NCBI GenBank assembly: GCA_027452205.1
Contig: DAIDGV010000010.1
Span: 1 to 64,000, forward strand
From: a candidate division FCPU426 bacterium
Lineage (GTDB): Bacteria > Oederibacteriota > Muellerivitia > Muellerivitales > Muellerivitaceae
Direction: 5' to 3'
Length of the DNA: 64,000 nt
The position numbers were made by a program, and so were the translations under genes. Position 1 is the first letter of the stretch; the number at the start of each line of letters is the position of its first letter. The notes below the pieces were generated by a model. That model was not told where the DNA came from, ran no database searches, and worked only from the letters and a program-made list of their open reading frames with translations. This document shows positions 1 through 64,000 of this stretch, in pieces.

Positions 1-1
1 T

Positions 2-169
2 TGGGTCCTTTTTCAAGTGATAGGCGCTTCCATGCAGTCGTCGGCCTCGGGATCGCTGTCCTACGCCACCAGCTTTGGAGGGCTCCTTGTGGGTCTTTTG
101 GGTTGGTTCATTTGGCGGTCGATCCTGGGAGGCGGAAAAAATGTGGAGGAAGGGAAGGTGTTAACCTAG
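2..169 (+). CDS. C-terminal end of a rhomboid-like membrane protein (partial)
   Basis: The frame is open from the window edge to a TAG at 167-169 and gives the last 55 residues of a protein that begins outside the window. The segment WVLFQVIGAS, followed by a Gly/Ser-rich turn and the hydrophobic stretch FGGLLVGLLGWFIW, resembles the last two membrane helices of rhomboid-family proteins (W..FQ..G, then GG..xG..R). Active rhomboids carry a catalytic His shortly before that GG in the last helix. Here the residues are ATSFGG with no His, so if the family call is right this is a non-proteolytic relative. Only the tail is visible, so the assignment is tentative. Confidence 0.4.
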   Translation, partial: WVLFQVIGASMQSSASGSLSYATSFGGLLVGLLGWFIWRSILGGGKNVEEGKVLT

Positions 170-180
170 GGTGTTTGGAA

Positions 181-650
181 TAGGCCTCTGCCTGGTTCAT
201 AAACGATATTTTTGATTGGTTTTGAATTTTTCAAATCAGTGGATTTTTGAGAAAACCGAAGGATGAAAAAAGGGCTGATTTTTATCGGTTGGGATAAAAC
301 TGGCTTGTCGGCACCGGGGATCATCAAGGCAAAGCAACCGCGGATCAAGACCGATAAACGCCGATAAGGCCTAACTCTCTTTAATTCTTTTCAGCGTCCA
401 TCGGTGCCCGTCCATGTTCATCGGCGGCTAAAATGATTTTGTCCAGGTTGTTTATCCCCCTGAATCCCATGTATCTGTGGCTAAACAGATTTGATTTTGG
501 GGTAAAGGCGAAGGATAAAAAGTATTTTTAGCCACGGATGCTGGGACGAAAGCTAAAGATTAAAAGCAACCGCCGATCAAGACCGATAAACGCCGATAAA
601 AATTATTTTTCAGGTCTCTCTTGTCGACTGTTTTTTGTTTTAGATCATTA
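181..650. repeat. Intergenic field of partial palindromic repeats, no gene
   Basis: No coding frame looks real here. The stretch holds degenerate copies of two repeat families seen elsewhere in the window. At 338-430 an imperfect palindrome has arms made of GATAAACGCCGAT-type units and a right end ATCGGCGGCTAAA. At 448-483 there is an isolated right arm of the ATCTGTGGC family (ccctgaatcccatgtatctg). At 529-545 and 562-600 there are isolated left arms (gccacggatgc; gaccgataaacgccgataaa). The separated arms suggest decayed or rearranged elements. Confidence 0.7.
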
Positions 651-665
651 AGTGTGTAAATCCCT

Positions 666-1415
666 TTATTTTTTGTTGGGAAAGCTGTAAATCCCTTTTT
701 GTTCTTTCAAAAGAGCCTGGTGTAATTCCGGCCAATTCCCGGCGCAGGAAATACCGAAACGGCCATCGTGCACGATCTCGGTGAGCGGCACACGCGGCAG
801 CCATCCCGCCGTTTCCAATTCGGGTTCGGGGGGGAAGCCGCTGACATAACCGATACATAAATAAGCAATGGGTTCGATATGGTCCGGAAGATCCAGCGCG
901 GCGCTCAGGTCCCGGTTGTAGACAATGCTGACCCATCCCAAGCCCAGGCCTTCCGCGCGCGCGGCCAACCAAAGATTTTGAACCGCGCAGACACAGCTAT
1001 AGGGTCCCATCACCGGGACGGCGGTGCGCCCGATCACGACGGGTCCCGAACGGGAATGGTCGTAAGTAACGCAAATGTTGAGGGGCGCTTCCCTTATCCC
1101 CTCCAGCTTAAATGTCCGGTATTGATCGCTTTTTTCCTTCGGGAATTTTTGGGCGGCATCCTCGGTGGCTTTTAGGAACGCGGTATGGACGGCCTGGCGG
1201 GTCTTGAGGTCCCGGATCATCAGGAAATCCCAGGGCTGGCTGTAGCCCACGGATGGCGCGTGATGGGCGGCCAGAAGGAGCCGGGCCAGGACTTCTTCGG
1301 GGATCGGATCGGGCAGGAATTGGCTGCGAATGTCCCGGCGGGAGTGGATGGCCCGATAAAGGCCTTCTTTCATATCCGGTTTAAACGCGTGATCCTTCAT
1401 TGAAGCACGGGACAT
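666..1415 (-). CDS. bluB: 5,6-dimethylbenzimidazole synthase (BluB, nitroreductase-like)
   Basis: The 249-residue product belongs to the flavin-dependent nitroreductase fold and matches the BluB subgroup, which cannibalises reduced FMN with oxygen to make the lower ligand of cobalamin. Visible landmarks are AIHSRRDIRSQFLPDPIPEE near residue 20, the FMN-binding region HAPSVGYSQPWDF near 60, and GLGLGWVSIV near 160. Length fits the family (about 220-250). I chose the ATG at 1415 because AAGGAA lies 7 nt upstream; the longer frame to 1460 has no better signal. No other cobalamin gene or cobalamin riboswitch is visible nearby, so it stands alone here. Confidence 0.85.
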   Translation of the reverse strand: MSRASMKDHAFKPDMKEGLYRAIHSRRDIRSQFLPDPIPEEVLARLLLAAHHAPSVGYSQPWDFLMIRDLKTRQAVHTAFLKATEDAAQKFPKEKSDQYRTFKLEGIREAPLNICVTYDHSRSGPVVIGRTAVPVMGPYSCVCAVQNLWLAARAEGLGLGWVSIVYNRDLSAALDLPDHIEPIAYLCIGYVSGFPPEPELETAGWLPRVPLTEIVHDGRFGISCAGNWPELHQALLKEQKGIYSFPNKK

Positions 1416-1612
1416 TTCTATATTCCTTGTTCGAACGGTGATTTGAAAACAAGGGCGCATTTTAGGGTCCTCCCTTTTTTCAGGTTGTGACCTAAGTCAT
1501 AGTTCTTCCGTTTTCTCTCCGGTAAATTGTTTAAAAATCGAAAAGGTGGGCCTGTGGATCGAACACCCGAAAAGTCTTGGACCCGGCTATGAGCCGAGCG
1601 GAAAGCCGTTCA

Positions 1613-2278
1613 ATGATGGCCGCGAAAGCCCCCTGGAGATCGGATTACACTCCGAAACAGGAGATCGCCAACAGTCTCACCCATGGGATCGGCGCGGCGG
1701 TTGCGCTGGCCGGTGTGACGATCTTGATCGTCCTGGCCTCCTTGCGCGGCAACGCCTGGCATATCGTGAGCGTGAGCATCTATGGGGCGACCCTGTTCAT
1801 TCTCTATCTCACTTCCACCCTTTATCACGGCCTCACCGCGCCCCGGGCCAAGCAGGTCTTCGAGATATTGGACCATTCTTTCATTTTCCTTTTGATCGCG
1901 GGCACCTACACGCCCTTTATGCTGGTGACCCTGCGGGGCGCCTGGGGCTGGTCGCTCTTCGGGTTGGTTTGGGGTTTGGGCGCGGTGGGGATCGTTTACA
2001 AGATCTTTTTCACCGGGCGGCATCCTTACTTTTCCACGGGGCTTTATATCGCGCTGGGGTGGAGCGTCCTGTTGGCGTTGAAACCCCTGATGGCGGTGCT
2101 TCCGGCGGGCGGGTTTGTCCTCTTGGTCCTGGGCGGCGCCAGCTACAGCTTGGGAACTTATTTTTATCACAACGAACGCTGGTATTACAGCCACGCGGTT
2201 TGGCACCTCTTCGTGCTGGCGGGAAGTTTTTTTCATTATTTGGCCATCTTGTTCTATGTCCTGCCGCCGCAGGCGTGA
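1613..2278 (+). CDS. trhA: Hemolysin III / TrhA (PAQR superfamily) membrane protein
   Basis: The product of about 221 residues has seven hydrophobic segments and the PAQR/hemolysin III signature positions: EIANSLTHGIGAA near the N terminus, STLYHGL after helix 2, LDHSFIFLLIAGTYTPF at helix 3, and a C-terminal SHAVWHLFVLAGSFFHY with paired histidines. These conserved His/Asp residues form a metal site in the family. Bacterial members affect membrane energetics and fluidity rather than being proven hemolysins. The ATG at 1613 is chosen for GGAAAG 7 nt upstream; an ATG at 1589 is possible. It is divergent from bluB. Confidence 0.85.
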   Translation: MMAAKAPWRSDYTPKQEIANSLTHGIGAAVALAGVTILIVLASLRGNAWHIVSVSIYGATLFILYLTSTLYHGLTAPRAKQVFEILDHSFIFLLIAGTYTPFMLVTLRGAWGWSLFGLVWGLGAVGIVYKIFFTGRHPYFSTGLYIALGWSVLLALKPLMAVLPAGGFVLLVLGGASYSLGTYFYHNERWYYSHAVWHLFVLAGSFFHYLAILFYVLPPQA

Positions 2279-2371
2279 AGGCCGTCCCTTTGGTTTCCCC
2301 GGTTATCCCGCCTTCTTTGTTGCCCTAATGCAAACTTCTTCAACGAGTATTAATAGAAAAGACGAATTGTC

Positions 2372-2429
2372 AGGTTTGCATTAAACCTTTGATCTGTACC
2401 GTTTTTAGGATCGGGTGTTAAAGGAAAAG
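2372..2429 (+). repeat. 55-bp dispersed element with hairpin, copy 1
   Basis: A short hairpin (AGGTTT, 5-nt loop, AAACCT) is followed by TTTGATCTGTACCGTTTTT and AGGATCGGGTGTTAAAGG. The same arrangement with only a few changes recurs at 14861-14917, and a fragment (CTGTACC, TTAGG, GGTTAAAGGGG) occurs near 10795-10816. The hairpin plus downstream T-run looks terminator-like, but the conserved block extends well past the T-run. It lies in the 270-nt gap upstream of the GNAT gene, which is otherwise empty. Confidence 0.6.
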
Positions 2430-2550
2430 CGGTCGGTCTGAGGCGATGGATAAGGAAGTCCGGCCTGACCTTTTTGTGTTCTTCATCCGCTTTTTATACA
2501 ATATCCCGGGCGAAAATAGGCAGGCCGGTTGTTCTGGCCGGAAAAACCCC

Positions 2551-3036
2551 ATGGTTCAATTACGGAAATTAAACGACGCAGACAGGGCCGCTATCCGGGC
2601 TTGGCCGCCTTATCCGGCGGACATGGCGCAAATGGATTATGCCCTGAGGGAGAAGGGATGGTTTTTTGAGTTCGATTCCCGCTCCGACGTTTTTTATTAC
2701 GCCGTTCTCGATGGGGAGAAACTGATCGGATTCACGCTTTTGGCCAAAACAGGCCCCGCGGAGGCGGAGTTTCGCATCGCGATCCACCCCGACCACACGG
2801 GTTTAGGGTTAGGGAAAAGCATCATTCGGGAAACGCTCAGGAACGGGTTTGAAACCCTGCGCCTTACCCAAATTTCCCTGATCGTGCGCAAGAACAACCT
2901 TCGCGGCATCAGGCTTTACCGTAAGGTCGGGTTCCAAGACCGGGGGGACTGCCAAAAAATGATCCAAGGAGCACCGGTGGATTTTTGGCTGATGGCGATC
3001 ACGCCGGCGGATCATGAACGAAATAAACCGGGTTGA
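2551..3036 (+). CDS. GNAT family N-acetyltransferase
   Basis: A 161-residue acetyl-CoA-dependent acetyltransferase of the RimI type. The acetyl-CoA binding motif A is visible as IAIHPDHTGLGLGKSIIRETL (residues about 73-93, the R/Q-x-x-G-x-G/A loop represented by TGLGLG), followed by NNLRGIRLYRKVGFQDRG, the usual motif B segment before the C terminus. The ATG at 2551 was taken because the protein homology starts there (MVQLRKLNDAD) and GGAAAA lies upstream; the frame is open further 5' to 2446 but that part is not family-like. The substrate cannot be predicted. Its stop is 15 nt before the start of the next gene. Confidence 0.8.
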   Translation: MVQLRKLNDADRAAIRAWPPYPADMAQMDYALREKGWFFEFDSRSDVFYYAVLDGEKLIGFTLLAKTGPAEAEFRIAIHPDHTGLGLGKSIIRETLRNGFETLRLTQISLIVRKNNLRGIRLYRKVGFQDRGDCQKMIQGAPVDFWLMAITPADHERNKPG

Positions 3037-3050
3037 CCCAAGGGGACACC

Positions 3051-3608
3051 ATGAAAAACGCGTTGCTGTTGATCGATATCCAGAATGATTATTTCCCGCA
3101 AGGCCGCATGGAGCTCGAAGGCAGTTTGGCGGCGGCTCAACGGGCAAAGACCCTGCTGGACCTGTTCCGCGAAAAAAACTGGCCCATTTTTCACATTCAG
3201 CATATTTCCACCCGTCCCACGGCCAGTTTTTTCCTGCCGGGAACGCCCGGGGCGGAAATTCATGAGGTGGTCAAGCCGGTCGGCGGCGAAGCGGTCATTC
3301 AGAAAAATTTCCCGAACAGTTTTCGTAATACCGATCTTTTGGCCCGCCTCCAAAAAATGGAGATCCAAGGCCTGGTCATTTGCGGCATGATGACCCACAT
3401 GTGCGTGGACGCCACTGTCCGCGCGGCATTCGACCATGGATTTGAGTGTGTCACGGTCCACGACGCTTGCGCGACCAAGGCGCTCCAATTCAAGGGGGAG
3501 GAAATTCCGGCGGTAAAAGTCCACTCTTCCTTTTTGGCGGCATTGACGGCGGTCTATACGCGCGCCTTGACCAGCCAAGAAACCATCGCGCACCTGACAG
3601 GGTCTTAA
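3051..3608 (+). CDS. Isochorismatase-family cysteine hydrolase
   Basis: The 185-residue product is a single-domain cysteine hydrolase. The catalytic triad of the family is visible: Asp in ALLLIDIQNDYF (residues 4-15), Lys in VIQKNFPNSF (around 84), and Cys in GLVICGMMTHMCVDATVR (around 110-125). Relatives hydrolyse isochorismate, nicotinamide, N-carbamoylsarcosine or ureidoacrylate; I cannot say which substrate applies. The ATG at 3051 has AAGGGGA 5 nt upstream. A TTG at 3033 overlapping the previous stop (TTGA) is an alternative in view of the many 4-nt overlaps in this genome. Confidence 0.85.
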   Translation: MKNALLLIDIQNDYFPQGRMELEGSLAAAQRAKTLLDLFREKNWPIFHIQHISTRPTASFFLPGTPGAEIHEVVKPVGGEAVIQKNFPNSFRNTDLLARLQKMEIQGLVICGMMTHMCVDATVRAAFDHGFECVTVHDACATKALQFKGEEIPAVKVHSSFLAALTAVYTRALTSQETIAHLTGS

Positions 3609-3763
3609 AATGGGGAACGCGCAAGACCGGGCCTGAAATCAATTACCTTGGGGCACGACCCCGAGTAGGGAAACCGATTTCCAAGATCGGGTTCGATCTT
3701 CCTCCAAGCTTGTGCGAGATATTCAGGTGGCTGCAGGGTTTCCGCCGCAAATAGTGACATTTT

Positions 3764-3793
3764 TTGAGCTTATCAATTTTGGATAGGTTATAT
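3764..3793 (+). promoter_or_regulatory. Possible promoter with direct repeat upstream of the GH18/GH55 gene
   Basis: TTGAGC (3764-3769) and TTATAT (3788-3793) are separated by 18 nt. A 10-nt direct repeat, TATCAATTTT, begins at 3771 and again at 3791, exactly 20 nt apart, which could be an operator. The rest of the 370-nt gap 3609-3981 contains no gene; I found no riboswitch there that I could support. Confidence 0.3.
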
Positions 3794-3981
3794 CAATTTT
3801 AGTAATAAGTATTTCCTGACCCCTCCAACCTCCCCCGGGTAATCTCGACTGACGAAAACCATCCCGTTGTCGCGGGACCGGTTCCGTCCATTTTCGTTTT
3901 TGGGTCCGCTTAAAAACGATATCAGCTGTGCGGATCGCGCGGGACGCGTCCTGTGCTTTACCGATAATCAGGGGGAAAGAA

Positions 3982-6900
3982 ATGAGACTACAGCTTTTAC
4001 TGGTCGCGGCGATCTTGTTCGGGAGTTCGATGCAAGCCTCAGCTTCCAATATTAGAAAGGCCCCTTACCCCAACCCGGCGATCCCGACCCAAACCGCCGT
4101 CGCGGCCCAAACGTCCGCCCCGGTCCAAGCCGCCGTGGTCTCCCAGTCTTCCAATAACAACGCGGTCGCCTTCGCCGTCGCCGCGCAGTCCACCTGGCGT
4201 GTGCACGCGGGCACCGCTTATACCGACAGCCAGGGCAACCTTTGGTCCGCTGACGAGAACTTTACCGGCGGAACGGGAACCGGGGCGACGACCACCGCCA
4301 TCGCCAAGGCCCTGCCGAACTCCACCGACCAAGCCTTGTATCAAAGCCAGCGCTATGGAACGTCCTTCAGCTATTCCTTCCCGGTCCCGGCCGGGTCCTA
4401 CCAGGTCACCCTCAAGTTCGCCGAGACCTATTGGACCGGCGCGGGCCAGCGCGTTTTCAATACCGCCATCAATGGATCGACGGTGCTGACGAACTTCGAC
4501 ATCTTCGCCTCGGCGGGGGGACAGAACATCGCCCTGGACAAGGTCTTCAACAACATCACCGCCTCCAACGGCATGATCACCATCAACTTCGGTCCCGCCT
4601 CCGCCGACAACGCCTGCATCCAGGCCATTCAGATCATCCCGCAGCCCTCGACCTGGCGCGTCCATGCCGGAGGTCCGGCTTATACGGACAAGGCGGGTAA
4701 CGTCTGGGCCGCCGACGAGAACTACACCGGCGGCACCGCGGCTTCGCCTTCGACCAGTGCTGTCAGCGGCACATCGGATAGCGCGCTTTACCAGTACCAA
4801 CGTTACGGCAATCCCTTCAGCTATTCCTTCCCGGTCCCGCCCGGGTCTTACCAGGTCACGCTCAAGTTCGCGGAGACCTATTGGTCGGGCGCGGGCCAAC
4901 GTGTTTTCAACGCGTCAATTAATGGAAGCGCTATTCTGACGAACTTCGACATCTTCGCCTCGGCGGGGGGAGCGAACATTGCCCTGGATAAGGTCTTCAA
5001 CAATATCAGCCCCTCCAACGGCACCATCACGCTCAACTTCGGTCCGGCCTCGGTGGACAACGCGGTCATCCAAGCCATCCAGATCGTGCCCCAGCCGGTG
5101 GTCTCGACCAGCACTTTCACCACCAGCCCCACTTTCACCTTCACGGGCACGCCGACAGGGACCCCGACGTTCACCCCGACACCGTCCAATACGCCGACAT
5201 TGACCTTCACGAATACTTGGACCAACACCCCCACGGTGACGCTGACCTTTACGAACAGCCCCACGCCGACGACCACTTTCACCTTTACGAACAGCCCCAC
5301 GCAGACCACCACTTTCACCTTCTCGAACACGCCCACGGTGCCCAATACCTCAACGTCGACTTCGACCATGACCTCGACCAACTCGATGACTTCGACCAAT
5401 ACGTCCACCACCAGTCCCACGGCCACGAATAGCCCCACTCTCACCAATACCTGGACCAAGACCAATACGACCGCTCCCACGTCCACCTTCACGGCGGTGC
5501 CGCCCCCGGCGACCCACCTGGTCGGTTATCTGCCCGACTATGGCGGCAATTTCGCGACCTTTGCCACGACCCTCAATTGGAGCAAGATGACCCATTTGAA
5601 TATCTGCTTCGTGAATCCGCCCACCTGTAACGGCACTTGCACCGGCGGCAGCAACATGAACTTTTCCCTGGGGCAGACCGACGCGGATATCGCCACGCTG
5701 GTCAATGCCGCGCATGCCCATGGGGTCAAGGTGCTGGCTTCCATCGGCGGCGCCGGTGGGGACGCCCAGATCGTCCAGTTCTATAACGCCGGGCTGTCTT
5801 CCCAATTGGTGTCCTCGCTCAACACTTGGGTGACCAACCACAACCTGGACGGTGTGGACCTGGATATCGAACAACCCAACAACGTGGGCGCCAACTATTC
5901 CACCTTCGCCCAGGACTGTATCAACACCTTCCACTCCCAAGGCAAACTGGTGACCGCCGCCACCGCCCAGTACATCAGCCAGGGCAACATGTCGACGGCC
6001 ACCCTGGAAAGTTTCGATTTCCTCAACGTGATGGTCTATGACAACCTGAGCTTGTGCCAACAAGCGGTGTCCTACTATTCCTCGGTGGGCGAGCCCAAGA
6101 ACAAGATCGTGCTGGGCGTGCCTTTCTTCGGCTCCAGCGGCGGCAATGAGCCGACCTGGGCGCAGATCGTGGCGGCCTATCCCAACGCGGGGGCGAGCAA
6201 CTCGGTCAGCGGGGGATCGCTCTATAACGGCGCGGTCATCACCTATGTTGGTTTCACCGAAATGGCGCAAGAAACGCAGTTGGGCGGCCAATATGGCGGC
6301 GTGATGATCTGGGATCTTTCCCAAGATGCCCCGGCCCCCAATTCGCTCTATTCCGTCATCGTGAACAACCTCAATGTGGGCAGCCCCACGCCCACGCCGA
6401 CCCCGGTGGTGGCCTCCACCTGGCGCGTCAACGCGGGCGGGCCGTCTTATACGGATAAGGCGGGCAATGTCTGGGCGGCGGATGAGAACTTCACCGGCGG
6501 CACCCAGCCTTCGGCCTCGACCAACACGGTCAGCGGCACCACCGATAGCGCGCTTTACCAGACCCAGCGTTACGGCAATCCCTTCAGCTATACCTTCAAC
6601 GTGCCCGCGGGGTCCTACCAGGTCACTTTGAAGTTCGCCGAAACCTATTGGACGGCGGCGGGCCAACGGGTCTTTAACGTGGCCATCAACGGCTCAACGG
6701 TGCTGACGAACTTCGACATCTTCGCCACCGCTGGCGGAGCCAATATCGCGGTGGATAAGGTGTTCAGCAATATCAGCCCCTCCAACGGCACCATCACGAT
6801 CAACTTTGGCCCGGTCTCGGCGGATAACGCGGTCATCCAAGCCATTCAGATCGTGCCTCAGGCGGTCTTTACGAACACGCCGACAGCCACGGCCACCCTG

Positions 6901-9093
6901 ACCCCGACGGCCACTTCTACGCCGCTACCCCAGACGGTCTGGCGCGTCGGCGCGGGGAATGCCTCGGCCTATACGGACAAATCAGGTAATGTCTGGTCCG
7001 CGGACGAGAACTTTACCGGCGGTACGGCGGCGACGGCCTCAACTACCACCGTGAGCGGCACCAGTGACAGCACGCTTTATCAGAACCAGCGCTATGGGAA
7101 TCCCTTCAGCTATTCCTTCCCGCTTCCAGCGGGGTCCTATCAGGTCACGCTCAAGTTCGCCGAAACCTATTGGACCGCTTCGGGCCAGCGTCTGTTCAAC
7201 GCCTCGATCAACGGCACCCAAGTGCTGACGAACTTCGACATCTTCGCCTCGGCGGGCGGCGCGAACATCGCCCTGGATAAGGTGTTCAATAACATCAGCC
7301 CCGCCAATGGCACCATCACGCTCAACTTCGGTCCTGCCAGTGTGGATAACGCTTGCATCCAGGCCATCCAGATCATCCCGCAGGGCATAGTGACGGTCAC
7401 TCCCACGGCCACCGCCACATCGACCGCCAATGGGGCACCCCCGAATTTTGGTCCGAATGTGATCATCTTCGACCCAGGCATGTCCTCGTCCACCATCCAG
7501 ACCCAGATCAACAATATCTACAACACGCAGGCCGGCAACCAATTCGGTTCGGCCCGTTATGCCTTGTTGTTCAAACCGGGCACCTATAACAACACCGTGT
7601 CGGTGGGTTATTACACCCAGGTCTTGGGCTTGGGCACGACGCCGGACGCGGTGCTCATCAATGGCGGTGTGGTGTCCAACGCGGCTTTGCCCAATGGCAA
7701 CGCCACCTGTAATTTCTGGGAAGGGGCCGAGAACATGGCCGTGTCTCCCAGCGGCGGCACGGATAAGTGGGCGGTCTCGCAGGCCTGTCCCATGCGCCGC
7801 ATGCATATCAAGGGCAATATCGTCCTCGCCGACACGGGCTCGCAGAATTGGTCCAGCGGCGGTTTCTTGGGCGACTCGTTGGTCGATGGCCAGGTCAATT
7901 CCAGCAGTCAGCAACAATGGCTTTCCCGGAACAACCAATGGGGAAGCTGGGCCGGAGCGAGCTGGAACATGGTCTTCGTCGGCGATATCAACTCGCCCAG
8001 CGGAGCGAACTGGCCCAACCCGGCGGACACGGTCATCAACACCACGCCCATGTCCCGGGAAAAGCCTTTCCTTCAGATCGACGGCAGCGGCAACTACAGC
8101 GTCTTCGTGCCGGCCTTCCGCACGAGCAGCACAGGAACCAGCTGGTCCACCGGTACCGAAGCGGGTACGGCCATTCCCATCAGCCAGTTCTATATCGCGC
8201 AGGCCTCGACGGATACTTCCGCCAGCCTCAACGTGGCCCTGGCGGCGGGTAAGAACCTGCTGTTAACGCCGGGTGTGTATTCGCTCACTTCGCCCCTGCA
8301 AGTGAACAACGCGAATACGGTCGTCCTCGGCTTAGGGCTGGCCACCTTGCTGGCCCAGAACGGCACCACCGCCATGCAAGTGGCGGATGTGGACGGCGTC
8401 ATCATCGCGGGCATCCTGTTCGACGCGGGCGCGACCAGTTCGCCTATCCTTCTTCAAGTGGGCCCGACCGGCAGTTCGGCCAGCCACACGACCAACCCGA
8501 CGTTGCTGTCCGACCTGTTCTTCCGTATCGGAGGAGCGGCGGTGGGCAAGGCGGTAGTAAGCCTGCAGATCAACAGCAACAACGTGATTGGGGATGATTT
8601 CTGGATCTGGCGCGCGGACCATTCGAACGGCGTGGGTTGGACCAGTAACACGGCCCAGAACGGCCTGGTGGTGAACGGTAACAATGTCACCATCTACGGT
8701 TTGGCCTGCGAGCACTTCCAACAGTATCAAACCCTGTGGAACGGTAACGGCGGCTCGGTGTATTTCTACCAGAGCGAAGAACCCTATGACGTGCCCCAAC
8801 AGAGCCAATGGATGAACGGCACCGAGAACGGCTACGCTTCTTATAAAGTGGCCAACACCGTGACGACCCATCAGGCTTACGGATTGGGCATTTATAACTA
8901 CTTCACCGCGAACACCTCGGTGGTCTTGGACAATGCCATTGAAGTGCCGGCGGCGGGCCTGGATGGGGGCATGATCCATAACATGACCACCGTGGGCTTG
9001 GGTGGCGGCGGCTATGGAAGCATCACGGCCATCATTGATGGTTATGGCACGTCAACGCTCAACAGCAGTGCCGCTCAAAGGTTGGCCCAATAA
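3982..9093 (+). CDS. Secreted multidomain glycoside hydrolase: malectin x4, GH18, GH55-like
   Basis: A 1,703-residue exported protein. A signal peptide (MRLQLLLVAAILFGSSMQASA) is followed by two malectin-like carbohydrate-binding domains (residues about 70-223 and 223-373, each WRVHAG...DENFTGGT...QRVFN...NFDIFASAGG), a roughly 135-residue Thr/Pro-rich linker, a GH18 domain (about 511-797) with the complete catalytic motif DGVDLDIE, two further malectin-like domains (about 812-960 and 986-1135), and a C-terminal right-handed beta-helix region (about 1153-1703). That region resembles GH55 exo-beta-1,3-glucanases (NFGPNVIIFDPGMS, YALLFKPGTYNN, LLLTPGVYSL, VVLGLGLATL). Together these suggest attack on chitin plus beta-1,3-glucan, as in fungal walls. 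The GH55 call rests on remembered family resemblance. GGGGGAAAG precedes the ATG at 3982. Confidence 0.85.
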   Translation: MRLQLLLVAAILFGSSMQASASNIRKAPYPNPAIPTQTAVAAQTSAPVQAAVVSQSSNNNAVAFAVAAQSTWRVHAGTAYTDSQGNLWSADENFTGGTGTGATTTAIAKALPNSTDQALYQSQRYGTSFSYSFPVPAGSYQVTLKFAETYWTGAGQRVFNTAINGSTVLTNFDIFASAGGQNIALDKVFNNITASNGMITINFGPASADNACIQAIQIIPQPSTWRVHAGGPAYTDKAGNVWAADENYTGGTAASPSTSAVSGTSDSALYQYQRYGNPFSYSFPVPPGSYQVTLKFAETYWSGAGQRVFNASINGSAILTNFDIFASAGGANIALDKVFNNISPSNGTITLNFGPASVDNAVIQAIQIVPQPVVSTSTFTTSPTFTFTGTPTGTPTFTPTPSNTPTLTFTNTWTNTPTVTLTFTNSPTPTTTFTFTNSPTQTTTFTFSNTPTVPNTSTSTSTMTSTNSMTSTNTSTTSPTATNSPTLTNTWTKTNTTAPTSTFTAVPPPATHLVGYLPDYGGNFATFATTLNWSKMTHLNICFVNPPTCNGTCTGGSNMNFSLGQTDADIATLVNAAHAHGVKVLASIGGAGGDAQIVQFYNAGLSSQLVSSLNTWVTNHNLDGVDLDIEQPNNVGANYSTFAQDCINTFHSQGKLVTAATAQYISQGNMSTATLESFDFLNVMVYDNLSLCQQAVSYYSSVGEPKNKIVLGVPFFGSSGGNEPTWAQIVAAYPNAGASNSVSGGSLYNGAVITYVGFTEMAQETQLGGQYGGVMIWDLSQDAPAPNSLYSVIVNNLNVGSPTPTPTPVVASTWRVNAGGPSYTDKAGNVWAADENFTGGTQPSASTNTVSGTTDSALYQTQRYGNPFSYTFNVPAGSYQVTLKFAETYWTAAGQRVFNVAINGSTVLTNFDIFATAGGANIAVDKVFSNISPSNGTITINFGPVSADNAVIQAIQIVPQAVFTNTPTATATLTPTATSTPLPQTVWRVGAGNASAYTDKSGNVWSADENFTGGTAATASTTTVSGTSDSTLYQNQRYGNPFSYSFPLPAGSYQVTLKFAETYWTASGQRLFNASINGTQVLTNFDIFASAGGANIALDKVFNNISPANGTITLNFGPASVDNACIQAIQIIPQGIVTVTPTATATSTANGAPPNFGPNVIIFDPGMSSSTIQTQINNIYNTQAGNQFGSARYALLFKPGTYNNTVSVGYYTQVLGLGTTPDAVLINGGVVSNAALPNGNATCNFWEGAENMAVSPSGGTDKWAVSQACPMRRMHIKGNIVLADTGSQNWSSGGFLGDSLVDGQVNSSSQQQWLSRNNQWGSWAGASWNMVFVGDINSPSGANWPNPADTVINTTPMSREKPFLQIDGSGNYSVFVPAFRTSSTGTSWSTGTEAGTAIPISQFYIAQASTDTSASLNVALAAGKNLLLTPGVYSLTSPLQVNNANTVVLGLGLATLLAQNGTTAMQVADVDGVIIAGILFDAGATSSPILLQVGPTGSSASHTTNPTLLSDLFFRIGGAAVGKAVVSLQINSNNVIGDDFWIWRADHSNGVGWTSNTAQNGLVVNGNNVTIYGLACEHFQQYQTLWNGNGGSVYFYQSEEPYDVPQQSQWMNGTENGYASYKVANTVTTHQAYGLGIYNYFTANTSVVLDNAIEVPAAGLDGGMIHNMTTVGLGGGGYGSITAIIDGYGTSTLNSSAAQRLAQ
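4189..7385 (+). repeat. Four intragenic ~450-bp malectin-domain repeats
   Basis: Copies lie at about 4189-4650, 4651-5100, 6415-6860 and 6937-7385. They share long near-identical DNA blocks such as gtgctgacgaacttcgacat and cagcgctatgg/cagcgttacgg. DNA-level similarity implies recent duplication or ongoing gene conversion rather than ancient domain accretion. Between copies 2 and 3 sits the T-rich linker (5101-5510, repeated acc/acg Thr codons) and the GH18 domain. Confidence 0.85.
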
Positions 9094-9124
9094 GGTCTTG
9101 CCGCAATAGCAGAGGAAAAACGAA

Positions 9125-9154
9125 AGGCCGCCCGGTTAACCGGACGGCCTTTTT
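9125..9154 (+). terminator. Rho-independent terminator of the GH gene
   Basis: An 11-bp stem with a single mismatch (AGGCCGcCCGG / CCGGaCGGCCT), loop TTAA, followed by TTTTT. It begins about 30 nt after the stop codon. Confidence 0.85.
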
Positions 9155-9213
9155 ATGTAATTTAAGGCCTATTTTTTATTTTTAATATGTAATATATTTC
9201 ATAATTAATTGAT

Positions 9214-9239
9214 TTATTATGTATTTAATTACATAATAA
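9214..9239 (+). promoter_or_regulatory. Palindromic operator upstream of mobile mystery protein A
   Basis: A perfect inverted repeat TTATTATGTA - 6 nt - TACATAATAA lies in a very AT-rich stretch and ends 4 nt before the ATG of the HTH gene. A degenerate second palindrome (TAATATG...CATAATTA) precedes it at 9183-9208. This is the expected place and form of an autoregulatory site for the HTH protein; binding is inferred. Confidence 0.65.
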
Positions 9240-9243
9240 TTTC

Positions 9244-9747
9244 ATGAAAACGAACCGAAAAAACCTTAAAGACCAACGCCAGATCGTGGACGCCAAGATT
9301 CATTCGTTCTTATCCCTTCGCGACATCCTTATGCCGCCCCAAGGTTGGCTAAAGACCGTTCGCAATGCCCTCGGCCTTTCCGCCGCCCAATTGGCGAAAC
9401 GCATGGGCGCGCAGGTGTCCGACGTCCTTCATTTGGAAAAAAGGGAAGCGAACGAATCGGTCACCCTGGCTTCTTTGCAACGCGCGGCTAAGGCCATGAA
9501 TTGTCGTTTGGTCTGGGCCATCGTGCCTGAACAACCTTATGAGTCCCTCTCGGACATCGTGGAAAAACGGGCCCAAGATCTGGCGGAACAATTGGTGAAG
9601 TCGACGGACCAGACCATGCGGCTGGAAGACCAGGGGATCGATTCCAAACTTTCCCAAAAGCAGACGCGGGAACTGGCCGAGGAATTAGTGCGCGACGGCG
9701 ATCAACGGATCTGGGAACCCTTGAAGGGTGAGCGGGATGATCGTTAA
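9244..9747 (+). CDS. Mobile mystery protein A (HTH DNA-binding, putative antitoxin/repressor)
   Basis: The 167-residue product matches the family called mobile mystery protein A: an N-terminal leader (LKDQRQIVDAKIHSFLSLRD), an XRE-type helix-turn-helix at about residues 43-80 (RNALGLSAAQLAKRMGAQVSDVLHLEKRE), then a charged helical C-terminal half. It always travels with protein B, a Fic-domain protein, and the pair is scattered among unrelated genomes. It overlaps protein B by 11 nt, and a palindrome sits just upstream. By analogy with other HTH/Fic pairs it probably represses the operon and neutralises the Fic protein, but that is inference. Confidence 0.85.
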   Translation: MKTNRKNLKDQRQIVDAKIHSFLSLRDILMPPQGWLKTVRNALGLSAAQLAKRMGAQVSDVLHLEKREANESVTLASLQRAAKAMNCRLVWAIVPEQPYESLSDIVEKRAQDLAEQLVKSTDQTMRLEDQGIDSKLSQKQTRELAEELVRDGDQRIWEPLKGERDDR

Positions 9748-10330
9748 TTCAGCGCCGGGCAATACTCCGCTGGACCCGGACGAGATGGAAGGTCTGATCC
9801 CAGGCTACGTCACCACCCAAGGCGAACTGAACCAAGTCGAGCAGCAAAATATCCTTCAGGCCGCCCAGTGGGTGATCGGGCGTCAAGCGAAGGGTCTTTT
9901 GACGGACAGCTTTTTAAGGAAACTTCACCGGCGAATGTTCGGGGATGTTTGGAAATGGGCCGGAAAATACCGGCTTACCGGGAAAAACATCGGCGTGCCG
10001 GCCAGTGCCATCTCAGGAGAGGTTAAAAAGCTCTGCGACGACACCGGGTATTGGATCGAGAATAAAACTTTCAACTGGGACGAGATCGGCACTAGGTTCC
10101 ATCACCGACTTGTGGTCATCCATCCATACCCGAACGGCAATGGCCGTCACGCTCGTTTGGCGACCGATGTTCTTTTGCGCGTTCATGACCAAGAGGCCTT
10201 CACTTGGGGTGCCCGTACAGCCCAAGATCCGCTGGACCGCGAAGGGGAGAACCGCCGCGCCTACTTGACAGCCCTCAAAGCCGCGGATCAAGGCGACTTC
10301 GGTCCATTATTGAAATTCGTTCGAAGCTGA
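9737..10330 (+). CDS. Mobile mystery protein B (Fic-domain AMPylase-like)
   Basis: The 197-residue Fic protein carries the core motif HPYPNGNGRHAR at about residues 127-138, a full HPFx(D/N)GNGRxxR match with Phe to Tyr, so the catalytic His and the anion-binding loop are present. Fic enzymes usually transfer AMP or another phosphate-linked group to target hydroxyls. The N-terminal TPLDPDEMEGLIPG is typical of the mobile mystery B family. The ATG at 9737 is chosen (GGGTGAGCGGG just upstream); a GTG at 9728 is possible. The inhibitory (S/T)xxxE(G/N) helix is not obvious, so inhibition probably comes from protein A. Confidence 0.85.
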   Translation: MIVNSAPGNTPLDPDEMEGLIPGYVTTQGELNQVEQQNILQAAQWVIGRQAKGLLTDSFLRKLHRRMFGDVWKWAGKYRLTGKNIGVPASAISGEVKKLCDDTGYWIENKTFNWDEIGTRFHHRLVVIHPYPNGNGRHARLATDVLLRVHDQEAFTWGARTAQDPLDREGENRRAYLTALKAADQGDFGPLLKFVRS

Positions 10331-10348
10331 ATCTTTCGTGAAAAACAA

Positions 10349-10385
10349 AAGGGTCAGGCTCCACACCGGAGTCTGACCCTTTTTA
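10349..10385. terminator. Bidirectional terminator between convergent genes
   Basis: The stem AAGGGTCAGgCTCC / GGAGtCTGACCCTT with an ACACC loop is followed by TTTTTATTT. A-runs on the 5' side allow it to serve the minus-strand gene as well. Confidence 0.85.
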
Positions 10386-10407
10386 TTTTGAGACTAAAAA
10401 GCTAGAA

Positions 10408-10680
10408 CTACCGGCCACGCCCGCCAGGGCCTCCACGGCCATCCTTTTGTTTGTTCTTCGCGGCATTGGGGTTGTAGCCCGCGAAACGGTTCCACCCGCC
10501 AACGGTTTTGCCATCGGTCTTGGGAAGTTCCATCTTCACGGCGGGGGCCGATGCTGGCGCAGGGGCCGGTGTGGCTGTCGCGACCGGAGTAGAGACCGGT
10601 GCTGCGACCACTTCCGGGGTGCTCGCCACAGGGGCTGGAGCAGGGGCCTGTTCCGTGGGGGTGTTATTCAACGTATCCAT
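10408..10680 (-). CDS. Pro/Ala/Thr-rich small protein of unknown function
   Basis: A 90-residue low-complexity protein. Residues about 10-55 are nearly all Ala, Pro, Thr and Val (EQAPAPAPVASTPEVVAAPV and so on), followed by a short basic segment VGGWNRFAGYNPNAAKNKQK and a Gly/Arg tail GRGGPGGRGR. The ATG at 10680 has AAGGAAATGA upstream; the longer frame to 10746 includes part of a dispersed coding repeat (AQPNL) and is less likely. The RG-rich end could bind nucleic acid. I do not recognise a family, and the compositional bias makes even the coding call moderate. Confidence 0.5.
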   Translation of the reverse strand: MDTLNNTPTEQAPAPAPVASTPEVVAAPVSTPVATATPAPAPASAPAVKMELPKTDGKTVGGWNRFAGYNPNAAKNKQKDGRGGPGGRGR

Positions 10681-10900
10681 TTCATTTCCTTTTAGCTTCA
10701 CCTGGGCTGAGGCCACAAGTCGAAGCATGAGATTTGGTTGTGCCAACGGCCCCTTAACAAAGCTGGTGGCATAGAGCCTTTATGTAATAAACCGGCCTGT
10801 ACCTTAGGGGTTAAAGGGGGGAATAGATAGTCATTCTTTCGGAAATGAGCAAAGGGTTTAGGCTTCGTTCGAAGCGGATGCTTTAAACCCCTTTGTCGCC

Positions 10901-12010
10901 CTAGTCCGCCCACTTCTCGCGGATGGCCTCGAACTCATCGACCGCCCCCTTGAAGACCGCCAACACGCGGGGGTCGAAATGGCCGGGCATGGTGCGCCCG
11001 TCGCCCTGGGTGATGATCGAACAGGTCTTGGCCACGTCAAAGGCGGGTTTGTAGGGCCGCTTACTGCGCAGGGCGTCGTATTGGTCGGCCAGGATGACCA
11101 CCCGGGCTGAAAGAGGAATAGCCTCGCCCGCGAGGCGGGCCGGGTAACCGGTCCCGTCCCAGCGCTCGTGGTGCGCCCGGGCCACTTCCATGCCCATGGC
11201 CACGAACGCGTTCTTCGGATAGTTCCGGTTCACCACCTTGAGGATCTCCGCGCCCACGACCGGGTGGGTATTCATGATGGCCATTTCATCGGGCGTGAAA
11301 CCACCGGGTTTCAACAAGATATGGTCGGGAATGGCCACCTTGCCGATGTCGTGCATGGCGCTGGCGTGATAGACGGTCTCGACGAAATTCGGGTCCACCA
11401 GGGGGCCGAAGGCGCCGGATTCCATCAGCCGTCGCGCCAAGACCTGGCTGTAATGCTGCATGCGTTTGATGTGGTTGCCGGTGTCCTCGTCGCGGTACTC
11501 GGCCAGCTTGACCAGGGCATGGATGGTCGCCAACTGGGCTTCCGATATCTCCCGAACCTGCTCGGCCACCAAAAGGCGCAGCTCCTGGTTGTGCCTCTCC
11601 AGTTCTTTCTTCAAACGGCGCAGTTTCAGGTGGGTCTCCACCCGGGCGCGCACCTCGCTGGGCTCGAAGGGTTTGGTGATGTAATCCAATCCGCCGGCTT
11701 CGAAGCCTGCGACCTTTTCCTGAACGCTGTCCAGGGCGCTGATGAAAAGCACGGGGGTTTGGGCGTTCCAGGGGTCTTGGTGGATACGGCGGCAGGCTTC
11801 GTAGCCGTCCATCTCGGGCATGTTGATGTCCATCAGGACCAGGTCAGGCGGATGGGCCACCGCCATCTCGACGGCCTCCACGCCGTTAGAGGCGGTCTGA
11901 ACCTGGTGACCTTCCCGTTCCAGCAGCACCGACAGCAGTTTGCGATTACCGGGTATGTCGTCCACCACCAGGATAGTCGCTTTCGTTTCGGTCTCGGGCG
12001 AGAGGTCCAT
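10901..12010 (-). CDS. Response regulator with HD-GYP phosphodiesterase output
   Basis: A 369-residue two-domain regulator. The receiver (residues about 10-130) has the acidic pair in ILVVDDIPGN, the phosphoacceptor Asp in LVLMDINMPEMDG and the conserved Lys in YITKPFEP. A coiled-coil linker leads to an HD-GYP domain (about 165-360) with the metal ligands HDIGK and the diagnostic HHERWDGTGYP. HD-GYP proteins hydrolyse cyclic di-GMP to pGpG/GMP in the cytoplasm, usually switching cells away from biofilm. GGAGG precedes the start. No sensor kinase is adjacent. Confidence 0.93.
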   Translation of the reverse strand: MDLSPETETKATILVVDDIPGNRKLLSVLLEREGHQVQTASNGVEAVEMAVAHPPDLVLMDINMPEMDGYEACRRIHQDPWNAQTPVLFISALDSVQEKVAGFEAGGLDYITKPFEPSEVRARVETHLKLRRLKKELERHNQELRLLVAEQVREISEAQLATIHALVKLAEYRDEDTGNHIKRMQHYSQVLARRLMESGAFGPLVDPNFVETVYHASAMHDIGKVAIPDHILLKPGGFTPDEMAIMNTHPVVGAEILKVVNRNYPKNAFVAMGMEVARAHHERWDGTGYPARLAGEAIPLSARVVILADQYDALRSKRPYKPAFDVAKTCSIITQGDGRTMPGHFDPRVLAVFKGAVDEFEAIREKWAD

Positions 12011-12179
12011 GGTCCATCCTCCAAAGCGTTGTGGGTGATTCTCGCTCCATATTTTAATGTGTGATCCATTTCCCGCTACCGGTCGAGCGGCGAAAGTTAG
12101 TAGGTTTTTATGAAAAGGTCGGGGAGGGGTTCGAACGGAAACTTGGGGGCAGGGGCCGGGCCCTTTGTTGGCTCTATGC

Positions 12180-12578
12180 CTAAGATTTCGCGCGTTTGGA
12201 ATGCTTTTTGAAGAACACGGCGATCTGGGACTTGTCTACTTTGCCTTTGGCCGTATCTAAGGTCAGCCGCTCAAATTCAGCTTCACCCACGACGAGGTTT
12301 ATCCCGTTAATGTCCAAAAAAACGTCCGCTGCCAAGGCGCCGATCCTTTTATTACCATCCACAAAGGGATGGTTCATGACCAAATGATAGAAATAAGCCG
12401 ATGCAATTTCGTGCAATGTTGCATGTAGATAGGCGCCGTTAAAGGACGCTTCAGGCATGCCCACAGCCGATTGCAAAAGGGCCATGCTTCGCACGCCGTG
12501 ACTTCCTCCAAATCTCTCGATCTGGATCTTATGCAAATAGAGAACATCCTCAAGCCTAAGGAATTGAGGTTTTTTCAT
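12180..12578 (-). CDS. doc: Doc-type Fic toxin (death on curing)
   Basis: The 132-residue protein is the size of P1 Doc (126) and carries its shortened Fic motif HPFVDGNKRIGA at about residues 70-81, with the Asn-Lys-Arg variant typical of Doc. Doc proteins phosphorylate elongation factor Tu and stop translation. The N-terminal FLRLEDVLYLHKIQIERFGG and the hydrophobic helix with YFYHLVMNHPF also fit. It starts 5 nt after the stop of the AbrB-like antitoxin, so the pair is co-transcribed and probably coupled. Confidence 0.9.
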   Translation of the reverse strand: MKKPQFLRLEDVLYLHKIQIERFGGSHGVRSMALLQSAVGMPEASFNGAYLHATLHEIASAYFYHLVMNHPFVDGNKRIGALAADVFLDINGINLVVGEAEFERLTLDTAKGKVDKSQIAVFFKKHSKRAKS

Positions 12579-12583
12579 CCAGG

Positions 12584-12811
12584 TCAGCCCGCGAGATTTT
12601 TATACATTTTGGGGAATTTTTTGAAGGACCTTTGGGCCGCTTCTTCTATTTTTTTGTGAAGCTTTCCATCGTCCGCGGGGGACAAGATAAGGTTCTTGCC
12701 GTCGGTGGTGACATAAAGGGCGGACTTTTCGCTGATGTGCAGCAGGTCCATGATGCTTCGGTCAATGACCAGCGCGTAGCTGTTGCCGTGTTTGGTGAGT
12801 TTTTTGATCAT
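12584..12811 (-). CDS. AbrB/MazE-type antitoxin of the Doc pair
   Basis: A 75-residue protein with an N-terminal SpoVT/AbrB swapped-hairpin DNA-binding domain (MIKKLTKHGNSYALVIDRSIMDLL, residues 1-25) and a charged C-terminal tail that would wrap the toxin. Phd is the usual partner of Doc, but AbrB-type partners occur as well. GGAGAGGGAC precedes the ATG. A palindrome and a direct repeat lie 10-30 nt upstream, as expected for autoregulation. Confidence 0.88.
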   Translation of the reverse strand: MIKKLTKHGNSYALVIDRSIMDLLHISEKSALYVTTDGKNLILSPADDGKLHKKIEEAAQRSFKKFPKMYKNLAG

Positions 12812-12821
12812 GTCCCTCTCC

Positions 12822-12842
12822 TTGTATACGTTGTATATACAA
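12822..12842 (-). promoter_or_regulatory. Putative operator of the AbrB/Doc operon
   Basis: TTGTATA is repeated with a 9-nt period (12822 and 12831), and TTGTATATACAA (12831-12842) is a perfect palindrome. Read on the minus strand it overlaps a TATACA-type -10 region, so antitoxin binding would block transcription. Confidence 0.6.
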
Positions 12843-12973
12843 TGTACTAACGGCTTTTGAGCTTGTCAAGGAACGGACCGGCCGCTAAATGCGACCTTAA
12901 GATCTTATTAAATTCAGGGAAATTACATGCTTAAGTCCTCGAAACCATAAACAACTTCAAAATGAATTTTTGT

Positions 12974-13066
12974 AACCGCCGATCAAACCAGACGGGCTAG
13001 CCCGCGCCGATAAAGCTGAATGATCTATTTCATATCGGCGTCCATTTGCGTTTATCGGCGGCTAAA
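12974..13066. repeat. Palindromic repeat, GATAAACGCCGAT family
   Basis: Left arm accgccgatcaaaccagacg, right arm cgtttatcggcggct. The arms are imperfectly complementary over about 30 nt, and the element sits between divergent or unrelated genes. The left arm contains a small extra palindrome GACGGGCTAGCCCGCG. No reading frame of note spans it. Confidence 0.75.
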
Positions 13067-13111
13067 AGATCAGTTTTTGACGTTTGTTGTTTGAGGTCAC
13101 AATTTGTGACC

Positions 13112-14737
13112 TCAAAAGCCAAAGGCCTTCATAAGACCGGCGCCCTTGGTTATTGCGTCAGTGCCTTGGGTCAATAGGTCACCCTGAGGTTTAGCTGTGG
13201 GTGTCTGCTGCGAGTTCACCGGACGAGCAGCGGGATTTGACTGTGCCAAGGGCCCATTCATATTGCCCTTGGCATCCGGGGTGGGGTTCATTTTGGTCTG
13301 GGTCACGACCTTGTCAGGCACAGGAGTTGGCATTTCGGTAACAACCGTCGGAACGGCCTCCACAGTTTGAACAATGGGGTGGGGAGTGGGAACCGGAGTG
13401 GCAGCAGGGGCGGGAACGATCTTTGAATAAACCAGATGGACCAACCCACGGGTTCCGTACTTATGCACATACCAAGCGCCAAACAAGAGGGTGGCGATCA
13501 TTCCTAAGACGAAGACGGCCCGTATGTACTTATAGAGGCCGACTATCTCCAGGCTTTCTTTTAAGAGCTTCCAAGTCATCTTGACGGCTTTGAAGGTCCA
13601 CTTCACGGCCTGTTTGGTCAGCCGAAAGCTGTTCTTGACCAGCAAGACCAGCCCATGCCAAAGGTTGTAAACGGCTAAGAGGCAAACTTCGAATAGGTTC
13701 GGCCTTTGGCCCTTCTTGATCTTGGACCTGATCTTGGCGATCACGGACATCCCCGCGACAGCTTCAAAGAGGGCGGTCTCAGCAGAACCCATCGCCTGCT
13801 GCGAACCATCAGGGTGAGCAGCGAGATTTGGCTGTGCCGATTCCTGATGGGCTTTGGCCCCGGTAATAGGGGAATCGGCATGGGTTGCTTGGACAGATTT
13901 AGGGGCATGAGCGGCTTTGGTTGTATGAACAGCGGAAGTGACAACCGGATCCGCCTTGGCAGCCAGGGCGGTATGAGTAGCTTCTTTAGGAACAGAGGCC
14001 TTATAGCCTGCCTTAGCCGCCTTGGGGTCAAAGGCCTCTGCCGGGTTGCCCGCCTGGACCCAGGCGACCAGCTGTTGGATCTGGGGCTGGGTCAAATGGT
14101 GGTCCAAGACCACCAGCAGGGCCTTTTCAACCGCTTGGGGGTCTCCCAGGTCGGCCAAAGTCCGTATCATCCACTCATTTATCAAAAACGGCTTATTTTG
14201 GGTGCCCGAATTTCGGGCACCTGCCTCGTCCGAGGGGGTGACTTGGGCCAGATTCTGGCGAATAAGGGCAATCGAGGTAGGGGTCAGGGCATTGAAAACC
14301 TGTGAGGCATCATTAACCCGGCTTTTGGAAATCTCCAACTCGTCGGCGGTCTTTCGCTGGCTGCCGTTCAGCTTGGCGATCCGGCCAATATCCAGGTCGT
14401 CCTCCAGCCAAGACCGCTTGCGGGTCCGGTTATCGACGAAGGCGGATGTGGCGGCCTGGGCGGGGTCTTTATCCATGACCTTACACGAAAGGGTAGGCCA
14501 GCCCAGCCTTTGGGCCGCCGCGAAGCGCAAGTGCCCCCCAATGAGCTCATAAAGGTGGTCCGGGTCAGCGGCCTTTTCCTCTTCGGTGAGGGGGCGCACT
14601 TTAGCGTCAGTTTCTTGGCCAAGTTCCTTTAGTGAGGCCATCATCAGGTCGATTTCCCCTTGGTTCAGGGGTGGGTTGTTGGGGTTGGGGCGGATCTGGG
14701 CTAGGGGAATGGCCTGCACGACATTAGGGTTCGACAT
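13112..14737 (-). CDS. ParB/Spo0J-domain protein with C-terminal membrane anchor
   Basis: A 541-residue protein. Residues 8-110 look like a ParB N-terminal (sulfiredoxin/ParB nuclease-like) domain: AIPLAQIRPNPNN, LIGGHLRFAAAQRLGWPTL (the GHLR equivalent of the CTP-binding GERR motif). An HTH-like segment follows (GSQRKTADELEISKSRVNDA). The middle is Ala/Lys/His-rich. A basic helical block precedes one transmembrane helix (AVFVLGMIATLLFGAWYV, about residue 420) and a Pro/Thr-rich tail. No parA neighbour is visible. Chromosomal ParB lacks a membrane segment, so this is a fusion or a distinct family. The ATG at 14737 has AGGTG upstream. Confidence 0.75.
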   Translation of the reverse strand: MSNPNVVQAIPLAQIRPNPNNPPLNQGEIDLMMASLKELGQETDAKVRPLTEEEKAADPDHLYELIGGHLRFAAAQRLGWPTLSCKVMDKDPAQAATSAFVDNRTRKRSWLEDDLDIGRIAKLNGSQRKTADELEISKSRVNDASQVFNALTPTSIALIRQNLAQVTPSDEAGARNSGTQNKPFLINEWMIRTLADLGDPQAVEKALLVVLDHHLTQPQIQQLVAWVQAGNPAEAFDPKAAKAGYKASVPKEATHTALAAKADPVVTSAVHTTKAAHAPKSVQATHADSPITGAKAHQESAQPNLAAHPDGSQQAMGSAETALFEAVAGMSVIAKIRSKIKKGQRPNLFEVCLLAVYNLWHGLVLLVKNSFRLTKQAVKWTFKAVKMTWKLLKESLEIVGLYKYIRAVFVLGMIATLLFGAWYVHKYGTRGLVHLVYSKIVPAPAATPVPTPHPIVQTVEAVPTVVTEMPTPVPDKVVTQTKMNPTPDAKGNMNGPLAQSNPAARPVNSQQTPTAKPQGDLLTQGTDAITKGAGLMKAFGF

Positions 14738-14860
14738 AGGGCACCTCGCAAGGTAAGAGTTAAAAAGACAGCCTGTCATCCGAAGCCCCAAAGGAGGCAT
14801 AGGATGGGGAAAATTTATAAAAACCCATTCCCGGGTGCTAAGTGGAAAATGAGAATTGTT

Positions 14861-14917
14861 AGGTTTTCGTTAAACCTTTGGTCTGTACCGTTTTTAGGAT
14901 TGGGTGTAAAAGGGAAA
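14861..14917 (+). repeat. 55-bp dispersed element with hairpin, copy 2
   Basis: AGGTTT-5 nt-AAACCT followed by TTTGGTCTGTACCGTTTTT and AGGATTGGGTGTAAAAGG: almost the same as 2372-2429. It lies about 190 nt before the AT-rich methyltransferase island, in the otherwise empty gap 14738-15103. Confidence 0.6.
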
Positions 14918-15103
14918 CTCGGTAGGGTTGAAGGGTGATGGGGCAGGGGCAAGGTGTTGAATGTTGTCCAATCCCTTTGTTTTCCAAGCTTTAAACTCTT
15001 TTCGAAATCCAAAAGTTATGAAAAAGGAGCCCTGTAAATTATGATATGTTCTGTGGTTTTGGTGGATTTGTAAATCTAACGGGGGCATCAATAAATCAAA
15101 CAA

Positions 15104-16225
15104 ATGAATCAAAAACCCATTGTAATTGATCTTTTTAGTGGTGCAGGCGGGTTAAGCCTCGGCGCGGCTCGGGCCGGATTCGATGTTCGTGGTTCTGTTG
15201 AGATCGATCCTCATGCTTCTCAAACACATCAACTAAATTTTCCTAAAACCATACATTTGAAAGAGAGCGTTTCTGATCACACGGGTGATTCAATGCTCCG
15301 CTTTTTTAATTTAAAAAAGGGTGAAGTTGCCGGCGTTGTTGGTGGTCCGCCATGTCAGGGATTTAGCGCAATTGGAAAAAGAGATGTAAATGATTCGAGA
15401 AATCGGTTGTTTATTGATTTCTTTAGGATTGTAAGTGAAATCAAGCCTAAGTTTTTTTTGGCAGAAAATGTTCCTGGCATTTTGAGTAAAGAAGCGGCCG
15501 GATTTATTAAAGAAGCATATTCTCATTTAAAGGATGAATATGTTTGTTTGGAACCTTTTAAAATTTCGGCAAATGAATACGGCGCACCCACAACCAGAAC
15601 TAGGGTTTTCTTTATTGGTTATAGGGCCGGTGAAATGAATCCGATTTACAAAAGTGACTTTATTGAAGCAAAAACCACTCAGAAAACCACGGTTGAAATG
15701 GCACTTAAAGGGTTGCCGGTAAAAATTAATCCTGAATGGCAAAACGAAGAAGAGGGATGGCGACGCGTTGGAAAGGTTGGAAATGGATTTTACGAAGAAC
15801 GACTTCATGGAGTGATTCCTGAAGGTGTAGGCGATGCTATAACTGTTGGGTTGTTGAAACGCGAAATGAGAACCTCTGGATGTTTGGGCACCATTCATTC
15901 GCCTAAGCTTGAAAAGCGTTATGCGAGTTTGGAAGCGGGCGAAGTCGATAGCATTTCCAAATCTAGACGATTAGAACTTAAGGGTTTTTGCCCGACGTTA
16001 AGAGCCGGAACCGGTAGCGATAAAGGTAGTTTTCAAGCCGTTCGGCCAATTCACCCCACGCAAAACAGGGTCATTACGCCGCGTGAAGCGGCACGTCTTC
16101 AAGGATTTCCGGATTGGTTTAGATTTGCTCCTTCTAAGTGGCATAGTTTTAGACAGATCGGAAATAGCGTTAGTCCGATTTTGGCAGAACGAATCTTTGA
16201 TGTTTTTGTAAAAGCCTTGAACTAA
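15104..16225 (+). CDS. dcm: DNA (cytosine-5-)-methyltransferase
   Basis: The 373-residue enzyme shows the ordered C5-methyltransferase motifs: I LFSGAGGLSLG (residues 10-20), IV GGPPCQGFS with the catalytic Cys (about 80-88), VI ENVPG (about 123), VIII TRTRVFFIGY (about 165-175), and X GNSVSP near the C terminus. It methylates cytosine at C5 in a short DNA target; the recognition region lies between VIII and IX (about 180-330) and cannot be read from sequence. The gene is far more AT-rich than the flanking chromosome and is the first gene of a four-gene island with a GHKL ATPase and Vsr. Confidence 0.95.
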   Translation: MNQKPIVIDLFSGAGGLSLGAARAGFDVRGSVEIDPHASQTHQLNFPKTIHLKESVSDHTGDSMLRFFNLKKGEVAGVVGGPPCQGFSAIGKRDVNDSRNRLFIDFFRIVSEIKPKFFLAENVPGILSKEAAGFIKEAYSHLKDEYVCLEPFKISANEYGAPTTRTRVFFIGYRAGEMNPIYKSDFIEAKTTQKTTVEMALKGLPVKINPEWQNEEEGWRRVGKVGNGFYEERLHGVIPEGVGDAITVGLLKREMRTSGCLGTIHSPKLEKRYASLEAGEVDSISKSRRLELKGFCPTLRAGTGSDKGSFQAVRPIHPTQNRVITPREAARLQGFPDWFRFAPSKWHSFRQIGNSVSPILAERIFDVFVKALN

Positions 16226-16247
16226 AAATTCAACGAGGGTAGGTGTT

Positions 16248-17672
16248 ATGAAATCCGATAAAACCGGTATATACGAGCCTGTGGACGCCTCCCCGGTGAA
16301 ATCTTTTTTTGTGAAGATGTTAACAAGAGACATAACTTTGTCCGAAGCCATTCTCGATCTTCTGGATAATTGTGTGGATGGTGTCTTGCGAACCCATGGA
16401 AAAGATGCGACCGATAAACCGTACAAGGGTTTCTATGCAAACATAGAGTTTGATGAAGAACACTTTATGATTGAAGATAACTGTGGCGGTATACCTTGGG
16501 ATTTACACGACTATGCTTTCCGAATGGGGAGAGCAGAGGCACGTCCTAAAGATGCACCTGGGACGGTCGGAGTCTATGGAATAGGTATGAAGCGTGCCAT
16601 TTTTAAGATGGGCGAAGATTGTTTGATAACGACGAAAAACGAAAAGAATTCTTACGAAGTTCACATAACGCCGGCTTGGATAAATAAAGAAGATAATTGG
16701 AAAATTCCAGTAGCTGAAACGAAACATCCGTTGAAGATTAGTGGCACAACTATTCTTGTAATGAACTTAAATCCTGGAATATCTTCGCGGTTTGGAAAAG
16801 ATAAAGATCGATTCACAACTGAGTTGGAGCGGATGATCGCTACTCACTATGCTTTTATTATAAGTAAGGGTTTTGTTGTTAAGCTAAACAATAAAATTGT
16901 GGTTCCGAGGCCGGTCAAATTAATTTTTAATAAGCGTAAGGAAAAAAAGAAAGAAACTTCCATTCGTCCTTTTGTCTTTAAAACGGAAAAAGACGGAGTG
17001 AAAGTTTTCTTAACGGTGGGGTTTACTAGGCCCATTCCGACTGCGGAAGAAACTGCAAACGGAGATCAAATAAATGCGCCGAGATCATCTTTGGATGCTG
17101 GGTGGACAGTTGTTTGTAACGATAGAGCGGTATTGTATTGCGATCAAACCGAAATGACTGGTTGGGGCGAAGCGGGTGTGCCTCGGTACCACACACAATT
17201 CATTGCCATTTCTGGAATTGTAGAGTTTCGTTCTGAAGATCCTTCGAAATTACCGACGACAACCACGAAAAGAGGCATTGATGCTTCTTCACCTTTATAT
17301 CTTCAAGTGAAAAATAAAATGCGAGAAGGCATGAAATTGTTTATCGATTTCACTAATAAATGGAAAGGTCTTGAAAGAGAATCCAAAGCTTTTATGGAAG
17401 CGGGAGAGGCTTTGTCGTTAACGGACTTGAAGATGGAGGTTGGTAATTTGACGCTCATGAGTACGAAAAGAACTGCTTTGGACGGAAAACAATTCAAGCC
17501 CAATCTACCTCTGCCTAAACGGGAGACGAGTAATACGAAGACTATTTCGTTTTCTAGGAAGGTAAATGAAATACAAGAAGTTGCTGAATATTTGTTTAAT
17601 GACAGAGATTCAAAACCTTCGGAAGTTGGTGAAGAGTGTTTTAAAACCGTTTTACGTGAAGCCAGAAAATGA
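16248..17672 (+). CDS. GHKL-family ATPase (MORC/MutL/Hsp90-like), defence-associated
   Basis: The 474-residue protein opens with a GHKL ATP-binding fold: motif N1 EAILDLLDNCVDG (residues 34-46, catalytic Glu and Mg-binding Asn), N2 IEDNCGGIP (about 77-85), N3 GTVGVYGIGMKRAIFKMG (about 105-122). A transducer-like beta domain and a charged helical C terminus follow. MORC-like GHKL ATPases occur in bacterial gene neighbourhoods with DNA methylases and Vsr-like endonucleases (described by Iyer, Abhiman and Aravind), where they are thought to remodel or license DNA cleavage. It overlaps the next gene by 4 nt (ATGA), so the two products probably act together. GAGGGTAGGTG precedes the ATG. Confidence 0.85.
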   Translation: MKSDKTGIYEPVDASPVKSFFVKMLTRDITLSEAILDLLDNCVDGVLRTHGKDATDKPYKGFYANIEFDEEHFMIEDNCGGIPWDLHDYAFRMGRAEARPKDAPGTVGVYGIGMKRAIFKMGEDCLITTKNEKNSYEVHITPAWINKEDNWKIPVAETKHPLKISGTTILVMNLNPGISSRFGKDKDRFTTELERMIATHYAFIISKGFVVKLNNKIVVPRPVKLIFNKRKEKKKETSIRPFVFKTEKDGVKVFLTVGFTRPIPTAEETANGDQINAPRSSLDAGWTVVCNDRAVLYCDQTEMTGWGEAGVPRYHTQFIAISGIVEFRSEDPSKLPTTTTKRGIDASSPLYLQVKNKMREGMKLFIDFTNKWKGLERESKAFMEAGEALSLTDLKMEVGNLTLMSTKRTALDGKQFKPNLPLPKRETSNTKTISFSRKVNEIQEVAEYLFNDRDSKPSEVGEECFKTVLREARK

Positions 17673-18664
17673 AGCATCCCGCTTATCATTTGAGATACAA
17701 CAAAGCTGTCGATAGATTTAGATTGGTTGAAATTTTACGCGTCCTCGAAAAAAATAAATTCAACTTAAATAAATATACGTATTACGGTTTAGGTGGACCA
17801 TTTCTAGAAGACTTCAGATTGATGGGTGAATTCTTTCCGGCGATGCGCATGGTTTCTATGGAAGCGGATTCTGACACTCATAGGCGTCAAAAGTTTCATC
17901 AACCGCATAAGCGAATCGAGCTCAAGAGGATCAAAACTAGTTCGTTTATAGCTCAGTTTCAACCGCGTGGGCGTAATGTTTTCTGGCTGGACTATACAGG
18001 TTTGGAGCCTGCTTGCTTTGATGATTTTTCGGCATTGTTGTCGAAAATGACAGAGTACAGCATTGTGAAAATAACTTTGAATGCCGAAATGAAGGACTAT
18101 CCACCTGAGAAAATCAGGTCCATTGTTGATACGCAAACCCAGATTGCTGAAGAAGCGAAGTTTGTTCAACTCTTCAGGGACAAGTTTGGCGAATATGTTC
18201 CGGCAGATTTGACGTACAACTCATTTAAACCCTATAGAATGGCTGCCTTAGTAGAAGAAATGGTGAAAATAGCAGCACAAGGTGCGTTGCCGCATACCGA
18301 TGATGATGCTCTTCGGTTTCAGTTATTGGATTCTTGTTATTATTCAGATCAGACTCAAATGATTTGTGTTACCGGCATAGTTTGTAATGACGATCAGTTT
18401 AAAGTTTTTGAAAAGTATTTTGATGGAAATAGTAATGTGAATTTTATTTGGACTCAACCTGTGAAAATCGACATTCCTATTTTGAGCACTAAAGAACGAC
18501 TTCACATTGAAAAGCATCTGCCGCGCCAAGGTGATCCGGGTATTTATCTCAATAAAAGATTGGGATATAAAATTGATAATACCTTAGAGCGCTCTCGCGC
18601 CGGATTAAAACAATACGCTCAGTATTCGGCTTTTCTTCCTTATTTTGTTAAATCGACGCCGTGA
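17669..18664 (+). CDS. Unknown Rossmann/methyltransferase-like protein coupled to the GHKL ATPase
   Basis: A 331-residue protein that I cannot assign to a characterised family. The first half resembles a Rossmann-fold methyltransferase: LRYNKAVDR (residues 9-17), YYGLGGPFLEDFRLM (a glycine-rich loop, about 39-53), an acidic end of strand 2 in MVSMEADSDTHRRQKF (about 62-77), and VFWLDYTGLEP (about 103-113) at the motif IV position. The C-terminal third is helical without clear motifs. No PD-(D/E)XK motif stands out. The ATG lies inside the ATPase stop (ATGA), so translation is probably coupled. It could modify DNA, RNA or a protein, or be a non-catalytic effector. Confidence 0.6.
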   Translation: MKHPAYHLRYNKAVDRFRLVEILRVLEKNKFNLNKYTYYGLGGPFLEDFRLMGEFFPAMRMVSMEADSDTHRRQKFHQPHKRIELKRIKTSSFIAQFQPRGRNVFWLDYTGLEPACFDDFSALLSKMTEYSIVKITLNAEMKDYPPEKIRSIVDTQTQIAEEAKFVQLFRDKFGEYVPADLTYNSFKPYRMAALVEEMVKIAAQGALPHTDDDALRFQLLDSCYYSDQTQMICVTGIVCNDDQFKVFEKYFDGNSNVNFIWTQPVKIDIPILSTKERLHIEKHLPRQGDPGIYLNKRLGYKIDNTLERSRAGLKQYAQYSAFLPYFVKSTP

Positions 18665-18693
18665 CGTTTTCAATTGTGTTCCAGTGAAATTCG

Positions 18694-19107
18694 ATGACCG
18701 ATATTTTTTCTAGAAAAAAGCGCAGTTTGATAATGTCGAGCATTAAGTCTAAAAACACTTCATCTGAAAGAACAGTTTTAAACATTTTGCGGCGCAAAGA
18801 GTTTCGATTTTGCAGGAACTATGGAAAGTTGCCCGGGAAACCAGATTTTGTTTTTTTAAAACAGAAGAAAATTATTTTTGTTAATGGCTGTTTTTGGCAC
18901 GGCCATAAGGTTTGTAATAAACGGTCTAAAACTAATAGAAAGTTTTGGGACGGAAAGATTGAGAAGAATATTATCCGAGACATGAAAGTTAAAAGAATAT
19001 TACGTAAAAAAGGTTGGAAGACATTTGTTGTTTGGAGTTGCGAGACGCGTAGTCAAAAGCGTATTTTGCCCTTAGAACATAGAATTTTAAGATTTTTAAA
19101 GAATTAG
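18694..19107 (+). CDS. vsr: Very short patch repair endonuclease (Vsr)
   Basis: The 137-residue length and motifs match Vsr: RSLIMSSIKSKNTSSE at the N terminus, LPGKPDFVF with the metal-binding Asp (about residues 45-53), and the Zn-site/catalytic HxH segment NGCFWHGHKVC (about 66-76). Vsr nicks next to T:G mismatches produced by deamination of 5-methylcytosine, so pairing with the C5-methyltransferase three genes upstream is expected. In GHKL-type islands a Vsr-like nuclease may instead be the effector. AT-rich like the rest of the island. Confidence 0.93.
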   Translation: MTDIFSRKKRSLIMSSIKSKNTSSERTVLNILRRKEFRFCRNYGKLPGKPDFVFLKQKKIIFVNGCFWHGHKVCNKRSKTNRKFWDGKIEKNIIRDMKVKRILRKKGWKTFVVWSCETRSQKRILPLEHRILRFLKN

Positions 19108-19424
19108 AGAATTTGTCTCTGAAACTATTTAATTTTCCGCAATTTGATAGCCACTATCTGTAGATCCTAGGTTTCTTATTGGATGATTTGAGAACTGTAT
19201 TAAACCTGTATTCTTCAACCTTCATTCATGAGTCGGAAATTAGGGAAATGCTGTAGTGATCTGCAAAGGTCGTAAGTTCATTAAGTTAAAGGAGTAGCTC
19301 AAAAAAACCCTTATTTTGACCATTTTCGACCCACGAAGTTAAATCTTAAACCCGGCCACTTTCCTCTGATTTCTCCCCACCTCCACCCACCCATGTAAAA
19401 CCTTCAAAAATATACGAAATATGC
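19108..19424 (+). other. AT-rich gap between the island and the dcw promoter, no gene
   Basis: No plausible coding frame, tRNA or conserved RNA is seen. Base composition shifts from AT-rich to mixed around 19300, which probably marks the right edge of the acquired island. I could not find a target duplication matching the left side. Confidence 0.5.
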
Positions 19425-19453
19425 TTGACCATACCTTTATTCGCCCATAAGAT
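19425..19453 (+). promoter_or_regulatory. Sigma-70-type promoter of the dcw cluster
   Basis: TTGACC (19425-19430), a 17-nt spacer, TAAGAT (19448-19453). Its location immediately upstream of MraZ-type boxes supports it as the main cluster promoter. Confidence 0.7.
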
Positions 19454-19486
19454 GGGGCCAAGTGGGAATAAGTGGAGAAAAGTGGG
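19452..19486 (+). promoter_or_regulatory. MraZ operator: four 10-bp-spaced boxes
   Basis: ATGGG (19452), GTGGG (19462), GTGGA (19472) and GTGGG (19482) repeat at exactly 10-bp intervals. The known MraZ site consists of three or four TGGGN repeats with 10-bp periodicity at the mraZ promoter. The array overlaps the -10 and start region, consistent with autorepression of the whole cluster. Confidence 0.85.
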
Positions 19487-19531
19487 GAATATCTCTAGAA
19501 TTCCTTATTTTTCAAGGGTTTGGAGAAGTCC

Positions 19532-19990
19532 ATGTTTCGAGGGATATTTCATAATTCCATCGACGAAAAAGGCAGGGTGAGCATCCCAGCCCGATTTCGG
19601 GACCAGATCCAAAACAACCACAGCACCCCGCTAGTGCTCACGCTGGGATTCGATCAATGCCTCTTTCTATACCCCTCCGATACCTGGCAGAAGATCGAGG
19701 AGAAGCTTTCCTCGATGGACAGCCTCAACGCTGAAGTCCGGCAGTTCCAGCGGACCATTATGCGGGCCACCGATGAGGTGGACCTGGACCAACAAGGACG
19801 CATCGTCATCAGCCCGGTACTCCGCAAAGAAGCGGGCCTGGGCAAAAGCGTGGTCATTGTGGGTCTTTTGAACCGCATTGAGATCTGGGACAAACAAAAG
19901 TACGAGAGCTACCACACTCAATCCTCGCAATCTCTGGAGCTGTTAGGCCAGAAACTCTCGGACAAGGGAATTCAGGACATCGCATTCTAA
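19532..19990 (+). CDS. mraZ: Transcriptional regulator MraZ
   Basis: The 152-residue protein carries the two AbrB-like half-domains of MraZ: FRGIFHNSIDEKGRVSIPAR (residues 2-21) and DLDQQGRIVISPVLRKEAGL (about 88-107). MraZ forms a ring oligomer that binds the repeated TGGGN boxes and represses the division/cell wall cluster. Matching boxes lie 46-80 nt upstream. The ATG at 19532 with GGAG upstream gives the canonical MFRG start; a TTG at 19520 is less likely. Confidence 0.95.
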   Translation: MFRGIFHNSIDEKGRVSIPARFRDQIQNNHSTPLVLTLGFDQCLFLYPSDTWQKIEEKLSSMDSLNAEVRQFQRTIMRATDEVDLDQQGRIVISPVLRKEAGLGKSVVIVGLLNRIEIWDKQKYESYHTQSSQSLELLGQKLSDKGIQDIAF

Positions 19991-20365
19991 AAGGCGAAGG
20001 CCATTTAGCTGTGATGAACATTGATGAAGGCTGATGAGGCCAACATTGAGTTCCTTAAAAGAAAAGGCTGAAACCTTTTCTATATAGAGGTAGCACCGCC
20101 AACGTAGGTCTGACGACCTACGGCTTTTTGGGCCGATGGGGATCGGGTCGAAAAGTTCACCACACACACCAAGAAACAACCTTCGTCCCTTGCGGGAACG
20201 GAGGGGCTTCAAAGCAGGGGGGATCCTAGCGGGCTTTTTCACGCTAGGTAAACCGGAAAACCTAAGGCGAACATCCATTTAACTAGGATGAACGCAGATG
20301 AACGCCGATAAAAGCGAACATCGATCTTGGGTGAACCGAACTAAAGCGCTGAAAGGAGACCGTTC
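19991..20365 (+). other. Leader region with several hairpins between mraZ and the STAS gene
   Basis: A 375-nt gap without a gene. It contains a half copy of the TTTAGC..GATGAA repeat (about 20000-20040), a hairpin AGAAAAGG/CCTTTTCT (20060-20081), a terminator-like hairpin (20103-20129), TCCC-TTGC-GGGA (about 20187), CCTAGCG/CGCTAGG (20225-20248), and a left arm of the GATGAACGCCGATAA family (about 20272-20322). The succession of stems inside an operon suggests attenuation or mRNA processing. Confidence 0.55.
20103..20129 (+). terminator. Terminator-like hairpin inside the dcw cluster
   Basis: A perfect 8-bp stem CGTAGGTC / GACCTACG with loop TGAC, followed by GCTTTTT. It would reduce read-through from mraZ into the rest of the cluster, or separate mraZ expression from it. 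Confidence 0.6.
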
Positions 20366-20704
20366 ATGGCCGTCGCACTCAACAATACCGAATCCATTAC
20401 CGTCCTACGCCTCGCCGGCGAAATCGGAAGTTCCGAAATGGACGCTCTCCTAGGCGTGATGAACGACATGGTTCTAACGAACCGCAGTGAGGTCGTCCTC
20501 AACTTCTCGCACGTGAGCCACATCTCTCTCAACGTCATTTCCGTGCTGGCCGAGCGCAAACAACGCTTTCAAGCTTTAGGCGGGGACATCAAGCTGGTCG
20601 GCTTGGCGCCCTACGTCGCGAACTTGTTCAAGCTGGTGGGCGCTTATTCTTTCTTCGATGTTCTGGCCAGTGAAGACGAGGCCGTTAACCGTTTTGAAAG
20701 CTGA
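20366..20704 (+). CDS. STAS-domain (anti-anti-sigma factor-like) protein
   Basis: A 112-residue single STAS domain similar to SpoIIAA/RsbV: SITVLRLAGEIGSSEMDALLGVM (residues 9-31), NRSEVVLNFSHVSHISLNVISVL (about 38-60) and GDIKLVGLAPYVANLFKLVGAYSFFDVL (about 71-98). In SpoIIAA the phosphorylated Ser sits just after the conserved DxS; here the equivalent stretch is HVSHISLNV with Ser residues but no clear DS pair. Its position between mraZ and rsmH is unusual and may link a partner-switching signal to division. GAAAGGAGACC precedes the ATG. No anti-sigma kinase is nearby. Confidence 0.85.
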   Translation: MAVALNNTESITVLRLAGEIGSSEMDALLGVMNDMVLTNRSEVVLNFSHVSHISLNVISVLAERKQRFQALGGDIKLVGLAPYVANLFKLVGAYSFFDVLASEDEAVNRFES

Positions 20705-21647
20705 CGATGTCCATCTACCGGTCCTCCTTCGGGAGACGGTAGAGCTGTTGTCACCCCCACCCAACGGGGTCGTTGTGGATTGCACGGTTGGGATGGGCGG
20801 CCACTCTTCGGAATTGCTGAAGCGGATCCCGAACGGTCGTCTGATCGGTTTAGACCAAGACAAAGAAGCACTCCAACACGCTCGGCTGAAACTGGATGAC
20901 CCCCGGGTCACTTTAGTGCAAGCCAACTTCGCCAACCTACTCGATGTCTTGAGTGATCTTTCTGTGAGCGAGGTCGACTGCGTGTTGATGGATATTGGCG
21001 TATCCTCTTTACAACTTGATAGCCCCGAGCGGGGCTTTTCCTTCCAACAAGCCGGTCCTTTGGACATGCGCATGGACCTGTCGGCCCCTTTAACGGCGGC
21101 GGACGTGGTGAACACCTATCCCGAAAAAAAGCTCGCCGATGTCATTTACGAATATGGCGAAGAACGCAAAAGCCGCCAATTGGCCAATGCCATCGTGCGC
21201 CACCGCGCGCAAAAGCCCTTTGAAACCACTGAAGAATTAGCCCATTTAGCCAAGCAGGTGCTGGGCAGCCCCCGGCCCAAGCATGGCGAGTCCTTCAAAC
21301 ACCCGGCCACCCGCTTGTTCCAAGCCCTGCGCATTGAAGTGAACCAAGAACTGGAAGTGCTTCAAAAGGCCCTGAAAGATGTGCTGTCGGTCTTGAAGAC
21401 CGGCGGACGTTTGGGGGTCATCACCTTTCATTCTCTCGAAGACCGCATCGTCAAACAGTACTTCAAACAAGAGAGTGTCGACTGCCTCTGTCCGCCCCAT
21501 ATCCCGCAATGTATCTGCGGCCACAAGGCCCAAGTGGAGATCCTGACAAGGAAGCCGGTCGTGGCCACCGATGAAGAAATGCAAATGAACCCCCGGTCCC
21601 GCAGCGCGAAGCTCCGCGTGGTGCGGAAACTGGCGGTGACGGCGTGA
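20658..21647 (+). CDS. rsmH: 16S rRNA (cytosine(1402)-N(4))-methyltransferase RsmH
   Basis: A 329-residue SAM-dependent enzyme that N4-methylates C1402 of 16S rRNA. HLPVLLRETVELL begins the conserved region. VVDCTVGMGGHSSELL is the SAM loop, MDIGVSSLQLDSPERGFSF the family signature, and GGRLGVITFHSLEDRIVK the C-terminal motif; the zinc-like CLCPPHIPQCICGH is also present. The start is uncertain: ATG 20658 overlaps the STAS gene by 47 nt, while TTG 20694 (GAGG 12 nt upstream) gives a more usual N terminus. The 3' end, coding KLAVTA, forms a GTGA overlap with the next small ORF. Confidence 0.95.
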   Translation: MFWPVKTRPLTVLKADDVHLPVLLRETVELLSPPPNGVVVDCTVGMGGHSSELLKRIPNGRLIGLDQDKEALQHARLKLDDPRVTLVQANFANLLDVLSDLSVSEVDCVLMDIGVSSLQLDSPERGFSFQQAGPLDMRMDLSAPLTAADVVNTYPEKKLADVIYEYGEERKSRQLANAIVRHRAQKPFETTEELAHLAKQVLGSPRPKHGESFKHPATRLFQALRIEVNQELEVLQKALKDVLSVLKTGGRLGVITFHSLEDRIVKQYFKQESVDCLCPPHIPQCICGHKAQVEILTRKPVVATDEEMQMNPRSRSAKLRVVRKLAVTA

Positions 21648-22006
21648 GAAAAGGAAATGGGAACCACAGATACACACGGATGAACACGGATGTTTTCGAA
21701 ACTGCAAACAAACTGCAACAGCAGTTTTTGCCACAGATGCAGGGGATACAGGGGATGAATCAAAACCTTTTGGGTTACAGCGCAAACCCAAATCAAAGCC
21801 TGTTTTCACTAGAGACACAGGGGATAAAGCGAAACCTTTTGGGTTACGGCGTAAACCTGATGCAAAGGCTATTTTTGACACGGATACGGGGGATAGAGGA
21901 AAACCATAATTCTGAATTCTTAATTTTGAATTATGAATTGTTGTGTCCCCTGCATCCCCTGCATCTGTGGCTAAAGAAGGACTTAGCCTTGGGGGTGACC
22001 GCTTGA
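21644..22006 (+). CDS. Repeat-encoded coupling ORF between rsmH and ftsL (120 aa)
   Basis: An uninterrupted 120-codon frame that starts at a GTG inside the rsmH stop (GTGA) and ends in a TGA overlapping the TTG of ftsL (TTGA). The whole ORF consists of palindromic repeat DNA: aaccacagatacacacgg-type arms at 21652-21690, a gccacagatgcagggg left arm at 21729-21758, and the matching right arm cctgcatctgtggct at 21944-21976. The predicted peptide (FLPQMQGIQGM ... PLHPLHLWLKKDL) has no known domain. It is probably a by-product of the repeat, yet the exact overlaps suggest ribosomes traverse it to reach ftsL. Confidence 0.5.
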   Translation: MRKGNGNHRYTRMNTDVFETANKLQQQFLPQMQGIQGMNQNLLGYSANPNQSLFSLETQGIKRNLLGYGVNLMQRLFLTRIRGIEENHNSEFLILNYELLCPLHPLHLWLKKDLALGVTA

Positions 22007-22443
22007 ACAATTTCACTCCCAACGCTGTGAAGGAGCAATTCTTTGAGCGGGCGAACGACGCCATCGACGCTGGTCTTTTCTGGCGGGGCAATTTAGCCAA
22101 GGCCGTGCGCCAAAAGGATATCAAGGGCACCCTGTCGGGCATCCTGGTCATCAGCCTGGTGCTGTTCCTTTATGTGTGGCAGCACATGCAGGTGGTCAAG
22201 CTCAGCTATGAAGTGCAGGAACTGAAACAACAAAAACAACAACTGACCAACGAATACTATTACCTGAAATACAAGATGGGCGATGTGAACAGCATGGCCA
22301 GGGTGGAGACCATCGCGCGGGAACAGCTTCACATGGATACGCCCCGGACCGACCAAGTGGTGATCTTGGATGATAGCTACTCGGTGCTGCCGAAGTGGAT
22401 GACCTTCTGGAAAAAGACCGCCACGGTGGGGGTCAGTCGATGA
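22003..22443 (+). CDS. ftsL: Cell division protein FtsL-like
   Basis: A 146-residue bitopic protein at the ftsL position between rsmH and ftsI. A cytoplasmic N terminus of about 40 residues precedes one transmembrane helix (GTLSGILVISLVLFLYVWQHM, about residues 41-61), then a leucine-zipper-like coiled coil (KLSYEVQELKQQKQQLTNEYYYLKYKMGDV) and RVETIAREQLHM, the typical FtsL end. FtsL bridges FtsQ/FtsB with FtsW/FtsI at the septum. Start TTG at 22003 with GGGGGTGA upstream; it overlaps the preceding ORF stop by 4 nt. Stop overlaps the next small ORF (ATGA). Confidence 0.88.
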   Translation: MNNFTPNAVKEQFFERANDAIDAGLFWRGNLAKAVRQKDIKGTLSGILVISLVLFLYVWQHMQVVKLSYEVQELKQQKQQLTNEYYYLKYKMGDVNSMARVETIAREQLHMDTPRTDQVVILDDSYSVLPKWMTFWKKTATVGVSR

Positions 22444-22670
22444 AAACTAAAACCCACAACGGCAATGGAACAATGATGAATGCTGATGAACGCCGATACG
22501 GCAATACCGGAACCTCTTTGAGGTTAACGACGAAAGGCGATTTAGCTTTGATAAAGACTGATAAAGATGGATACGGCAAAACCAATTCCATCTTTGGTTT
22601 CATCAATGTTCATCAATGTCCATCATTGCTAAATAAGGCTTCGCTTCTATCTGTGGCGGTGACCGCATGA
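22440..22670 (+). CDS. Repeat-encoded coupling ORF after ftsL (76 aa)
   Basis: Starts with an ATG inside the ftsL stop (ATGA at 22440-22443) and ends in ATGA at 22667-22670, which starts the next small ORF. The DNA is an element of the TTTAGCTTTGATAAAGACTG family; its palindromic right arm is catcaatgttcatcaatgtc. The peptide LALIKTDKDGYGKTNSIFGF is read in the same frame as in the copies at 25200, 25300 and 33000. It ends in SVAVTA, the same residues that end rsmH and ftsW. No known domain. Confidence 0.5.
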   Translation: MKTKTHNGNGTMMNADERRYGNTGTSLRLTTKGDLALIKTDKDGYGKTNSIFGFINVHQCPSLLNKASLLSVAVTA

Positions 22671-22810
22671 AAAATCTGCACGGCCATTTTGCTTTGATAA
22701 AGACTGATAAAGATGGATGTGGCCAAACCAAAACGTTTTTTGGGTTCATCAATTTTTATCAACGTTCATCAAAGCTAAATGATGTTTTGTCTTTGGGGGT
22801 GTCTAAGTGA
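22667..22810 (+). CDS. Repeat-encoded coupling ORF before ftsI (47 aa), copy 1
   Basis: A 47-codon frame (MKNLHGHFALIKTDKDG ... LSLGVSK) that starts in the preceding stop (ATGA) and stops in the ftsI start (GTGA at 22807-22810). TTTGGGGGTG at its 3' end serves as the likely ribosome-binding site for ftsI. A close relative lies at 25280-25423 in front of murE; their first 14 codons are identical in DNA. Confidence 0.5.
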   Translation: MKNLHGHFALIKTDKDGCGQTKTFFGFINFYQRSSKLNDVLSLGVSK

Positions 22811-24996
22811 GCCTTCGCCATGCCAATCCCATTCAAAAGCGCCTGGCGGTGCTGGAGGCGATCGTCCTTTTCGCCTGTGTCTGTGTGGAAGGCCGCTTGG
22901 TCTATCTGCAAGTGATCAAACATTCCGAATTCCACCAGATGGCCTACCGTCAGCAATACACCCCGAAACAGACCGACGCCTCCCGCGGGATGATCGAGGA
23001 CCGGGGCGGTGCGCTGTTAGCCATGAACATCGGCCTTTTCAATGTCAGCGCTCATCCGGACCAGATCGCGGACAAGGCCCACGCGGCGGTCCTTTTGTCG
23101 CGGGCTTTGGGCATGTCCTATGGCGCGGTGGTGTCGAAGTTGATGGAGAACAAGCAGTTCGTTTGGCTGGCGAGGGAAGTGCCGTACAAGTATTCAGAGG
23201 CCGTTGAGGCCCTTAAAATCCAAGGCGTGGACGCCGTTCGTGAACAACACCGATTCTACCCCGACCACGAAATGGCGTCTCAAGCCTTGGGTTTCACGGG
23301 CATCGACAATCAAGGCCTCGGCGGGTTGGAGCGCTACTACAACGGGTTCTTAACGGGCAAGAACGGCCTGGTGCTGGCGGAACGGGACGCCCGGGGCCGC
23401 CTGGTGCTGGCGGACAACAAGTCGGTCAAGTCCAGCGAGGACGGACTTTCCGTCCGCACGACGATCGACGAGACCATCCAGCATATCGCCCAAGTGGAGC
23501 TGGAAAAGGCCTATACCCATTTCCGCTGCAAGGCCGCCTCGATCGTGGTGATGGACCCGGCCACCGGGGAAATTTTGGCCATGGCCAACTATCCCACCTA
23601 CGACCCGAACGATTACAAACATACGTCCCAAGAACTGCTGCGCAACCGGGTGGTCAATGACGAGTTCGAACCCGGTTCCACTTTCAAGCTCATCACCGCG
23701 GTGGGGGTCCTGGAAGAGGGTGTGGTGAACGAGGACGACAAGTTCTTCTGCGAGAACGGCGCTTTTCACACCGACTATGGCCGGGTGGTGCGCGACCACG
23801 AAAAGCTGGGGCTCATCAGTTTCCGCGAGGTCTTCGGCTATTCCAGCAACATCGGCATGGTCAAGGTGGGCATGAAGCTGGGCAAAGAGAACCTCTATAA
23901 ATACTGCAAGAAGTTCGGTTTCGGCGACCCGACGGGCATCGACCTGCCGGGCGAGGCGGACGGCAAGGTGCGCCCGCTGGACCGCTGGAGTGCCCTGTCC
24001 CTGACGACCATCCCTTACGGGTATGAGATCTCGGCGACCCCGATGCAGATCGTGGACGCCTACGCGGCCATTGCCAACGACGGTGTGATGATGAAGCCTT
24101 ATATCGTCAAAGACCTGGAGGACGCGAACGGTCATGTGGTGAAAAGTTTCTCGCCGCACAAGATCCGCCGGGTTTGCTCGGATAAGACCGCCAAGCGCAT
24201 GACCGAACTGCTCAAGTGGGTCGTGGCCCATGGCACGGGCACGATGGTGGCCCTGCCCAGCTACGACATCGCGGGCAAAACGGGCACGGCCTACAAATTC
24301 ATCAATGGCCGTTATTCGACGAACGAGTATCTATCTTCCTTCGTCGGGTTCGTCCCAGCGGACAAACCCAAAGTGGTCATCTATGTTTCGTTGGACGATC
24401 CCCGGGGCATCTATTGGGGCGGTTACACCGCGGGACCGGTCTTTAAAGAAGTGGCCAAGCGGGTGATGGCTTATGACTTGGTTCCCGGTTCCGCCCCCGA
24501 GGCTCGTAATCAAGTTGCCTCGGGGCAATCAAACCGCGGGACTCAGCTTGTGGCTTCGTCCCAGATGTTACGGGACGAGCGCAAAGTTCCGGACTTTGAC
24601 GGCCTGACCCCCGATCAATCCAAGTGGCTGGCCGAAGCCGGCGGGCTGACCTTGAAATTCACCGGTAAAGGCGAAAAGGTCATCGGTCAATCCGCGGCCC
24701 CTGGGGCCCCGGTGCTGGCCAGCGCGACCAATCCGGGGGTGGTTGTTTTGACCCTGGGTAAACCCGAACTTTCCCAAGCGGGCGGTTTGATGCCCGAACT
24801 ACGCGGTAAGACCAAGCGGCAAGCTTTGGCTCTCTTAGCCCCATTAGGTCTCAAAGTGAACTTCCATGGCGAGGGTGTTGTACAAGCCCAGTTCCCGCCA
24901 GCGGGCCGGTCGGTAGGACCGGAAGGTGTTTGCGAGCTCAACTGTAATGTGCCGGTGACCAGCGCCTCGGCGGCTGGACCCGGAGGAAAGTCGTGA
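22807..24996 (+). CDS. ftsI: Peptidoglycan transpeptidase FtsI (PBP3-like) with two PASTA domains
   Basis: A 729-residue class B penicillin-binding protein. An N-terminal membrane helix (AVLEAIVLFACVCVEGRLVYL, about residues 14-34) leads into the dimerisation domain. The transpeptidase has all active-site motifs: SxxK as GSTFK (about 290), SxN as SSN in GYSSNIGMVK (about 346), and KTGT in AGKTGTAYKF (about 491). Two PASTA domains (about 595-655 and 660-725) resemble Spo0B/SpoVD-type and PBP2x-type enzymes rather than E. coli PBP3. It cross-links septal peptidoglycan with FtsW. Start GTG 22807 (GGGGGTG upstream); both ends overlap neighbouring ORFs as GTGA. Confidence 0.95.
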   Translation: MSLRHANPIQKRLAVLEAIVLFACVCVEGRLVYLQVIKHSEFHQMAYRQQYTPKQTDASRGMIEDRGGALLAMNIGLFNVSAHPDQIADKAHAAVLLSRALGMSYGAVVSKLMENKQFVWLAREVPYKYSEAVEALKIQGVDAVREQHRFYPDHEMASQALGFTGIDNQGLGGLERYYNGFLTGKNGLVLAERDARGRLVLADNKSVKSSEDGLSVRTTIDETIQHIAQVELEKAYTHFRCKAASIVVMDPATGEILAMANYPTYDPNDYKHTSQELLRNRVVNDEFEPGSTFKLITAVGVLEEGVVNEDDKFFCENGAFHTDYGRVVRDHEKLGLISFREVFGYSSNIGMVKVGMKLGKENLYKYCKKFGFGDPTGIDLPGEADGKVRPLDRWSALSLTTIPYGYEISATPMQIVDAYAAIANDGVMMKPYIVKDLEDANGHVVKSFSPHKIRRVCSDKTAKRMTELLKWVVAHGTGTMVALPSYDIAGKTGTAYKFINGRYSTNEYLSSFVGFVPADKPKVVIYVSLDDPRGIYWGGYTAGPVFKEVAKRVMAYDLVPGSAPEARNQVASGQSNRGTQLVASSQMLRDERKVPDFDGLTPDQSKWLAEAGGLTLKFTGKGEKVIGQSAAPGAPVLASATNPGVVVLTLGKPELSQAGGLMPELRGKTKRQALALLAPLGLKVNFHGEGVVQAQFPPAGRSVGPEGVCELNCNVPVTSASAAGPGGKS

Positions 24997-25283
24997 AAAT
25001 GAATAACAGCAACTTCAATGGAACAGGGATGAACGCCGATGCCCCGCTAGGCGGGACAATACCGATCTCCTTGGAAAATTTAAACAAAGAGGATCGGCAT
25101 GAACGCCGATACGGCAAAACCGGAACCTCTTTGAGGTTAACGGCGAAAGGCAATTTAGCTTTGATAAAGACTGATGAACATGGATACGGCAAAACTAATT
25201 CCATCTTTGGTTTCATCAATGTTCATCAATGTCCATCATTGCTAAATAAGGCTTCGCTTCTATCTGTGGCGGTGACCGCATGA
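24993..25283 (+). CDS. Repeat-encoded coupling ORF after ftsI (96 aa)
   Basis: The frame begins at a GTG within the ftsI stop (GTGA, 24993-24996) and ends in ATGA (25280-25283). Its 3' half is the second copy of the repeat found behind ftsL (LALIKTDEHGYGKTNSIFGF ... SVAVTA). The 5' half holds further GATGAACGCCGATACGGC units. No known domain; read-through rather than peptide function is the likelier role. Confidence 0.5.
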   Translation: MKMNNSNFNGTGMNADAPLGGTIPISLENLNKEDRHERRYGKTGTSLRLTAKGNLALIKTDEHGYGKTNSIFGFINVHQCPSLLNKASLLSVAVTA

Positions 25284-25423
25284 AAAATCTGCACGGCCAT
25301 TTTGCTTTGATAAAGACTGATGAACATGGATACGGCAAAACCAGTTCCATCTTTGGTTTCATCAATGTTCATCAATGTCCATCATTGCTCAAAGAGGTTT
25401 TGGCTTTGGGGGTGGCGTTATGA
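25280..25423 (+). CDS. Repeat-encoded coupling ORF before murE (47 aa), copy 2
   Basis: MKNLHGHFALIKTDEHGYGK and so on, 47 residues, the same length as the ORF in front of ftsI. It starts in ATGA at 25280 and ends in the ATGA that contains the murE start (25420-25423). TTTGGGGGTGG close to its end supplies the murE ribosome-binding site. Confidence 0.5.
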   Translation: MKNLHGHFALIKTDEHGYGKTSSIFGFINVHQCPSLLKEVLALGVAL

Positions 25424-26904
25424 AGTTCCGCGCTCTTCTTAAAAATCTAAAAGGTGTCCGGGTGATCGGCAAGAACGACCCTGAAATAACGGGCATCTCC
25501 GAAAGTTCCAAGGAAGTCCAAAGAGGGGACCTGTTCGTTTGCATCCCCGGCGCGAAGGTCGATGGCCGCGCTTATGCCATGGAAGCGGTGGAAAAGGGCG
25601 CCCGGGCGGTGATGGTGCAAGGCGAAGTGCTGCGCTCCGTCGATGTGCCCCAAGTGGTGGTCAAGGACGTCCGGGAATCGCTGGCGCTCCTGGCCCACGC
25701 TTTCTACGGCAATCCTTCCAAAAAGGTGAAGGTCATCGGGGTCACCGGCACCAAGGGCAAGACCACGACCACTTATTTGATCCGCTCGATCCTGGAAAGG
25801 GCCGGCCAAAAGGCGGGCCTCATCGGGACGATCGCTTACCACATCGGCAAGAAAACCTACGAAGCCAACAACACCACGCCCTCGTCCCTGACCATCGTGA
25901 AGCTGCTGGAGGAGATGCGCAAGGAAGGCTGCCAATGGGCGGTCATGGAAGTCTCTTCCCACGCTTTGGAGATGCGCCGGGTGCTGGGGATCGATTTCCA
26001 GGGAGCGGTCTTCACCAACCTGGGCCGGGACCATTTGGACTATCACAAGAATTTTAATAACTACTTCAAGGCCAAACGCCGCCTCTTCACCGAATTCAAG
26101 GACCTCAAAGCTAGGGCCATCAACGCCGATGATGTTTATGGCCTGAAGCTGTTGAAAGAACTCAAAGCCAAAGCGGTGGGATACAGCATCAAAGCTGACT
26201 GTGCCTACAAAGCCACCGATGTCACGCACAAGGCGGGACAATTGAAGTTCAGCGTTCAAGGCAACGCCTTTGAGGTGCCCCTGACCGGTCTTTTCAATGT
26301 GTACAACGCGCTGGCGGCCATCGCGGTGTTGAAGGAATTGGGCCTGTCTTGGAGCGAGATCCAGGACGGGTTGAAACACGCCCCGGCGGTGCCGGGCCGT
26401 TTTGAGGAAGTGAAAGCGGGACAGAACTTTACCATTCTTGTCGATTACGCCCATACGGCGGACGCCTTGAAGCAAGCCTTGATCGCGGCCCGGGATATTT
26501 TGGGCAAAAAGACCAACTACCGCCTCATTTCGGTCTTTGGTTGCGGCGGCGACCGGGACCGCACCAAGCGGCCCCTGATGGGCAAGGTCTCCTCGCAGTT
26601 GGCGGACCTGACCATCATCACCTCCGACAATCCGCGCACCGAGAACCCCACCTCGATCCTGGAGGACATCCAACGGGGCATTCCCCGGCCACTCCTTTCC
26701 GGCGAACACCGCCGGGTCTGGGTGGAAGGCGACCGCACCCAAGCCATCCGTATGGCCTTGTCCAACGCCAAGCCGGGCGACCTGGTCTTGATCGCGGGCA
26801 AGGGCCATGAGACCTACCAGATCATCGGCGAGACGAAGCACCATTTCGACGACCGGGAAGTGGCGATGAAAATCGCCAAAGAACTGAAGAAAAAACATGT
26901 CTAA
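25420..26904 (+). CDS. murE: UDP-MurNAc-tripeptide synthetase MurE
   Basis: The 494-residue cytoplasmic Mur ligase adds the third stem-peptide residue. The ATP loop GVTGTKGKTTTTYL is at about residues 107-120, and the carbamylated-Lys region near HLDYHKNFNNYFKAKRRLF at about 205. The C-terminal substrate motif is DNPR (TSDNPRTENP, about 402-411), which in this family selects meso-diaminopimelate. That implies DAP-type peptidoglycan. The start is ATG 25420, overlapping the preceding ORF. The stop overlaps the next small ORF by 8 nt (ATGTCTAA). Confidence 0.96.
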   Translation: MKFRALLKNLKGVRVIGKNDPEITGISESSKEVQRGDLFVCIPGAKVDGRAYAMEAVEKGARAVMVQGEVLRSVDVPQVVVKDVRESLALLAHAFYGNPSKKVKVIGVTGTKGKTTTTYLIRSILERAGQKAGLIGTIAYHIGKKTYEANNTTPSSLTIVKLLEEMRKEGCQWAVMEVSSHALEMRRVLGIDFQGAVFTNLGRDHLDYHKNFNNYFKAKRRLFTEFKDLKARAINADDVYGLKLLKELKAKAVGYSIKADCAYKATDVTHKAGQLKFSVQGNAFEVPLTGLFNVYNALAAIAVLKELGLSWSEIQDGLKHAPAVPGRFEEVKAGQNFTILVDYAHTADALKQALIAARDILGKKTNYRLISVFGCGGDRDRTKRPLMGKVSSQLADLTIITSDNPRTENPTSILEDIQRGIPRPLLSGEHRRVWVEGDRTQAIRMALSNAKPGDLVLIAGKGHETYQIIGETKHHFDDREVAMKIAKELKKKHV

Positions 26905-27028
26905 CCACAGAGTACACGGAGTACACAGAGTGAACCTGAATTTTGAATTAAGAATTAAGAATGATGAATTGTTGAACTCTGTGAACTCTGTGGCCCCGAA
27001 GGGGCCTGTGGTGAAAAAGGTTTTGTGA
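26897..27028 (+). CDS. Repeat-encoded coupling ORF between murE and murF (43 aa)
   Basis: Begins at an ATG inside the end of murE (ATGTCTAA) and ends in a TGA that overlaps the murF start (TGATG at 27026-27030). It spans an element of the CACAGAGTACACGGAGTA family: left arm 26903-26936, right arm ctctgtgaactctgtggcc 26977-26995, and a small GGCCCCGAAGGGGCC hairpin at 26992-27006. Peptide MSNHRVHGVHRVNLNFELRI and so on; no known domain. Confidence 0.5.
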   Translation: MSNHRVHGVHRVNLNFELRIKNDELLNSVNSVAPKGPVVKKVL

Positions 27029-28368
27029 TGTTGCCTTGGAGCTTGGAAGAAGTAGCGGCCTTGACCAACGGCAAGTTGGCCGGGCCCCGGGACGAAAAAG
27101 TGACGGGGGTCGTGCATGACACCCGGGATGTGAAGAAGGGCGATCTGTTCGTGGCCATTGTGGGGGAGCGGTTGGACGGCCATAAGTTCGTGAAGCAAGC
27201 GGCGGCGAAGGGCGCGAAGGCGGCGGTGGTTTCTAGGTGGGTCCCGGGCGTGAAGCTGCCCCAGATCCAGGTGGAAGACACCACGAAGGCCTTGGGGCAG
27301 TTGGGCAAAGCCCAGAGGCTGCAGTGGGGCGGGTTGGTGGTGGCGGTAACGGGGAGCGTTGGGAAGACCACGGTGAAGGATATGACCGCTTTCCTCCTGT
27401 CCGGGTTGTTCACGACCTTGAAGACGAAGGGCAACTTGAACAATCAGTACGGTTTGCCGCTGACCTTGCTGGGACTGACCCGGGACCACGAAGTGGCGGT
27501 GGTGGAACTGGGCATCAATCACCCGGGAGAGATGGAAGAGCTCTCGGAGATAGCCAGACCCGATGTGAGCGTAGTGACGGCCATCGGTGAGGCGCATTTA
27601 GGTTTCTTTAAAAGCCGGGCCCATTTGGCCCAGGAAAAAATGAAGATCGCGTCCGGATCGCGGGACGGCGGGGTTCGCATCCTGAACGGGGATGACCCCT
27701 TCTTAAAGGCGAAAGGCGAAAACATCATGACCTTCGGATTGAAAAGAGGACTGGTCAGGGCCAAGGGCTTACGGGCGACCGATGAGGGCACCCGCTTTAC
27801 GGTGGAATATAAGGGCAAGAGCGCGCCGACGACGCTGCACATGCCGGGCAGCCACAACGTGGGCAATGCCATGGCGGCGGTGGCGGCGGGATTGACGCTG
27901 GGCATTCCCTTGAATGTCCTGGCGCGGCGCTTGGCGGTTTTCCGCCCCCAAGCGGCGATGCGCATGCAGTTGAAGAAGATCAAAGGGGTCTTGTTCTTGA
28001 ATGACGCTTACAACGCCTCGCCGACCTCCATGGAGGCGGCTTTGGAAACCTTCAAGACCCTGCCGAGCCGGGGCCGCAAGGCCGCGGTGCTGGGCGACAT
28101 GCTGGAGATGGGTTCTTTCGCGGCGGAAGCGCACAAGCGCATGGTGAAGCGGGCCCTGACGATGCCTTTGGAGGACCTGATCCTGGTGGGGAAGCAAATG
28201 CGCGCGGCGGGCGAGAGCCTGCTGGGTAAAAGTTCCCTGCGGGCGCGGTTCTTCGACAACGCCGAGGAAGCGGGGGCCTACCTGAAGGGCTGGCTGCGGC
28301 CCCAGGACGCGGTGCTGTTGAAAGCCTCGCGGGGCATCCATCTGGAAAAAGTGTTGGAGGCCCTTTGA
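27028..28368 (+). CDS. murF: UDP-MurNAc-tripeptide-D-Ala-D-Ala ligase MurF
   Basis: The 446-residue Mur ligase that adds D-Ala-D-Ala. The N-terminal MurF domain is visible (WSLEEVAALTNGKLAGP). The ATP loop VAVTGSVGKTTVKDM is at about residues 106-120, NLNNQYGLPLTLL and VVELGINHPGEM follow at about 134-165, and DAYNASPTSMEAAL near 327 is a MurF-specific block. ATG 27028 (TGATG) is taken; GTG 27025 would give a GTGA overlap. AAAAAGG lies upstream within the repeat. It overlaps the following small ORF by 1 nt. Confidence 0.96.
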   Translation: MLPWSLEEVAALTNGKLAGPRDEKVTGVVHDTRDVKKGDLFVAIVGERLDGHKFVKQAAAKGAKAAVVSRWVPGVKLPQIQVEDTTKALGQLGKAQRLQWGGLVVAVTGSVGKTTVKDMTAFLLSGLFTTLKTKGNLNNQYGLPLTLLGLTRDHEVAVVELGINHPGEMEELSEIARPDVSVVTAIGEAHLGFFKSRAHLAQEKMKIASGSRDGGVRILNGDDPFLKAKGENIMTFGLKRGLVRAKGLRATDEGTRFTVEYKGKSAPTTLHMPGSHNVGNAMAAVAAGLTLGIPLNVLARRLAVFRPQAAMRMQLKKIKGVLFLNDAYNASPTSMEAALETFKTLPSRGRKAAVLGDMLEMGSFAAEAHKRMVKRALTMPLEDLILVGKQMRAAGESLLGKSSLRARFFDNAEEAGAYLKGWLRPQDAVLLKASRGIHLEKVLEAL

Positions 28369-28544
28369 TGCTCTCCCTCAAGGACTTCTTGGACAAGCTG
28401 GCGGGCCCGGACCATCCCTTCGTGAAGGGCGCTCCGGTGGAGGATGTGAACGAAAAGAAGGATGGGGAACAAAAGGTGGCGGCGCCGACAGGGGCAGTGA
28501 CCGAGGTGAAGTTGAACAAGTATCTGCGAATGAACGCGAACTGA
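28368..28544 (+). CDS. Small hypothetical protein between murF and mraY (58 aa)
   Basis: The frame starts at TGATG on the murF stop and runs 58 codons: MLSLKDFLDKLAGPDHPFVK followed by a Lys/Glu/Val-rich segment ending KLNKYLRMNAN. Unlike the other small ORFs of the cluster it is not made of repeat DNA, and its codon use resembles the neighbours. I do not recognise a family. A repeat element begins directly after its stop. Confidence 0.55.
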   Translation: MLSLKDFLDKLAGPDHPFVKGAPVEDVNEKKDGEQKVAAPTGAVTEVKLNKYLRMNAN

Positions 28545-28552
28545 CGACGAAA

Positions 28553-28655
28553 GGAAATTTAGCTTTGATGAAATCTGATGAAGACTGATATGGAAAACCA
28601 TTTCAGTTTCGGTGTCATCAATATTTATCAATGTTTATCAGAGCTAAACAGAGAT
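28553..28655. repeat. Palindromic repeat, TTTAGCTTTGATGAA family
   Basis: Left arm tttagctttgatgaaatctg, right arm tcaatgtttatcagagctaa. This copy has in-frame stops in the frame used by the coupling ORFs (GATGAAGACTGA), so it is not translated through. It sits in the 167-nt gap before mraY. Confidence 0.8.
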
Positions 28656-28711
28656 TGGGTTTCTGATTGTTTGAAGTGAAAAGATTCAAGACTTTTAAAA
28701 CGGGGTAACAA

Positions 28712-29800
<1,089 letters not shown>

Positions 29801-29815
29801 GGAAAAAAGGAAAGG

Positions 29816-29921
29816 AAATTAAGGATTATGAATTAAGAATTTTGAATTGATGTTGTTTTCATTCGTGGAACGAATGAAAACTTCCGAAATTCATAATTGC
29901 TAATTCTGAATTCTTAATTGG
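29816..29921. repeat. Palindromic repeat, AATTCTGAATTCTTAATT family
   Basis: Left arm attatgaattaagaattttg, right arm aattctgaattcttaatt, with an inner hairpin TTTTCATTCGT/ACGAATGAAAA. Stops occur in all three frames. The right arm ends directly at the GGAGCGGAG ribosome-binding site of murD. Confidence 0.75.
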
Positions 29922-29932
29922 AGCGGAGCGAC

Positions 29933-31312
29933 ATGCATTATGTGAAGGGTAAACAAGTGGCGGTCATCGGGTTCGGACGCTCCGGCTTCGCGGCGGCGCG
30001 CCTGTTGTCCGTCCACGGCGCCCATGTGACGGTCTTGGACGACAAGACCCCGGAGAAACTGGGCGAATGGATCGAGAAGGCCCGGGGTTTGGCCCAGGTG
30101 CAACTGGTGCTGGGCGGCATCGACCCGACCCGCGTCTCCAACGCGGACCTGGTGGTGGTCTCGCCGGGCATCCCCGCGAACCACATGGCCCTGGAAAGGG
30201 CCCGGGAAAAGAACGTGCCGGTCATCGGCGAGCTAGAACTGGCCTTTGGTTACTGCAACGCGCCGGTCATCGCCCTGACGGGCACCAACGGCAAGACGAC
30301 CACCACCACCCTGGTGGCCGAGATGATGAACGCGGCGGGGAAGAAGACCATCGCTTGCGGCAACATCGGCAAGGCGTTCGCCGAGGCGGTGTTCGAGCTG
30401 ACCGCGGAAGACCTGGCGGTGCTGGAAGTGTCCTCGTTCCAATTGGACAGCATTGAGGAGTTCCGCCCCCAAGTGGCGGCCATCCTGAACGTGACGCCGG
30501 ACCACCTGGACCGCTACGCCAACATGCAGGCTTACGTGGAGTCGAAGGGACGGATCTTTGAGAACCAAAAGAAGGGCGACGCGGCCCTTTTGAACGTGGG
30601 CGACAAATACACGCCCATCTACGCCACCTTGATCAAGAGCGATCTTTACTATTTCGGCTTCGCGGACCTGGTGCGGGGCGACCTGAAGCCGGGTTGTTAT
30701 GTGAGGAACGGGAACATCGAATTGTTGGGAAGGCAGTTGATCAAGGCCTCGGAGCTTCAGATACCGGGCCCGCACAACCTGGAGAACGCCTGCGCGGCGA
30801 CTTTGATGGCAAGCCTCGCGGGTGCCAGTGACGAAGCCATCTCGAAGACCCTGCGCGAATTCAAAGGGGTCGAGCACCGGTTGGAGCCGGCCGGGGAAGT
30901 GAACGGGGTGCGGTTCATCAACGATTCCAAGGGAACCAACGTGGACTCAGTGGTGAAGGCCCTGGAGAGTTTCGCCAAGCCCATCGTGCTGATCCTGGGC
31001 GGCAAGGACAAGGCGGGGGATTTCACCAAGCTCTCCGCCCTGGTGAAGGAAAAGGTGACACGGATCGTGGCTTTCGGGGAGTGCAAGAACAAGATCGTCG
31101 AGCAGTTGTCGTCTTCGGCCACAGTGGTCGAGGCGGACACGCTGGAAGAAGTGGTGAACGGGGCTTTTGTGGCCAGCGCGAAGGGCGGGGTGGTGTTGTT
31201 CTCGCCCGGATGCGCCAGCTTCGATATGTTCCAGAATTATGAGGACCGGGGCCGGCAGTTCAAGGCCGCGGTGGCGAAGTTAGCGGAACAGAAGAAGGCG
31301 GTAAAGGCTTAG
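29933..31312 (+). CDS. murD: UDP-MurNAc-L-alanine:D-glutamate ligase MurD
   Basis: The 459-residue Mur ligase that adds D-Glu. The N-terminal Rossmann region KQVAVIGFGRSGFAAARLL occupies residues 6-24, the ATP loop VIALTGTNGKTTTTTL about 111-126, and the later motifs are VLEVSSFQL (about 163) and a C-terminal segment with KGTNVDSV (about 332) and SPGCASFDMF (about 424). ATG 29933 has GGAGCGGAG 4 nt upstream. The frame is open to TTG 29918, but that part lies in repeat DNA. Confidence 0.96.
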   Translation: MHYVKGKQVAVIGFGRSGFAAARLLSVHGAHVTVLDDKTPEKLGEWIEKARGLAQVQLVLGGIDPTRVSNADLVVVSPGIPANHMALERAREKNVPVIGELELAFGYCNAPVIALTGTNGKTTTTTLVAEMMNAAGKKTIACGNIGKAFAEAVFELTAEDLAVLEVSSFQLDSIEEFRPQVAAILNVTPDHLDRYANMQAYVESKGRIFENQKKGDAALLNVGDKYTPIYATLIKSDLYYFGFADLVRGDLKPGCYVRNGNIELLGRQLIKASELQIPGPHNLENACAATLMASLAGASDEAISKTLREFKGVEHRLEPAGEVNGVRFINDSKGTNVDSVVKALESFAKPIVLILGGKDKAGDFTKLSALVKEKVTRIVAFGECKNKIVEQLSSSATVVEADTLEEVVNGAFVASAKGGVVLFSPGCASFDMFQNYEDRGRQFKAAVAKLAEQKKAVKA

Positions 31313-31799
31313 AAGCGAAAGGCGATTTAGCTTTGATGAAAATGGATCAATGCTGATAAGGCAATGAAAGTCTTATCAATGAGCATCAGAATTCATCATA
31401 GCTAGAAAATGTTTCAAAGCTGTTGATGAAAATGATTTGAAAGGAAGGGTACTGATTCGAAGTTTTTCCGAATCAGTATCGCCAAGCAGAAAGAATGGAT
31501 CAAATTTCGAGGATTTATTTTGATCCATTCGTAACAAGTTTGAAGTTCTGAAGAACTTCAAACAAGAAAGGGGCAACCTTCATTTTTACGCTCGGATTCT
31601 GAGAACAACACCTACTACGCTTTTCTACACCACCTACGCCGCACTCTCGGAATCCGAACGGAACAATGAAGGGAATGAAAACCAAAAGAATTTTTTGCCA
31701 CGGATGCAGGGGATACAGGGGATGGCAAAAACAAAAACGTCTTTTGGCTTTTTAAGATTTATCTCCTGAATCCCCTGAATCTGTGGCTAAAGAGGATTT
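31313..31799 (+). other. Non-coding gap murD-ftsW: two repeats and a cluster of hairpins
   Basis: No gene is visible in 487 nt. A TTTAGCTTTGATGAA-family repeat occupies about 31321-31404. Successive simple hairpins follow: tactgattcg/cgaatcagta (31450-31478), atggatcaaa/tttgatccat (31495-31528), tttgaagttct/agaacttcaaa (31539-31562), and cggattctgag/ctctcggaatccg (about 31594-31658). A gccacggatgcagggg-family repeat lies at about 31697-31793, whose right end (ctgtggctaaagagg) supplies the ftsW ribosome-binding site. Confidence 0.7.
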
Positions 31800-32960
31800 A
31801 TGTCGTTCAAAACTAAAAACCTAGGATCACCCGATTTTCTACTGTTCTTCCTCACCGTCGTCTTGATGGTGTCGGGGCTCATCATGATCTATAGCGCCTC
31901 GGCCATATTGGCCCATGACCGCTATGGCAGTTCCTATTACTTCTTCCTGCGCCAACTGCTGTGGATCACGGTGGGTTGCGCGGGGATGTGGGTGGCTTAC
32001 CGGATCGACCTGGAGGCCCTGCGGGCCCTGGCCATTCCGGGTCTATTCCTGGGAGTTCTTCTCATGGCGGCGGTCTGCGTGCCGGGTATCGGACGCACGG
32101 TGGGCGGCGCCCAGCGCTGGTTCCGTCTGGGGCCCTTTTCTTTCCAACCCTCGGAGATCATGAAGATCGTATTGGTGTTCTATTTGGCGGACTCGCTGGA
32201 TCGCCGCCGCAAGATGCTCGACAACTGGCAGTCCCTCATCCCTTACGGTGTCATCACGCTTGTTTGGGCGGCTCTGCTTCAAAAGCAGCATGACTTGGGG
32301 ACCCTGGTCCTTTTAGGACTCGTGACCTTGCTCCTCCTGATCCTCGCGGGGATGCCCTATATCTTTGGTCTCGTTCCCCTGGCGGTGTCGATCCCGGCCA
32401 TCATTTACCTGGTGGAATCGGCCAGCTACCGCATGAAGCGTATCTCGGCCTTCCTCAATCCCTGGGATGATCCGCAAGGCGCGGGCTTCCAACTGATCCA
32501 AAGTCTCATCGCGGTGGGGAATGGCGGTATCACCGGGGTCGGGTTATCGAACAGCACGCAAAAACTTTTTTACTTACCCGCTCCGCATACGGACTTCATT
32601 TTTGCCGTTATCTCGGAAGAGTTGGGTTTGTGGGGCGCGGGCGGGCTGGTCTTCCTATTCGGGGTCTTCGTGCTTCGCGGTTTCAAAGTGGCCGGGGCGG
32701 TCAGCCAGCGCGAGGGCGGAACTTTCCAAGCCCTGCTGGCCTCGGGCATCACGGCGCTCATCGGTTTCCAAGCCATCATGAACCTGGGGGTCGTGACCGG
32801 CCTTCTGCCCACGAAGGGTATCCCTTTGCCGCTCATCTCTTACGGCGGATCGTCCATGGTCTTCACCTTGTTTTCCATCGGCCTTCTCTTCAATATTTCC
32901 TCGGGCGTGAAACTGGTCTCGGCCCCCTCGCGGGTGCCAGGGTCGGCGGTGACAGCGTGA
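31800..32960 (+). CDS. ftsW: Septal peptidoglycan glycosyltransferase FtsW (SEDS)
   Basis: The 386-residue SEDS polymerase with about ten membrane helices. The family signatures are VGGAQRWFRLGPFSFQPSE (about residues 101-119, ending in the conserved Pro-Ser-Glu) and the C-terminal PLISYGGSSMVFTLFSIGLL (about 343-362); a catalytic-loop Asp is expected after GDD-like segments near 225-240. It polymerises lipid II at the septum with FtsI. AAAGAGG precedes the ATG. The 3' end encodes SAVTA and forms a GTGA overlap with the next small ORF. Confidence 0.96.
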   Translation: MSFKTKNLGSPDFLLFFLTVVLMVSGLIMIYSASAILAHDRYGSSYYFFLRQLLWITVGCAGMWVAYRIDLEALRALAIPGLFLGVLLMAAVCVPGIGRTVGGAQRWFRLGPFSFQPSEIMKIVLVFYLADSLDRRRKMLDNWQSLIPYGVITLVWAALLQKQHDLGTLVLLGLVTLLLLILAGMPYIFGLVPLAVSIPAIIYLVESASYRMKRISAFLNPWDDPQGAGFQLIQSLIAVGNGGITGVGLSNSTQKLFYLPAPHTDFIFAVISEELGLWGAGGLVFLFGVFVLRGFKVAGAVSQREGGTFQALLASGITALIGFQAIMNLGVVTGLLPTKGIPLPLISYGGSSMVFTLFSIGLLFNISSGVKLVSAPSRVPGSAVTA

Positions 32961-33277
32961 AAGGCAACGACATGAACGGACATTTAGCTTTGATGAAGTC
33001 TGATAAAGACCGATACGGCCAAACTATTTTGGCTTTTGGCCTCATCAATATTGATCAATGTTTATCAGAGCTAAATTGCTTTTTAGCTTTTGAAGCAAAG
33101 TCGAACGACGATTTAGCTTTGATGAAATCTGATGAATGCCGATACGACGAAAACCAAATGCAAAGGCTGTTTTTGCCACAGATGCAGGGGATACAGGGGA
33201 TAAACAAACATCTTTTGGCTTTTGACTTTCGCCATCCCCTTCATCCCCTGAATCTGTGGCTAAAGAGGGGTTTATGA
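32957..33277 (+). CDS. Repeat-encoded coupling ORF between ftsW and murG (106 aa)
   Basis: Begins at a GTG in the ftsW stop (GTGA) and ends in the ATGA that carries the murG start. It spans a TTTAGCTTTGATGAA-family element (about 32976-33075), a half copy (33111-33150) and a gccacagatgcagggg element (33175-33266). The frames used (LALMKSDKDRYGQT; FLPQMQGIQGINK; PLHPLNLWLKRGL) are the same as in the ORFs around ftsL and ftsI. No known domain. Confidence 0.5.
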   Translation: MKGNDMNGHLALMKSDKDRYGQTILAFGLINIDQCLSELNCFLAFEAKSNDDLALMKSDECRYDENQMQRLFLPQMQGIQGINKHLLAFDFRHPLHPLNLWLKRGL

Positions 33278-34359
33278 GGGTCGTTGTCACCGGCGGTGGC
33301 ACAGGAGGCCACGTTTTTCCGGGGATCGCGGTGGCCCAGGAGCTGCTGAAAGACCCGGCGGTGCAAGTGCTCTTCGTCGGCAAGAAGGGCGGGGTGGAGC
33401 TGAGGTGGGTGACCGAGGCGGGACTGCAGTTCCAAGGGGTGCGGGCCAGCGGGTTTCCCCGGGGCCTGTCGTTGAGGCTCTTCACCTTTTGGTTCGACCT
33501 GGTGGGCGGTTTGCTGGACGCGGGGAAGCTGTTGAAAGAATTCAAACCCTCGGTGGTCTTTGCCACCGGCGGGTATGTGTCGGTGCCGGTCTGTTTCGTG
33601 GCGGTGATGAGAGGGGTCCCGGTGGCCCTCTTGGAGCCTAATGTGGTGCCGGGGTTAGCGGCGAGGTTGTTGGGGATGTTCTCGAAAAAAATTTTTGTGG
33701 GTTTCGAAGGAACGGCAAAAAGCTTTTCGAAAGGACGGACGCTATGGACGGGAATACCGGTGCGGGAAGAGATCAAGACCACGAACAAGGAACAGGGGCT
33801 GAAGGCCTTCGGGCTCAAGCCGGAAGCGATAACGCTGCTCATGATGGGGGGGAGCCAGGGGGCCCATGTGCTGAATCAATATATGACCGACTCCATCGAG
33901 CAATTAGGTCAGGGATCGCATCCCGTGCAGGTCATCCTAATGACGGGTTGGACGGATTATCAAAGCATCGTGGACCGGCTGGAAAAATGCCCGCTCAAGG
34001 TGGTGCTGAGGCCCTTCATCGGGAACATTCACGAGGCCTACGCGGCGGCGGACCTGGTGATAGCCCGGTCGGGAGCCATGACCTGCGCCGAGATATTAAG
34101 CCGCGGGTTGCCCGCGATATTTATTCCATACCCCCACGCTTCGGGGCATCAGGAGAAGAACGCCAGGGTGCTCGAGGCGGGCGGTTCGGCGCTGGTCATC
34201 ACCGAGAAGCAGCTGGAAAGCGAAGCGCTCATCCAGGAGCTGGACAAATTACTAGCCGAACCTTCGGCCTTGAAAGCCATGGGCGAGAAGGCGGGCAAGC
34301 TGGGGCGGCTTGATGCCGCGCAGTTGATCGTGAAAGAACTTTTGAAGTTGGCGGCATGA
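33274..34359 (+). CDS. murG: UDP-GlcNAc:lipid I N-acetylglucosaminyltransferase MurG
   Basis: The 361-residue GT28 enzyme converts lipid I to lipid II on the inner membrane face. Gly-rich loop GGGTGGHVFPGIAVAQ (residues 7-22), FATGGYVSVPV (about 96-106), GGSQGAHVLNQ (about 193-203) and the UDP-GlcNAc site RSGAMTCAEILSRGLPAIFIPYPHASGHQEKNA (about 265-297; C-terminal Gln/Glu residues intact). ATG 33274 follows GAGGGG contributed by the repeat. The stop overlaps a possible ATG of the next gene (ATGA). Confidence 0.96.
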   Translation: MRVVVTGGGTGGHVFPGIAVAQELLKDPAVQVLFVGKKGGVELRWVTEAGLQFQGVRASGFPRGLSLRLFTFWFDLVGGLLDAGKLLKEFKPSVVFATGGYVSVPVCFVAVMRGVPVALLEPNVVPGLAARLLGMFSKKIFVGFEGTAKSFSKGRTLWTGIPVREEIKTTNKEQGLKAFGLKPEAITLLMMGGSQGAHVLNQYMTDSIEQLGQGSHPVQVILMTGWTDYQSIVDRLEKCPLKVVLRPFIGNIHEAYAAADLVIARSGAMTCAEILSRGLPAIFIPYPHASGHQEKNARVLEAGGSALVITEKQLESEALIQELDKLLAEPSALKAMGEKAGKLGRLDAAQLIVKELLKLAA

Positions 34360-34370
34360 AAGGAGGAGAA

Positions 34371-35162
34371 ATGAAAGCGTTGGTCCTTAGCTCACTATTT
34401 TTGTTCGCTGTCGTTGGAACGGTTATGGCCCAAACGCCGACGGATAATACATATCCGGATTTTTCTTACCTCGATAAGACGACCCCTGATTCGTTGAATC
34501 AACCATCGACCCTCAGTTACGGGAAATATGACGCCATGGCTCCTTACGATATTCCTCAGTCGGTTAAGGATGTTTTCGTGGAAAAGATTCGAAAATTATG
34601 GAATTCAAAGGTTCGTTACGCTGTCGACATCAATCACTATTCGCCTGAAGAAGCTAAGGCTTCATTTGGAGAAAATAAATTTCTGAGAGACAACTATCGA
34701 TCCATTGTGAGAGTGGACCTTCCGGCGGATTTTGGGGGCAAACAGCTTTTTGTCTGGCGTCTTCAAGAAAACATTGGTTTTTCTTTGTATTGCGATTATT
34801 TCTTTTTGTTTTTTGACCCGAAAACGGGGAAGTGTTCTGGACGTTTGAAGGCCCTGATTTATGCCAAGGATTTCTTGGTCGTGGATGCGGGCGATCTATT
34901 AGGAAACGGAAGATCGCAGATCGCGGTCAAGAACGAGCTTAGGATTGGCAACAACGGCCGAACAGTCATTCGTTACTACGAAGCGAACGAAGATCTCTCG
35001 ATCAAAGAGGCCTTTGCTTATGAGACGGAAGTTTATATGGATGGTCCGGTGACCGTTCGAGAACCGTTCGATAAGAATTCGAAAGTTTGGCAAGAAAAGA
35101 TAAAGAAATTCGACGCCAACAAAACTGAAGAGGGATTCGAAGCATATGAGGGGAGTAACTGA
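34371..35162 (+). CDS. Exported protein of unknown function inserted between murG and murC
   Basis: A 263-residue protein with a signal peptide (MKALVLSSLFLFAVVGTVMAQ, cleavage after AQA-like site near 21). The rest is soluble and mixed alpha/beta, with SVKDVFVEKIRKLWNSKVRYAVDI, a hydrophobic FSLYCDYFFLFFDPKTGKCSG with two cysteines, and VVDAGDLLGNGRSQIAVKNE, which resembles the D-x-x-G-N-G repeats of FG-GAP-like proteins. No family recognised. The ATG at 34371 has a strong AGGAGGAG; ATG 34356 overlapping murG is an alternative. Codon use is more AT-rich than the Mur genes, which suggests later insertion. Confidence 0.75.
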   Translation: MKALVLSSLFLFAVVGTVMAQTPTDNTYPDFSYLDKTTPDSLNQPSTLSYGKYDAMAPYDIPQSVKDVFVEKIRKLWNSKVRYAVDINHYSPEEAKASFGENKFLRDNYRSIVRVDLPADFGGKQLFVWRLQENIGFSLYCDYFFLFFDPKTGKCSGRLKALIYAKDFLVVDAGDLLGNGRSQIAVKNELRIGNNGRTVIRYYEANEDLSIKEAFAYETEVYMDGPVTVREPFDKNSKVWQEKIKKFDANKTEEGFEAYEGSN

Positions 35163-35164
35163 TC

Positions 35165-36562
35165 ATGGCTATAAAACCAATGGCACAACCTTTTGGCGCG
35201 GTGAAGCGGGTGCATTTTATCGGCATCGGCGGCGCGGGCATGAGCGGTATTGCCGCGGTTCTCTTGAGCCTGCATTACCAAGTGACGGGGTCGGACTTGA
35301 AAGAAACTGAAGTGACCGAGCGCCTCACCCAAATGGGCGCCAAGATCACCTTTGCCCATAAGGCCAATAACGTGGTGGGGGCGGACGTGGTGGTCTATTC
35401 GGCCGCGGTGCCCATGGATAACCCTGAAATTGTCGAAGCCAACAAACGCTCGATCCCTGTTATCGCCCGCACGGAGATGCTGGCGGAGCTGATGCGCCTC
35501 AAGTATGGCATTGCCATCTCCGGCACCCATGGCAAGACCACGACAACTTCCATGACCGGTTTGGTCATGACCGAAGGGAAGCTCGACCCGACGCTGGTCA
35601 TCGGCGGTCAGGTGGATGTGTTCAAGTCGAACGCCAAATTGGGCAAGGGTTCTTATCTCGTGGCCGAGGCCTGCGAGGCTTTTGGCGAGTTCTTCCTGCT
35701 CTCGCCCATGATCTCCATTATCACCAACATCGATGACGACCATTTGGACTATTACGGCTCGGTCGAAAAGGTACGGGAAGCTTTCATCACCTTCGCGAAC
35801 AAAGTGCCTTTCTATGGCTGTGTCATCCTCAATTCGGACGACAAACAGAACAAGATGATCCTTCCGGCCATCAAGCGCCGGGTGGTGACCTATGGTTTGG
35901 ATAAAGAGGCCCAGGTCTCGGCCCGCAATGTGAAGTTGGAAAAGGCGGGGTCCACCTTCGACCTTTATTTTCAAGGCAAGAAACAAGGCCGGGTGAAATT
36001 ACATGTGCCGGGTACCTTCAATATCCAAAATGCTTTAGCGGCTATCGCGGTGGGCTTGGAACTGAAAGTGCCTTTCAAAGCCATTGCCGCCGGTTTGGTG
36101 CGATTCCATGGGGCCCAGCGCCGGTTCGAGTTCAAAGGCACCTATAAAGGCGCGACCGTTATCGACGACTATGCCCATCACCCGACCGCCGTTCACGAAA
36201 CCCTCAAGGCAGCCAAGAATTTCGCGGGCACCAAGAAACTGGTGGTGGTCTTCCAACCCCATCTCTTTTCCCGCACTCAATTATTGCGCGACAAGTTCGG
36301 AAAAGCCTTTGGCGACGCGGACGAGGTGTTGGTCACCGCGGTCTATCCTTCGCGCGAAAAGCCTATCCCGGGCGTGACGGGGAAGACCATCGTGGAAGCG
36401 ATGCGGGAGAACGGCTACAAGCATGCCCAATCCTTCGAGGACAAGAATGCCCTGATGGAATATCTCAAGAACAGCCTGAGCGACAAACATGTGCTGCTCA
36501 CCATGGGCGCCGGGGACGTGTGGAAGATCGGGAACGACCTCGTGCAGAAGCACAAGGGCTGA
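35165..36562 (+). CDS. murC: UDP-MurNAc-L-alanine ligase MurC
   Basis: The 465-residue Mur ligase adds L-Ala to UDP-MurNAc. N-terminal HFIGIGGAGMSGIAAVLL (residues 14-31) binds the nucleotide sugar, the ATP loop is ISGTHGKTTTTSM (about 118-130), followed by EACEAFGEFFLL and NIDDDHLDYYG (about 170-200). DDYAHHPTAVHETL (about 336-349) marks the C-terminal domain. GGGGAG precedes ATG 35165. murB begins 1 nt after the stop. Confidence 0.97.
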   Translation: MAIKPMAQPFGAVKRVHFIGIGGAGMSGIAAVLLSLHYQVTGSDLKETEVTERLTQMGAKITFAHKANNVVGADVVVYSAAVPMDNPEIVEANKRSIPVIARTEMLAELMRLKYGIAISGTHGKTTTTSMTGLVMTEGKLDPTLVIGGQVDVFKSNAKLGKGSYLVAEACEAFGEFFLLSPMISIITNIDDDHLDYYGSVEKVREAFITFANKVPFYGCVILNSDDKQNKMILPAIKRRVVTYGLDKEAQVSARNVKLEKAGSTFDLYFQGKKQGRVKLHVPGTFNIQNALAAIAVGLELKVPFKAIAAGLVRFHGAQRRFEFKGTYKGATVIDDYAHHPTAVHETLKAAKNFAGTKKLVVVFQPHLFSRTQLLRDKFGKAFGDADEVLVTAVYPSREKPIPGVTGKTIVEAMRENGYKHAQSFEDKNALMEYLKNSLSDKHVLLTMGAGDVWKIGNDLVQKHKG

Positions 36563-36563
36563 T

Positions 36564-37541
36564 GTGACGAGCGCGACGCTAGAAAGGCTGAAAGTGGACT
36601 TTAGGGAACTGACACATTTGATCCAGGGCAAGGTGCTGTTGAACCATGCCGTGGCGCCCTACACGACCTACCACTTGGGCGGGCCCGCCGCCGCTTTCGT
36701 CGAACCCCATGATGTGGAGGACCTTTCCCAACTGCTCCATACGCTGAACTGCGGCCAGATACCCCACCTGATGCTGGGCGGCGGCAGTAACGTGCTTTTC
36801 GCCGATGAGGGCTATCAAGGTGTGGTCATCCGTCTGGGCCGCGGTTTTTCCGGCATCCATATCGAAGGCGACAAGGTGCGGGTGAAGGCCGGCACCAAGC
36901 TGGTGACGGTCATGAACAAGGCCCGGGAAGCCGGGTTGGGCGGGGTGGAGTTCTTCGCCGGTATCCCCGGAACCATCGGCGGGGCGGTCGTCGGTAACGC
37001 GGGCGCCAAGAAGGCCTGGATCGGCCCGACCGTTGAGGAATTGACCATCGTGACCCCTCGGGGCGAAGTGAAAAAGCTGACCAAGTCGGAATACCAATAT
37101 AGCTACCGCTACTCGTCCTTGAAACTTTCGGGGAATGTGCTGGTGGAAGTGGTGCTGAAGCTGAAGAAAGAACCCAAAGACGTGATCGAGCAAAAGGTGA
37201 AGGACTATTTCAAGACCCGTCGGGGCAAACAGCCCCGGGTGGAGAAGAACGCGGGTAGTGTTTTCAAGAACCCGGAAGGCAACTTCGCCGGTCGTTTGAC
37301 CGAGTCGCTGGGCCTGAAGGGATTCAAGGTCGGAGGAGCCGAGGTCAGTAAGATCCACGCCAACTTCATCGTCAACACCGGCCGGGCAACCTCTCATGAT
37401 GTGGCGGCCGTGATGCGGGCCATTCAACAACGCGTCATGGCTGAGTACAACATCCAACTAGAACCGGAGATCCTGCCCCTGGGCGATTGGAACTGGGACG
37501 AGATCAAGGACATTTGGTGGAACTTTGAAAAGAACAGTTAG
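36564..37541 (+). CDS. murB: UDP-N-acetylenolpyruvoylglucosamine reductase MurB
   Basis: The 325-residue flavoprotein makes UDP-MurNAc. FAD-binding TTYHLGGPAAAFVEP (about residues 34-48), MLGGGSNVLFADEGYQG (about 70-86), FFAGIPGTIGGAVVGNAGA (about 130-148), and the catalytic Ser in NAGSVFKNPEG (about 229-239). The final NIQLEPEILPLG is typical. The start is GTG at 36564: the frame is open further upstream inside murC but homology begins here. A single nucleotide separates it from murC. Confidence 0.95.
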   Translation: MTSATLERLKVDFRELTHLIQGKVLLNHAVAPYTTYHLGGPAAAFVEPHDVEDLSQLLHTLNCGQIPHLMLGGGSNVLFADEGYQGVVIRLGRGFSGIHIEGDKVRVKAGTKLVTVMNKAREAGLGGVEFFAGIPGTIGGAVVGNAGAKKAWIGPTVEELTIVTPRGEVKKLTKSEYQYSYRYSSLKLSGNVLVEVVLKLKKEPKDVIEQKVKDYFKTRRGKQPRVEKNAGSVFKNPEGNFAGRLTESLGLKGFKVGGAEVSKIHANFIVNTGRATSHDVAAVMRAIQQRVMAEYNIQLEPEILPLGDWNWDEIKDIWWNFEKNS

Positions 37542-37648
37542 AAGTGCGGAGTTGGGAGTTAGGAGTTGAAACTTCTAACTTCTCACTCGAGCGTAGCGAG
37601 GAACTAACTACTAACTTTATTGAACTGTTGACCGAAAAGAGAGTTTGA
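37541..37648. repeat. Palindromic repeat, GGAGTTGGGAGTTAGGAGTT family, with open frame
   Basis: Left arm ggagttgggagttaggagtt, right arms acttctaacttctcac and actaactactaact, with an inner CTCGAGCGTAGCGAG hairpin. A frame from GTG 37544 to TGA 37646-37648 is open through the element, but it has an 18-nt gap to ddl and no stop/start overlap, so it is weaker than the other coupling ORFs. Confidence 0.65.
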
Positions 37649-37666
37649 ACTGAAAGGCAGAGTGTT

Positions 37667-38605
37667 ATGGCGCTAAAGGTGGGCGTGATGATGGGGGGCT
37701 GGAGCCCTGAAAAGAAAATTTCCCTGATGTCGGGGAAGAACGTGGTGGAGGGCCTTCGCCAAGCGGGCCTGAAGGCCGAGCCTTTCCTTTTGACCACCGC
37801 GGACAAGAAAGAAAAACACCTTCAACAGCGTTTGAAGAAAGCCAAGTTCGACGTGGTTTTCATCGCCCTGCACGGCGGTTTTGGCGAGGACGGAAGCCTG
37901 CAAGCGCTCTTGGACGAGTGGCATATCCCTTATACCGGCTCGGGCGCTTTGGCCTGCGGCCTGGCCATGCATAAAGGTTGTTCCAAGCTGGTTTTTGAGG
38001 CCCAGAACATTCCCAGCGCGCCTTGGAAGGCCATCCACAAAAGCGTGAAACCCCAAGACTGGACCAAAGACCTGAAGATCAAGGTGCCTCTGGTGGTGAA
38101 GCCCGCGGATGTGGGTTCGGCTATCGGCGTGACCATCGTGAAGAAGGCTTCGGGCATCAAGCCCGCCATTCGCACCGCATTCAAGAACAGCTCTTGGGCG
38201 ATCGTTGAAAAATTCATTCCGGGTACCGAAGTGACCGCGACCGTCTTGGGCGGAACGGCCCTGCCGGTCATCGAGATCGTGCCGAAGAACGACTTTTACG
38301 ACTTCGACGCCAAATATACTCCCGGCCATTCGGACCATATCGTTCCGGCCCGCATTAGCCCGGCCCAGACCCAGAAGGTAAAGGCTTACGCCCTGAAGGC
38401 GGGGCAGGCGATGGGCTGCGAGGATTACTACCGGGTGGATTTCATCGTACCGAAGAAGGGTGAGCCGCAAATTTTGGAAGTGAACACCGCGCCGGGCATG
38501 ACCAGCACCAGTTTGGTGCCGGACGCCGCCAAGGCGGTGGGTATCTCTTTCCCGCAGTTGTTGAAGACATTGGTGGGAATGGCTTTGAAAAAGGATAAGA
38601 AGTAA
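37667..38605 (+). CDS. ddl: D-alanine-D-alanine ligase
   Basis: The 312-residue ATP-grasp ligase joins two D-Ala for the MurF substrate. VGVMMGGWSPEKKISLMSG (residues 4-22) is the N-terminal signature, HGGFGEDGSLQALL (about 66-79) binds the first D-Ala, VVKPADVGSAIGV (about 143-155) is the ATP-grasp Lys region, and YRVDFIV...ILEVNTAPGMTSTSLVP (about 256-284) holds the Mg ligands and catalytic loop. GAAAGGCAG precedes the ATG. Confidence 0.95.
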   Translation: MALKVGVMMGGWSPEKKISLMSGKNVVEGLRQAGLKAEPFLLTTADKKEKHLQQRLKKAKFDVVFIALHGGFGEDGSLQALLDEWHIPYTGSGALACGLAMHKGCSKLVFEAQNIPSAPWKAIHKSVKPQDWTKDLKIKVPLVVKPADVGSAIGVTIVKKASGIKPAIRTAFKNSSWAIVEKFIPGTEVTATVLGGTALPVIEIVPKNDFYDFDAKYTPGHSDHIVPARISPAQTQKVKAYALKAGQAMGCEDYYRVDFIVPKKGEPQILEVNTAPGMTSTSLVPDAAKAVGISFPQLLKTLVGMALKKDKK

Positions 38606-38609
38606 CAGA

Positions 38610-38735
38610 ATGAACCACAGAGTACACGGAGTACACAGAGTGAGACTTAAGACTTTGATCCATCAAAAAGAAAGAGATTTACTCTGTGAACTCTGTGGCC
38701 CTGAAGGGGCCTGTGGTGAAAGGATTTTGAACTAA
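38610..38735 (+). CDS. Repeat-encoded coupling ORF between ddl and ftsQ (41 aa)
   Basis: An ATG 4 nt after the ddl stop opens a 41-codon frame that ends in TAATG, overlapping the ftsQ start by 1 nt. It is an element of the CACAGAGTACACGGAGTA family, with the same GAAGGGGCCTGTGGTGAAA right end as the murE/murF copy, but it is read in the frame MNHRVHGVHRVRLKT. No known domain. Confidence 0.45.
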   Translation: MNHRVHGVHRVRLKTLIHQKERDLLCELCGPEGACGERILN

Positions 38736-39838
38736 TGCATTACCAGGGTAGTAAAGTTCCCTTGAGCGAGAAGAGCGAGCGCTTCAAAAGCGCGGGTATC
38801 CCCTCGCGCCGTGCCTGGGGACAGACCCGCTACGCGGCCGTCTCTTCGAGACGCCAACAGCCTGAAGAGAAGAAGTTCTCTTTTAAAATGTTGACCCCGG
38901 GCAAGATGTTCAACAGGGCTTCGAAGCCTGAAGTGAAGCCGGTCTCCACTACTTACGCTTTTTACCGGCCCGGCGCCACCGCGGTAGCGGACCTGCCGAT
39001 TGTCAACGAGCGGGCAGACAAACCCTTTTGGGGTACCGGCAAGCTGGATACCCCGGCCTTTTCGGAAAAAGAACATATCTGGAAGATGCCGGCGGTGCAC
39101 CCCAACCGGCTCAAACCCTTGGTGTGGGTGACTGTGATCACTTTTCTGGTGCTGGCAGGCTGGTGGGCCCAGCGCCGGGCCACCGTGGCCTTGCAGGATG
39201 CCGCGGGATTGAAACTGGCGAAAGTGATCGTGGAAGGCGCCCATTATTTGACCCAGGACGAGGTGTTGAAGACCGCGGACCTGACCCTGGGTGTGAGCAT
39301 GTTCAAGGTGAGCCTGGAAGACCTGAACCAAAAACTGTCAAAGCTGAGCTGGGTGGACCGGGTGTTCGTGGAACGCCGGTTGCCTTCCTCCATCCTCATT
39401 TCCGTCCGGGAGCGCAAACCGGTAGCCCTGCTGGATAACGGCATCCTTTACGGGGTGGATAAAGAAGGCCGGATGCTGAACCACTCGGACGCCCTTTTGA
39501 ACGAGGACCTGCCCCTGATCTCGGGAGTGCGGTTCGGCGCGGAGGCGGTGGGGACCACCCTGGCGGCCCAAACCCTGAAACCGGCCCTGGATTTCTTCAC
39601 TTTCATCGGTAAAAAAGACCCGGTGTTGGCCCATGACGTGTCCGAAGTGAACCTTTCGGACGCCGATTCCTTAAGGGTGACCTTCATCAACGGGGTGCAG
39701 GTGACCTTCAATGACACAGTTTCCGAGACGGACCTCAAGCGCATGGCCCTGGTGCTGGCGGACCTGAACGAGAAGGGCAAAAAAGCGGGGACCATGGACT
39801 TCCGTTACCGGGACATGGCCTTTGTAAGGACGAGGTAA
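38735..39838 (+). CDS. ftsQ: Cell division protein FtsQ (DivIB)
   Basis: A 367-residue bitopic division protein. A long cytoplasmic N terminus (about 125 residues, basic) precedes one membrane helix (PLVWVTVITFLVLAGWW, about 128-144). The POTRA domain follows (LAKVIVEGAHYLTQDEVLKTADLTLG..., about 158-230) with VFVERRLPSSILISVRERKPVALL, then the beta domain with a C-terminal FRYRDMAFVR typical of FtsQ. It links FtsL/FtsB to the divisome. The cytoplasmic part is longer than in E. coli FtsQ (about 25 residues). Confidence 0.92.
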   Translation: MHYQGSKVPLSEKSERFKSAGIPSRRAWGQTRYAAVSSRRQQPEEKKFSFKMLTPGKMFNRASKPEVKPVSTTYAFYRPGATAVADLPIVNERADKPFWGTGKLDTPAFSEKEHIWKMPAVHPNRLKPLVWVTVITFLVLAGWWAQRRATVALQDAAGLKLAKVIVEGAHYLTQDEVLKTADLTLGVSMFKVSLEDLNQKLSKLSWVDRVFVERRLPSSILISVRERKPVALLDNGILYGVDKEGRMLNHSDALLNEDLPLISGVRFGAEAVGTTLAAQTLKPALDFFTFIGKKDPVLAHDVSEVNLSDADSLRVTFINGVQVTFNDTVSETDLKRMALVLADLNEKGKKAGTMDFRYRDMAFVRTR

Positions 39839-39842
39839 GGGT

Positions 39843-39965
39843 ATGGCAAACGTTAAACAAAAATCCGCAAGACGGGGAAAACCGATTAAAGTAGTGACGA
39901 TCTGCTTTTCCCCCTGCCGATGCTTCACCGCATCGAAACATAAAAAACACAAGATGGGGAGGTGA
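39843..39965 (+). CDS. Small basic Cys-containing ORF between ftsQ and ftsA (40 aa)
   Basis: ATG 39843, 4 nt after the ftsQ stop, opens 40 codons: MANVKQKSARRGKPIKVVTI, then CFSPCRCF and a Lys/His-rich tail. Its stop lies in the GGGGAGGTGAGG that forms the ftsA ribosome-binding site, so its translation would reach into the ftsA initiation region. No repeat DNA is involved and no family is recognised. It may be a leader peptide or spurious. Confidence 0.4.
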   Translation: MANVKQKSARRGKPIKVVTICFSPCRCFTASKHKKHKMGR

Positions 39966-39970
39966 GGATA

Positions 39971-41230
39971 ATGCCGAAGGAAATGAAAAAAGACGTGGTG
40001 GTGGGGTTGGACCTGGGAACGACTAAGGTCTGCACCATCATCGGCGAGCAAGACAACGAAGGACAAGTGCACATCATCGGGGTAGGAACCTGCCCTTCCA
40101 CGGGCCTGAAAAAGGGCTCGGTGGTGAACATTGAGCAAACCATCGCTTCCATCAAAAAGTCCGTCCAGGATGCCGAGCGCATGGCGGGCGTTGAAGTGAC
40201 CGCCGCTTTCGCGGGTATCGCCGGGGGCCATATCAAGGGCCTGAATAGCCGCGGCGTTATCGCCGTTGCCCGTAAGGACAAAGAGATCACCGAAGAGGAC
40301 CGTGAACGCGTGTTGGAAGCGGCCCGGGCCATCGCTATCCCCATGGACCGCGAGATCATCCATGTTGTTCCCCAGGAATATATCGTCGACGACCAGGACG
40401 GCATCAAGAACCCGGTGGGCATGTCGGGCGTGCGTTTGGAAGCTGAAGTGCATGTGGTGACCGGCGGTGTGACGAGTGTTCAAAATATTGTGCGCAGCGT
40501 GGAAAGGGCGGGAGTGCGGGTCGCGGACATCATCCTGCAGCCCTTGGCCAGCGCCGAAGCGATCCTTTCCCCGGATGAAAAAGAGCTGGGGGTTGTCCTC
40601 ATCGACATCGGCGGGGGAACCACCGATATCGCGGTTTTCATCAATGGCGCCCTGTGGCATACGGGCATCATCACCCTGGGTGGTGCGCTGGTGACCAGCG
40701 ACGTGGCCGTGGGCTTGCGCACGCCGAACACCGAAGCCGAGATCATCAAGACCCAATATGGCTGTGCTTATACGGCCATGGTCAAAGAAGAAGAGGAAAT
40801 TACGGTGCCGGGCGTGGGTGGCCGCAGCGACCGCCGCATGCCGCGCCGTGTCCTTTCCGAAATTATCGAAGCCCGGATGGAAGAAATTTTCGAACTGGTC
40901 GCCGCTGAACTGAAGAAGAACGGTTTTGAGGACCGTATTCCGGCGGGCGCGGTCATCACCGGAGGCGCTTCCTTGATGGAAGGCACCGCTGAATTGGCCG
41001 AAAAAATCCTTCAATTACCTGTACGTATCGGCTCGCCCAAACGCGTCGGGGGATTAACGGATGTGGTCTCGAACCCCAGCTATTCCACAGCCGTGGGACT
41101 AGTGCTGATGGGCATGCAAACTTATGAACCGCAACCGAACAAAAAAACCTCGGTGGCCTTTACGGCGGGCGAGGACATGTTCAACAATGTGCTCGATCGG
41201 ATGAAGAAATGGTTCGGCGATTCGATCTAA
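39971..41230 (+). CDS. ftsA: Cell division protein FtsA
   Basis: The 419-residue actin-fold protein tethers FtsZ to the membrane. VVVGLDLGTTKVCTIIGE (residues 7-24) is phosphate-1, SHS2-like 1C domain about 85-160, VLIDIGGGTTDIAVF (about 204-218) phosphate-2, AVITGGASLMEG (about 325-336) the adenosine motif. The C terminus MFNNVLDRMKKWFGDSI is an amphipathic membrane-targeting helix. ATG 39971 has GGAGGTGAGG upstream; GTG 39962 would overlap the preceding stop (GTGA). Confidence 0.96.
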   Translation: MPKEMKKDVVVGLDLGTTKVCTIIGEQDNEGQVHIIGVGTCPSTGLKKGSVVNIEQTIASIKKSVQDAERMAGVEVTAAFAGIAGGHIKGLNSRGVIAVARKDKEITEEDRERVLEAARAIAIPMDREIIHVVPQEYIVDDQDGIKNPVGMSGVRLEAEVHVVTGGVTSVQNIVRSVERAGVRVADIILQPLASAEAILSPDEKELGVVLIDIGGGTTDIAVFINGALWHTGIITLGGALVTSDVAVGLRTPNTEAEIIKTQYGCAYTAMVKEEEEITVPGVGGRSDRRMPRRVLSEIIEARMEEIFELVAAELKKNGFEDRIPAGAVITGGASLMEGTAELAEKILQLPVRIGSPKRVGGLTDVVSNPSYSTAVGLVLMGMQTYEPQPNKKTSVAFTAGEDMFNNVLDRMKKWFGDSI

Positions 41231-41244
41231 GTATTCACGGCGAT

Positions 41245-41353
41245 TAGCCACAGATGCAGGGGATACAGGGGATAATCCCTAGAAAATTCAGAATTCAAAA
41301 TTAAGAATTCATAATTGTTGTTAGTCATCCCCTTCATCCCCTGCATCTGTGGC
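41245..41353. repeat. Compound palindromic repeat between ftsA and ftsZ
   Basis: Outer arms gccacagatgcaggggatac and tcccctgcatctgtggc; nested inside are the arms aattcagaattcaaaattaa and gaattcataattg of another family. One repeat family is thus inserted in the loop of another. The same nesting occurs in the rsmH/ftsL element at about 21905-21940. Confidence 0.85.
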
Positions 41354-41488
41354 GAAATAGCTTTTTCTTTGGGTTTTCTAGCCCTCCAAATTGTGGATAA
41401 CCTCCAAAACGCCTTATTTGAGGCCCTTTTTTCAACGTAAATTCTTATCCAAAACACAAGAAAAGCCCCAAAACCCTTATAAATCCAA

Positions 41489-41527
41489 TATAATTAGCCC
41501 ATGTTTGATGGCCGTTGGGGAACGGCC
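41489..41527 (+). promoter_or_regulatory. Possible ftsZ promoter -10 and leader hairpin
   Basis: TATAAT at 41489-41494 lacks a good -35 at 17 nt. A perfect stem GGCCGTT-GGGG-AACGGCC follows at 41510-41527. This 250-nt gap before ftsZ is the longest unique stretch late in the cluster and probably carries a separate ftsZ start of transcription. Confidence 0.4.
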
Positions 41528-41600
41528 TGTGAGTTGAAGCGCCAAAGATCGGGCCTTTAACGGGATGTAAAAGATCTAAAAATTTTTGGGGGGACCTCTG

Positions 41601-42761
41601 ATGATCGAATTTGCCGAAGATGATATGCAGCAGTACTTAGCTCACTTGAAGGTCATCGGAGTGGGCGGCGGCGGATGTAACGCCGTCAATCGCATGATCG
41701 ACGCGGGTGTTGAAGGCGTCGAATGCATCGCAGCCAACACCGATTACAAATCACTCAAACGCAACAAGGCCGTCAAAAAGATCCAATTGGGCCGGAACCT
41801 GACCAAGGGTCTGGGTTCGGGCGGCAATCCTGTGATCGCGAAAGAAGCGGCCACGGAATCGACCGAAGAGATCCAAAAATCCCTCGAAGGCGCGGACATG
41901 GTCGTGGTCGTCGCCGGTATGGGCGGCGGCACGGGCACAGGCGCCGGGCCGGTGGTTGCCGAGATCGCCAAAAAAATGGGCATCCTGACCGTGGGTATCG
42001 TGAGCCGTCCTTTCGAACACGAAGGACCGGTCCGCAAGGCCCAGGCCGAGGACGGCCTGCGCACCATGCTGCCCCATGTGGACACCATCGTGGTGATCCC
42101 GAACGAACGCATCAATATCGTCTGCGAGCAGGACATCGCTTTCTCCGCGGCTTTCGCCCGGGTGGACGAGGTCCTCATCGAAGCGATCCGCGGCATCTCG
42201 GAAGTCATCCATTCCGAAGGCATCATCAACCGCGACTTCGCCGACGTGAAGCGCGTGCTGACCTCCAAGGGCAAGGCCCTGATGGGCATGGGCTATGGCA
42301 CCGGTGAAGACCGCGCCATCAAGGCCATCCAAAAGGCCATCAACAGCCCCTTGCTGGAAGACGTGGACATCGCCGGAGCCAGCACCATCCTGGTGCAGGT
42401 GACGGGCGGCGCCAACTTCTCCATCAACGAGTTCAACCAGATCAACGGCTTCCTGCAAAAGGCCGCCCGTCCCGGCGTGGAGATCATCCCGGGCGTGGTG
42501 GTGGACGACAGCTTGAAGGACGGCCTGCGGGTCACCATCATCGCCACCGGTTTCGACGCCCCCAAGGCGGAGGATCCGATCTCGACGGTGCTGGGTTTCG
42601 AGAACTTCGTGAACCCCAAGTTCAACACCGACAAGGCCAGCTCCTCGGAGCCGGCGGTCGAATCGTCGGAGCCGGACTTGCTTTCGAAGCTCTCGGACGG
42701 TAAGTATGAGATCCCGGCCTATATGCGCAAGCGTTTGGCGGGGAAGAATTTCCATAACTGA
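41601..42761 (+). CDS. ftsZ: Cell division GTPase FtsZ
   Basis: The 386-residue tubulin homologue that forms the Z ring. KVIGVGGGGCNAVNRMI (residues 14-30), the tubulin signature GGGTGTGAGP (about 111-120), T7-loop NRDFADVK (about 212-219), and the conserved C-terminal peptide YEIPAYMRKRL (about 371-381), which binds FtsA. ATG 41601 follows GGGGGGA; the TTG at 41586 is less likely. Confidence 0.97.
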   Translation: MIEFAEDDMQQYLAHLKVIGVGGGGCNAVNRMIDAGVEGVECIAANTDYKSLKRNKAVKKIQLGRNLTKGLGSGGNPVIAKEAATESTEEIQKSLEGADMVVVVAGMGGGTGTGAGPVVAEIAKKMGILTVGIVSRPFEHEGPVRKAQAEDGLRTMLPHVDTIVVIPNERINIVCEQDIAFSAAFARVDEVLIEAIRGISEVIHSEGIINRDFADVKRVLTSKGKALMGMGYGTGEDRAIKAIQKAINSPLLEDVDIAGASTILVQVTGGANFSINEFNQINGFLQKAARPGVEIIPGVVVDDSLKDGLRVTIIATGFDAPKAEDPISTVLGFENFVNPKFNTDKASSSEPAVESSEPDLLSKLSDGKYEIPAYMRKRLAGKNFHN

Positions 42762-42771
42762 TCAAGTTCTT

Positions 42772-42852
42772 TGAACCACAAAGGGCACAAAAACACGAAG
42801 TTTTCTCAATGTTTTTTTCTTTGTGTTCACCTTAGTGAACTTAGTGGTTCAA
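42772..42852. repeat. Palindromic repeat, AACCACAAAGGGCACAAA family
   Basis: Left arm aaccacaaagggcacaaaaa, right arm ctttgtgttcaccttagtga followed by acttagtggtt. It lies between ftsZ and the deacetylase gene and is not spanned by a coupled frame. Confidence 0.75.
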
Positions 42853-42887
42853 GATGAGAACTGTTTAAGTATAGAAAGGCGTTCATT

Positions 42888-44177
42888 TTGGGTCTGATGG
42901 GAGGCAGGGGCCGGCTGTTCTTACTGCTAGGACTTTTAGCGGTGGCCGCGGCGGTCTATCTGAACCTTCCGACGATCCTCGAATTCTTCTCCGAGCCAAA
43001 AGCCTTACCGGTCGTGACCGAGCCTTCCCCGGCCCTGACGACTGTTCCAACCGTAGCCGCTGAAGCCGCCTCCGTGCCCCCCACGGAGACGGCGGCAGGG
43101 GCGGTTCCTTCACTCCAATCCATTACCCTCGAAGCCAACGCTGATAATGGTTTTGTGGTCCTTTGCTATCACCGTTTTGTGGCCCATCCGGAAAGGTTCA
43201 AGACGGCCCTGTCCGAATACCGCTTTCCCCAGGCCGAGTTCCGCTGGCAGATGCAGTACCTCAAGGACCATGGCATCGTTCCCATCTCCCTTCAGCAGTT
43301 GAAGGATTATTGGTTCAAGGGCCAGCCCTTGCCGCCCCGGGCCGTTCTTTTGACCTTTGACGACGGTTTTCGCAGCCTTTATGACGTGATGTTCCCGGTG
43401 CTCCAGCAGTTCAAATATCCCGCTGTTCTTTTTCTCTACACCGATTTCATCAAAGGGCAGGGGGATTCCCTGAGTTTTGAGGACATCCAGGCCATGGAAA
43501 AATACGGGTTATCGTTGGAATCCCATACCAAGAGCCATTTGAACCTGGGTTATGTGGAGGAGAAAAAGAAACCCGAGGATTTCGCCAAACTGCTGACCGA
43601 GGAATTGTCGGTGCCGGTCAGTTTTATCGAGGATAAATTCAGCTATACCCCGACGACCCTGGCCTATCCTTACGGGGTTTATAACGACGTGATCGAGGCG
43701 GAAACCCGCAAGCAGAACTATCAACTGGCTTTCACCGTCAACGCGGGCCCCAATGACCGGACAGTGCCGCCGCTGAAGCTGAAAAGGGACCTGATCCTGA
43801 ACCCCTGCAGCCACGAGGCTTTCGCGGCCCTGTTCGAACCCAAGGTGCTTCACCTGGACCAAGTACAGCCGGCGGACGGGCAGTTCATCCTAAGCCATCA
43901 ACCGCTTATCAGCATGGTCATCAAGGACCCGATCGACTATAAGACCCTCAAGCTGACCGTCGGCACCAAGCCGACCACCTATCATTACGACCCCAATACC
44001 CATGTCCTGAGCCATCAAATGAAAGTTCCGCTCAAGTCGGGCGGCCATTTCTTGACGGTGGAAGCGACCGACCTGAACGGGCAGCCGCGGGTCTATACCT
44101 GGTACTTCCGCATCAAGCACAAGGGGCTTCTTTTCCCCTCGTTGAGCAAAACGCTCAGCGGTACGGACGACAAATGA
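42888..44177 (+). CDS. Membrane-anchored polysaccharide deacetylase (NodB domain)
   Basis: A 429-residue protein with an N-terminal signal anchor (LFLLLGLLAVAAAVYLNLP), a Pro/Thr/Ala linker, then a CE4 NodB domain (about residues 85-310): FVVLCYHRF, the catalytic/metal TFDDGF (about 161-166), the metal-binding SHTKSH (HxxxxH type, about 207-212) and LAYPYGVYND. A C-terminal Ig-like domain follows (about 325-415). CE4 enzymes deacetylate peptidoglycan or exopolysaccharide outside the cytoplasm. Start TTG 42888 with AAAGG upstream (ATG 42897 also possible). It overlaps the amidase by 4 nt. Confidence 0.88.
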   Translation: MGLMGGRGRLFLLLGLLAVAAAVYLNLPTILEFFSEPKALPVVTEPSPALTTVPTVAAEAASVPPTETAAGAVPSLQSITLEANADNGFVVLCYHRFVAHPERFKTALSEYRFPQAEFRWQMQYLKDHGIVPISLQQLKDYWFKGQPLPPRAVLLTFDDGFRSLYDVMFPVLQQFKYPAVLFLYTDFIKGQGDSLSFEDIQAMEKYGLSLESHTKSHLNLGYVEEKKKPEDFAKLLTEELSVPVSFIEDKFSYTPTTLAYPYGVYNDVIEAETRKQNYQLAFTVNAGPNDRTVPPLKLKRDLILNPCSHEAFAALFEPKVLHLDQVQPADGQFILSHQPLISMVIKDPIDYKTLKLTVGTKPTTYHYDPNTHVLSHQMKVPLKSGGHFLTVEATDLNGQPRVYTWYFRIKHKGLLFPSLSKTLSGTDDK

Positions 44178-45466
44178 GGAACTGGACCCCCCTATCCCAA
44201 AAACTGGGGTTCTTCCTGCTGGTCCTTGGTTCCTTCACGCTGCCCGCCTCGGCCTTGAACCTGAACGACAGCGTGGCCTTGAAATACACCTACCGCCCCG
44301 ATCAAGTGTCGGTGATTCCTTTGAAGGACAGCAAGGGAAAGCTCTACCTGCCCCTGACCGATGTGGCGAAATTCTATGGAGTCGACGTGAAGTTCGATGC
44401 CCAAAACCGGCGTATCGACCTTTCCAAAGGGGCCAACAAGGTCAAACTGGTCCTGTCCCAGCCCATGTTCCTCATCTCGAACCCCACCGAGTCTTTCCCG
44501 ACGGAACCGGCGGAGGTGGTGTCGGGCCAACTGGCGGTGACCCCGGTGACCGCCCAGGACCTTTTCACGGCCATCCTGGGCATCGATGTGCAATACCAGC
44601 CGGACCAGCAGGTCCTGATCGCCGGGGGAGTGAAGACCGAGGCCATCAAGACCGAGATCGTGGCCCAGGAACAAAAAACGCCCCTGACCGCCCCCTCGGT
44701 GCCCGCTTCGGTGATCGGCGCCCGGGGCGAGGAAGAACCGGTGGTCGTGCGGTCCGGACCTACCCATAAAATATTGTCGGCCAACGCTTATTCGGTGGGC
44801 CGCATCGTCATCGACGCGGGCCATGGTGGCCGGGATATCGGCGCCCGGGGCTATGACAACCGTTATTTCGAGAAGCAGGCCACTTTGGCCATCGCGCTGA
44901 AGGTGGCGGGGCTGCTGCGCAAGCAGTCCGACATCGAGGTGTTGATGACCCGCAACAGGGATTATTTCGTCACCCTCAAGGGCCGTACCCAGTTCGCCAA
45001 TAAGCACCACGCGGACCTTTTCGTGTCCATCCATTGCAACTCGACGCCCCGGAGCAAGGTGAACATCGCCTCGGGCACCGAGATCTACGTTTATAGTCCC
45101 AAGGCCTCCAGTTATTTCGGCAATGTGGAGACCGCCGAGGAAATGACCACCGATTCGAAATTTAGTTTCGCCAATGATCTTCATTACCAGGCCTATAAAG
45201 ACCGCAGCATCAAGCTGGCGGAGCTGATATGGCAGTACATCCACCGCAACTTGGGCCAGCACATGCGCCATGTGCAGCAGCGCAACTTTTACGTGCTGGG
45301 CCGGGTGGATATGCCCTCGATCCTGGTCGAGACCGCTTTTATCAGCAATCCCAAGGAAGAATTCAAACTGCGGGACTCCGATTGGCAGGATAAAATGGCC
45401 CGGTCCATCGCGGATGGTATCCTGGCTTTTAAACAAGTGGCGGAGGGAAGCGCCAATGGCCGTTAA
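44174..45466 (+). CDS. N-acetylmuramoyl-L-alanine amidase (Amidase_3) with copper-amine-oxidase-like N domain
   Basis: A 430-residue secreted amidase. The signal peptide (LGFFLLVLGSFTLPASA) is followed by a CuAO-N/stalk domain (about residues 30-140, LYLPLTDVAKFYGVDVKFD), a linker, and the zinc amidase (about 210-425). Zinc ligands and the catalytic Glu are seen in IVIDAGHGGRDIGARG (His), the Glu of RYFEKQ, SIHCNS (His), and VETAFISNPKEE (Glu). It cleaves the lactyl-amide bond during cell separation. It overlaps the deacetylase (ATGA) and the next gene by 11 nt. Confidence 0.93.
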   Translation: MRNWTPLSQKLGFFLLVLGSFTLPASALNLNDSVALKYTYRPDQVSVIPLKDSKGKLYLPLTDVAKFYGVDVKFDAQNRRIDLSKGANKVKLVLSQPMFLISNPTESFPTEPAEVVSGQLAVTPVTAQDLFTAILGIDVQYQPDQQVLIAGGVKTEAIKTEIVAQEQKTPLTAPSVPASVIGARGEEEPVVVRSGPTHKILSANAYSVGRIVIDAGHGGRDIGARGYDNRYFEKQATLAIALKVAGLLRKQSDIEVLMTRNRDYFVTLKGRTQFANKHHADLFVSIHCNSTPRSKVNIASGTEIYVYSPKASSYFGNVETAEEMTTDSKFSFANDLHYQAYKDRSIKLAELIWQYIHRNLGQHMRHVQQRNFYVLGRVDMPSILVETAFISNPKEEFKLRDSDWQDKMARSIADGILAFKQVAEGSANGR

Positions 45467-46289
45467 GATCAGCGACGAGATCATCGAGCAGCACCATGGC
45501 GGGGTATTGACCCTGACCTTTCCCCGGTTGGGGCATTCCACTTTCCTCAAACACGCCATCTCGACCCGCGTCGGCGGGGTGAGCAAGGGCAATTACAAGT
45601 CCCTCAATATCAGCTACAAGGTCGCCGATGAGCGTCTGCGGGTGGAAGAGAATCGTCGTATCCTTTCCAACGCCCTGGAGATCGACCTGGAGCAAGCGGT
45701 CCATCTCACCCAAGTGCATAGCGACAAGGTATTCCACCTGACCGCCGAGAACCGTCCCCCGGCGGGAGAATCTTTGGGTGAGGGCGACGCGGTGATCACG
45801 GACCTGCCCAATGTGCCTATCTACATCCTGGTGGCGGATTGCCTGCCCATCCTTTTTTACGATCAAGCCCATCAGGCCATCGGGCTGGCCCACGCGGGCT
45901 GGCGGGGAACGGTGGCGCGGATCGCGGTGAAGACCCTGGATGCCATGAGGACGGCTTTCGGCACCAACCCGCAAGAGGTCAAGGCGGTCCTGGGGCCCGC
46001 GATCGGCCCCTGTTGCTATGAAGTGGGAACAGACGTGAAAGAGGAGTTCGGAAAGGCTTTCCCCGACGCCGAGGAACTATTGGAACAGACAGGGAAGAGC
46101 CATTGGAAATTGAACATACCCGAGGCCAATGCCCGGCAATTAATGGAAGCGGGAATGGACCCGGACCGGATCATCCGTTCGGGGCTTTGCACGGTGGAGC
46201 ACTTAGGGTGGTTCTATTCGCACCGGGCCGAGGCTGGGCCTGGATCGCCGACGGGCCGTTTCGGCGCTTTTATGATGTTGGTAAAATAG
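45456..46289 (+). CDS. pgeF: Peptidoglycan editing factor PgeF (YfiH/laccase-domain family)
   Basis: A 277-residue multicopper-polyphenol-oxidase-fold protein. ISTRVGGVSKGNYKSLNISY (residues about 31-50), VHLTQVHSDKVFHL (about 82-95) and VADCLPILFYD, the Cys of the Zn site, then GLAHAGWRGTVARI (about 146-159) and GPAIGPCCYEVG (about 180-191). YfiH/PgeF removes wrong amino acids such as L-Ser from peptidoglycan precursors. ATG 45456 lies within the amidase end. Neighbouring ftsZ and cell wall hydrolases fit this role. Confidence 0.92.
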   Translation: MAVKISDEIIEQHHGGVLTLTFPRLGHSTFLKHAISTRVGGVSKGNYKSLNISYKVADERLRVEENRRILSNALEIDLEQAVHLTQVHSDKVFHLTAENRPPAGESLGEGDAVITDLPNVPIYILVADCLPILFYDQAHQAIGLAHAGWRGTVARIAVKTLDAMRTAFGTNPQEVKAVLGPAIGPCCYEVGTDVKEEFGKAFPDAEELLEQTGKSHWKLNIPEANARQLMEAGMDPDRIIRSGLCTVEHLGWFYSHRAEAGPGSPTGRFGAFMMLVK

Positions 46290-46323
46290 GTCGTCCGGTA
46301 CCAAAAACTTTCAAGGAGCGTTT

Positions 46324-46485
46324 ATGGGCCTCTTCGACAATCTGTTCGGGGACAAGAAAAAAGAAAATATCCCTGGCGGCAAGGACCGCCGCAAGGGGGA
46401 CCGCCGCTTCGATAAGAACGAACTGAAGAAGAAAGTTTATGGGGATATACGCGGGATGAAGAAAGACCGCCGCAAGAGAAGTTGA
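46324..46485 (+). CDS. Small basic protein (53 aa), unknown
   Basis: MGLFDNLFGDKKKENIPGGK followed by DRRKGDRRFDKNELKKKVYG and a C-terminal KKDRRKRS. AAGGAG lies 7 nt before the ATG. The RRKGDRR-type run resembles the basic leader of PilZ-domain proteins, but no PilZ domain follows. It is probably the last gene of the pgeF operon. Function unknown. Confidence 0.65.
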   Translation: MGLFDNLFGDKKKENIPGGKDRRKGDRRFDKNELKKKVYGDIRGMKKDRRKRS

Positions 46486-46523
46486 CCGGTTCCGGTAAAG
46501 GTATTTAACAGAACTCCGCCTGC

Positions 46524-47594
46524 TTATTTATCCCAGACGTCGTTGTAATAAGCCAGGCCGTTGGTGTTGTTGCACCCACCCATGATCCAAACATGACCAT
46601 TGAAGGCCAGGCTCAAATGCCCGAACCGGGCGTTGTAGGGTCCCGAGGCCGAAGTCCAGTTGATCCCGTCCGCCGAACTGCTCGCGTTGCTGAGGGCACC
46701 GGTGGCCGTATCCGACGCGCCGCAGGTGTACCACATGAGGTTGTTGTTCACGACCAATTGATGGTAATAGACCGGACCTCCGAGGTTGGACAGCAAGGAC
46801 CAGTTAGTGCCGTTCGCCGATGACCAAATGCTCGTGGTTTCATTGGCGGTGTTGGACGAGTAGGTGTTGTGACCGCACATGATGTAGAGGTTGTTGTTGA
46901 AGCTGACCGCGGCCGCGCCCCAGCGGGGGGTGAATTGGGTATTGGCGGGAGGGTTGGTGTTGTTGGCCAGGACCTGGGTCCAGGTGACGCCGTCGGGAGA
47001 GGACCAAACATCGTTCAGGCCCACGGAACCGGTCGTGCCATTGGTGCCCGCGAAGACCCAAATGAGGTTATTGAAGACGACCGCGTTGAAGTCCTGCCGG
47101 GGGCAGAATTGGGAAGCGCCCACGGTGTTGACGGTGATGGCGGGATTATTGGCGAGGATCTGGGTCCAGTTGGCGCCGTCGGGCGAGGTCCAGACGTCGT
47201 TCTTCAAGGTGCCGCCCTGGTTGCCGCCGATCAAGTAAAGCTGGGTCACGCCACCATTGACGAAATTCACCACTTGGCTTCCATAACGGCCCCCGAAGGG
47301 GGCATTGGAGGAAGTTTCTGACCAGTTCTTTCCGTCGCCGGATTTCCACACGTCGCCGTAATAATTGGTGACCGACCCGCTGCCATTAGCCCCGCCAACG
47401 ACCCACATATTGCCGTTGAAGACCGTGCCCGAAAGACCATAGCGGGCGGCCCAAGGGGCGCCGGCGGTCACTTCGGACCATCCGTTACTGTTGGTGCCGT
47501 TGCCATTGGCGGACGTGGGCCCATTGCGGCAGCCTTCGGTCCAAGGCAAAAGAACGGCCAAAGTCAAAATGAAGAAGAATGACAAGCGATTCAA
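46524..47594 (-). CDS. Kelch-like beta-propeller lipoprotein
   Basis: A 356-residue exported protein. The signal ends in a lipobox-like WTEGC (residues about 18-22), so it is probably a lipoprotein. The mature part has about six propeller-type repeats with recurring YGDVWKSGDGKNWSET, NDVWTSPDGANWTQIL and FNNNLYIMCG segments, each pairing a short Trp-containing blade with a Gly-rich strand. Such propellers bind ligands or act as adhesins; no catalytic residue is evident. The start codon is TTG at 47594 with AAAGGA upstream. Oriented against its neighbours. Confidence 0.75.
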   Translation of the reverse strand: MNRLSFFFILTLAVLLPWTEGCRNGPTSANGNGTNSNGWSEVTAGAPWAARYGLSGTVFNGNMWVVGGANGSGSVTNYYGDVWKSGDGKNWSETSSNAPFGGRYGSQVVNFVNGGVTQLYLIGGNQGGTLKNDVWTSPDGANWTQILANNPAITVNTVGASQFCPRQDFNAVVFNNLIWVFAGTNGTTGSVGLNDVWSSPDGVTWTQVLANNTNPPANTQFTPRWGAAAVSFNNNLYIMCGHNTYSSNTANETTSIWSSANGTNWSLLSNLGGPVYYHQLVVNNNLMWYTCGASDTATGALSNASSSADGINWTSASGPYNARFGHLSLAFNGHVWIMGGCNNTNGLAYYNDVWDK

Positions 47595-47702
47595 AAATGA
47601 TCCTTTGGTAAGATAAGGAACCTAACGGCCCGAAGGCCCATCCCTGAAGCCCTTATTTGTTGAAAAAGGGAAGGGAACCGCTGATTTTAAAGGAATTTAG
47701 CC

Positions 47703-48044
47703 ATGACACAAGCTTCTCCCGGCTCCCGGCCCGCTCTTCTTGCCATCCTTTGTGTCCTGGGTCTGGCCGGTTGTTTTCTCAAAATGATCCTGGTCATTTC
47801 GCCGGTGGTACAAAGCCATGGCCGGCTTTACGCCACCTATCTATCCATTTCCTCGGTCGTGATGATCGCCTGTTTGGCCGGTCTTTGGTTGATGAAACGC
47901 TGGGCCTTTTGGGCTTTTTTGGCTTACGTGATCCTCGATCAAGCGGTCTATTGGCAAATGGGTTATTGGGACCCGGTGGCCGCCTTACTCAAGGGACTCA
48001 TCCTGTTGGCAGGTCTTTTCTATTACCGGCGGCTAAGACCATGA
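47703..48044 (+). CDS. Small integral membrane protein, unknown (113 aa)
   Basis: Four predicted membrane helices (ALLAILCVLGLAGCFLKMIL, YLSISSVVMIACLAGLWL, WAFWAFLAYVILDQAVYW, AALLKGLILLAGLFYY) with short loops and a basic C terminus RRLRP. AAGGAA lies 6 nt before the ATG. The stop overlaps the glycosylase start (ATGA). No family recognised. Confidence 0.75.
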   Translation: MTQASPGSRPALLAILCVLGLAGCFLKMILVISPVVQSHGRLYATYLSISSVVMIACLAGLWLMKRWAFWAFLAYVILDQAVYWQMGYWDPVAALLKGLILLAGLFYYRRLRP

Positions 48045-49033
48045 CCGAAGGTCTGTTGGCAGTTCCCCAGCCCTTTTCGCTGGAATTGACCCTGCTTTGT
48101 GGACAGTGTTTTCGCTGGCAGCGGGACCCGAGGGATAACGCTTGGTTCCGGGGTATCGCGGGGCAAGCCCTTTGGCATTTGCGCCAAGAAGGGGACCAAC
48201 TCCATTGGAAATGTTCCGCCACGCAAGTCAGGGGACAACGACCCGAGGTTTGGTTGGGCCGGTACCTGGGTTTTGAGGATGATCTGGCCCCTTGGATCAT
48301 CGAGTTCAAGGATAACGAGGTTCTGGCCAAGCCCTTGCGCATCCTAGAAGGGCTCCGGTTGATGCGGCAGGAACCCTGGGAATGCACGGTCTCCTATATG
48401 TTCGCCCAAGGCCTATCGGTCAAGGTCATCCGCCATGCCATCGGAAAATTTTGCGAACGCTATGGCCAGCCTATCGAGGGGGCGCCGGGCCTTTTCGCTT
48501 TTCCGGAGCCTGCGGTCATTGCCCAGCTCTCAGCGGATCAAATGCGCGCTTTCACCAATAATTACCGGGCCCGGGCGGACCGGATCATCCGCTTGGCGCG
48601 GGTGGTCGAGGCCCAAGTGGTACTTTTGGACCATTTCAAACAGATCCCTTGCGATGACGCCAGGGAAGCCCTGGTGGCGCTGGACGGCATCGGTCCCAAG
48701 ATCGCCGATTGCATCCTGCTTTTTTCCATGGACCACGCTTCGGCCTTTCCGGTGGACCGCTGGGTCTTGCGGGCGATGAAACGCTATTACAAGGTACGCT
48801 GGCTGGGGGCGGGTCAGGAAGCGCCCACCCGGACCCAATATGTGAAGATCGTCCAAAAGGCCCGCAAAATGCTGGGGCCACGCTGCGGTGTGGCCAGTGA
48901 ATATCTTTTCCTTTACTTGCGACTTTTGGAAGACGCTAAATTGCGGGAAGAACTGGGGCCACACTGCCGACATTGGGATGAATTGATGGAAAAGGTGGAG
49001 AAGCCTAAGGCCCTGGCGAGGAAAAGAGCGTGA
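48041..49033 (+). CDS. 8-oxoguanine DNA glycosylase/AP lyase (OGG1-type)
   Basis: A 330-residue OGG1-like enzyme: an N-terminal OGG_N domain (LELTLLCGQCFRWQRDPRDN, about residues 13-32) followed by the HhH-GPD fold. The hairpin LVALDGIGPKIADCILLFSM (about 210-229) contains the catalytic Lys in GPK, and the essential Asp is in FPVDRWVL (about 236-243). It removes 8-oxoguanine paired with cytosine and nicks the strand. Bacterial OGG1 orthologues of the eukaryotic type are uncommon compared with MutM. Overlaps both neighbours by 4 nt. Confidence 0.9.
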   Translation: MTEGLLAVPQPFSLELTLLCGQCFRWQRDPRDNAWFRGIAGQALWHLRQEGDQLHWKCSATQVRGQRPEVWLGRYLGFEDDLAPWIIEFKDNEVLAKPLRILEGLRLMRQEPWECTVSYMFAQGLSVKVIRHAIGKFCERYGQPIEGAPGLFAFPEPAVIAQLSADQMRAFTNNYRARADRIIRLARVVEAQVVLLDHFKQIPCDDAREALVALDGIGPKIADCILLFSMDHASAFPVDRWVLRAMKRYYKVRWLGAGQEAPTRTQYVKIVQKARKMLGPRCGVASEYLFLYLRLLEDAKLREELGPHCRHWDELMEKVEKPKALARKRA

Positions 49034-49707
49034 AAATCACCTTGCTGGTCGTGACCAATGAATTATCCAAAGGTTCTTTTCCTCCGGCTTTGTTCAGCGC
49101 TTTTGATGTCGCCTGGGCCCCGAACTTGGAGGCCGTTCCTAAGCTGGTCAAAAAACAGAATTTTGATATTTGTTTCGTTCAACTGGAACGTTTTCGCCGA
49201 TCCGACATGGCGCTGTTGCGGCAGGTCCTGAAGAGCGGAATGATTCTTGATCTTCTCGTGGCGGTGGAAAGAGATTCAGTCGAAAAAGTCCTGGAAACCC
49301 TTGGGGAAAGGGGAGAGTGTTTGGTGAAACCTTATTTTCCGACCGAACTTCAGAACAAGCTGGCCCGCATGGCGGCCAAAAGGGTCTTGGAAAGAGAAAA
49401 TCGTTTTTGGCGGGTCGAATTGGCGGCGCTTTTGGCGGACCGGGAAAGTTTGAGCCGCAACGATATCCCGCCGGAAATTTGGGAAAAGGCCAAGGAAGGC
49501 AAAACGAAGGATGAGGGGCACTCGTTCCGCAAGTCCCGCAAGGAATTCGAGAAACAATGTCTCAAACAAGCCTTGGAGCGGGTTCACGGCAACCAAACCC
49601 TGGCCGCCAAGGCCCTTGGCATCCATCGCAATACGCTGATCTGGAAGATGAAAAGACTGCATTTAAAGGTGGAATCGACCCTGGGGTCCCGTAAAGGGCC
49701 TAAATAA
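49030..49707 (+). CDS. Pseudo-receiver / Fis-type regulator
   Basis: A 225-residue two-domain protein. Residues 1-120 resemble a response-regulator receiver (ITLLVVTNE, LVKKQNFDICFVQLERF, ECLVKPYFPTEL with the conserved Lys), but the strand-3 phosphoacceptor position is Gln/Leu rather than Asp and the acidic pair is missing. The C terminus (about 170-215) is a Fis-family HTH: FEKQCLKQALERVHGNQTLAAKALGIHRNTLIWKM. No AAA+ sigma-54 activation domain lies between them. It is thus probably a phosphorylation-independent DNA-binding protein. GTG start inside the glycosylase stop (GTGA). Confidence 0.8.
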   Translation: MKITLLVVTNELSKGSFPPALFSAFDVAWAPNLEAVPKLVKKQNFDICFVQLERFRRSDMALLRQVLKSGMILDLLVAVERDSVEKVLETLGERGECLVKPYFPTELQNKLARMAAKRVLERENRFWRVELAALLADRESLSRNDIPPEIWEKAKEGKTKDEGHSFRKSRKEFEKQCLKQALERVHGNQTLAAKALGIHRNTLIWKMKRLHLKVESTLGSRKGPK

Positions 49708-49750
49708 AGGATTTTCACCATCAAAAAACCCTTAAAAAACCAAGTATTTC

Positions 49751-49779
49751 TTGCCTGAGGCCCTATTTTGCGGTATAAA
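49751..49779 (+). promoter_or_regulatory. Promoter of the HU gene
   Basis: TTGCCT (49751-49756), 17-nt spacer, TATAAA (49774-49779); the coding region begins about 25 nt after the expected start of transcription. Confidence 0.65.
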
Positions 49780-49811
49780 AGCCATGATTTCATCAATTCA
49801 GGAGGTGGCCG

Positions 49812-50087
49812 TTGACTAAGAGCGAATTGCTGGGGAAATTGGCTGAAGACACCGGGTTGAAGAAGAAAGACGTCGATAACGTCATGCAAGCCTTGCGCAG
49901 CACCATCTACAAAACCTTGAAGACCGAGCACAAGATCAAGCTCGATGGCTTGGGCGTGTTCCAATTGAAGGATCGCAAAGCCCGCCAAGCGCGCAACCCT
50001 CGCACCGGCGAAATGGTCAACGTTCCGGCCAAGAAAGTCGTCAAATTCCGCGTTTTGAAAGACCTCAAAGAAGCGGTTTTGTCGTAA
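49812..50087 (+). CDS. hup: HU/IHF family DNA-binding protein
   Basis: The 91-residue protein is a typical HU: N-terminal helical dimerisation part TKSELLGKLAEDTGLKKKDVDNVM, then VKLDGLGVFQLKDRKARQARNPRTGE (the beta arm with Arg-Asn-Pro, where Pro intercalates in DNA) and VVKFRVLKDLKEAV. The start is TTG at 49812 directly after GGAGGTGG, an ideal ribosome-binding site. It is transcribed alone, with its own promoter and terminator. Confidence 0.95.
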   Translation: MTKSELLGKLAEDTGLKKKDVDNVMQALRSTIYKTLKTEHKIKLDGLGVFQLKDRKARQARNPRTGEMVNVPAKKVVKFRVLKDLKEAVLS

Positions 50088-50111
50088 TTCTAAAAACTGG
50101 AAGTTCAATCA

Positions 50112-50149
50112 GCACCCTGCCCACCCATGGACAGGGTGCTTTTTTATTT
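50112..50149 (+). terminator. Rho-independent terminator of the HU gene
   Basis: Stem GCACCCTG / CAGGGTGC with a 12-nt loop followed by TTTTTTATTT, 25 nt after the stop. Confidence 0.9.
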
Positions 50150-50185
50150 AGAAGCAAAGACTTTATCCCCTTCAAGAACTAAACA

Positions 50186-50282
50186 ACTTCAAAAAATCCA
50201 TTTAATAGCGGATAAACGCAGATGGACGCCGATAAAACATTAAGATGATTAAGGTTTATCCGCCTTGATCGGCGGTTGATTT
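50186..50282. repeat. Palindromic repeat, GATAAACGCCGAT family
   Basis: Left arm gcggataaacgcagatggac plus gccgataaa, right arm ggtttatccgccttgatcgg plus cggttgat. It occupies most of the gap between the HU terminator and the first GT-C gene. Confidence 0.75.
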
Positions 50283-50339
50283 TGTCTTAAGTGAGTTTTG
50301 TGGTCGTCTTTTAACACCGGTTTCTGTTAGGAAACTTTC

Positions 50340-52556
50340 GTGAAATCAGCTTTTTCCTCCAAATTTAAGTCCGCTTTTTTGCCGGTCTTGGCGCTGCTTT
50401 GGGCCCTGTTCGTTCTGTGTGAATTCTTCGTTCATTGTCCTCCGGCTTGGTTCTCTTTCCACTTTTCGACCCCTTCCATGCCGTCGTCAGTCCCGGCCTT
50501 GCTCAAAAGCTGGACCGATATGGCGACCCTGGTTTTGACCAGCCTCTGGATCCTTTTGTTGATGCTTTGGACCGGGCAAAGGTGCCTCAGGTGGCTGGGG
50601 GATATTGGATCGGGCCCGGCGCTGACCTTTTGCGTGGAAGCGACGCTGGGGGTCTTTGTGTGGAATCTCTTTTGGGTGGGGACCGGACTGACCGGGCTTT
50701 GGTTTGAATCGTTGATGTGGGGCGTAGCCTTGGTAGTGACCCTGGCGGCGATACCGGACCTTTTAAAAGCGGTCCGGGGCCTTCGAAAACTTCCGAAGAT
50801 CGAGATGCCGAGATGGTCCTTGGTTTTGATCGGCCTCTATGCCGTGGCGGCCTTGTGGAACGCGCTGGTACCTGAGACTTTCTATGATTCCCTTAACTAC
50901 TTTCTTGGCATGCCGCAGTTCTGGCTGCTGCGCCACGGTATCGTTGATAACCCACTTCAGCTCCTCTCCGGTTATTTTTACGGCGGGTCGATGTATTTCA
51001 TGGGCGGTTGGATCTTCGCCCAAACCGAGGGCGCTTCGCTTTTCAGCGTCGCGGCCTGGGGCCTTTGCGGGGTGCTGGCTTATGGCTGGGCTGAGGAACT
51101 GGCGGGACGAAAGGCCGCGGTGGTTGCCTCGGTAGCGGTGCTGACCTTGCCTCTTCTTTATTTGAACGCCTGGGCGGCCCGGGTGGACGGTCTTTTTGCC
51201 TTTGTTTCGCTTCTTTTTATCTATGGCCTGACCCGTCTTTTACAGGACCCCAAACCCGCCCAGCGGCGCCGGTGGATCCTATTGGCCGCAATTTTCTCCG
51301 GCTTGGCGGTGGCCATCAAGCCGACCGCCTTGGTCGTGATCGTCGCGTCGCTCATTGTGCTTGTCGCGCGCCGGGAAAAAGGATGGGCGGACCGTTGGAT
51401 ACCACTCGCTATCTGGTCCTGTGTCTTGGGGTTACTTACGGTGGGTCCATGGCTGATCAAGAACTGGGCCTTCGCGGGTAACGCCTTTTTTCCTTATGCT
51501 TTCTCTTGGGTCGGAGGGCGCACGATCTGGGACCATGGTTACGCGCGGCTCCTGAAAGAGAACCAACAGTTCCTCGCGATGGACCAGGGACTCAAGTCCT
51601 TCCTGACCCTGCCTTGGCGTTTAGTGATGCCGGGCGAGGGGGACCATCAGATCATCGGTCCTTTGACTTTGGCTTTCTTGCCGATGTTGTTCGTTTTGAA
51701 ACTTAAGGATACCCAACGGTTCCTGCTCTATCTGACCCTGGTCTGTTTCGCTCTGGGGTTGACCCTCTCCCACATGTTGCGCTTTTCCATGCCCGCGTTC
51801 CTTTTATCGCTCATCCTTATCTCGGCGGTCCTGTTGTCTAAAGAAGCGCCGGCCTATTGGCGCTGGGGCTGGAAGGGTTCGGTCTGGGTCTTCGCGTTTT
51901 TCTTTACGGGGGCTTACGCGGTCATCAGCGCTCAGTATTACCAAGGCTGGGGCCGTTGGACGGGACAGGAAAGCCGGGAAGCCTATTTAGAACGCATGAT
52001 CCCCAATTCCTACGAGGCCATAAACCTTTGGGCGGACGAGAACCTTCCGGCCCAGGCCCGGCTTCTGGTCGTGGGTGACGCCCGGGGCCTTTATTACCGC
52101 CGGGACTTTTTAGCCAATTCGGTCTTCGACGAACCCTTTCTGGCCCGGGTGGCAAGACAAGAAAAGGACGCGGCGGGGATCCTTCGCCGATTGAAAGAAC
52201 AGGGGATCGACGCTGTCGTCATTAACGGCCCCGAAGGGCTGCGTTTGTCGGCGGATTACGCCCAATATGATCTGAGTCCGGCGGATTGGGCCAAATTGAA
52301 CGACCTGGCCGCCCGGGGGCTTCACCTGGTCTATTGGAAAAATTTCCAGGCGGTTTACCTCGTTAAAGACCGTTTAAGCGAAGAAAAGAGACAAACTCCA
52401 CCCAACCTCTTTTCCTTCCTGTCGCCCCGGGCCTATGATTTCTCCCAAGCCCTTCACGCGGGGGACAAGGCCAAAGCCCAGCAGGCTTTGAAGGCCCTGA
52501 TGACCCTCTTCCCGGCCGAGGATTATTGGCGGGAACAATTACGAACACTGAACTGA
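50340..52556 (+). CDS. GT-C fold membrane glycosyltransferase 1 (ArnT/PMT-like)
   Basis: A 738-residue polytopic protein with about 11-12 hydrophobic segments. The acidic first-loop motif of GT-C enzymes is seen in VPETFYDSLNYFLGMPQFWLL (about residues 180-200), followed by GYFYGGSMYFMGGW and, after the membrane part, a soluble C-terminal domain (LLVVGDARGLYYRRDFLAN, AVVINGPEGLRLSADY). Such enzymes transfer sugars from polyprenyl-phosphate donors on the outer face of the inner membrane. The acceptor is unknown. GTG start at 50340. It is paralogous to the next gene, with 19 nt between them. Confidence 0.75.
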   Translation: MKSAFSSKFKSAFLPVLALLWALFVLCEFFVHCPPAWFSFHFSTPSMPSSVPALLKSWTDMATLVLTSLWILLLMLWTGQRCLRWLGDIGSGPALTFCVEATLGVFVWNLFWVGTGLTGLWFESLMWGVALVVTLAAIPDLLKAVRGLRKLPKIEMPRWSLVLIGLYAVAALWNALVPETFYDSLNYFLGMPQFWLLRHGIVDNPLQLLSGYFYGGSMYFMGGWIFAQTEGASLFSVAAWGLCGVLAYGWAEELAGRKAAVVASVAVLTLPLLYLNAWAARVDGLFAFVSLLFIYGLTRLLQDPKPAQRRRWILLAAIFSGLAVAIKPTALVVIVASLIVLVARREKGWADRWIPLAIWSCVLGLLTVGPWLIKNWAFAGNAFFPYAFSWVGGRTIWDHGYARLLKENQQFLAMDQGLKSFLTLPWRLVMPGEGDHQIIGPLTLAFLPMLFVLKLKDTQRFLLYLTLVCFALGLTLSHMLRFSMPAFLLSLILISAVLLSKEAPAYWRWGWKGSVWVFAFFFTGAYAVISAQYYQGWGRWTGQESREAYLERMIPNSYEAINLWADENLPAQARLLVVGDARGLYYRRDFLANSVFDEPFLARVARQEKDAAGILRRLKEQGIDAVVINGPEGLRLSADYAQYDLSPADWAKLNDLAARGLHLVYWKNFQAVYLVKDRLSEEKRQTPPNLFSFLSPRAYDFSQALHAGDKAKAQQALKALMTLFPAEDYWREQLRTLN

Positions 52557-52575
52557 CCTAGGACCGGCCACAACC

Positions 52576-54834
52576 ATGAAAAGTACCGTTATTCCCATGC
52601 CGGTTTCCCAGCACCGTGAGGGCTGGATGGCCCTATTGGTCGTGCTGGCCTGGGTGGCTTTTGTTTTTTTCAGTTTCTTCTCCCGGTTGAACCAGACCTT
52701 TCCTTATTGGGGACTATTACTTGATCCGTCCCGCTATCCTTTGGCCTCTCTTGATCAAATGCTCTCGGTTTGGGCCGGTTCCCTAAAGGCCATCCTAGTC
52801 ACGGTCCTCATTTGGGGAGCGACCCCTTCGACGGGTAAAAGGGTCCGGGAAGTTTTGGGCTTTTCCGTTTCGAACGCTTGGCTGCGCTGGGGTTTTGATA
52901 TGGGCCTGGGGGTTCTGGCCCTGGACACTTTTTGGCTTGGCACCGGTTTTAACGGTCTCTGGTTCGCGCCGCTCTGGTGGGTTTTGGCGGGGTTGCTGAT
53001 CCTGCTCTGGGCCTGGGACCTGTTCGTTCTTTTTAAACGGGGGTTCCAGGGTCTGCCCGAGCTTTCACCCTTTTGGGGTTACCGCTTTCTGCTGGGGATG
53101 GGTTTGGTCTATGTTCTTCTCGCCCTTTTGACGGACCTGACCCCGGAAACTTTTTACGACTCCATGGTCTATCACTTGGCGGTGCCCCAGTATTGGCTGG
53201 CCCATCACGGCCTGGCGGACCTGCCCACGAATTTTTTCTCGAACTATCCCTATGGGGCCGAGCTTTACTTCATGAACGGGCTGCTCTTTCAGGGCACTCA
53301 GGCCGCCAAGATGTTGCATATCACCGCCTGGGTCATGGCTGCGGTCTTCGCGGGCGGCTGGGCCGAAGAAGTGACCAGTGGAAAGGCGGGCACCCTGGCG
53401 CTGGGGCTGATCCTGACCTTGCCGATCTTTTCGCTGAACGTCTGGACCACCCAGGTCGAGGGTTTTTTGGCCCTGGCCGTTGTCATCGCTATTTACAGTT
53501 TGATTCGGTGGATCCGGACCCAAGATCCGCTCTGGGCGGTGGCCACCGGGCTTTTCGCGGGGTTCGCCTTTGCCATCAAGTACAACGGCGTGATCGCGAT
53601 CGGCTGCGCTTTGGTCGTGGCGGCTTTCCAAGCGGTTAATTTTTACCGCAAAGAGAATTGGCGGAACTGGGCTTGGTTCCTTCTGGCGTTCTTCGTGATA
53701 GCGGGGCCCTGGCTCATCAAGAACGGGGTCTTTACCGGAAATCCCTTCTTTCCTTATTTCTCTTCCTTGTTCCATGGCCGGAATTTGTCCCCGGAAGGTT
53801 ATGAAAGGCTTTTGGCCGAACAGCAGGGAAGGATGACCTCGGCCTGGTGGGATTGGTTCCTTTTGCCTTGGAAGATCGTCATGTCCAACCCGGATAGTTA
53901 TAGTTTCGCCGGGCCGGTGGCGCTGATGCTGCTGCCTTTCTTGCTCCTTTTCCGTTTCAAACACCCGATGCTTCGCTTCTTGGTCTGGACGGCGGGGTTG
54001 GTCTTTGTGGTGAGCCTGGCGGTGACCCATATCCTGCGTTTCATGGTGCCGGATTTTGTCCTTTATTACGTTCTTTTGTCGGCGGTGCTGGCGGGCGGGG
54101 ATAGGCCCTTTTGGGGCAAAGCCTCGGCCTGGATGGCGGGTTTTTGCGCTTTGCTTTGCGTGGGCTACCTGGCGGACATCATTCATTACTATTACGATTT
54201 CTCGGGCATCCTTTCGGGCCGCCAGACGATCTCCCAATATCTGGGTGACAGCAAAAGATTGACCTCTTATTACGGTTTAAGCCAGTGGCTATCGGCCCAT
54301 TTGCCCGAGGAAAAACGTCTATTGATCGTCGGGGACGCCCGCGGGCTTTATTACACCCAGCCCTTTTTGACCAACACCGTCTTTGACACCCAGGTCCTGG
54401 CCCAGGCGGCGAAGGAATCCAAAGACGCGGAAGGTATCGCCCAACGGCTTCGGGAACTGGGGGTGGATTACCTGGTGGTCAATGGACTGGAAGGGATAAG
54501 GGTCTCGGCAGATTACCATCATTACGACCTGACCCGGGATGAATGGAAAAGGCTGGATGAGTTCATCCAACGGGGTACCGAACTGGTCTATTCGCAGAAC
54601 CTACAAGCGGTCTATGGCTTGTTACCTAAGTTCAAGGCTAAACCAAAAGAAGAAAGCCTCGACCTACTGTTGTTCTTTTCGGCCCCTGCCAGCCATTTCA
54701 TGACCAGCCTTCAAAAAGGGGATAAGAAAGAAGCCGAAGCCCAGCTTAAAGCGGCGACGGAGCTTTATTCCTTCTCCTCTTTCTGGAAGAAGCAGCGCGC
54801 TGTCTTTGAACGGGAGCTAGGCCCGGCCCTTTGA
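52576..54834 (+). CDS. GT-C fold membrane glycosyltransferase 2 (paralogue)
   Basis: A 752-residue paralogue of the preceding protein with the same order of parts: membrane helices, TPETFYDSMVYHLAVPQYWLAHHGL (about residues 190-214, acidic GT-C motif), NYPYGAELYFMNGLLF, and a soluble C-terminal domain with LLIVGDARGLYYTQPFLTN and LVVNGLEGIRVSADYHHYDL. The shared GDARGLYY and NG.EG.R.SADY blocks show tandem duplication. Probably both act with the O-antigen-ligase-like protein downstream in surface glycan assembly or protein glycosylation. Confidence 0.75.
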   Translation: MKSTVIPMPVSQHREGWMALLVVLAWVAFVFFSFFSRLNQTFPYWGLLLDPSRYPLASLDQMLSVWAGSLKAILVTVLIWGATPSTGKRVREVLGFSVSNAWLRWGFDMGLGVLALDTFWLGTGFNGLWFAPLWWVLAGLLILLWAWDLFVLFKRGFQGLPELSPFWGYRFLLGMGLVYVLLALLTDLTPETFYDSMVYHLAVPQYWLAHHGLADLPTNFFSNYPYGAELYFMNGLLFQGTQAAKMLHITAWVMAAVFAGGWAEEVTSGKAGTLALGLILTLPIFSLNVWTTQVEGFLALAVVIAIYSLIRWIRTQDPLWAVATGLFAGFAFAIKYNGVIAIGCALVVAAFQAVNFYRKENWRNWAWFLLAFFVIAGPWLIKNGVFTGNPFFPYFSSLFHGRNLSPEGYERLLAEQQGRMTSAWWDWFLLPWKIVMSNPDSYSFAGPVALMLLPFLLLFRFKHPMLRFLVWTAGLVFVVSLAVTHILRFMVPDFVLYYVLLSAVLAGGDRPFWGKASAWMAGFCALLCVGYLADIIHYYYDFSGILSGRQTISQYLGDSKRLTSYYGLSQWLSAHLPEEKRLLIVGDARGLYYTQPFLTNTVFDTQVLAQAAKESKDAEGIAQRLRELGVDYLVVNGLEGIRVSADYHHYDLTRDEWKRLDEFIQRGTELVYSQNLQAVYGLLPKFKAKPKEESLDLLLFFSAPASHFMTSLQKGDKKEAEAQLKAATELYSFSSFWKKQRAVFERELGPAL

Positions 54835-54895
54835 CGATGACAAGTTTTCTTCTTTAGGTTAATGTCCTACGATCAACCCAAGTAACGGAACCACG

Positions 54896-56833
54896 ATGAC
54901 CCACCGCATGAACAACATCTTTATGGCGCTTTTGATCGTTTGGGTGCCCCTGGCCTTTTTTGTTCGGGCGGCGGACGGTTTTACCCTGGCCAAAGAAGTG
55001 GTCGGTTTTTTGGCGGTGACCTATTTCGTTATCACGGCGATCCTGAAAGACCGCTCGGTCTTTTATCGGCCTTTGGTGGTCCTTCTCGTCCTTTTTGCCC
55101 TCTGGATGACCCTGGATTCCTATGCGGTGGCTTTGGTCAAACCCTTCGTGGGTCCCGCCAGCTTTCATTTGTGGCTGATGGCCGGCACTTTGGTGGCGGT
55201 GATCTATGGCTGTTCCCGGGGTTTGGCCTATGAAAGGCTTTTGCGTTACGCGGCGGGGACCGGCGCCTTTATGGCCCTTTACGGCTTCTTCCAAGTGCTG
55301 GGGATGGACCATTTCGATTGGAATACCAAGTTCCAGGCGCGGGCTTTCGCGACCTTAGGGAATCCTGATTATTTGGGCGGCTATTTGGTCGCTCTTTTGC
55401 CGGTGGTCTTTGTGCTGACCCTTCGCACCTACGGTCAGATGCCTTTCCTGCTCAATAAGAAGGTGGTCCCGGCAACCTCGTCCCAAAAAAGTTGGTTCTG
55501 GCTGAGGGCCGTGACCCTGCTTTTGTTCGTGGGGCTTTTATTGACCCGGGTGGTCGGTTCTTTTCTGGCCTTGGGACTGGCGGTAGTTTTCCTGGTGGTT
55601 TCTTTTCTCTTCCCGATCGGCAGGGACTTGTTCCGAAAGAACAGCCGTTTTGCGTTGATCGCCCTGGGGGTCTTGGTCGTGGGGGCGGGGGCCTATCTTT
55701 ACCGCCACGGGGGGCTTTCGGCCTTGTCGGCCAAGCAAGCCTCGGTGGAACAACGGATATTCAATTACCAAGTGGCTTGGGCCATGGTGAAGGATCATCC
55801 CTGGACCGGGATCGGGTTGGGCCAGGTGGGCGTCCAGTATCCGAAATATCAGGCGACTCTTTTTGCTCCCGCGGATTATCCAAATCACCCTTTTGTCTAT
55901 TCGGACCATGTTCATAACGACTTCCTCCAGTTCTGGGTGGAAGGGAGCACGGTCGGGTTGGTATTGTTTTTGGGAGTGTTGCTGGTCTATGTCTTAGCGG
56001 CTGTCCGTACCTTTAAAAACCCCGAAGTGAGCCGGGAGAACAAGGAACTGCTTTTAGCCAGCGTGGCCGGGCTGGTCGCTTTATTGGGGCAGTCCTTGAG
56101 CAACTTTCCTTTATTGGTGGCCCCTATGGCGGTGCTGTTCGGTTTATTGCTGGCCGCGCCTTTGGTCTTGGGCGCTTTGGTTCCCGCCAGGGGAAACCCA
56201 AACCTGTCCGGGCCCCAGCAGGCCTTTTTGGCTTTGGGGTTGTTGGTGGTGCTGATCCTCGGCACCCAAGCGATCGCTGCCTCTGTGGCCATGCGGGACA
56301 CCATCGGCGAGACCAACGCGGGGAAGAAAGAACTGGCCCTTCAATTCGCGGACCGGCTGACCCAACTGAGCGAGGAAGACCCGAAGGCCTGGAAGGCCAG
56401 GGCCGCCGCTTTGGCCCTGGCGGAAAAAAACGATGACGCTTATGCCGCTTATGAAAAGACAGTCCAATTGGATCCGAACGACGTGCAAAGCCTGGCGGAG
56501 ATGGCCATCTTCATGGTCAAACAAGGCAAGTTCGCCGAGGCTTTGGACCTGAGCGACCGGGCCTTGGCCATTGCCCCCAATTATTTCGGACCCGTTTGGA
56601 CCCGGGCGGTCTGCCTTTTCCAACTTAAGCGCTACGAGGAATCGGCCAAGGGTTTCGAGAGCTTTTTGGCTTATGCCCCCAACGACGCCCAAACCTATCT
56701 CAATGTAGGCGTCTGCTATATCCAACTGCACCGAAAGGCGGACGCGATCGCGGCCTGGAAGAAGTGCTATCAGCTGGACCCCAACAACGCCCAGGCAGCC
56801 CTTTATCTGAAAAGCCAAGGCGTAAAGCTCTAA
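54896..56833 (+). CDS. O-antigen ligase/polymerase (Wzy_C family) with C-terminal TPRs
   Basis: A 645-residue protein. About 12 membrane helices (residues 1-470) include the periplasmic loop signature of the Wzy_C/WaaL family: FQARAFATLGNPDYLGGYL (about 143-161) and, after a long loop, HVHNDFLQFWVEGSTVGLVLF (about 339-359), with the conserved H-N-x-x-L/F. The C-terminal 150 residues form TPR repeats (AKAWKARAAALALAEKNDDA, YFGPVWTRAVCLFQLKRYEE). It ligates or polymerises lipid-linked glycan, or glycosylates a pilin/adhesin as in PglL; the TPR tail favours a protein partner. The specific role is inferred. Confidence 0.82.
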   Translation: MTHRMNNIFMALLIVWVPLAFFVRAADGFTLAKEVVGFLAVTYFVITAILKDRSVFYRPLVVLLVLFALWMTLDSYAVALVKPFVGPASFHLWLMAGTLVAVIYGCSRGLAYERLLRYAAGTGAFMALYGFFQVLGMDHFDWNTKFQARAFATLGNPDYLGGYLVALLPVVFVLTLRTYGQMPFLLNKKVVPATSSQKSWFWLRAVTLLLFVGLLLTRVVGSFLALGLAVVFLVVSFLFPIGRDLFRKNSRFALIALGVLVVGAGAYLYRHGGLSALSAKQASVEQRIFNYQVAWAMVKDHPWTGIGLGQVGVQYPKYQATLFAPADYPNHPFVYSDHVHNDFLQFWVEGSTVGLVLFLGVLLVYVLAAVRTFKNPEVSRENKELLLASVAGLVALLGQSLSNFPLLVAPMAVLFGLLLAAPLVLGALVPARGNPNLSGPQQAFLALGLLVVLILGTQAIAASVAMRDTIGETNAGKKELALQFADRLTQLSEEDPKAWKARAAALALAEKNDDAYAAYEKTVQLDPNDVQSLAEMAIFMVKQGKFAEALDLSDRALAIAPNYFGPVWTRAVCLFQLKRYEESAKGFESFLAYAPNDAQTYLNVGVCYIQLHRKADAIAAWKKCYQLDPNNAQAALYLKSQGVKL

Positions 56834-56958
56834 TCAACAGTTTTAAGACCTATTGCCTCCGCTTGAATGATTGTCTCGCTCTCCCGATAGTGTTAAATTG
56901 ATGGCAGGAAAGTGTGGTTTTTGGTGAGTTTTGCCCGGGAGCCACAAAGGTATAATCC

Positions 56959-59163
56959 ATGAGCATCCAAGCTCTTCTCGAAAAGCCGGCGGCTCCGGGC
57001 GCGCCCGAAGCTTCGCTGGACCGTCCACTCATCCAAAAAGCCTATGAATTCGCCAAGAAAGCCCACGAGGGCCAACAGCGTGTCTCAGGTGAAGCCTATG
57101 TGACCCACCTGGTCGGCGTGGCCGACATCCTCGATGAACTTCACATGGATTCGGTCACCATCGTGGCCGGTCTGCTGCATGACATCCTTGAAGATACCTC
57201 CGTTACCTACGACGACCTGAAAAGGGAATTTGGTCAAGAGATCGCCGACCTGGTCGAAGGGGTGACCAAACTTTCCAACCAGCAGTTCCAGGACGCGGCC
57301 CTGCGCCAAGCCGAAAGCACCCGCAAGATGATGATCGCGATGGCCAAGGACGTTCGGGTCATTCTCGTCAAACTGGCCGACCGCACCCATAACATGCGCA
57401 CGCTGGAATTTCTCTCGCCCGAACGCCGGGAAAAGCTGGCTCGGGAGACCCTGGATATCTACGCCCCCCTGGCCCACCGATTGGGGATCGCCAAGATCAA
57501 GAGCGAGTTGGAAGACCTTTGCTTGCGCTATCTGCAGCCGGACGTTTATTACGACTTGGTCGAAAAAGTGGCCATGAAAAAGGCCGAGCGGGAAAAAATG
57601 CTCGCCGAAGTGGTCGATACCATCGAAAAGAACCTGAAAGAGTCGGGCATCAAGGCCAATGTTCAGGGCCGCTCGAAGCATTTCACCAGCATCTATAACA
57701 AGATGGCCAAGCAGAAAAAGAACTTCGATGAGATCTACGATTTGATGGCCATTCGTATCCTGACCGACACCGTGAAGGAATGTTACGAGGTGCTGGGGAT
57801 GATCCATACCCTTTGGAAGCCCCTGCCGGGGCGCTTCAAAGACTATATCGCCATGCCCAAGAACAATATGTACCAAAGCTTGCACACGACCATCATGGGC
57901 CCGGATGGCCAGCCGGTGGAGATCCAGATCCGCACCTTCGAGATGCACCGTACCGCCGAGGAAGGTATCGCCGCCCACTGGATCTATAAAGAAGGCCGGG
58001 CCGCTGAAAAGGAAGACCGGAAATTCGCCTGGATGCGACAGCTTTTGGATCTGCAACAGGATATTAAAGACACCACCGAGTTCGCTGAAGCCATGAAAGT
58101 GGACCTTTTCGACGACGAGGTGTTCGTGTTCACGCCCGCCGGGGCGGTGAAGGAACTGCCGCGCGGGGCTTCGGCCCTGGATTTCGCTTATGCCGTCCAT
58201 ACGGACGTGGGTACCCATTGCATGGGTGTGAAGGTGAACGGTCAAATGGTGCCCCTGCGCTATAACCTGAAAAACGGGGACATTGTCGAGGTTTTAACCC
58301 AATCCAACCGCACCCCCAGCCGCGACTGGCTGAAGATCGTGGTGACGAGTCGGGCCAAGAACAAGATCCGTCATTGGTTCCGAACCCACTTGTCGGCGGA
58401 AGAAGTCGACAAGGGCAAGCATCTGCTGGAAAAAGAAGCGGTCCGCATGGGGTTGGATTTCAACCACATCATGAAGACCGACGCCTTGGAAGAGTTCGTT
58501 TCTTTCTTTGGCTGCCACACCATCCAGGAACTTTTAGCCAATATCGGCCATGGGGAAATATCCTCCCGGCAGGTGTTGAACAAGATCGCAGCCAAAGAGG
58601 AAGAGGCTACGGCCAAGACCGACCTGCCTACGCAAACGCTTCGGCAGACGGGTAAACCCGAAAGCGCCCCCACAAGCAAGTCCGCCCCGCCCAAACCGGG
58701 AGCGGCGGCGCCCATTAAGGGCATCTCCATCGGTGGGGAGAAGGACTTCCTCATCCGCTTCGCGCGCTGCTGTACGCCGGTGCCGGGCGACCCGATCGTC
58801 GGCTATGTGACCCGGGGCCGGGGAGTTTCGATCCACCGGACCGATTGTCCCAATACATTGCTTTTACCCGATGGCGAGAATCGCAAGATCAACGTTTCTT
58901 GGGAAGGCTCCGCGGAACAAGTGTTCGAAGTGGCTATTGAAGTCAAAGCGAAGGACCGCGAAAAACTGCTATCGGACCTCCTTTCGGCCATTACCGAAGA
59001 AGGGGTCATCATCAACGAAGCCAATGCCAAGGCCACCGAGGGCGGTTGGGCGCAGGGTTATTTCGTGATCGGTATCACGCAGTCAAACCAGTTGGATAAA
59101 GTATTGAAGAAGCTGCAAAGGGTGAGGGGCGTGGTGAGCGCCCGGCGGACCGAACCTCGCTAA
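56959..59163 (+). CDS. relA: Bifunctional (p)ppGpp synthetase/hydrolase RelA/SpoT
   Basis: A full-length 734-residue Rel enzyme. The HD hydrolase domain is intact (AGLLHDILEDTSV with HD and ED, VEGVTKLS, KLADRTHNMRTL). The synthetase follows (GRSKHFTSIYNKM, DLMAIRIL, GRFKDYIAMPKNNMYQSLH, EIQIRTFEMHRTAEEGIAAHW); RFKD matches the RXKD form found in bifunctional enzymes. TGS (about residues 385-445), helical, zinc-finger (RCCTPVPGDPIVGYVTRGRG) and C-terminal ACT domains complete it. It makes and degrades the stringent alarmone. It lies upstream of guaB/guaA, whose GTP output is controlled by (p)ppGpp. Confidence 0.96.
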   Translation: MSIQALLEKPAAPGAPEASLDRPLIQKAYEFAKKAHEGQQRVSGEAYVTHLVGVADILDELHMDSVTIVAGLLHDILEDTSVTYDDLKREFGQEIADLVEGVTKLSNQQFQDAALRQAESTRKMMIAMAKDVRVILVKLADRTHNMRTLEFLSPERREKLARETLDIYAPLAHRLGIAKIKSELEDLCLRYLQPDVYYDLVEKVAMKKAEREKMLAEVVDTIEKNLKESGIKANVQGRSKHFTSIYNKMAKQKKNFDEIYDLMAIRILTDTVKECYEVLGMIHTLWKPLPGRFKDYIAMPKNNMYQSLHTTIMGPDGQPVEIQIRTFEMHRTAEEGIAAHWIYKEGRAAEKEDRKFAWMRQLLDLQQDIKDTTEFAEAMKVDLFDDEVFVFTPAGAVKELPRGASALDFAYAVHTDVGTHCMGVKVNGQMVPLRYNLKNGDIVEVLTQSNRTPSRDWLKIVVTSRAKNKIRHWFRTHLSAEEVDKGKHLLEKEAVRMGLDFNHIMKTDALEEFVSFFGCHTIQELLANIGHGEISSRQVLNKIAAKEEEATAKTDLPTQTLRQTGKPESAPTSKSAPPKPGAAAPIKGISIGGEKDFLIRFARCCTPVPGDPIVGYVTRGRGVSIHRTDCPNTLLLPDGENRKINVSWEGSAEQVFEVAIEVKAKDREKLLSDLLSAITEEGVIINEANAKATEGGWAQGYFVIGITQSNQLDKVLKKLQRVRGVVSARRTEPR

Positions 59164-59200
59164 TTAACCCGGTTTTTACCCCGGCAAAAATAGGAAAACT

Positions 59201-59584
59201 ATGGAACGTCATATCATTTTGTCGTCAGAAGCACCCAAGCCCATTGGACCCTATTCCCAAGCGGTGGAAGCGGGCGGTTTTATTTTTTGTTCAGGTCAGA
59301 TCCCTCTGGACCCGGCGACAGGCCAGTTGGTAACGGGAGATATCCGGGTCCAAACCGAACGCATCTTGGCTAACCTGGAAGCAGTCCTGAAAGCGGGCGG
59401 CTCCTCATTAAAAAGTGCAGTAAAATTGACCGTATACTTGACGAACTTAGGGGACTTTGAGACCTTAAATAAGGTTTTGGGAGAACGCTTTACGAAGGAT
59501 CCGCCCGCCCGGGCGGTTGTGCAGGTTTCGGCGCTGCCGAAAGGCGCCTCGGTCGAGATGGATCTGATCGCCCTTAAAGGATAA
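59201..59584 (+). CDS. ridA: RidA family reactive intermediate deaminase
   Basis: The 127-residue trimeric enamine/imine deaminase. SEAPKPIGPYSQAVEAGGFIFCSGQIPLDP (residues 8-37), AVKLTVYLTNLGDF (about 73-86), and the Arg of PARAVVQVSALPKGASVEMD, which binds the substrate carboxylate in RidA, are present. It detoxifies 2-aminoacrylate made by PLP enzymes. The rel-ridA adjacency is found in other bacteria. Confidence 0.95.
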   Translation: MERHIILSSEAPKPIGPYSQAVEAGGFIFCSGQIPLDPATGQLVTGDIRVQTERILANLEAVLKAGGSSLKSAVKLTVYLTNLGDFETLNKVLGERFTKDPPARAVVQVSALPKGASVEMDLIALKG

Positions 59585-59587
59585 GCA

Positions 59588-61108
59588 ATGCCGGAAGCCA
59601 TGTGCGTCAATCATCCTACCCATCCCGCTGTGGGCAAATGTTCCCGTTGCGAGCAATCCTTTTGCCTGGATTGCTTGGATGTGGAAACGGGGCGCCCCCT
59701 TTGCAAAGATTGCCTGGCCAACCGGCCTTTCAAGAGCAGTGCCCAGCCGCCCCACAAACCCGCTAGCATTCCAGTACCGCCGCCGGCTAAGCCCCATCAC
59801 CCGGATACGGCGATCTCCTTAGATGACCTGATGATGGCTCCCCCGAAACCCGCGCCTGCTCCGTCGCCCGCAATATCTGCGGAGCCCGAACCAGTGGTGG
59901 TTGAATCCTTAATGTCCGAACCGGTCGTGCCTGAACCTGTTATGGCGGAAACCCCGGCTCCAGAACCGGTCGAGATACCTAAGGTCAAACTCACCCCGGC
60001 TATCAACTTTATGGAGTCGACCCCGGCTTCTCCCGAACCGCCTGCGCCGATGCCGGAACCGGCCAAACCAGTCGAATTACCTGTTTTCAAACCTTTGGAT
60101 AATGATCCTTTGGGTCTTTTCAAAAATCCGACCCCGTTGAAGATGCCGGTGGTTGAGGCTCCCGCCAAGACCGAACCGGCTTTCAAGGTGGAACCACCCA
60201 AGCCTATGCCGGAACCGGTGAACCCTTTCACGCCGCCCGCGGCGAGCACGCCTAGCCCGTTCCCGGTCGCCGAAGAGAAATCCGCCTTCAAGCCTAATTT
60301 CGATCTGGCTGGCATGATGAAAAAACTGGACGATGCCGAATCGGTCCCCAAACCGGAGCCCATCACCCCTAAGCCGATCGTTTCTTATAAAGACCTTCAC
60401 GCCCCTAAGGCTAATCCGCTTCAAACCTTGAAACCCTTTTTCAGCAATCTTTTTTTGAAGATCGACCTTTTAGCTGCCAAATTGAAGATGCCTGGTTTTG
60501 TCCTGGTAGGCATCGTGGTGGCGGCTTTGGCCGGTGGATTGACCTACATCCTTCAGCCTGGTGGCGGGCCGGTGGTAACAGTGGTGGATTCGATCCCTCC
60601 TATCCATATCTTGCCCGTCGATGTGGCCCAAGCGGGGGACATCGATGTTGTCGCTTTCAATGATCTTCAGCAACAACTGGGTAATTTAGGTTTTTCACAG
60701 GCGATCCAGATGACCGTGCCCCAATTGCCGGGGCCGAACTTCTTTGATGTGGGCTTGAACGAGAGTACGAATACCTATTGCGAGATCTTGCGCATTCCCA
60801 ACCAGATCGGCTGCCGGGTCTCTTTCGTGACGGTCTTCACCAATGGTGTTTGGTATTCGACCAATGGATGGGCGGGTACGGACCAACAGATGGACTATTT
60901 GGTCAGTGAGTTCTACCCGAGCCAAACACCCCAGCAGCTTTATGAGCAACATAAAGCGGGTGTGCAGAAACTGCAGGCCGCTAACAGTTGGGATGTCCAA
61001 AAGGTCAGCTTGAACCGTTATATCGCCGACCTGTCGGACCACTTGCGCTGGTTCTTGGTCACCAAAAAGATAGCGTCTTACCAAGCGGACTTTGCTTCTT
61101 GGCATTGA
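59588..61108 (+). CDS. B-box-type zinc-finger protein with Pro-rich region and membrane anchor
   Basis: A 506-residue protein of unknown function. Residues 4-43 form a B-box-like zinc finger (CVNHPTHPAVGKCSRCEQSF, CLDCLDVETGRPLCKDC), as found at the start of many bacterial membrane proteins. A long Pro/Glu/Lys-rich region follows (about 50-280, many EPV/EPA repeats), then one membrane helix (GFVLVGIVVAALAGGLTYIL, about 301-320), then an extracytoplasmic domain of about 185 residues with FTNGVWYSTNGWAGTDQQMDYL. It begins 3 nt after ridA. No family for the C-terminal domain recognised. Confidence 0.7.
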   Translation: MPEAMCVNHPTHPAVGKCSRCEQSFCLDCLDVETGRPLCKDCLANRPFKSSAQPPHKPASIPVPPPAKPHHPDTAISLDDLMMAPPKPAPAPSPAISAEPEPVVVESLMSEPVVPEPVMAETPAPEPVEIPKVKLTPAINFMESTPASPEPPAPMPEPAKPVELPVFKPLDNDPLGLFKNPTPLKMPVVEAPAKTEPAFKVEPPKPMPEPVNPFTPPAASTPSPFPVAEEKSAFKPNFDLAGMMKKLDDAESVPKPEPITPKPIVSYKDLHAPKANPLQTLKPFFSNLFLKIDLLAAKLKMPGFVLVGIVVAALAGGLTYILQPGGGPVVTVVDSIPPIHILPVDVAQAGDIDVVAFNDLQQQLGNLGFSQAIQMTVPQLPGPNFFDVGLNESTNTYCEILRIPNQIGCRVSFVTVFTNGVWYSTNGWAGTDQQMDYLVSEFYPSQTPQQLYEQHKAGVQKLQAANSWDVQKVSLNRYIADLSDHLRWFLVTKKIASYQADFASWH

Positions 61109-61148
61109 GCACGAACGGCTGTTTTTTCTTTTAAATAGGCCACTTTGA

Positions 61149-62810
<1,662 letters not shown>

Positions 62811-62848
62811 GGCGGGTCATCCGTTGTCGGTATAAACAGGAGGGTTTT

Positions 62849-63130
62849 ATGATCGTTTCGCTCAGCGTTGTTACCGTCCGTAAAGGCCACGAAGCACAGG
62901 TGGTCAAGATCCTCAATGATTTCGTTCAAAAAGAAAAAAAGGTAAAGGGTTGCATCAAGGTCTATATGCGCAAGGCCATCGATAACGCCGACACTTTCAT
63001 GGTCTATGCCGAGTACGACACCAGGGCCAGTTTTGAGGCCGCCAATAAGCTGACCGATGACAAAGCCAAAGACAAAAAGTTCGTTTTGAAGCCCCATGTG
63101 TTGAAGGCCTTTTACGGTAATTTTGACTGA
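62849..63130 (+). CDS. Antibiotic biosynthesis monooxygenase (ABM) domain protein
   Basis: A 93-residue ferredoxin-like fold of the ABM/dimeric alpha-beta barrel family: MIVSLSVVTVRKGHEAQVVKILND, GCIKVYMRKAIDNADTFMVYAEYD and ASFEAANKL. Members are oxygenases or quinol-related small proteins; many are uncharacterised. GGAGGG lies 6 nt before the ATG. Its place between guaB and guaA is unusual, with 38 and 45 nt to the neighbours. Confidence 0.8.
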   Translation: MIVSLSVVTVRKGHEAQVVKILNDFVQKEKKVKGCIKVYMRKAIDNADTFMVYAEYDTRASFEAANKLTDDKAKDKKFVLKPHVLKAFYGNFD

Positions 63131-63175
63131 TCCTTTGGGACAGTCATTCCGTCTTATCCCCTTTTGGAGTCCCCT

Positions 63176-64000
63176 TTGAAAAACGATACGATCATCGTCC
63201 TTGATTTTGGAGCGCAATACAGCCAGCTCATCGCCCGCCGGGTGCGGGAATCCAAGGTCTATTGCGAGATCCTGCCTTTCAACGCGACGGTCGATCAGAT
63301 CCTGGCCAAGGCCCCCAAAGGAATCATCCTGTCCGGCGGCCCGGCCAGCGTTTACGCCAAGGGAGCTCCCCATATTTCTGAAGAGATATTTGATCTGGGC
63401 ATTCCCATGTTGGGCATTTGCTACGGCATGCAGCTCATTTCCCACGCCCTCCACGGCAAGGTGCAGAAAGCCCACAAACGGGAATTCGGTCTGGCCCCCT
63501 TGAAGGTGAAGGCGAAACACGCCCTTTTCTCTGGGATCCCCTCGGTCATGAACGCCTGGATGAGCCATGGCGACCACGTGACGAAACTTCCGGCGGGATT
63601 CAAGGTGCTGGCTTCCACTTCCAACTGCCACTTGGCCGCGGCGGGCAATGACCAAAGACAAATTTATGGGATCCAGTTCCATCCTGAAGTGGTCCACACA
63701 CAGAAGGGAACCAAGCTTATCGAGAATTTCGTCCGCAAGATCTGCGGAGCCAAGCCCACTTGGAGCATGGATTCCTACGAAAAGCTGGCTATCGAGCAGA
63801 TTCGCGAACAGGTCGGTAAGGGCCGGGTCATTTGCGGCGTTTCGGGCGGGGTGGATTCCACCGTGGCGGCGGCGCTCATCCACCGGGCCATCGGAAAGCA
63901 ACTTTCCTGTGTTTTCGTGAACAACGGCGTCCTGCGCAAGGGCGAAGCCGAGCAGGTCGTTTCAATGTTCAAGGATCAATTGCGCATCCCAATGACCTAC
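63176..64000 (+). CDS. guaA: GMP synthase, glutamine-hydrolysing (5' part, runs off window)
   Basis: At least 275 codons are visible without a stop. The glutamine amidotransferase comes first: VLDFGAQYSQLIARRVRE (residues 8-25), LSGGPASVY, catalytic Cys in MLGICYGMQL (about 80-89), His/Glu in GIQFHPEVVHT (about 164-174). The ATP pyrophosphatase P-loop CGVSGGVDSTVAA (about 221-233) follows. The start is TTG at 63176 with GGAG upstream (TTTTGGAGTCCCCTTTG). It converts XMP to GMP, following guaB. Confidence 0.95.
   Translation, partial: MKNDTIIVLDFGAQYSQLIARRVRESKVYCEILPFNATVDQILAKAPKGIILSGGPASVYAKGAPHISEEIFDLGIPMLGICYGMQLISHALHGKVQKAHKREFGLAPLKVKAKHALFSGIPSVMNAWMSHGDHVTKLPAGFKVLASTSNCHLAAAGNDQRQIYGIQFHPEVVHTQKGTKLIENFVRKICGAKPTWSMDSYEKLAIEQIREQVGKGRVICGVSGGVDSTVAAALIHRAIGKQLSCVFVNNGVLRKGEAEQVVSMFKDQLRIPMTY

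Follow-up and report, generated by a model that had tools for sequence, protein, structure and literature searches.

Mini-ORF chains between dcw genes

The window, i.e., the whole 64,000-nt stretch of DNA analyzed here, from an uncultured bacterium of candidate division FCPU426, contains a dcw cluster of cell-wall and cell-division genes in which palindromic repeats lie between several genes. The initial annotation had described these repeats as chains of small ORFs joined to their neighbors at stop/start junctions, and all of the listed junctions, from 21644 to 38733, were confirmed. Chains were searched mechanically, a strict chain being one with NTGA or TAATG/TGATG-type links only, and link settings of -1 to +2, -10 to +3 and -10 to +8 were tried in the window. 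Strict chains were found at rsmH/ftsL, ftsL/ftsI, ftsI/murE and ftsW/murG, while the murE/murF chain requires a wider link and the ddl/ftsQ chain a still wider one. The mini-ORFs, the recurrent junction box and a duplicated block are located as follows.

21644-22006, + strand: mini-ORF linking rsmH to ftsL, 120 codons, from a GTGA overlap to TTGA (strict chain)
22440-22670, + strand: ftsL/ftsI linker, mini-ORF 1, 76 codons (chain search)
22667-22810, + strand: ftsL/ftsI linker, mini-ORF 2, 47 codons, ending in the GTGA of ftsI
24993-25283, + strand: ftsI/murE linker, mini-ORF 1, 96 codons (chain search)
25280-25423, + strand: ftsI/murE linker, mini-ORF 2, 47 codons, ending in the ATGA of murE
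26897-27028, + strand: murE/murF linker mini-ORF, 43 codons, 8-nt overlap with murE (wider window only)
32957-33277, + strand: ftsW-to-murG mini-ORF, 106 codons (strict chain)
38610-38735, + strand: ddl/ftsQ mini-ORF, 41 codons, 4-nt gap after ddl (-10 to +8 window only)
21632-21647, + strand: junction box GGNGGTGACNGCNTGA at the rsmH stop
21991-22006, + strand: junction box GGNGGTGACNGCNTGA at the ftsL start
22655-22670, + strand: junction box GGNGGTGACNGCNTGA between the two ftsL/ftsI mini-ORFs
25268-25283, + strand: junction box GGNGGTGACNGCNTGA between the two ftsI/murE mini-ORFs
32945-32960, + strand: junction box GGNGGTGACNGCNTGA at the ftsW stop
22486-22785, + strand: duplicated linker block (ftsL/ftsI), 91% identical to 25099-25398
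25099-25398, + strand: second copy of the block (ftsI/murE), 91% identical to 22486-22785

When the four strict junctions were each dinucleotide-shuffled 2000 times with the junction ends kept, 41-54 of the shuffles also gave chains (48 at rsmH/ftsL). Shuffles were often chains too at the wider settings (410 of 2000 for murE/murF, 749 of 2000 for ddl/ftsQ), and ftsQ/ftsA, which carries no element, is also a chain at -10 to +8, the widest shuffled setting. No chain was detected before mraY, murD or ftsW at any of the three settings. Deletions of one or two bases were tried as a further null and were uninformative, since other chains often remain after them. An SD-like sequence precedes six of the eight mini-ORF starts in the window. 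The box GGNGGTGACNGCNTGA occurs five times in 2.89 Mb, each time at one of these dcw junctions. The 300-nt block is common to the ftsL/ftsI and ftsI/murE linkers, which are therefore not independent.

Element families and the GxxExxY gene

Three families of elements, designated Z, T and G, were distinguished inside the linkers.

21727-21974, + strand: Z-family arms GCCACAGATGCAGGGGAT ... ATCCCCTGCATCTGTGGC with the DNA between them, in rsmH/ftsL; the gap matches the flanks of GxxExxY locus L177
33172-33263, + strand: Z-family element in ftsW/murG; predicted hairpin of -50.5 kcal/mol for 33160-33272
22541-22633, + strand: T-family element TTTAGCTTTGATAAAG... in ftsL/ftsI; mini-ORF frame without stop
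25154-25246, + strand: T-family element in ftsI/murE; mini-ORF frame without stop
32983-33075, + strand: T-family element in ftsW/murG; mini-ORF frame without stop, CGA at the position of the TGA found in most other copies
28558-28648, + strand: T-family element upstream of mraY, an uncoupled control; the same frame contains a stop
31326-31406, + strand: T-family element between murD and ftsW, an uncoupled control; the same frame contains stops
26905-26993, + strand: G-family element CCACAGAGTACACGGAG... in murE/murF; predicted hairpin of -42.9 kcal/mol (26905-27027); the gap matches the flanks of GxxExxY locus L176
38615-38698, + strand: G-family element in ddl/ftsQ; predicted hairpin of -49.8 kcal/mol (38606-38734)

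Of five element stretches, three are predicted to fold at -43 to about -50 kcal/mol (z -5.3 to -7.2); one of the remaining two folds more weakly (z -3.4) and the rsmH/ftsL part is at shuffle level (z -0.5). No known RNA family reached its gathering score in the window.

The T family allows open and closed copies to be compared in one frame. The stop at its third unit is present in 0 of 6 mini-ORF copies vs 16 of 18 other copies (Fisher 0.0002, or 0.0075 when four duplicated copies are counted as one), and two different codons, GGA and CGA, replace TGA. The stops that the initial annotation had noted before mraY and ftsW were seen in the T-family copies there, and at other sites this frame is likewise closed in most T copies. 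Z arms, as read from the sequence, are stop-free in two frames, and many Z copies are directed into the end of a gene on the opposite strand. By eye, TGAGC-like and NTGAA-like repeats appear to flank insertions at ftsL/ftsI in G002 and G007 and at ftsI/murE in G005, which is suggestive of target-site duplication; the insertions are nested and so give no clean count of such duplications.

Paired inverted repeats dispersed within one genome were seen, and the elements seem to be related to longer ones, without the GxxExxY (PDDEXK_3) gene that similar arms enclose in the latter. A PF13366/TIGR04256 gene lies between inverted arms with a score of at least 19 in 27 of 30 loci, vs 0 of 94 control genes, and 28 of the 30 loci exceed six shuffles each. 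Each of the eight window gaps tested matched a GxxExxY locus from its own genome best, one of them in a tie. The gene associated with the elements is thus PF13366 and not a REP-associated tyrosine transposase. RAYT was considered as the mobilizer and rejected: there are three PF01797 (Y1_Tnp) matches, of which one is long (C16:144-503) and has next to it repeats that, on visual inspection, seem to be of another kind. Tentatively, and with somewhat more doubt than confidence, the repeats could be members of a class of mobile element not yet described, in which a GxxExxY (PD-(D/E)XK) gene would sit in element-specific palindromic arms with a 9-11-nt period, with one gene-bearing copy per sequence family; gene-less copies would spread in a REPIN/RAYT-like manner and persist in coupled essential junctions only as open relay ORFs. 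GxxExxY is an orphan protein family, and its connection to dispersed palindromic repeats is directly testable.

Junctions in relatives and outside the dcw cluster

Eight genomes were compared, with relatives from candidate division FCPU426. At five of the six reported junctions (rsmH/ftsL, ftsI/murE, murE/murF, ftsW/murG and ddl/ftsQ), the two genes overlap directly in one or more of these genomes; at ftsL/ftsI, a direct overlap was found in none of the eight, and the gap is 4 and 6 nt in two of them. Start codons were set by homology or by a simple gene caller, which misplaces some. Other genera (G001, G005 and G006) carry different elements in the same junctions, again as open overlapping mini-ORFs. 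Among gaps of at least 60 nt at rsmH/ftsL, ftsL/ftsI, ftsI/murE and ftsW/murG, 11 of 11 are strict chains vs 1.1 expected when interiors are replaced by segments of 138 real non-dcw element gaps with the ends kept; seven of these chains come from relatives, i.e., from outside the data that prompted the idea. Two 41-nt ftsW/murG gaps (G002, G007) are not chains.

At the junctions that never overlap directly (mraY/murD, murD/ftsW, murB/ddl, ftsQ/ftsA and ftsA/ftsZ), strict chains number 0 of 21, and two appear with the wider link; within this operon, mraY/murD and murD/ftsW have gaps of 112-487 nt that hold no strict chain. Junctions that overlap in some relative vary: 0 of 4 strict at murF/mraY, 0 of 3 at murC/murB, 0 of 1 at ddl/ftsQ, 1 of 6 at murE/murF (5 of 6 with the wider link), and chains in 2 of 3 at murG/murC. 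With ftsL/ftsI left out, the direct-overlap class has 8 of 22 chains vs 0 of 21 in the never-overlapping class (Fisher 0.0036); the value becomes 0.00007 with ftsL/ftsI counted as coupled and 0.35 (not significant) with it counted as never-overlapping, and the independence of all these counts is reduced by the duplicated linkers and by the shared genus of G002, G006 and G007 and of G001 and G005. In other families of the phylum ftsI and murE lie close together: of 22 loci, 21 have a gap no longer than 14 nt, and one, L016, has a gap of 180 nt. These families therefore offer almost no additional insertions.

Between G007 and G002, the ftsL/ftsI mini-ORF has a dN of 0.28 vs 0.05-0.06 in ftsL, ftsI and murE, and a dS of 0.57 vs 0.50-0.96, and its frame stays open. 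Judged from these substitution rates, openness is preserved while the peptide drifts.

Outside dcw, 3 of 182 element gaps in sampled stretches are strict chains vs 2.8 expected, with an automatic scan that catches 9 of 10 homology-known strict chains in G000, G001 and G005. This argues against the proposal in the initial annotation that a mobile element has adapted to stop/start overlaps as insertion sites. The count named there as a refuting test, overlaps at both ends compared with chance, came out divided, above chance inside dcw and at chance level outside it. Since non-dcw chains are at chance and dcw chains are not, the elements do not seem to seek such overlaps, and the locus probably filters or tunes them. 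Only four non-dcw junctions with a gap of more than 100 nt overlap in a relative, with 0 strict chains and one with the wider link; orthologous pairs were few, and the script misplaced the G005 murE start and so missed a known chain. Coupling selection would therefore need to be dcw-specific.

Interpretation and comparison with known systems

Insertions at coupled dcw junctions probably survive only as readable open chains, or are tuned into them later. In this FCPU426 family, small palindromic mobile elements would have invaded a dcw operon in which rsmH-ftsL, ftsI-murE and ftsW-murG, probably ftsL-ftsI, and more loosely murE-murF, would have been joined stop to start beforehand; we infer that overlap is the older state. 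An insertion would be tolerated only with an overlap at both ends and a readable interior, or if tuned afterwards through stop-codon loss. The ancestral start codon and Shine-Dalgarno sequence of the downstream gene would now initiate a mini-ORF, which would be translated by ribosomes that finish the upstream gene, reinitiate, cross the element and reinitiate again on the next gene. The trait under selection, the presumed cause of the pattern, would be unbroken passage (termination-reinitiation, hairpin melting or RNA shielding) and not the peptide. The reading draws directly on the positions, the overlaps in relatives, the recurrence with different elements, the absence of the pattern elsewhere and the missing stops. 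The interpretation offered in the initial annotation is partly supported. Its first alternative, that elements persist only where they keep ribosomes moving, is favored by the recurrence of this arrangement with different elements in other genera, by the 0 of 21 strict chains at never-overlapping dcw junctions and by the stop lacking in mini-ORF T copies.

Selection might act on transcription instead of reinitiation, with ribosomes on the mini-ORFs preventing Rho or hairpins from ending transcription of downstream essential genes. The role of Rho in transcription is established, three of the five stretches are strongly folded by prediction, and the long gaps at never-overlapping junctions are not open; yet those at mraY/murD and murD/ftsW are tolerated without a strict chain, unless promoters lie there, and we consider this explanation unlikely, though the strongest of the alternatives. 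A little less probable still is the recombination of a ready-made open cassette, with SD box and overlap, between dcw junctions, one lucky event requiring no repeated selection. The shared 300-nt block and the restriction of the GGNGGTGACNGCNTGA box to these junctions are what such copying would leave, but it explains neither why G001, G005 and G006 have this architecture with different elements nor why two different codons stand in place of TGA in T copies.

The remaining alternatives are far less probable. Preferential insertion at NTGA overlaps of an element whose ORF is built for coupling would account for overlaps at both ends, an architecture that resembles the one given for MIRUs in the review cited below; it is largely refuted by the non-dcw count and also has against it the Z copies facing opposite-strand genes and the mostly closed T copies elsewhere, so that we give it very little weight. 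Chance deserves marginally less: stop-poor repeats with a 9-nt period, set in overlaps by target duplication, would often be open, the probability of a chain at a single junction is 2.6-24% with real element segments, and Z arms have two open frames, but the 11 of 11 chains remain far above expectation, and for the 7 of 7 in relatives the product of the seven probabilities is ~3e-7, shared ancestry not being allowed for. It is equally improbable that the mini-ORFs are genes for small proteins that function in the division machinery. Their frames are open and most starts have an SD-like sequence, but the same junction encodes different peptides in different genera and dN is about five times that of the neighbors, which rules against a conserved peptide.

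If the preferred reading, survival as open chains, is true, several genera with insertions at the same essential junctions provide a natural experiment on translational coupling, and the pairs that need linkage by moving ribosomes would be those of rsmH-ftsL-ftsI-murE and ftsW-murG, other pairs needing none.

The closest precedent is the mycobacterial MIRU, for which a DTGA target site was reportedly proposed in 1997. MIRUs are not known to be palindromic, whereas the elements described here are palindromic, belong to several sequence families and occur in FCPU426. MIRUs are described as short interspersed repeats whose ORF is coupled to the neighboring gene with a -4 nt spacing, which is thought to render insertion tolerable (PMC12548453). 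In both cases a small ORF overlaps the flanking genes at start and stop, but here only at the named dcw junctions, where the pattern is confined and recurs in other genera; copies across the genome, in the sampled stretches, are not at stop/start overlaps or NTGA sites. REPIN/RAYT systems consist of paired inverted arms across one genome, each flavor tied to one distinctive gene (PMC3116915). The window gaps that best match GxxExxY loci of the same genome are similar in this respect, but the linked gene is of a PD-(D/E)XK family, between the arms, and is not a tyrosine transposase.

Rickettsia palindromic elements are mobile palindromic repeats within coding sequence that keep the frame open. 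They are mentioned in passages of a source that presents enterobacterial RU/ERIC as palindromic mobile repeats inside coding sequence, again with an open frame (PMC2759123). Both extend or enter one protein, whereas separate mini-ORFs lie between genes here. Translational coupling through termination-reinitiation at ATGA/TGATG overlaps is described in the literature (PMC6728339, PMC10666635, PMC12548453). Here, by contrast, coupling would cross one repeat ORF or two successive ones, each of 25-120 codons and not conserved.

Chains of small ORFs in the dcw cluster

The window covers bases 1-64000 of contig 10 in a genome of 2.89 Mb and 28 contigs. Its dcw genes all lie in one direction and, with names assigned by eye, presumably follow the order rsmH, ftsL, ftsI, murE, murF, mraY, murD, ftsW, murG, unknown gene, murC, murB, ddl, ftsQ, ftsA and ftsZ. 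A chain was defined as consecutive ORFs that bridge the interval between the stop of one gene and the start of the next. Links counted as strict (NTGA and TAATG types) when the following start fell within -1 to +2 nt of the stop's first base. The initial annotation reported six junctions open from end to end, and its junction coordinates were all correct. Strict chains with real mini-ORFs, i.e., short ORFs across the inserted palindromic repeat, were found at 4 of the 15 junctions (rsmH/ftsL, ftsL/ftsI, ftsI/murE and ftsW/murG), while the two others were chains only under a wider link (-10 to +3 for murE/murF, -10 to +8 for ddl/ftsQ). At murC/murB, the gap is 1 nt and a strict chain existed solely by way of a single-codon ORF. 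When interiors were shuffled with the ends kept, 41 to 54 of 2,000 were also chains at each of the four strict junctions.

SD-like sequences (GGGGGT, GGCGGTGA or GGAGG) were present shortly upstream of six of the eight mini-ORF starts checked in the window, and none was found before those of murE/murF and ddl/ftsQ. Five stretches were folded, giving three strong hairpins (z -5.3 to -7.2) and a weaker one (z -3.4); the rsmH/ftsL stretch did not fold beyond shuffles (z -0.5). Rfam gave no match in the window at the gathering score. Other features of the window are the following:

4216-7377: part of a 1721-aa ORF (3928-9093) with long internal repeats, each of 300 nt and present in 3-4 copies.
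28367-28543: small ORF (MLSLKDFLDKL...) whose start overlaps the murF stop in TGATG, probably a real small operon gene; two relatives, G002 and G007, have a similar ORF between murF and mraY (by eye).
About 31575-31670: CGGATTCTGA...CTCGGAATCCGA arms before ftsW, also seen by eye in G002, G004, G005 and G007.
39843-39965: 40-codon ORF between ftsQ and ftsA, 4 nt past ftsQ, without a strong inverted repeat.

The same junctions in relatives and elsewhere in the genomes

Among the named relatives, five of six close matches were to FCPU426 MAGs and one was labelled Proteobacteria. An FtsI search over 39 genomes, including the window's own, placed seven others in its family and one further genome in its order. 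We compared eight dcw clusters: the window, G001, G002 and G004 to G008 (G001, G005, G006 and G007 being incomplete); G003, a fragment, was omitted. All 49 gaps of at least 60 nt were counted, with ends set by homology.

Direct overlaps and strict chains at junctions of eight dcw clusters
Junction; clusters with direct overlap; strict chains among gaps of at least 60 nt
rsmH/ftsL; 3/8 (G007 via an alternative start); 1/1
ftsI/murE; 6/8; 2/2
ftsW/murG; 1/8; 2/2
murG/murC; 2/8; 2/3
murE/murF; 2/8; 1/6 (5/6 with the wider link)
murF/mraY; 1/8; 0/4
murC/murB; 1/8; 0/3
ddl/ftsQ; 2/8; 0/1

Junctions that overlap directly in some genome had strict chains in 8 of 22 gaps (2.1 expected), and ftsL/ftsI in all six (0.6 expected). 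At never-overlapping junctions, 0 of 21 gaps were strict (0.3 expected), and two were chains under the wider link. The relatives carry other elements at the same junctions, with differing repeat units (CACGAAGAC, TCTTCGCG, TCTTGGCG and CACAGATGC kinds). Strict chains occurred at ftsL/ftsI in G001, G002, G005, G006 and G007, the inverted repeat being weak in G002 (score 14) and G007 (score 10), and G005 also had them at ftsI/murE and ftsW/murG. The four junctions that always form chains comprise 11 gaps, for which 1.1 chains were expected when interiors were swapped for segments of 138 real element gaps outside dcw. As these junctions were picked from the window, the fair part of this count is the relatives' gaps, with chains in seven of seven. 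G002, G006 and G007 belong to one genus and may share an insertion; G001 and G005 also form one genus, yet carry different elements. The simplest reading of these comparisons is that the window's elements inserted into overlaps that persist in other genomes.

For comparison with loci outside dcw, we scanned about 0.76 Mb of the window's genome and samples of G001, G002, G004, G005 and G007 with our own gene caller. Gaps of 60-700 nt flanked by co-directional genes were sorted by whether they held a strong inverted repeat. Of the repeat-bearing gaps, 8 of the 29 inside dcw (1.4 expected) and 3 of the 182 outside it (2.8 expected) formed strict chains; among gaps lacking such a repeat, 4 of 20 inside (2.8 expected) and 22 of 433 outside (15.8 expected) did. 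Most own-genome stretches were picked for their elements, and the counts therefore describe elements rather than the genome at large. One of the three outside chains precedes a gene that we take, by eye, to be ispE, in G005.

Readable linkers and their alternatives

The simplest account, judged from sequence, is that linkers stay readable since the rsmH-ftsL-ftsI-murE and ftsW-murG pairs need ribosome handover; ribosomes would be handed on across the linkers within each of these gene sets. The closed gaps at the once-overlapping murF/mraY and murC/murB limit this claim to certain gene pairs. Readable linkers may instead protect against a transcription stop, and the data fit reinitiation equally. 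Another alternative is that a ready-made open junction was copied among dcw junctions. Its main ground is the placement of a 16-nt box, GGNGGTGACNGCNTGA, which occurs five times genome-wide, always at mini-ORF junctions (two at the rsmH/ftsL linker ends, two in a duplicated block common to the ftsL/ftsI and ftsI/murE linkers, one at the ftsW end), with 0.12 matches expected in the window when one mismatch is allowed. This distribution points to duplication at insertion or to copying among junctions.

Stop codons bear on the same question. The T family of repeats (TTTAGCTTTGATGAA, 10-nt units) is readable in the mini-ORF frame. All six copies within mini-ORFs lack a stop at the third unit (GGA or CGA), against a stop there in 16 of 18 other copies, which include opposite-strand arms, two of them from elements in mini-ORF linkers; a further match at C10:69525 was dropped as it is not an element. 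Four of the six open copies lie in the duplicated block, and the independent number is therefore about three, for which Fisher's test gives 0.0075. That TGA is replaced by two different codons, GGA and CGA, suggests that the changes arose separately. The ftsL/ftsI mini-ORFs of G007 (65 codons) and G002 (71 codons) differ with dN 0.28 and dS 0.57; for ftsL, ftsI and murE of these two genomes, dN is 0.05-0.06 and dS 0.50-0.96. A similar ratio came from another frame of the mini-ORF. The frame has remained open and the peptide has drifted.

Probable gene-bearing relatives and known repeats

GxxExxY genes (PF13366/TIGR04256), a family name confirmed for two proteins, sit within elements resembling the dcw repeats. 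We examined 30 loci, excluding short fragments and entries without loci; one search matched at least 50 entries. Flanking inverted arms exceeded six shuffles each at 28 loci (all except L185 and L196), and arm scores reached at least 19 at 27 of 30, against 0 of 94 similar-sized control genes of the window's genome. The partner arm was the best of all 30 at 24 loci. The three repeat families of the dcw gaps, T, Z and G, each bracket one of the genome's six PF13366 matches:

C14:14448-14894, bracketed by T.
C24:367430-367929, bracketed by Z.
C15:32566-33028, bracketed by G.

For all eight window gaps tested, the locus of the 30 that matched best was one from the window's own genome (one tied); for the relatives' gaps this held in 2 of 12 plus one tie, with a locus set incomplete for those genomes. 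Because of these arms and matches, we take the dcw repeats for gene-less kin of GxxExxY elements. In plasmid records, scored without shuffles, four of eight GxxExxY-like matches had arms (Gemmatirosa, Bacteroides, Bernardetia and Sphingomonas, scores 20-33) and the remaining four scored 9-15. At L212 (NZ_CP155749.1 482297-483859, a Sphingomonas plasmid record), fabD and fabG are separated by a GxxExxY gene that has periodic inverted arms and ends 2 nt short of fabG; this is a further housekeeping operon invaded by a gene-bearing element. Genes of PF05635 (23S rRNA intervening-sequence type) had inverted arms scoring at least 19 at 10 of 20 loci (L217-L236), in a different dialect (GAATTAAG, AGTTAGG and GTCACAGGT kinds), to which the element before murD looks similar by eye.

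Among the papers listed by searches of a collection with few subscription titles, none reported GxxExxY genes with palindromic repeats or repeats in dcw junctions. Mycobacterial interspersed repetitive units (MIRUs) are the closest precedent for repeats coupled to genes: according to a 2025 review (PMC12548453), their insertions fall at start codons and bring an ORF coupled with a -4 nt spacing. The present case differs in its elements and host, in its confinement to certain junctions and in its recurrence with different elements.
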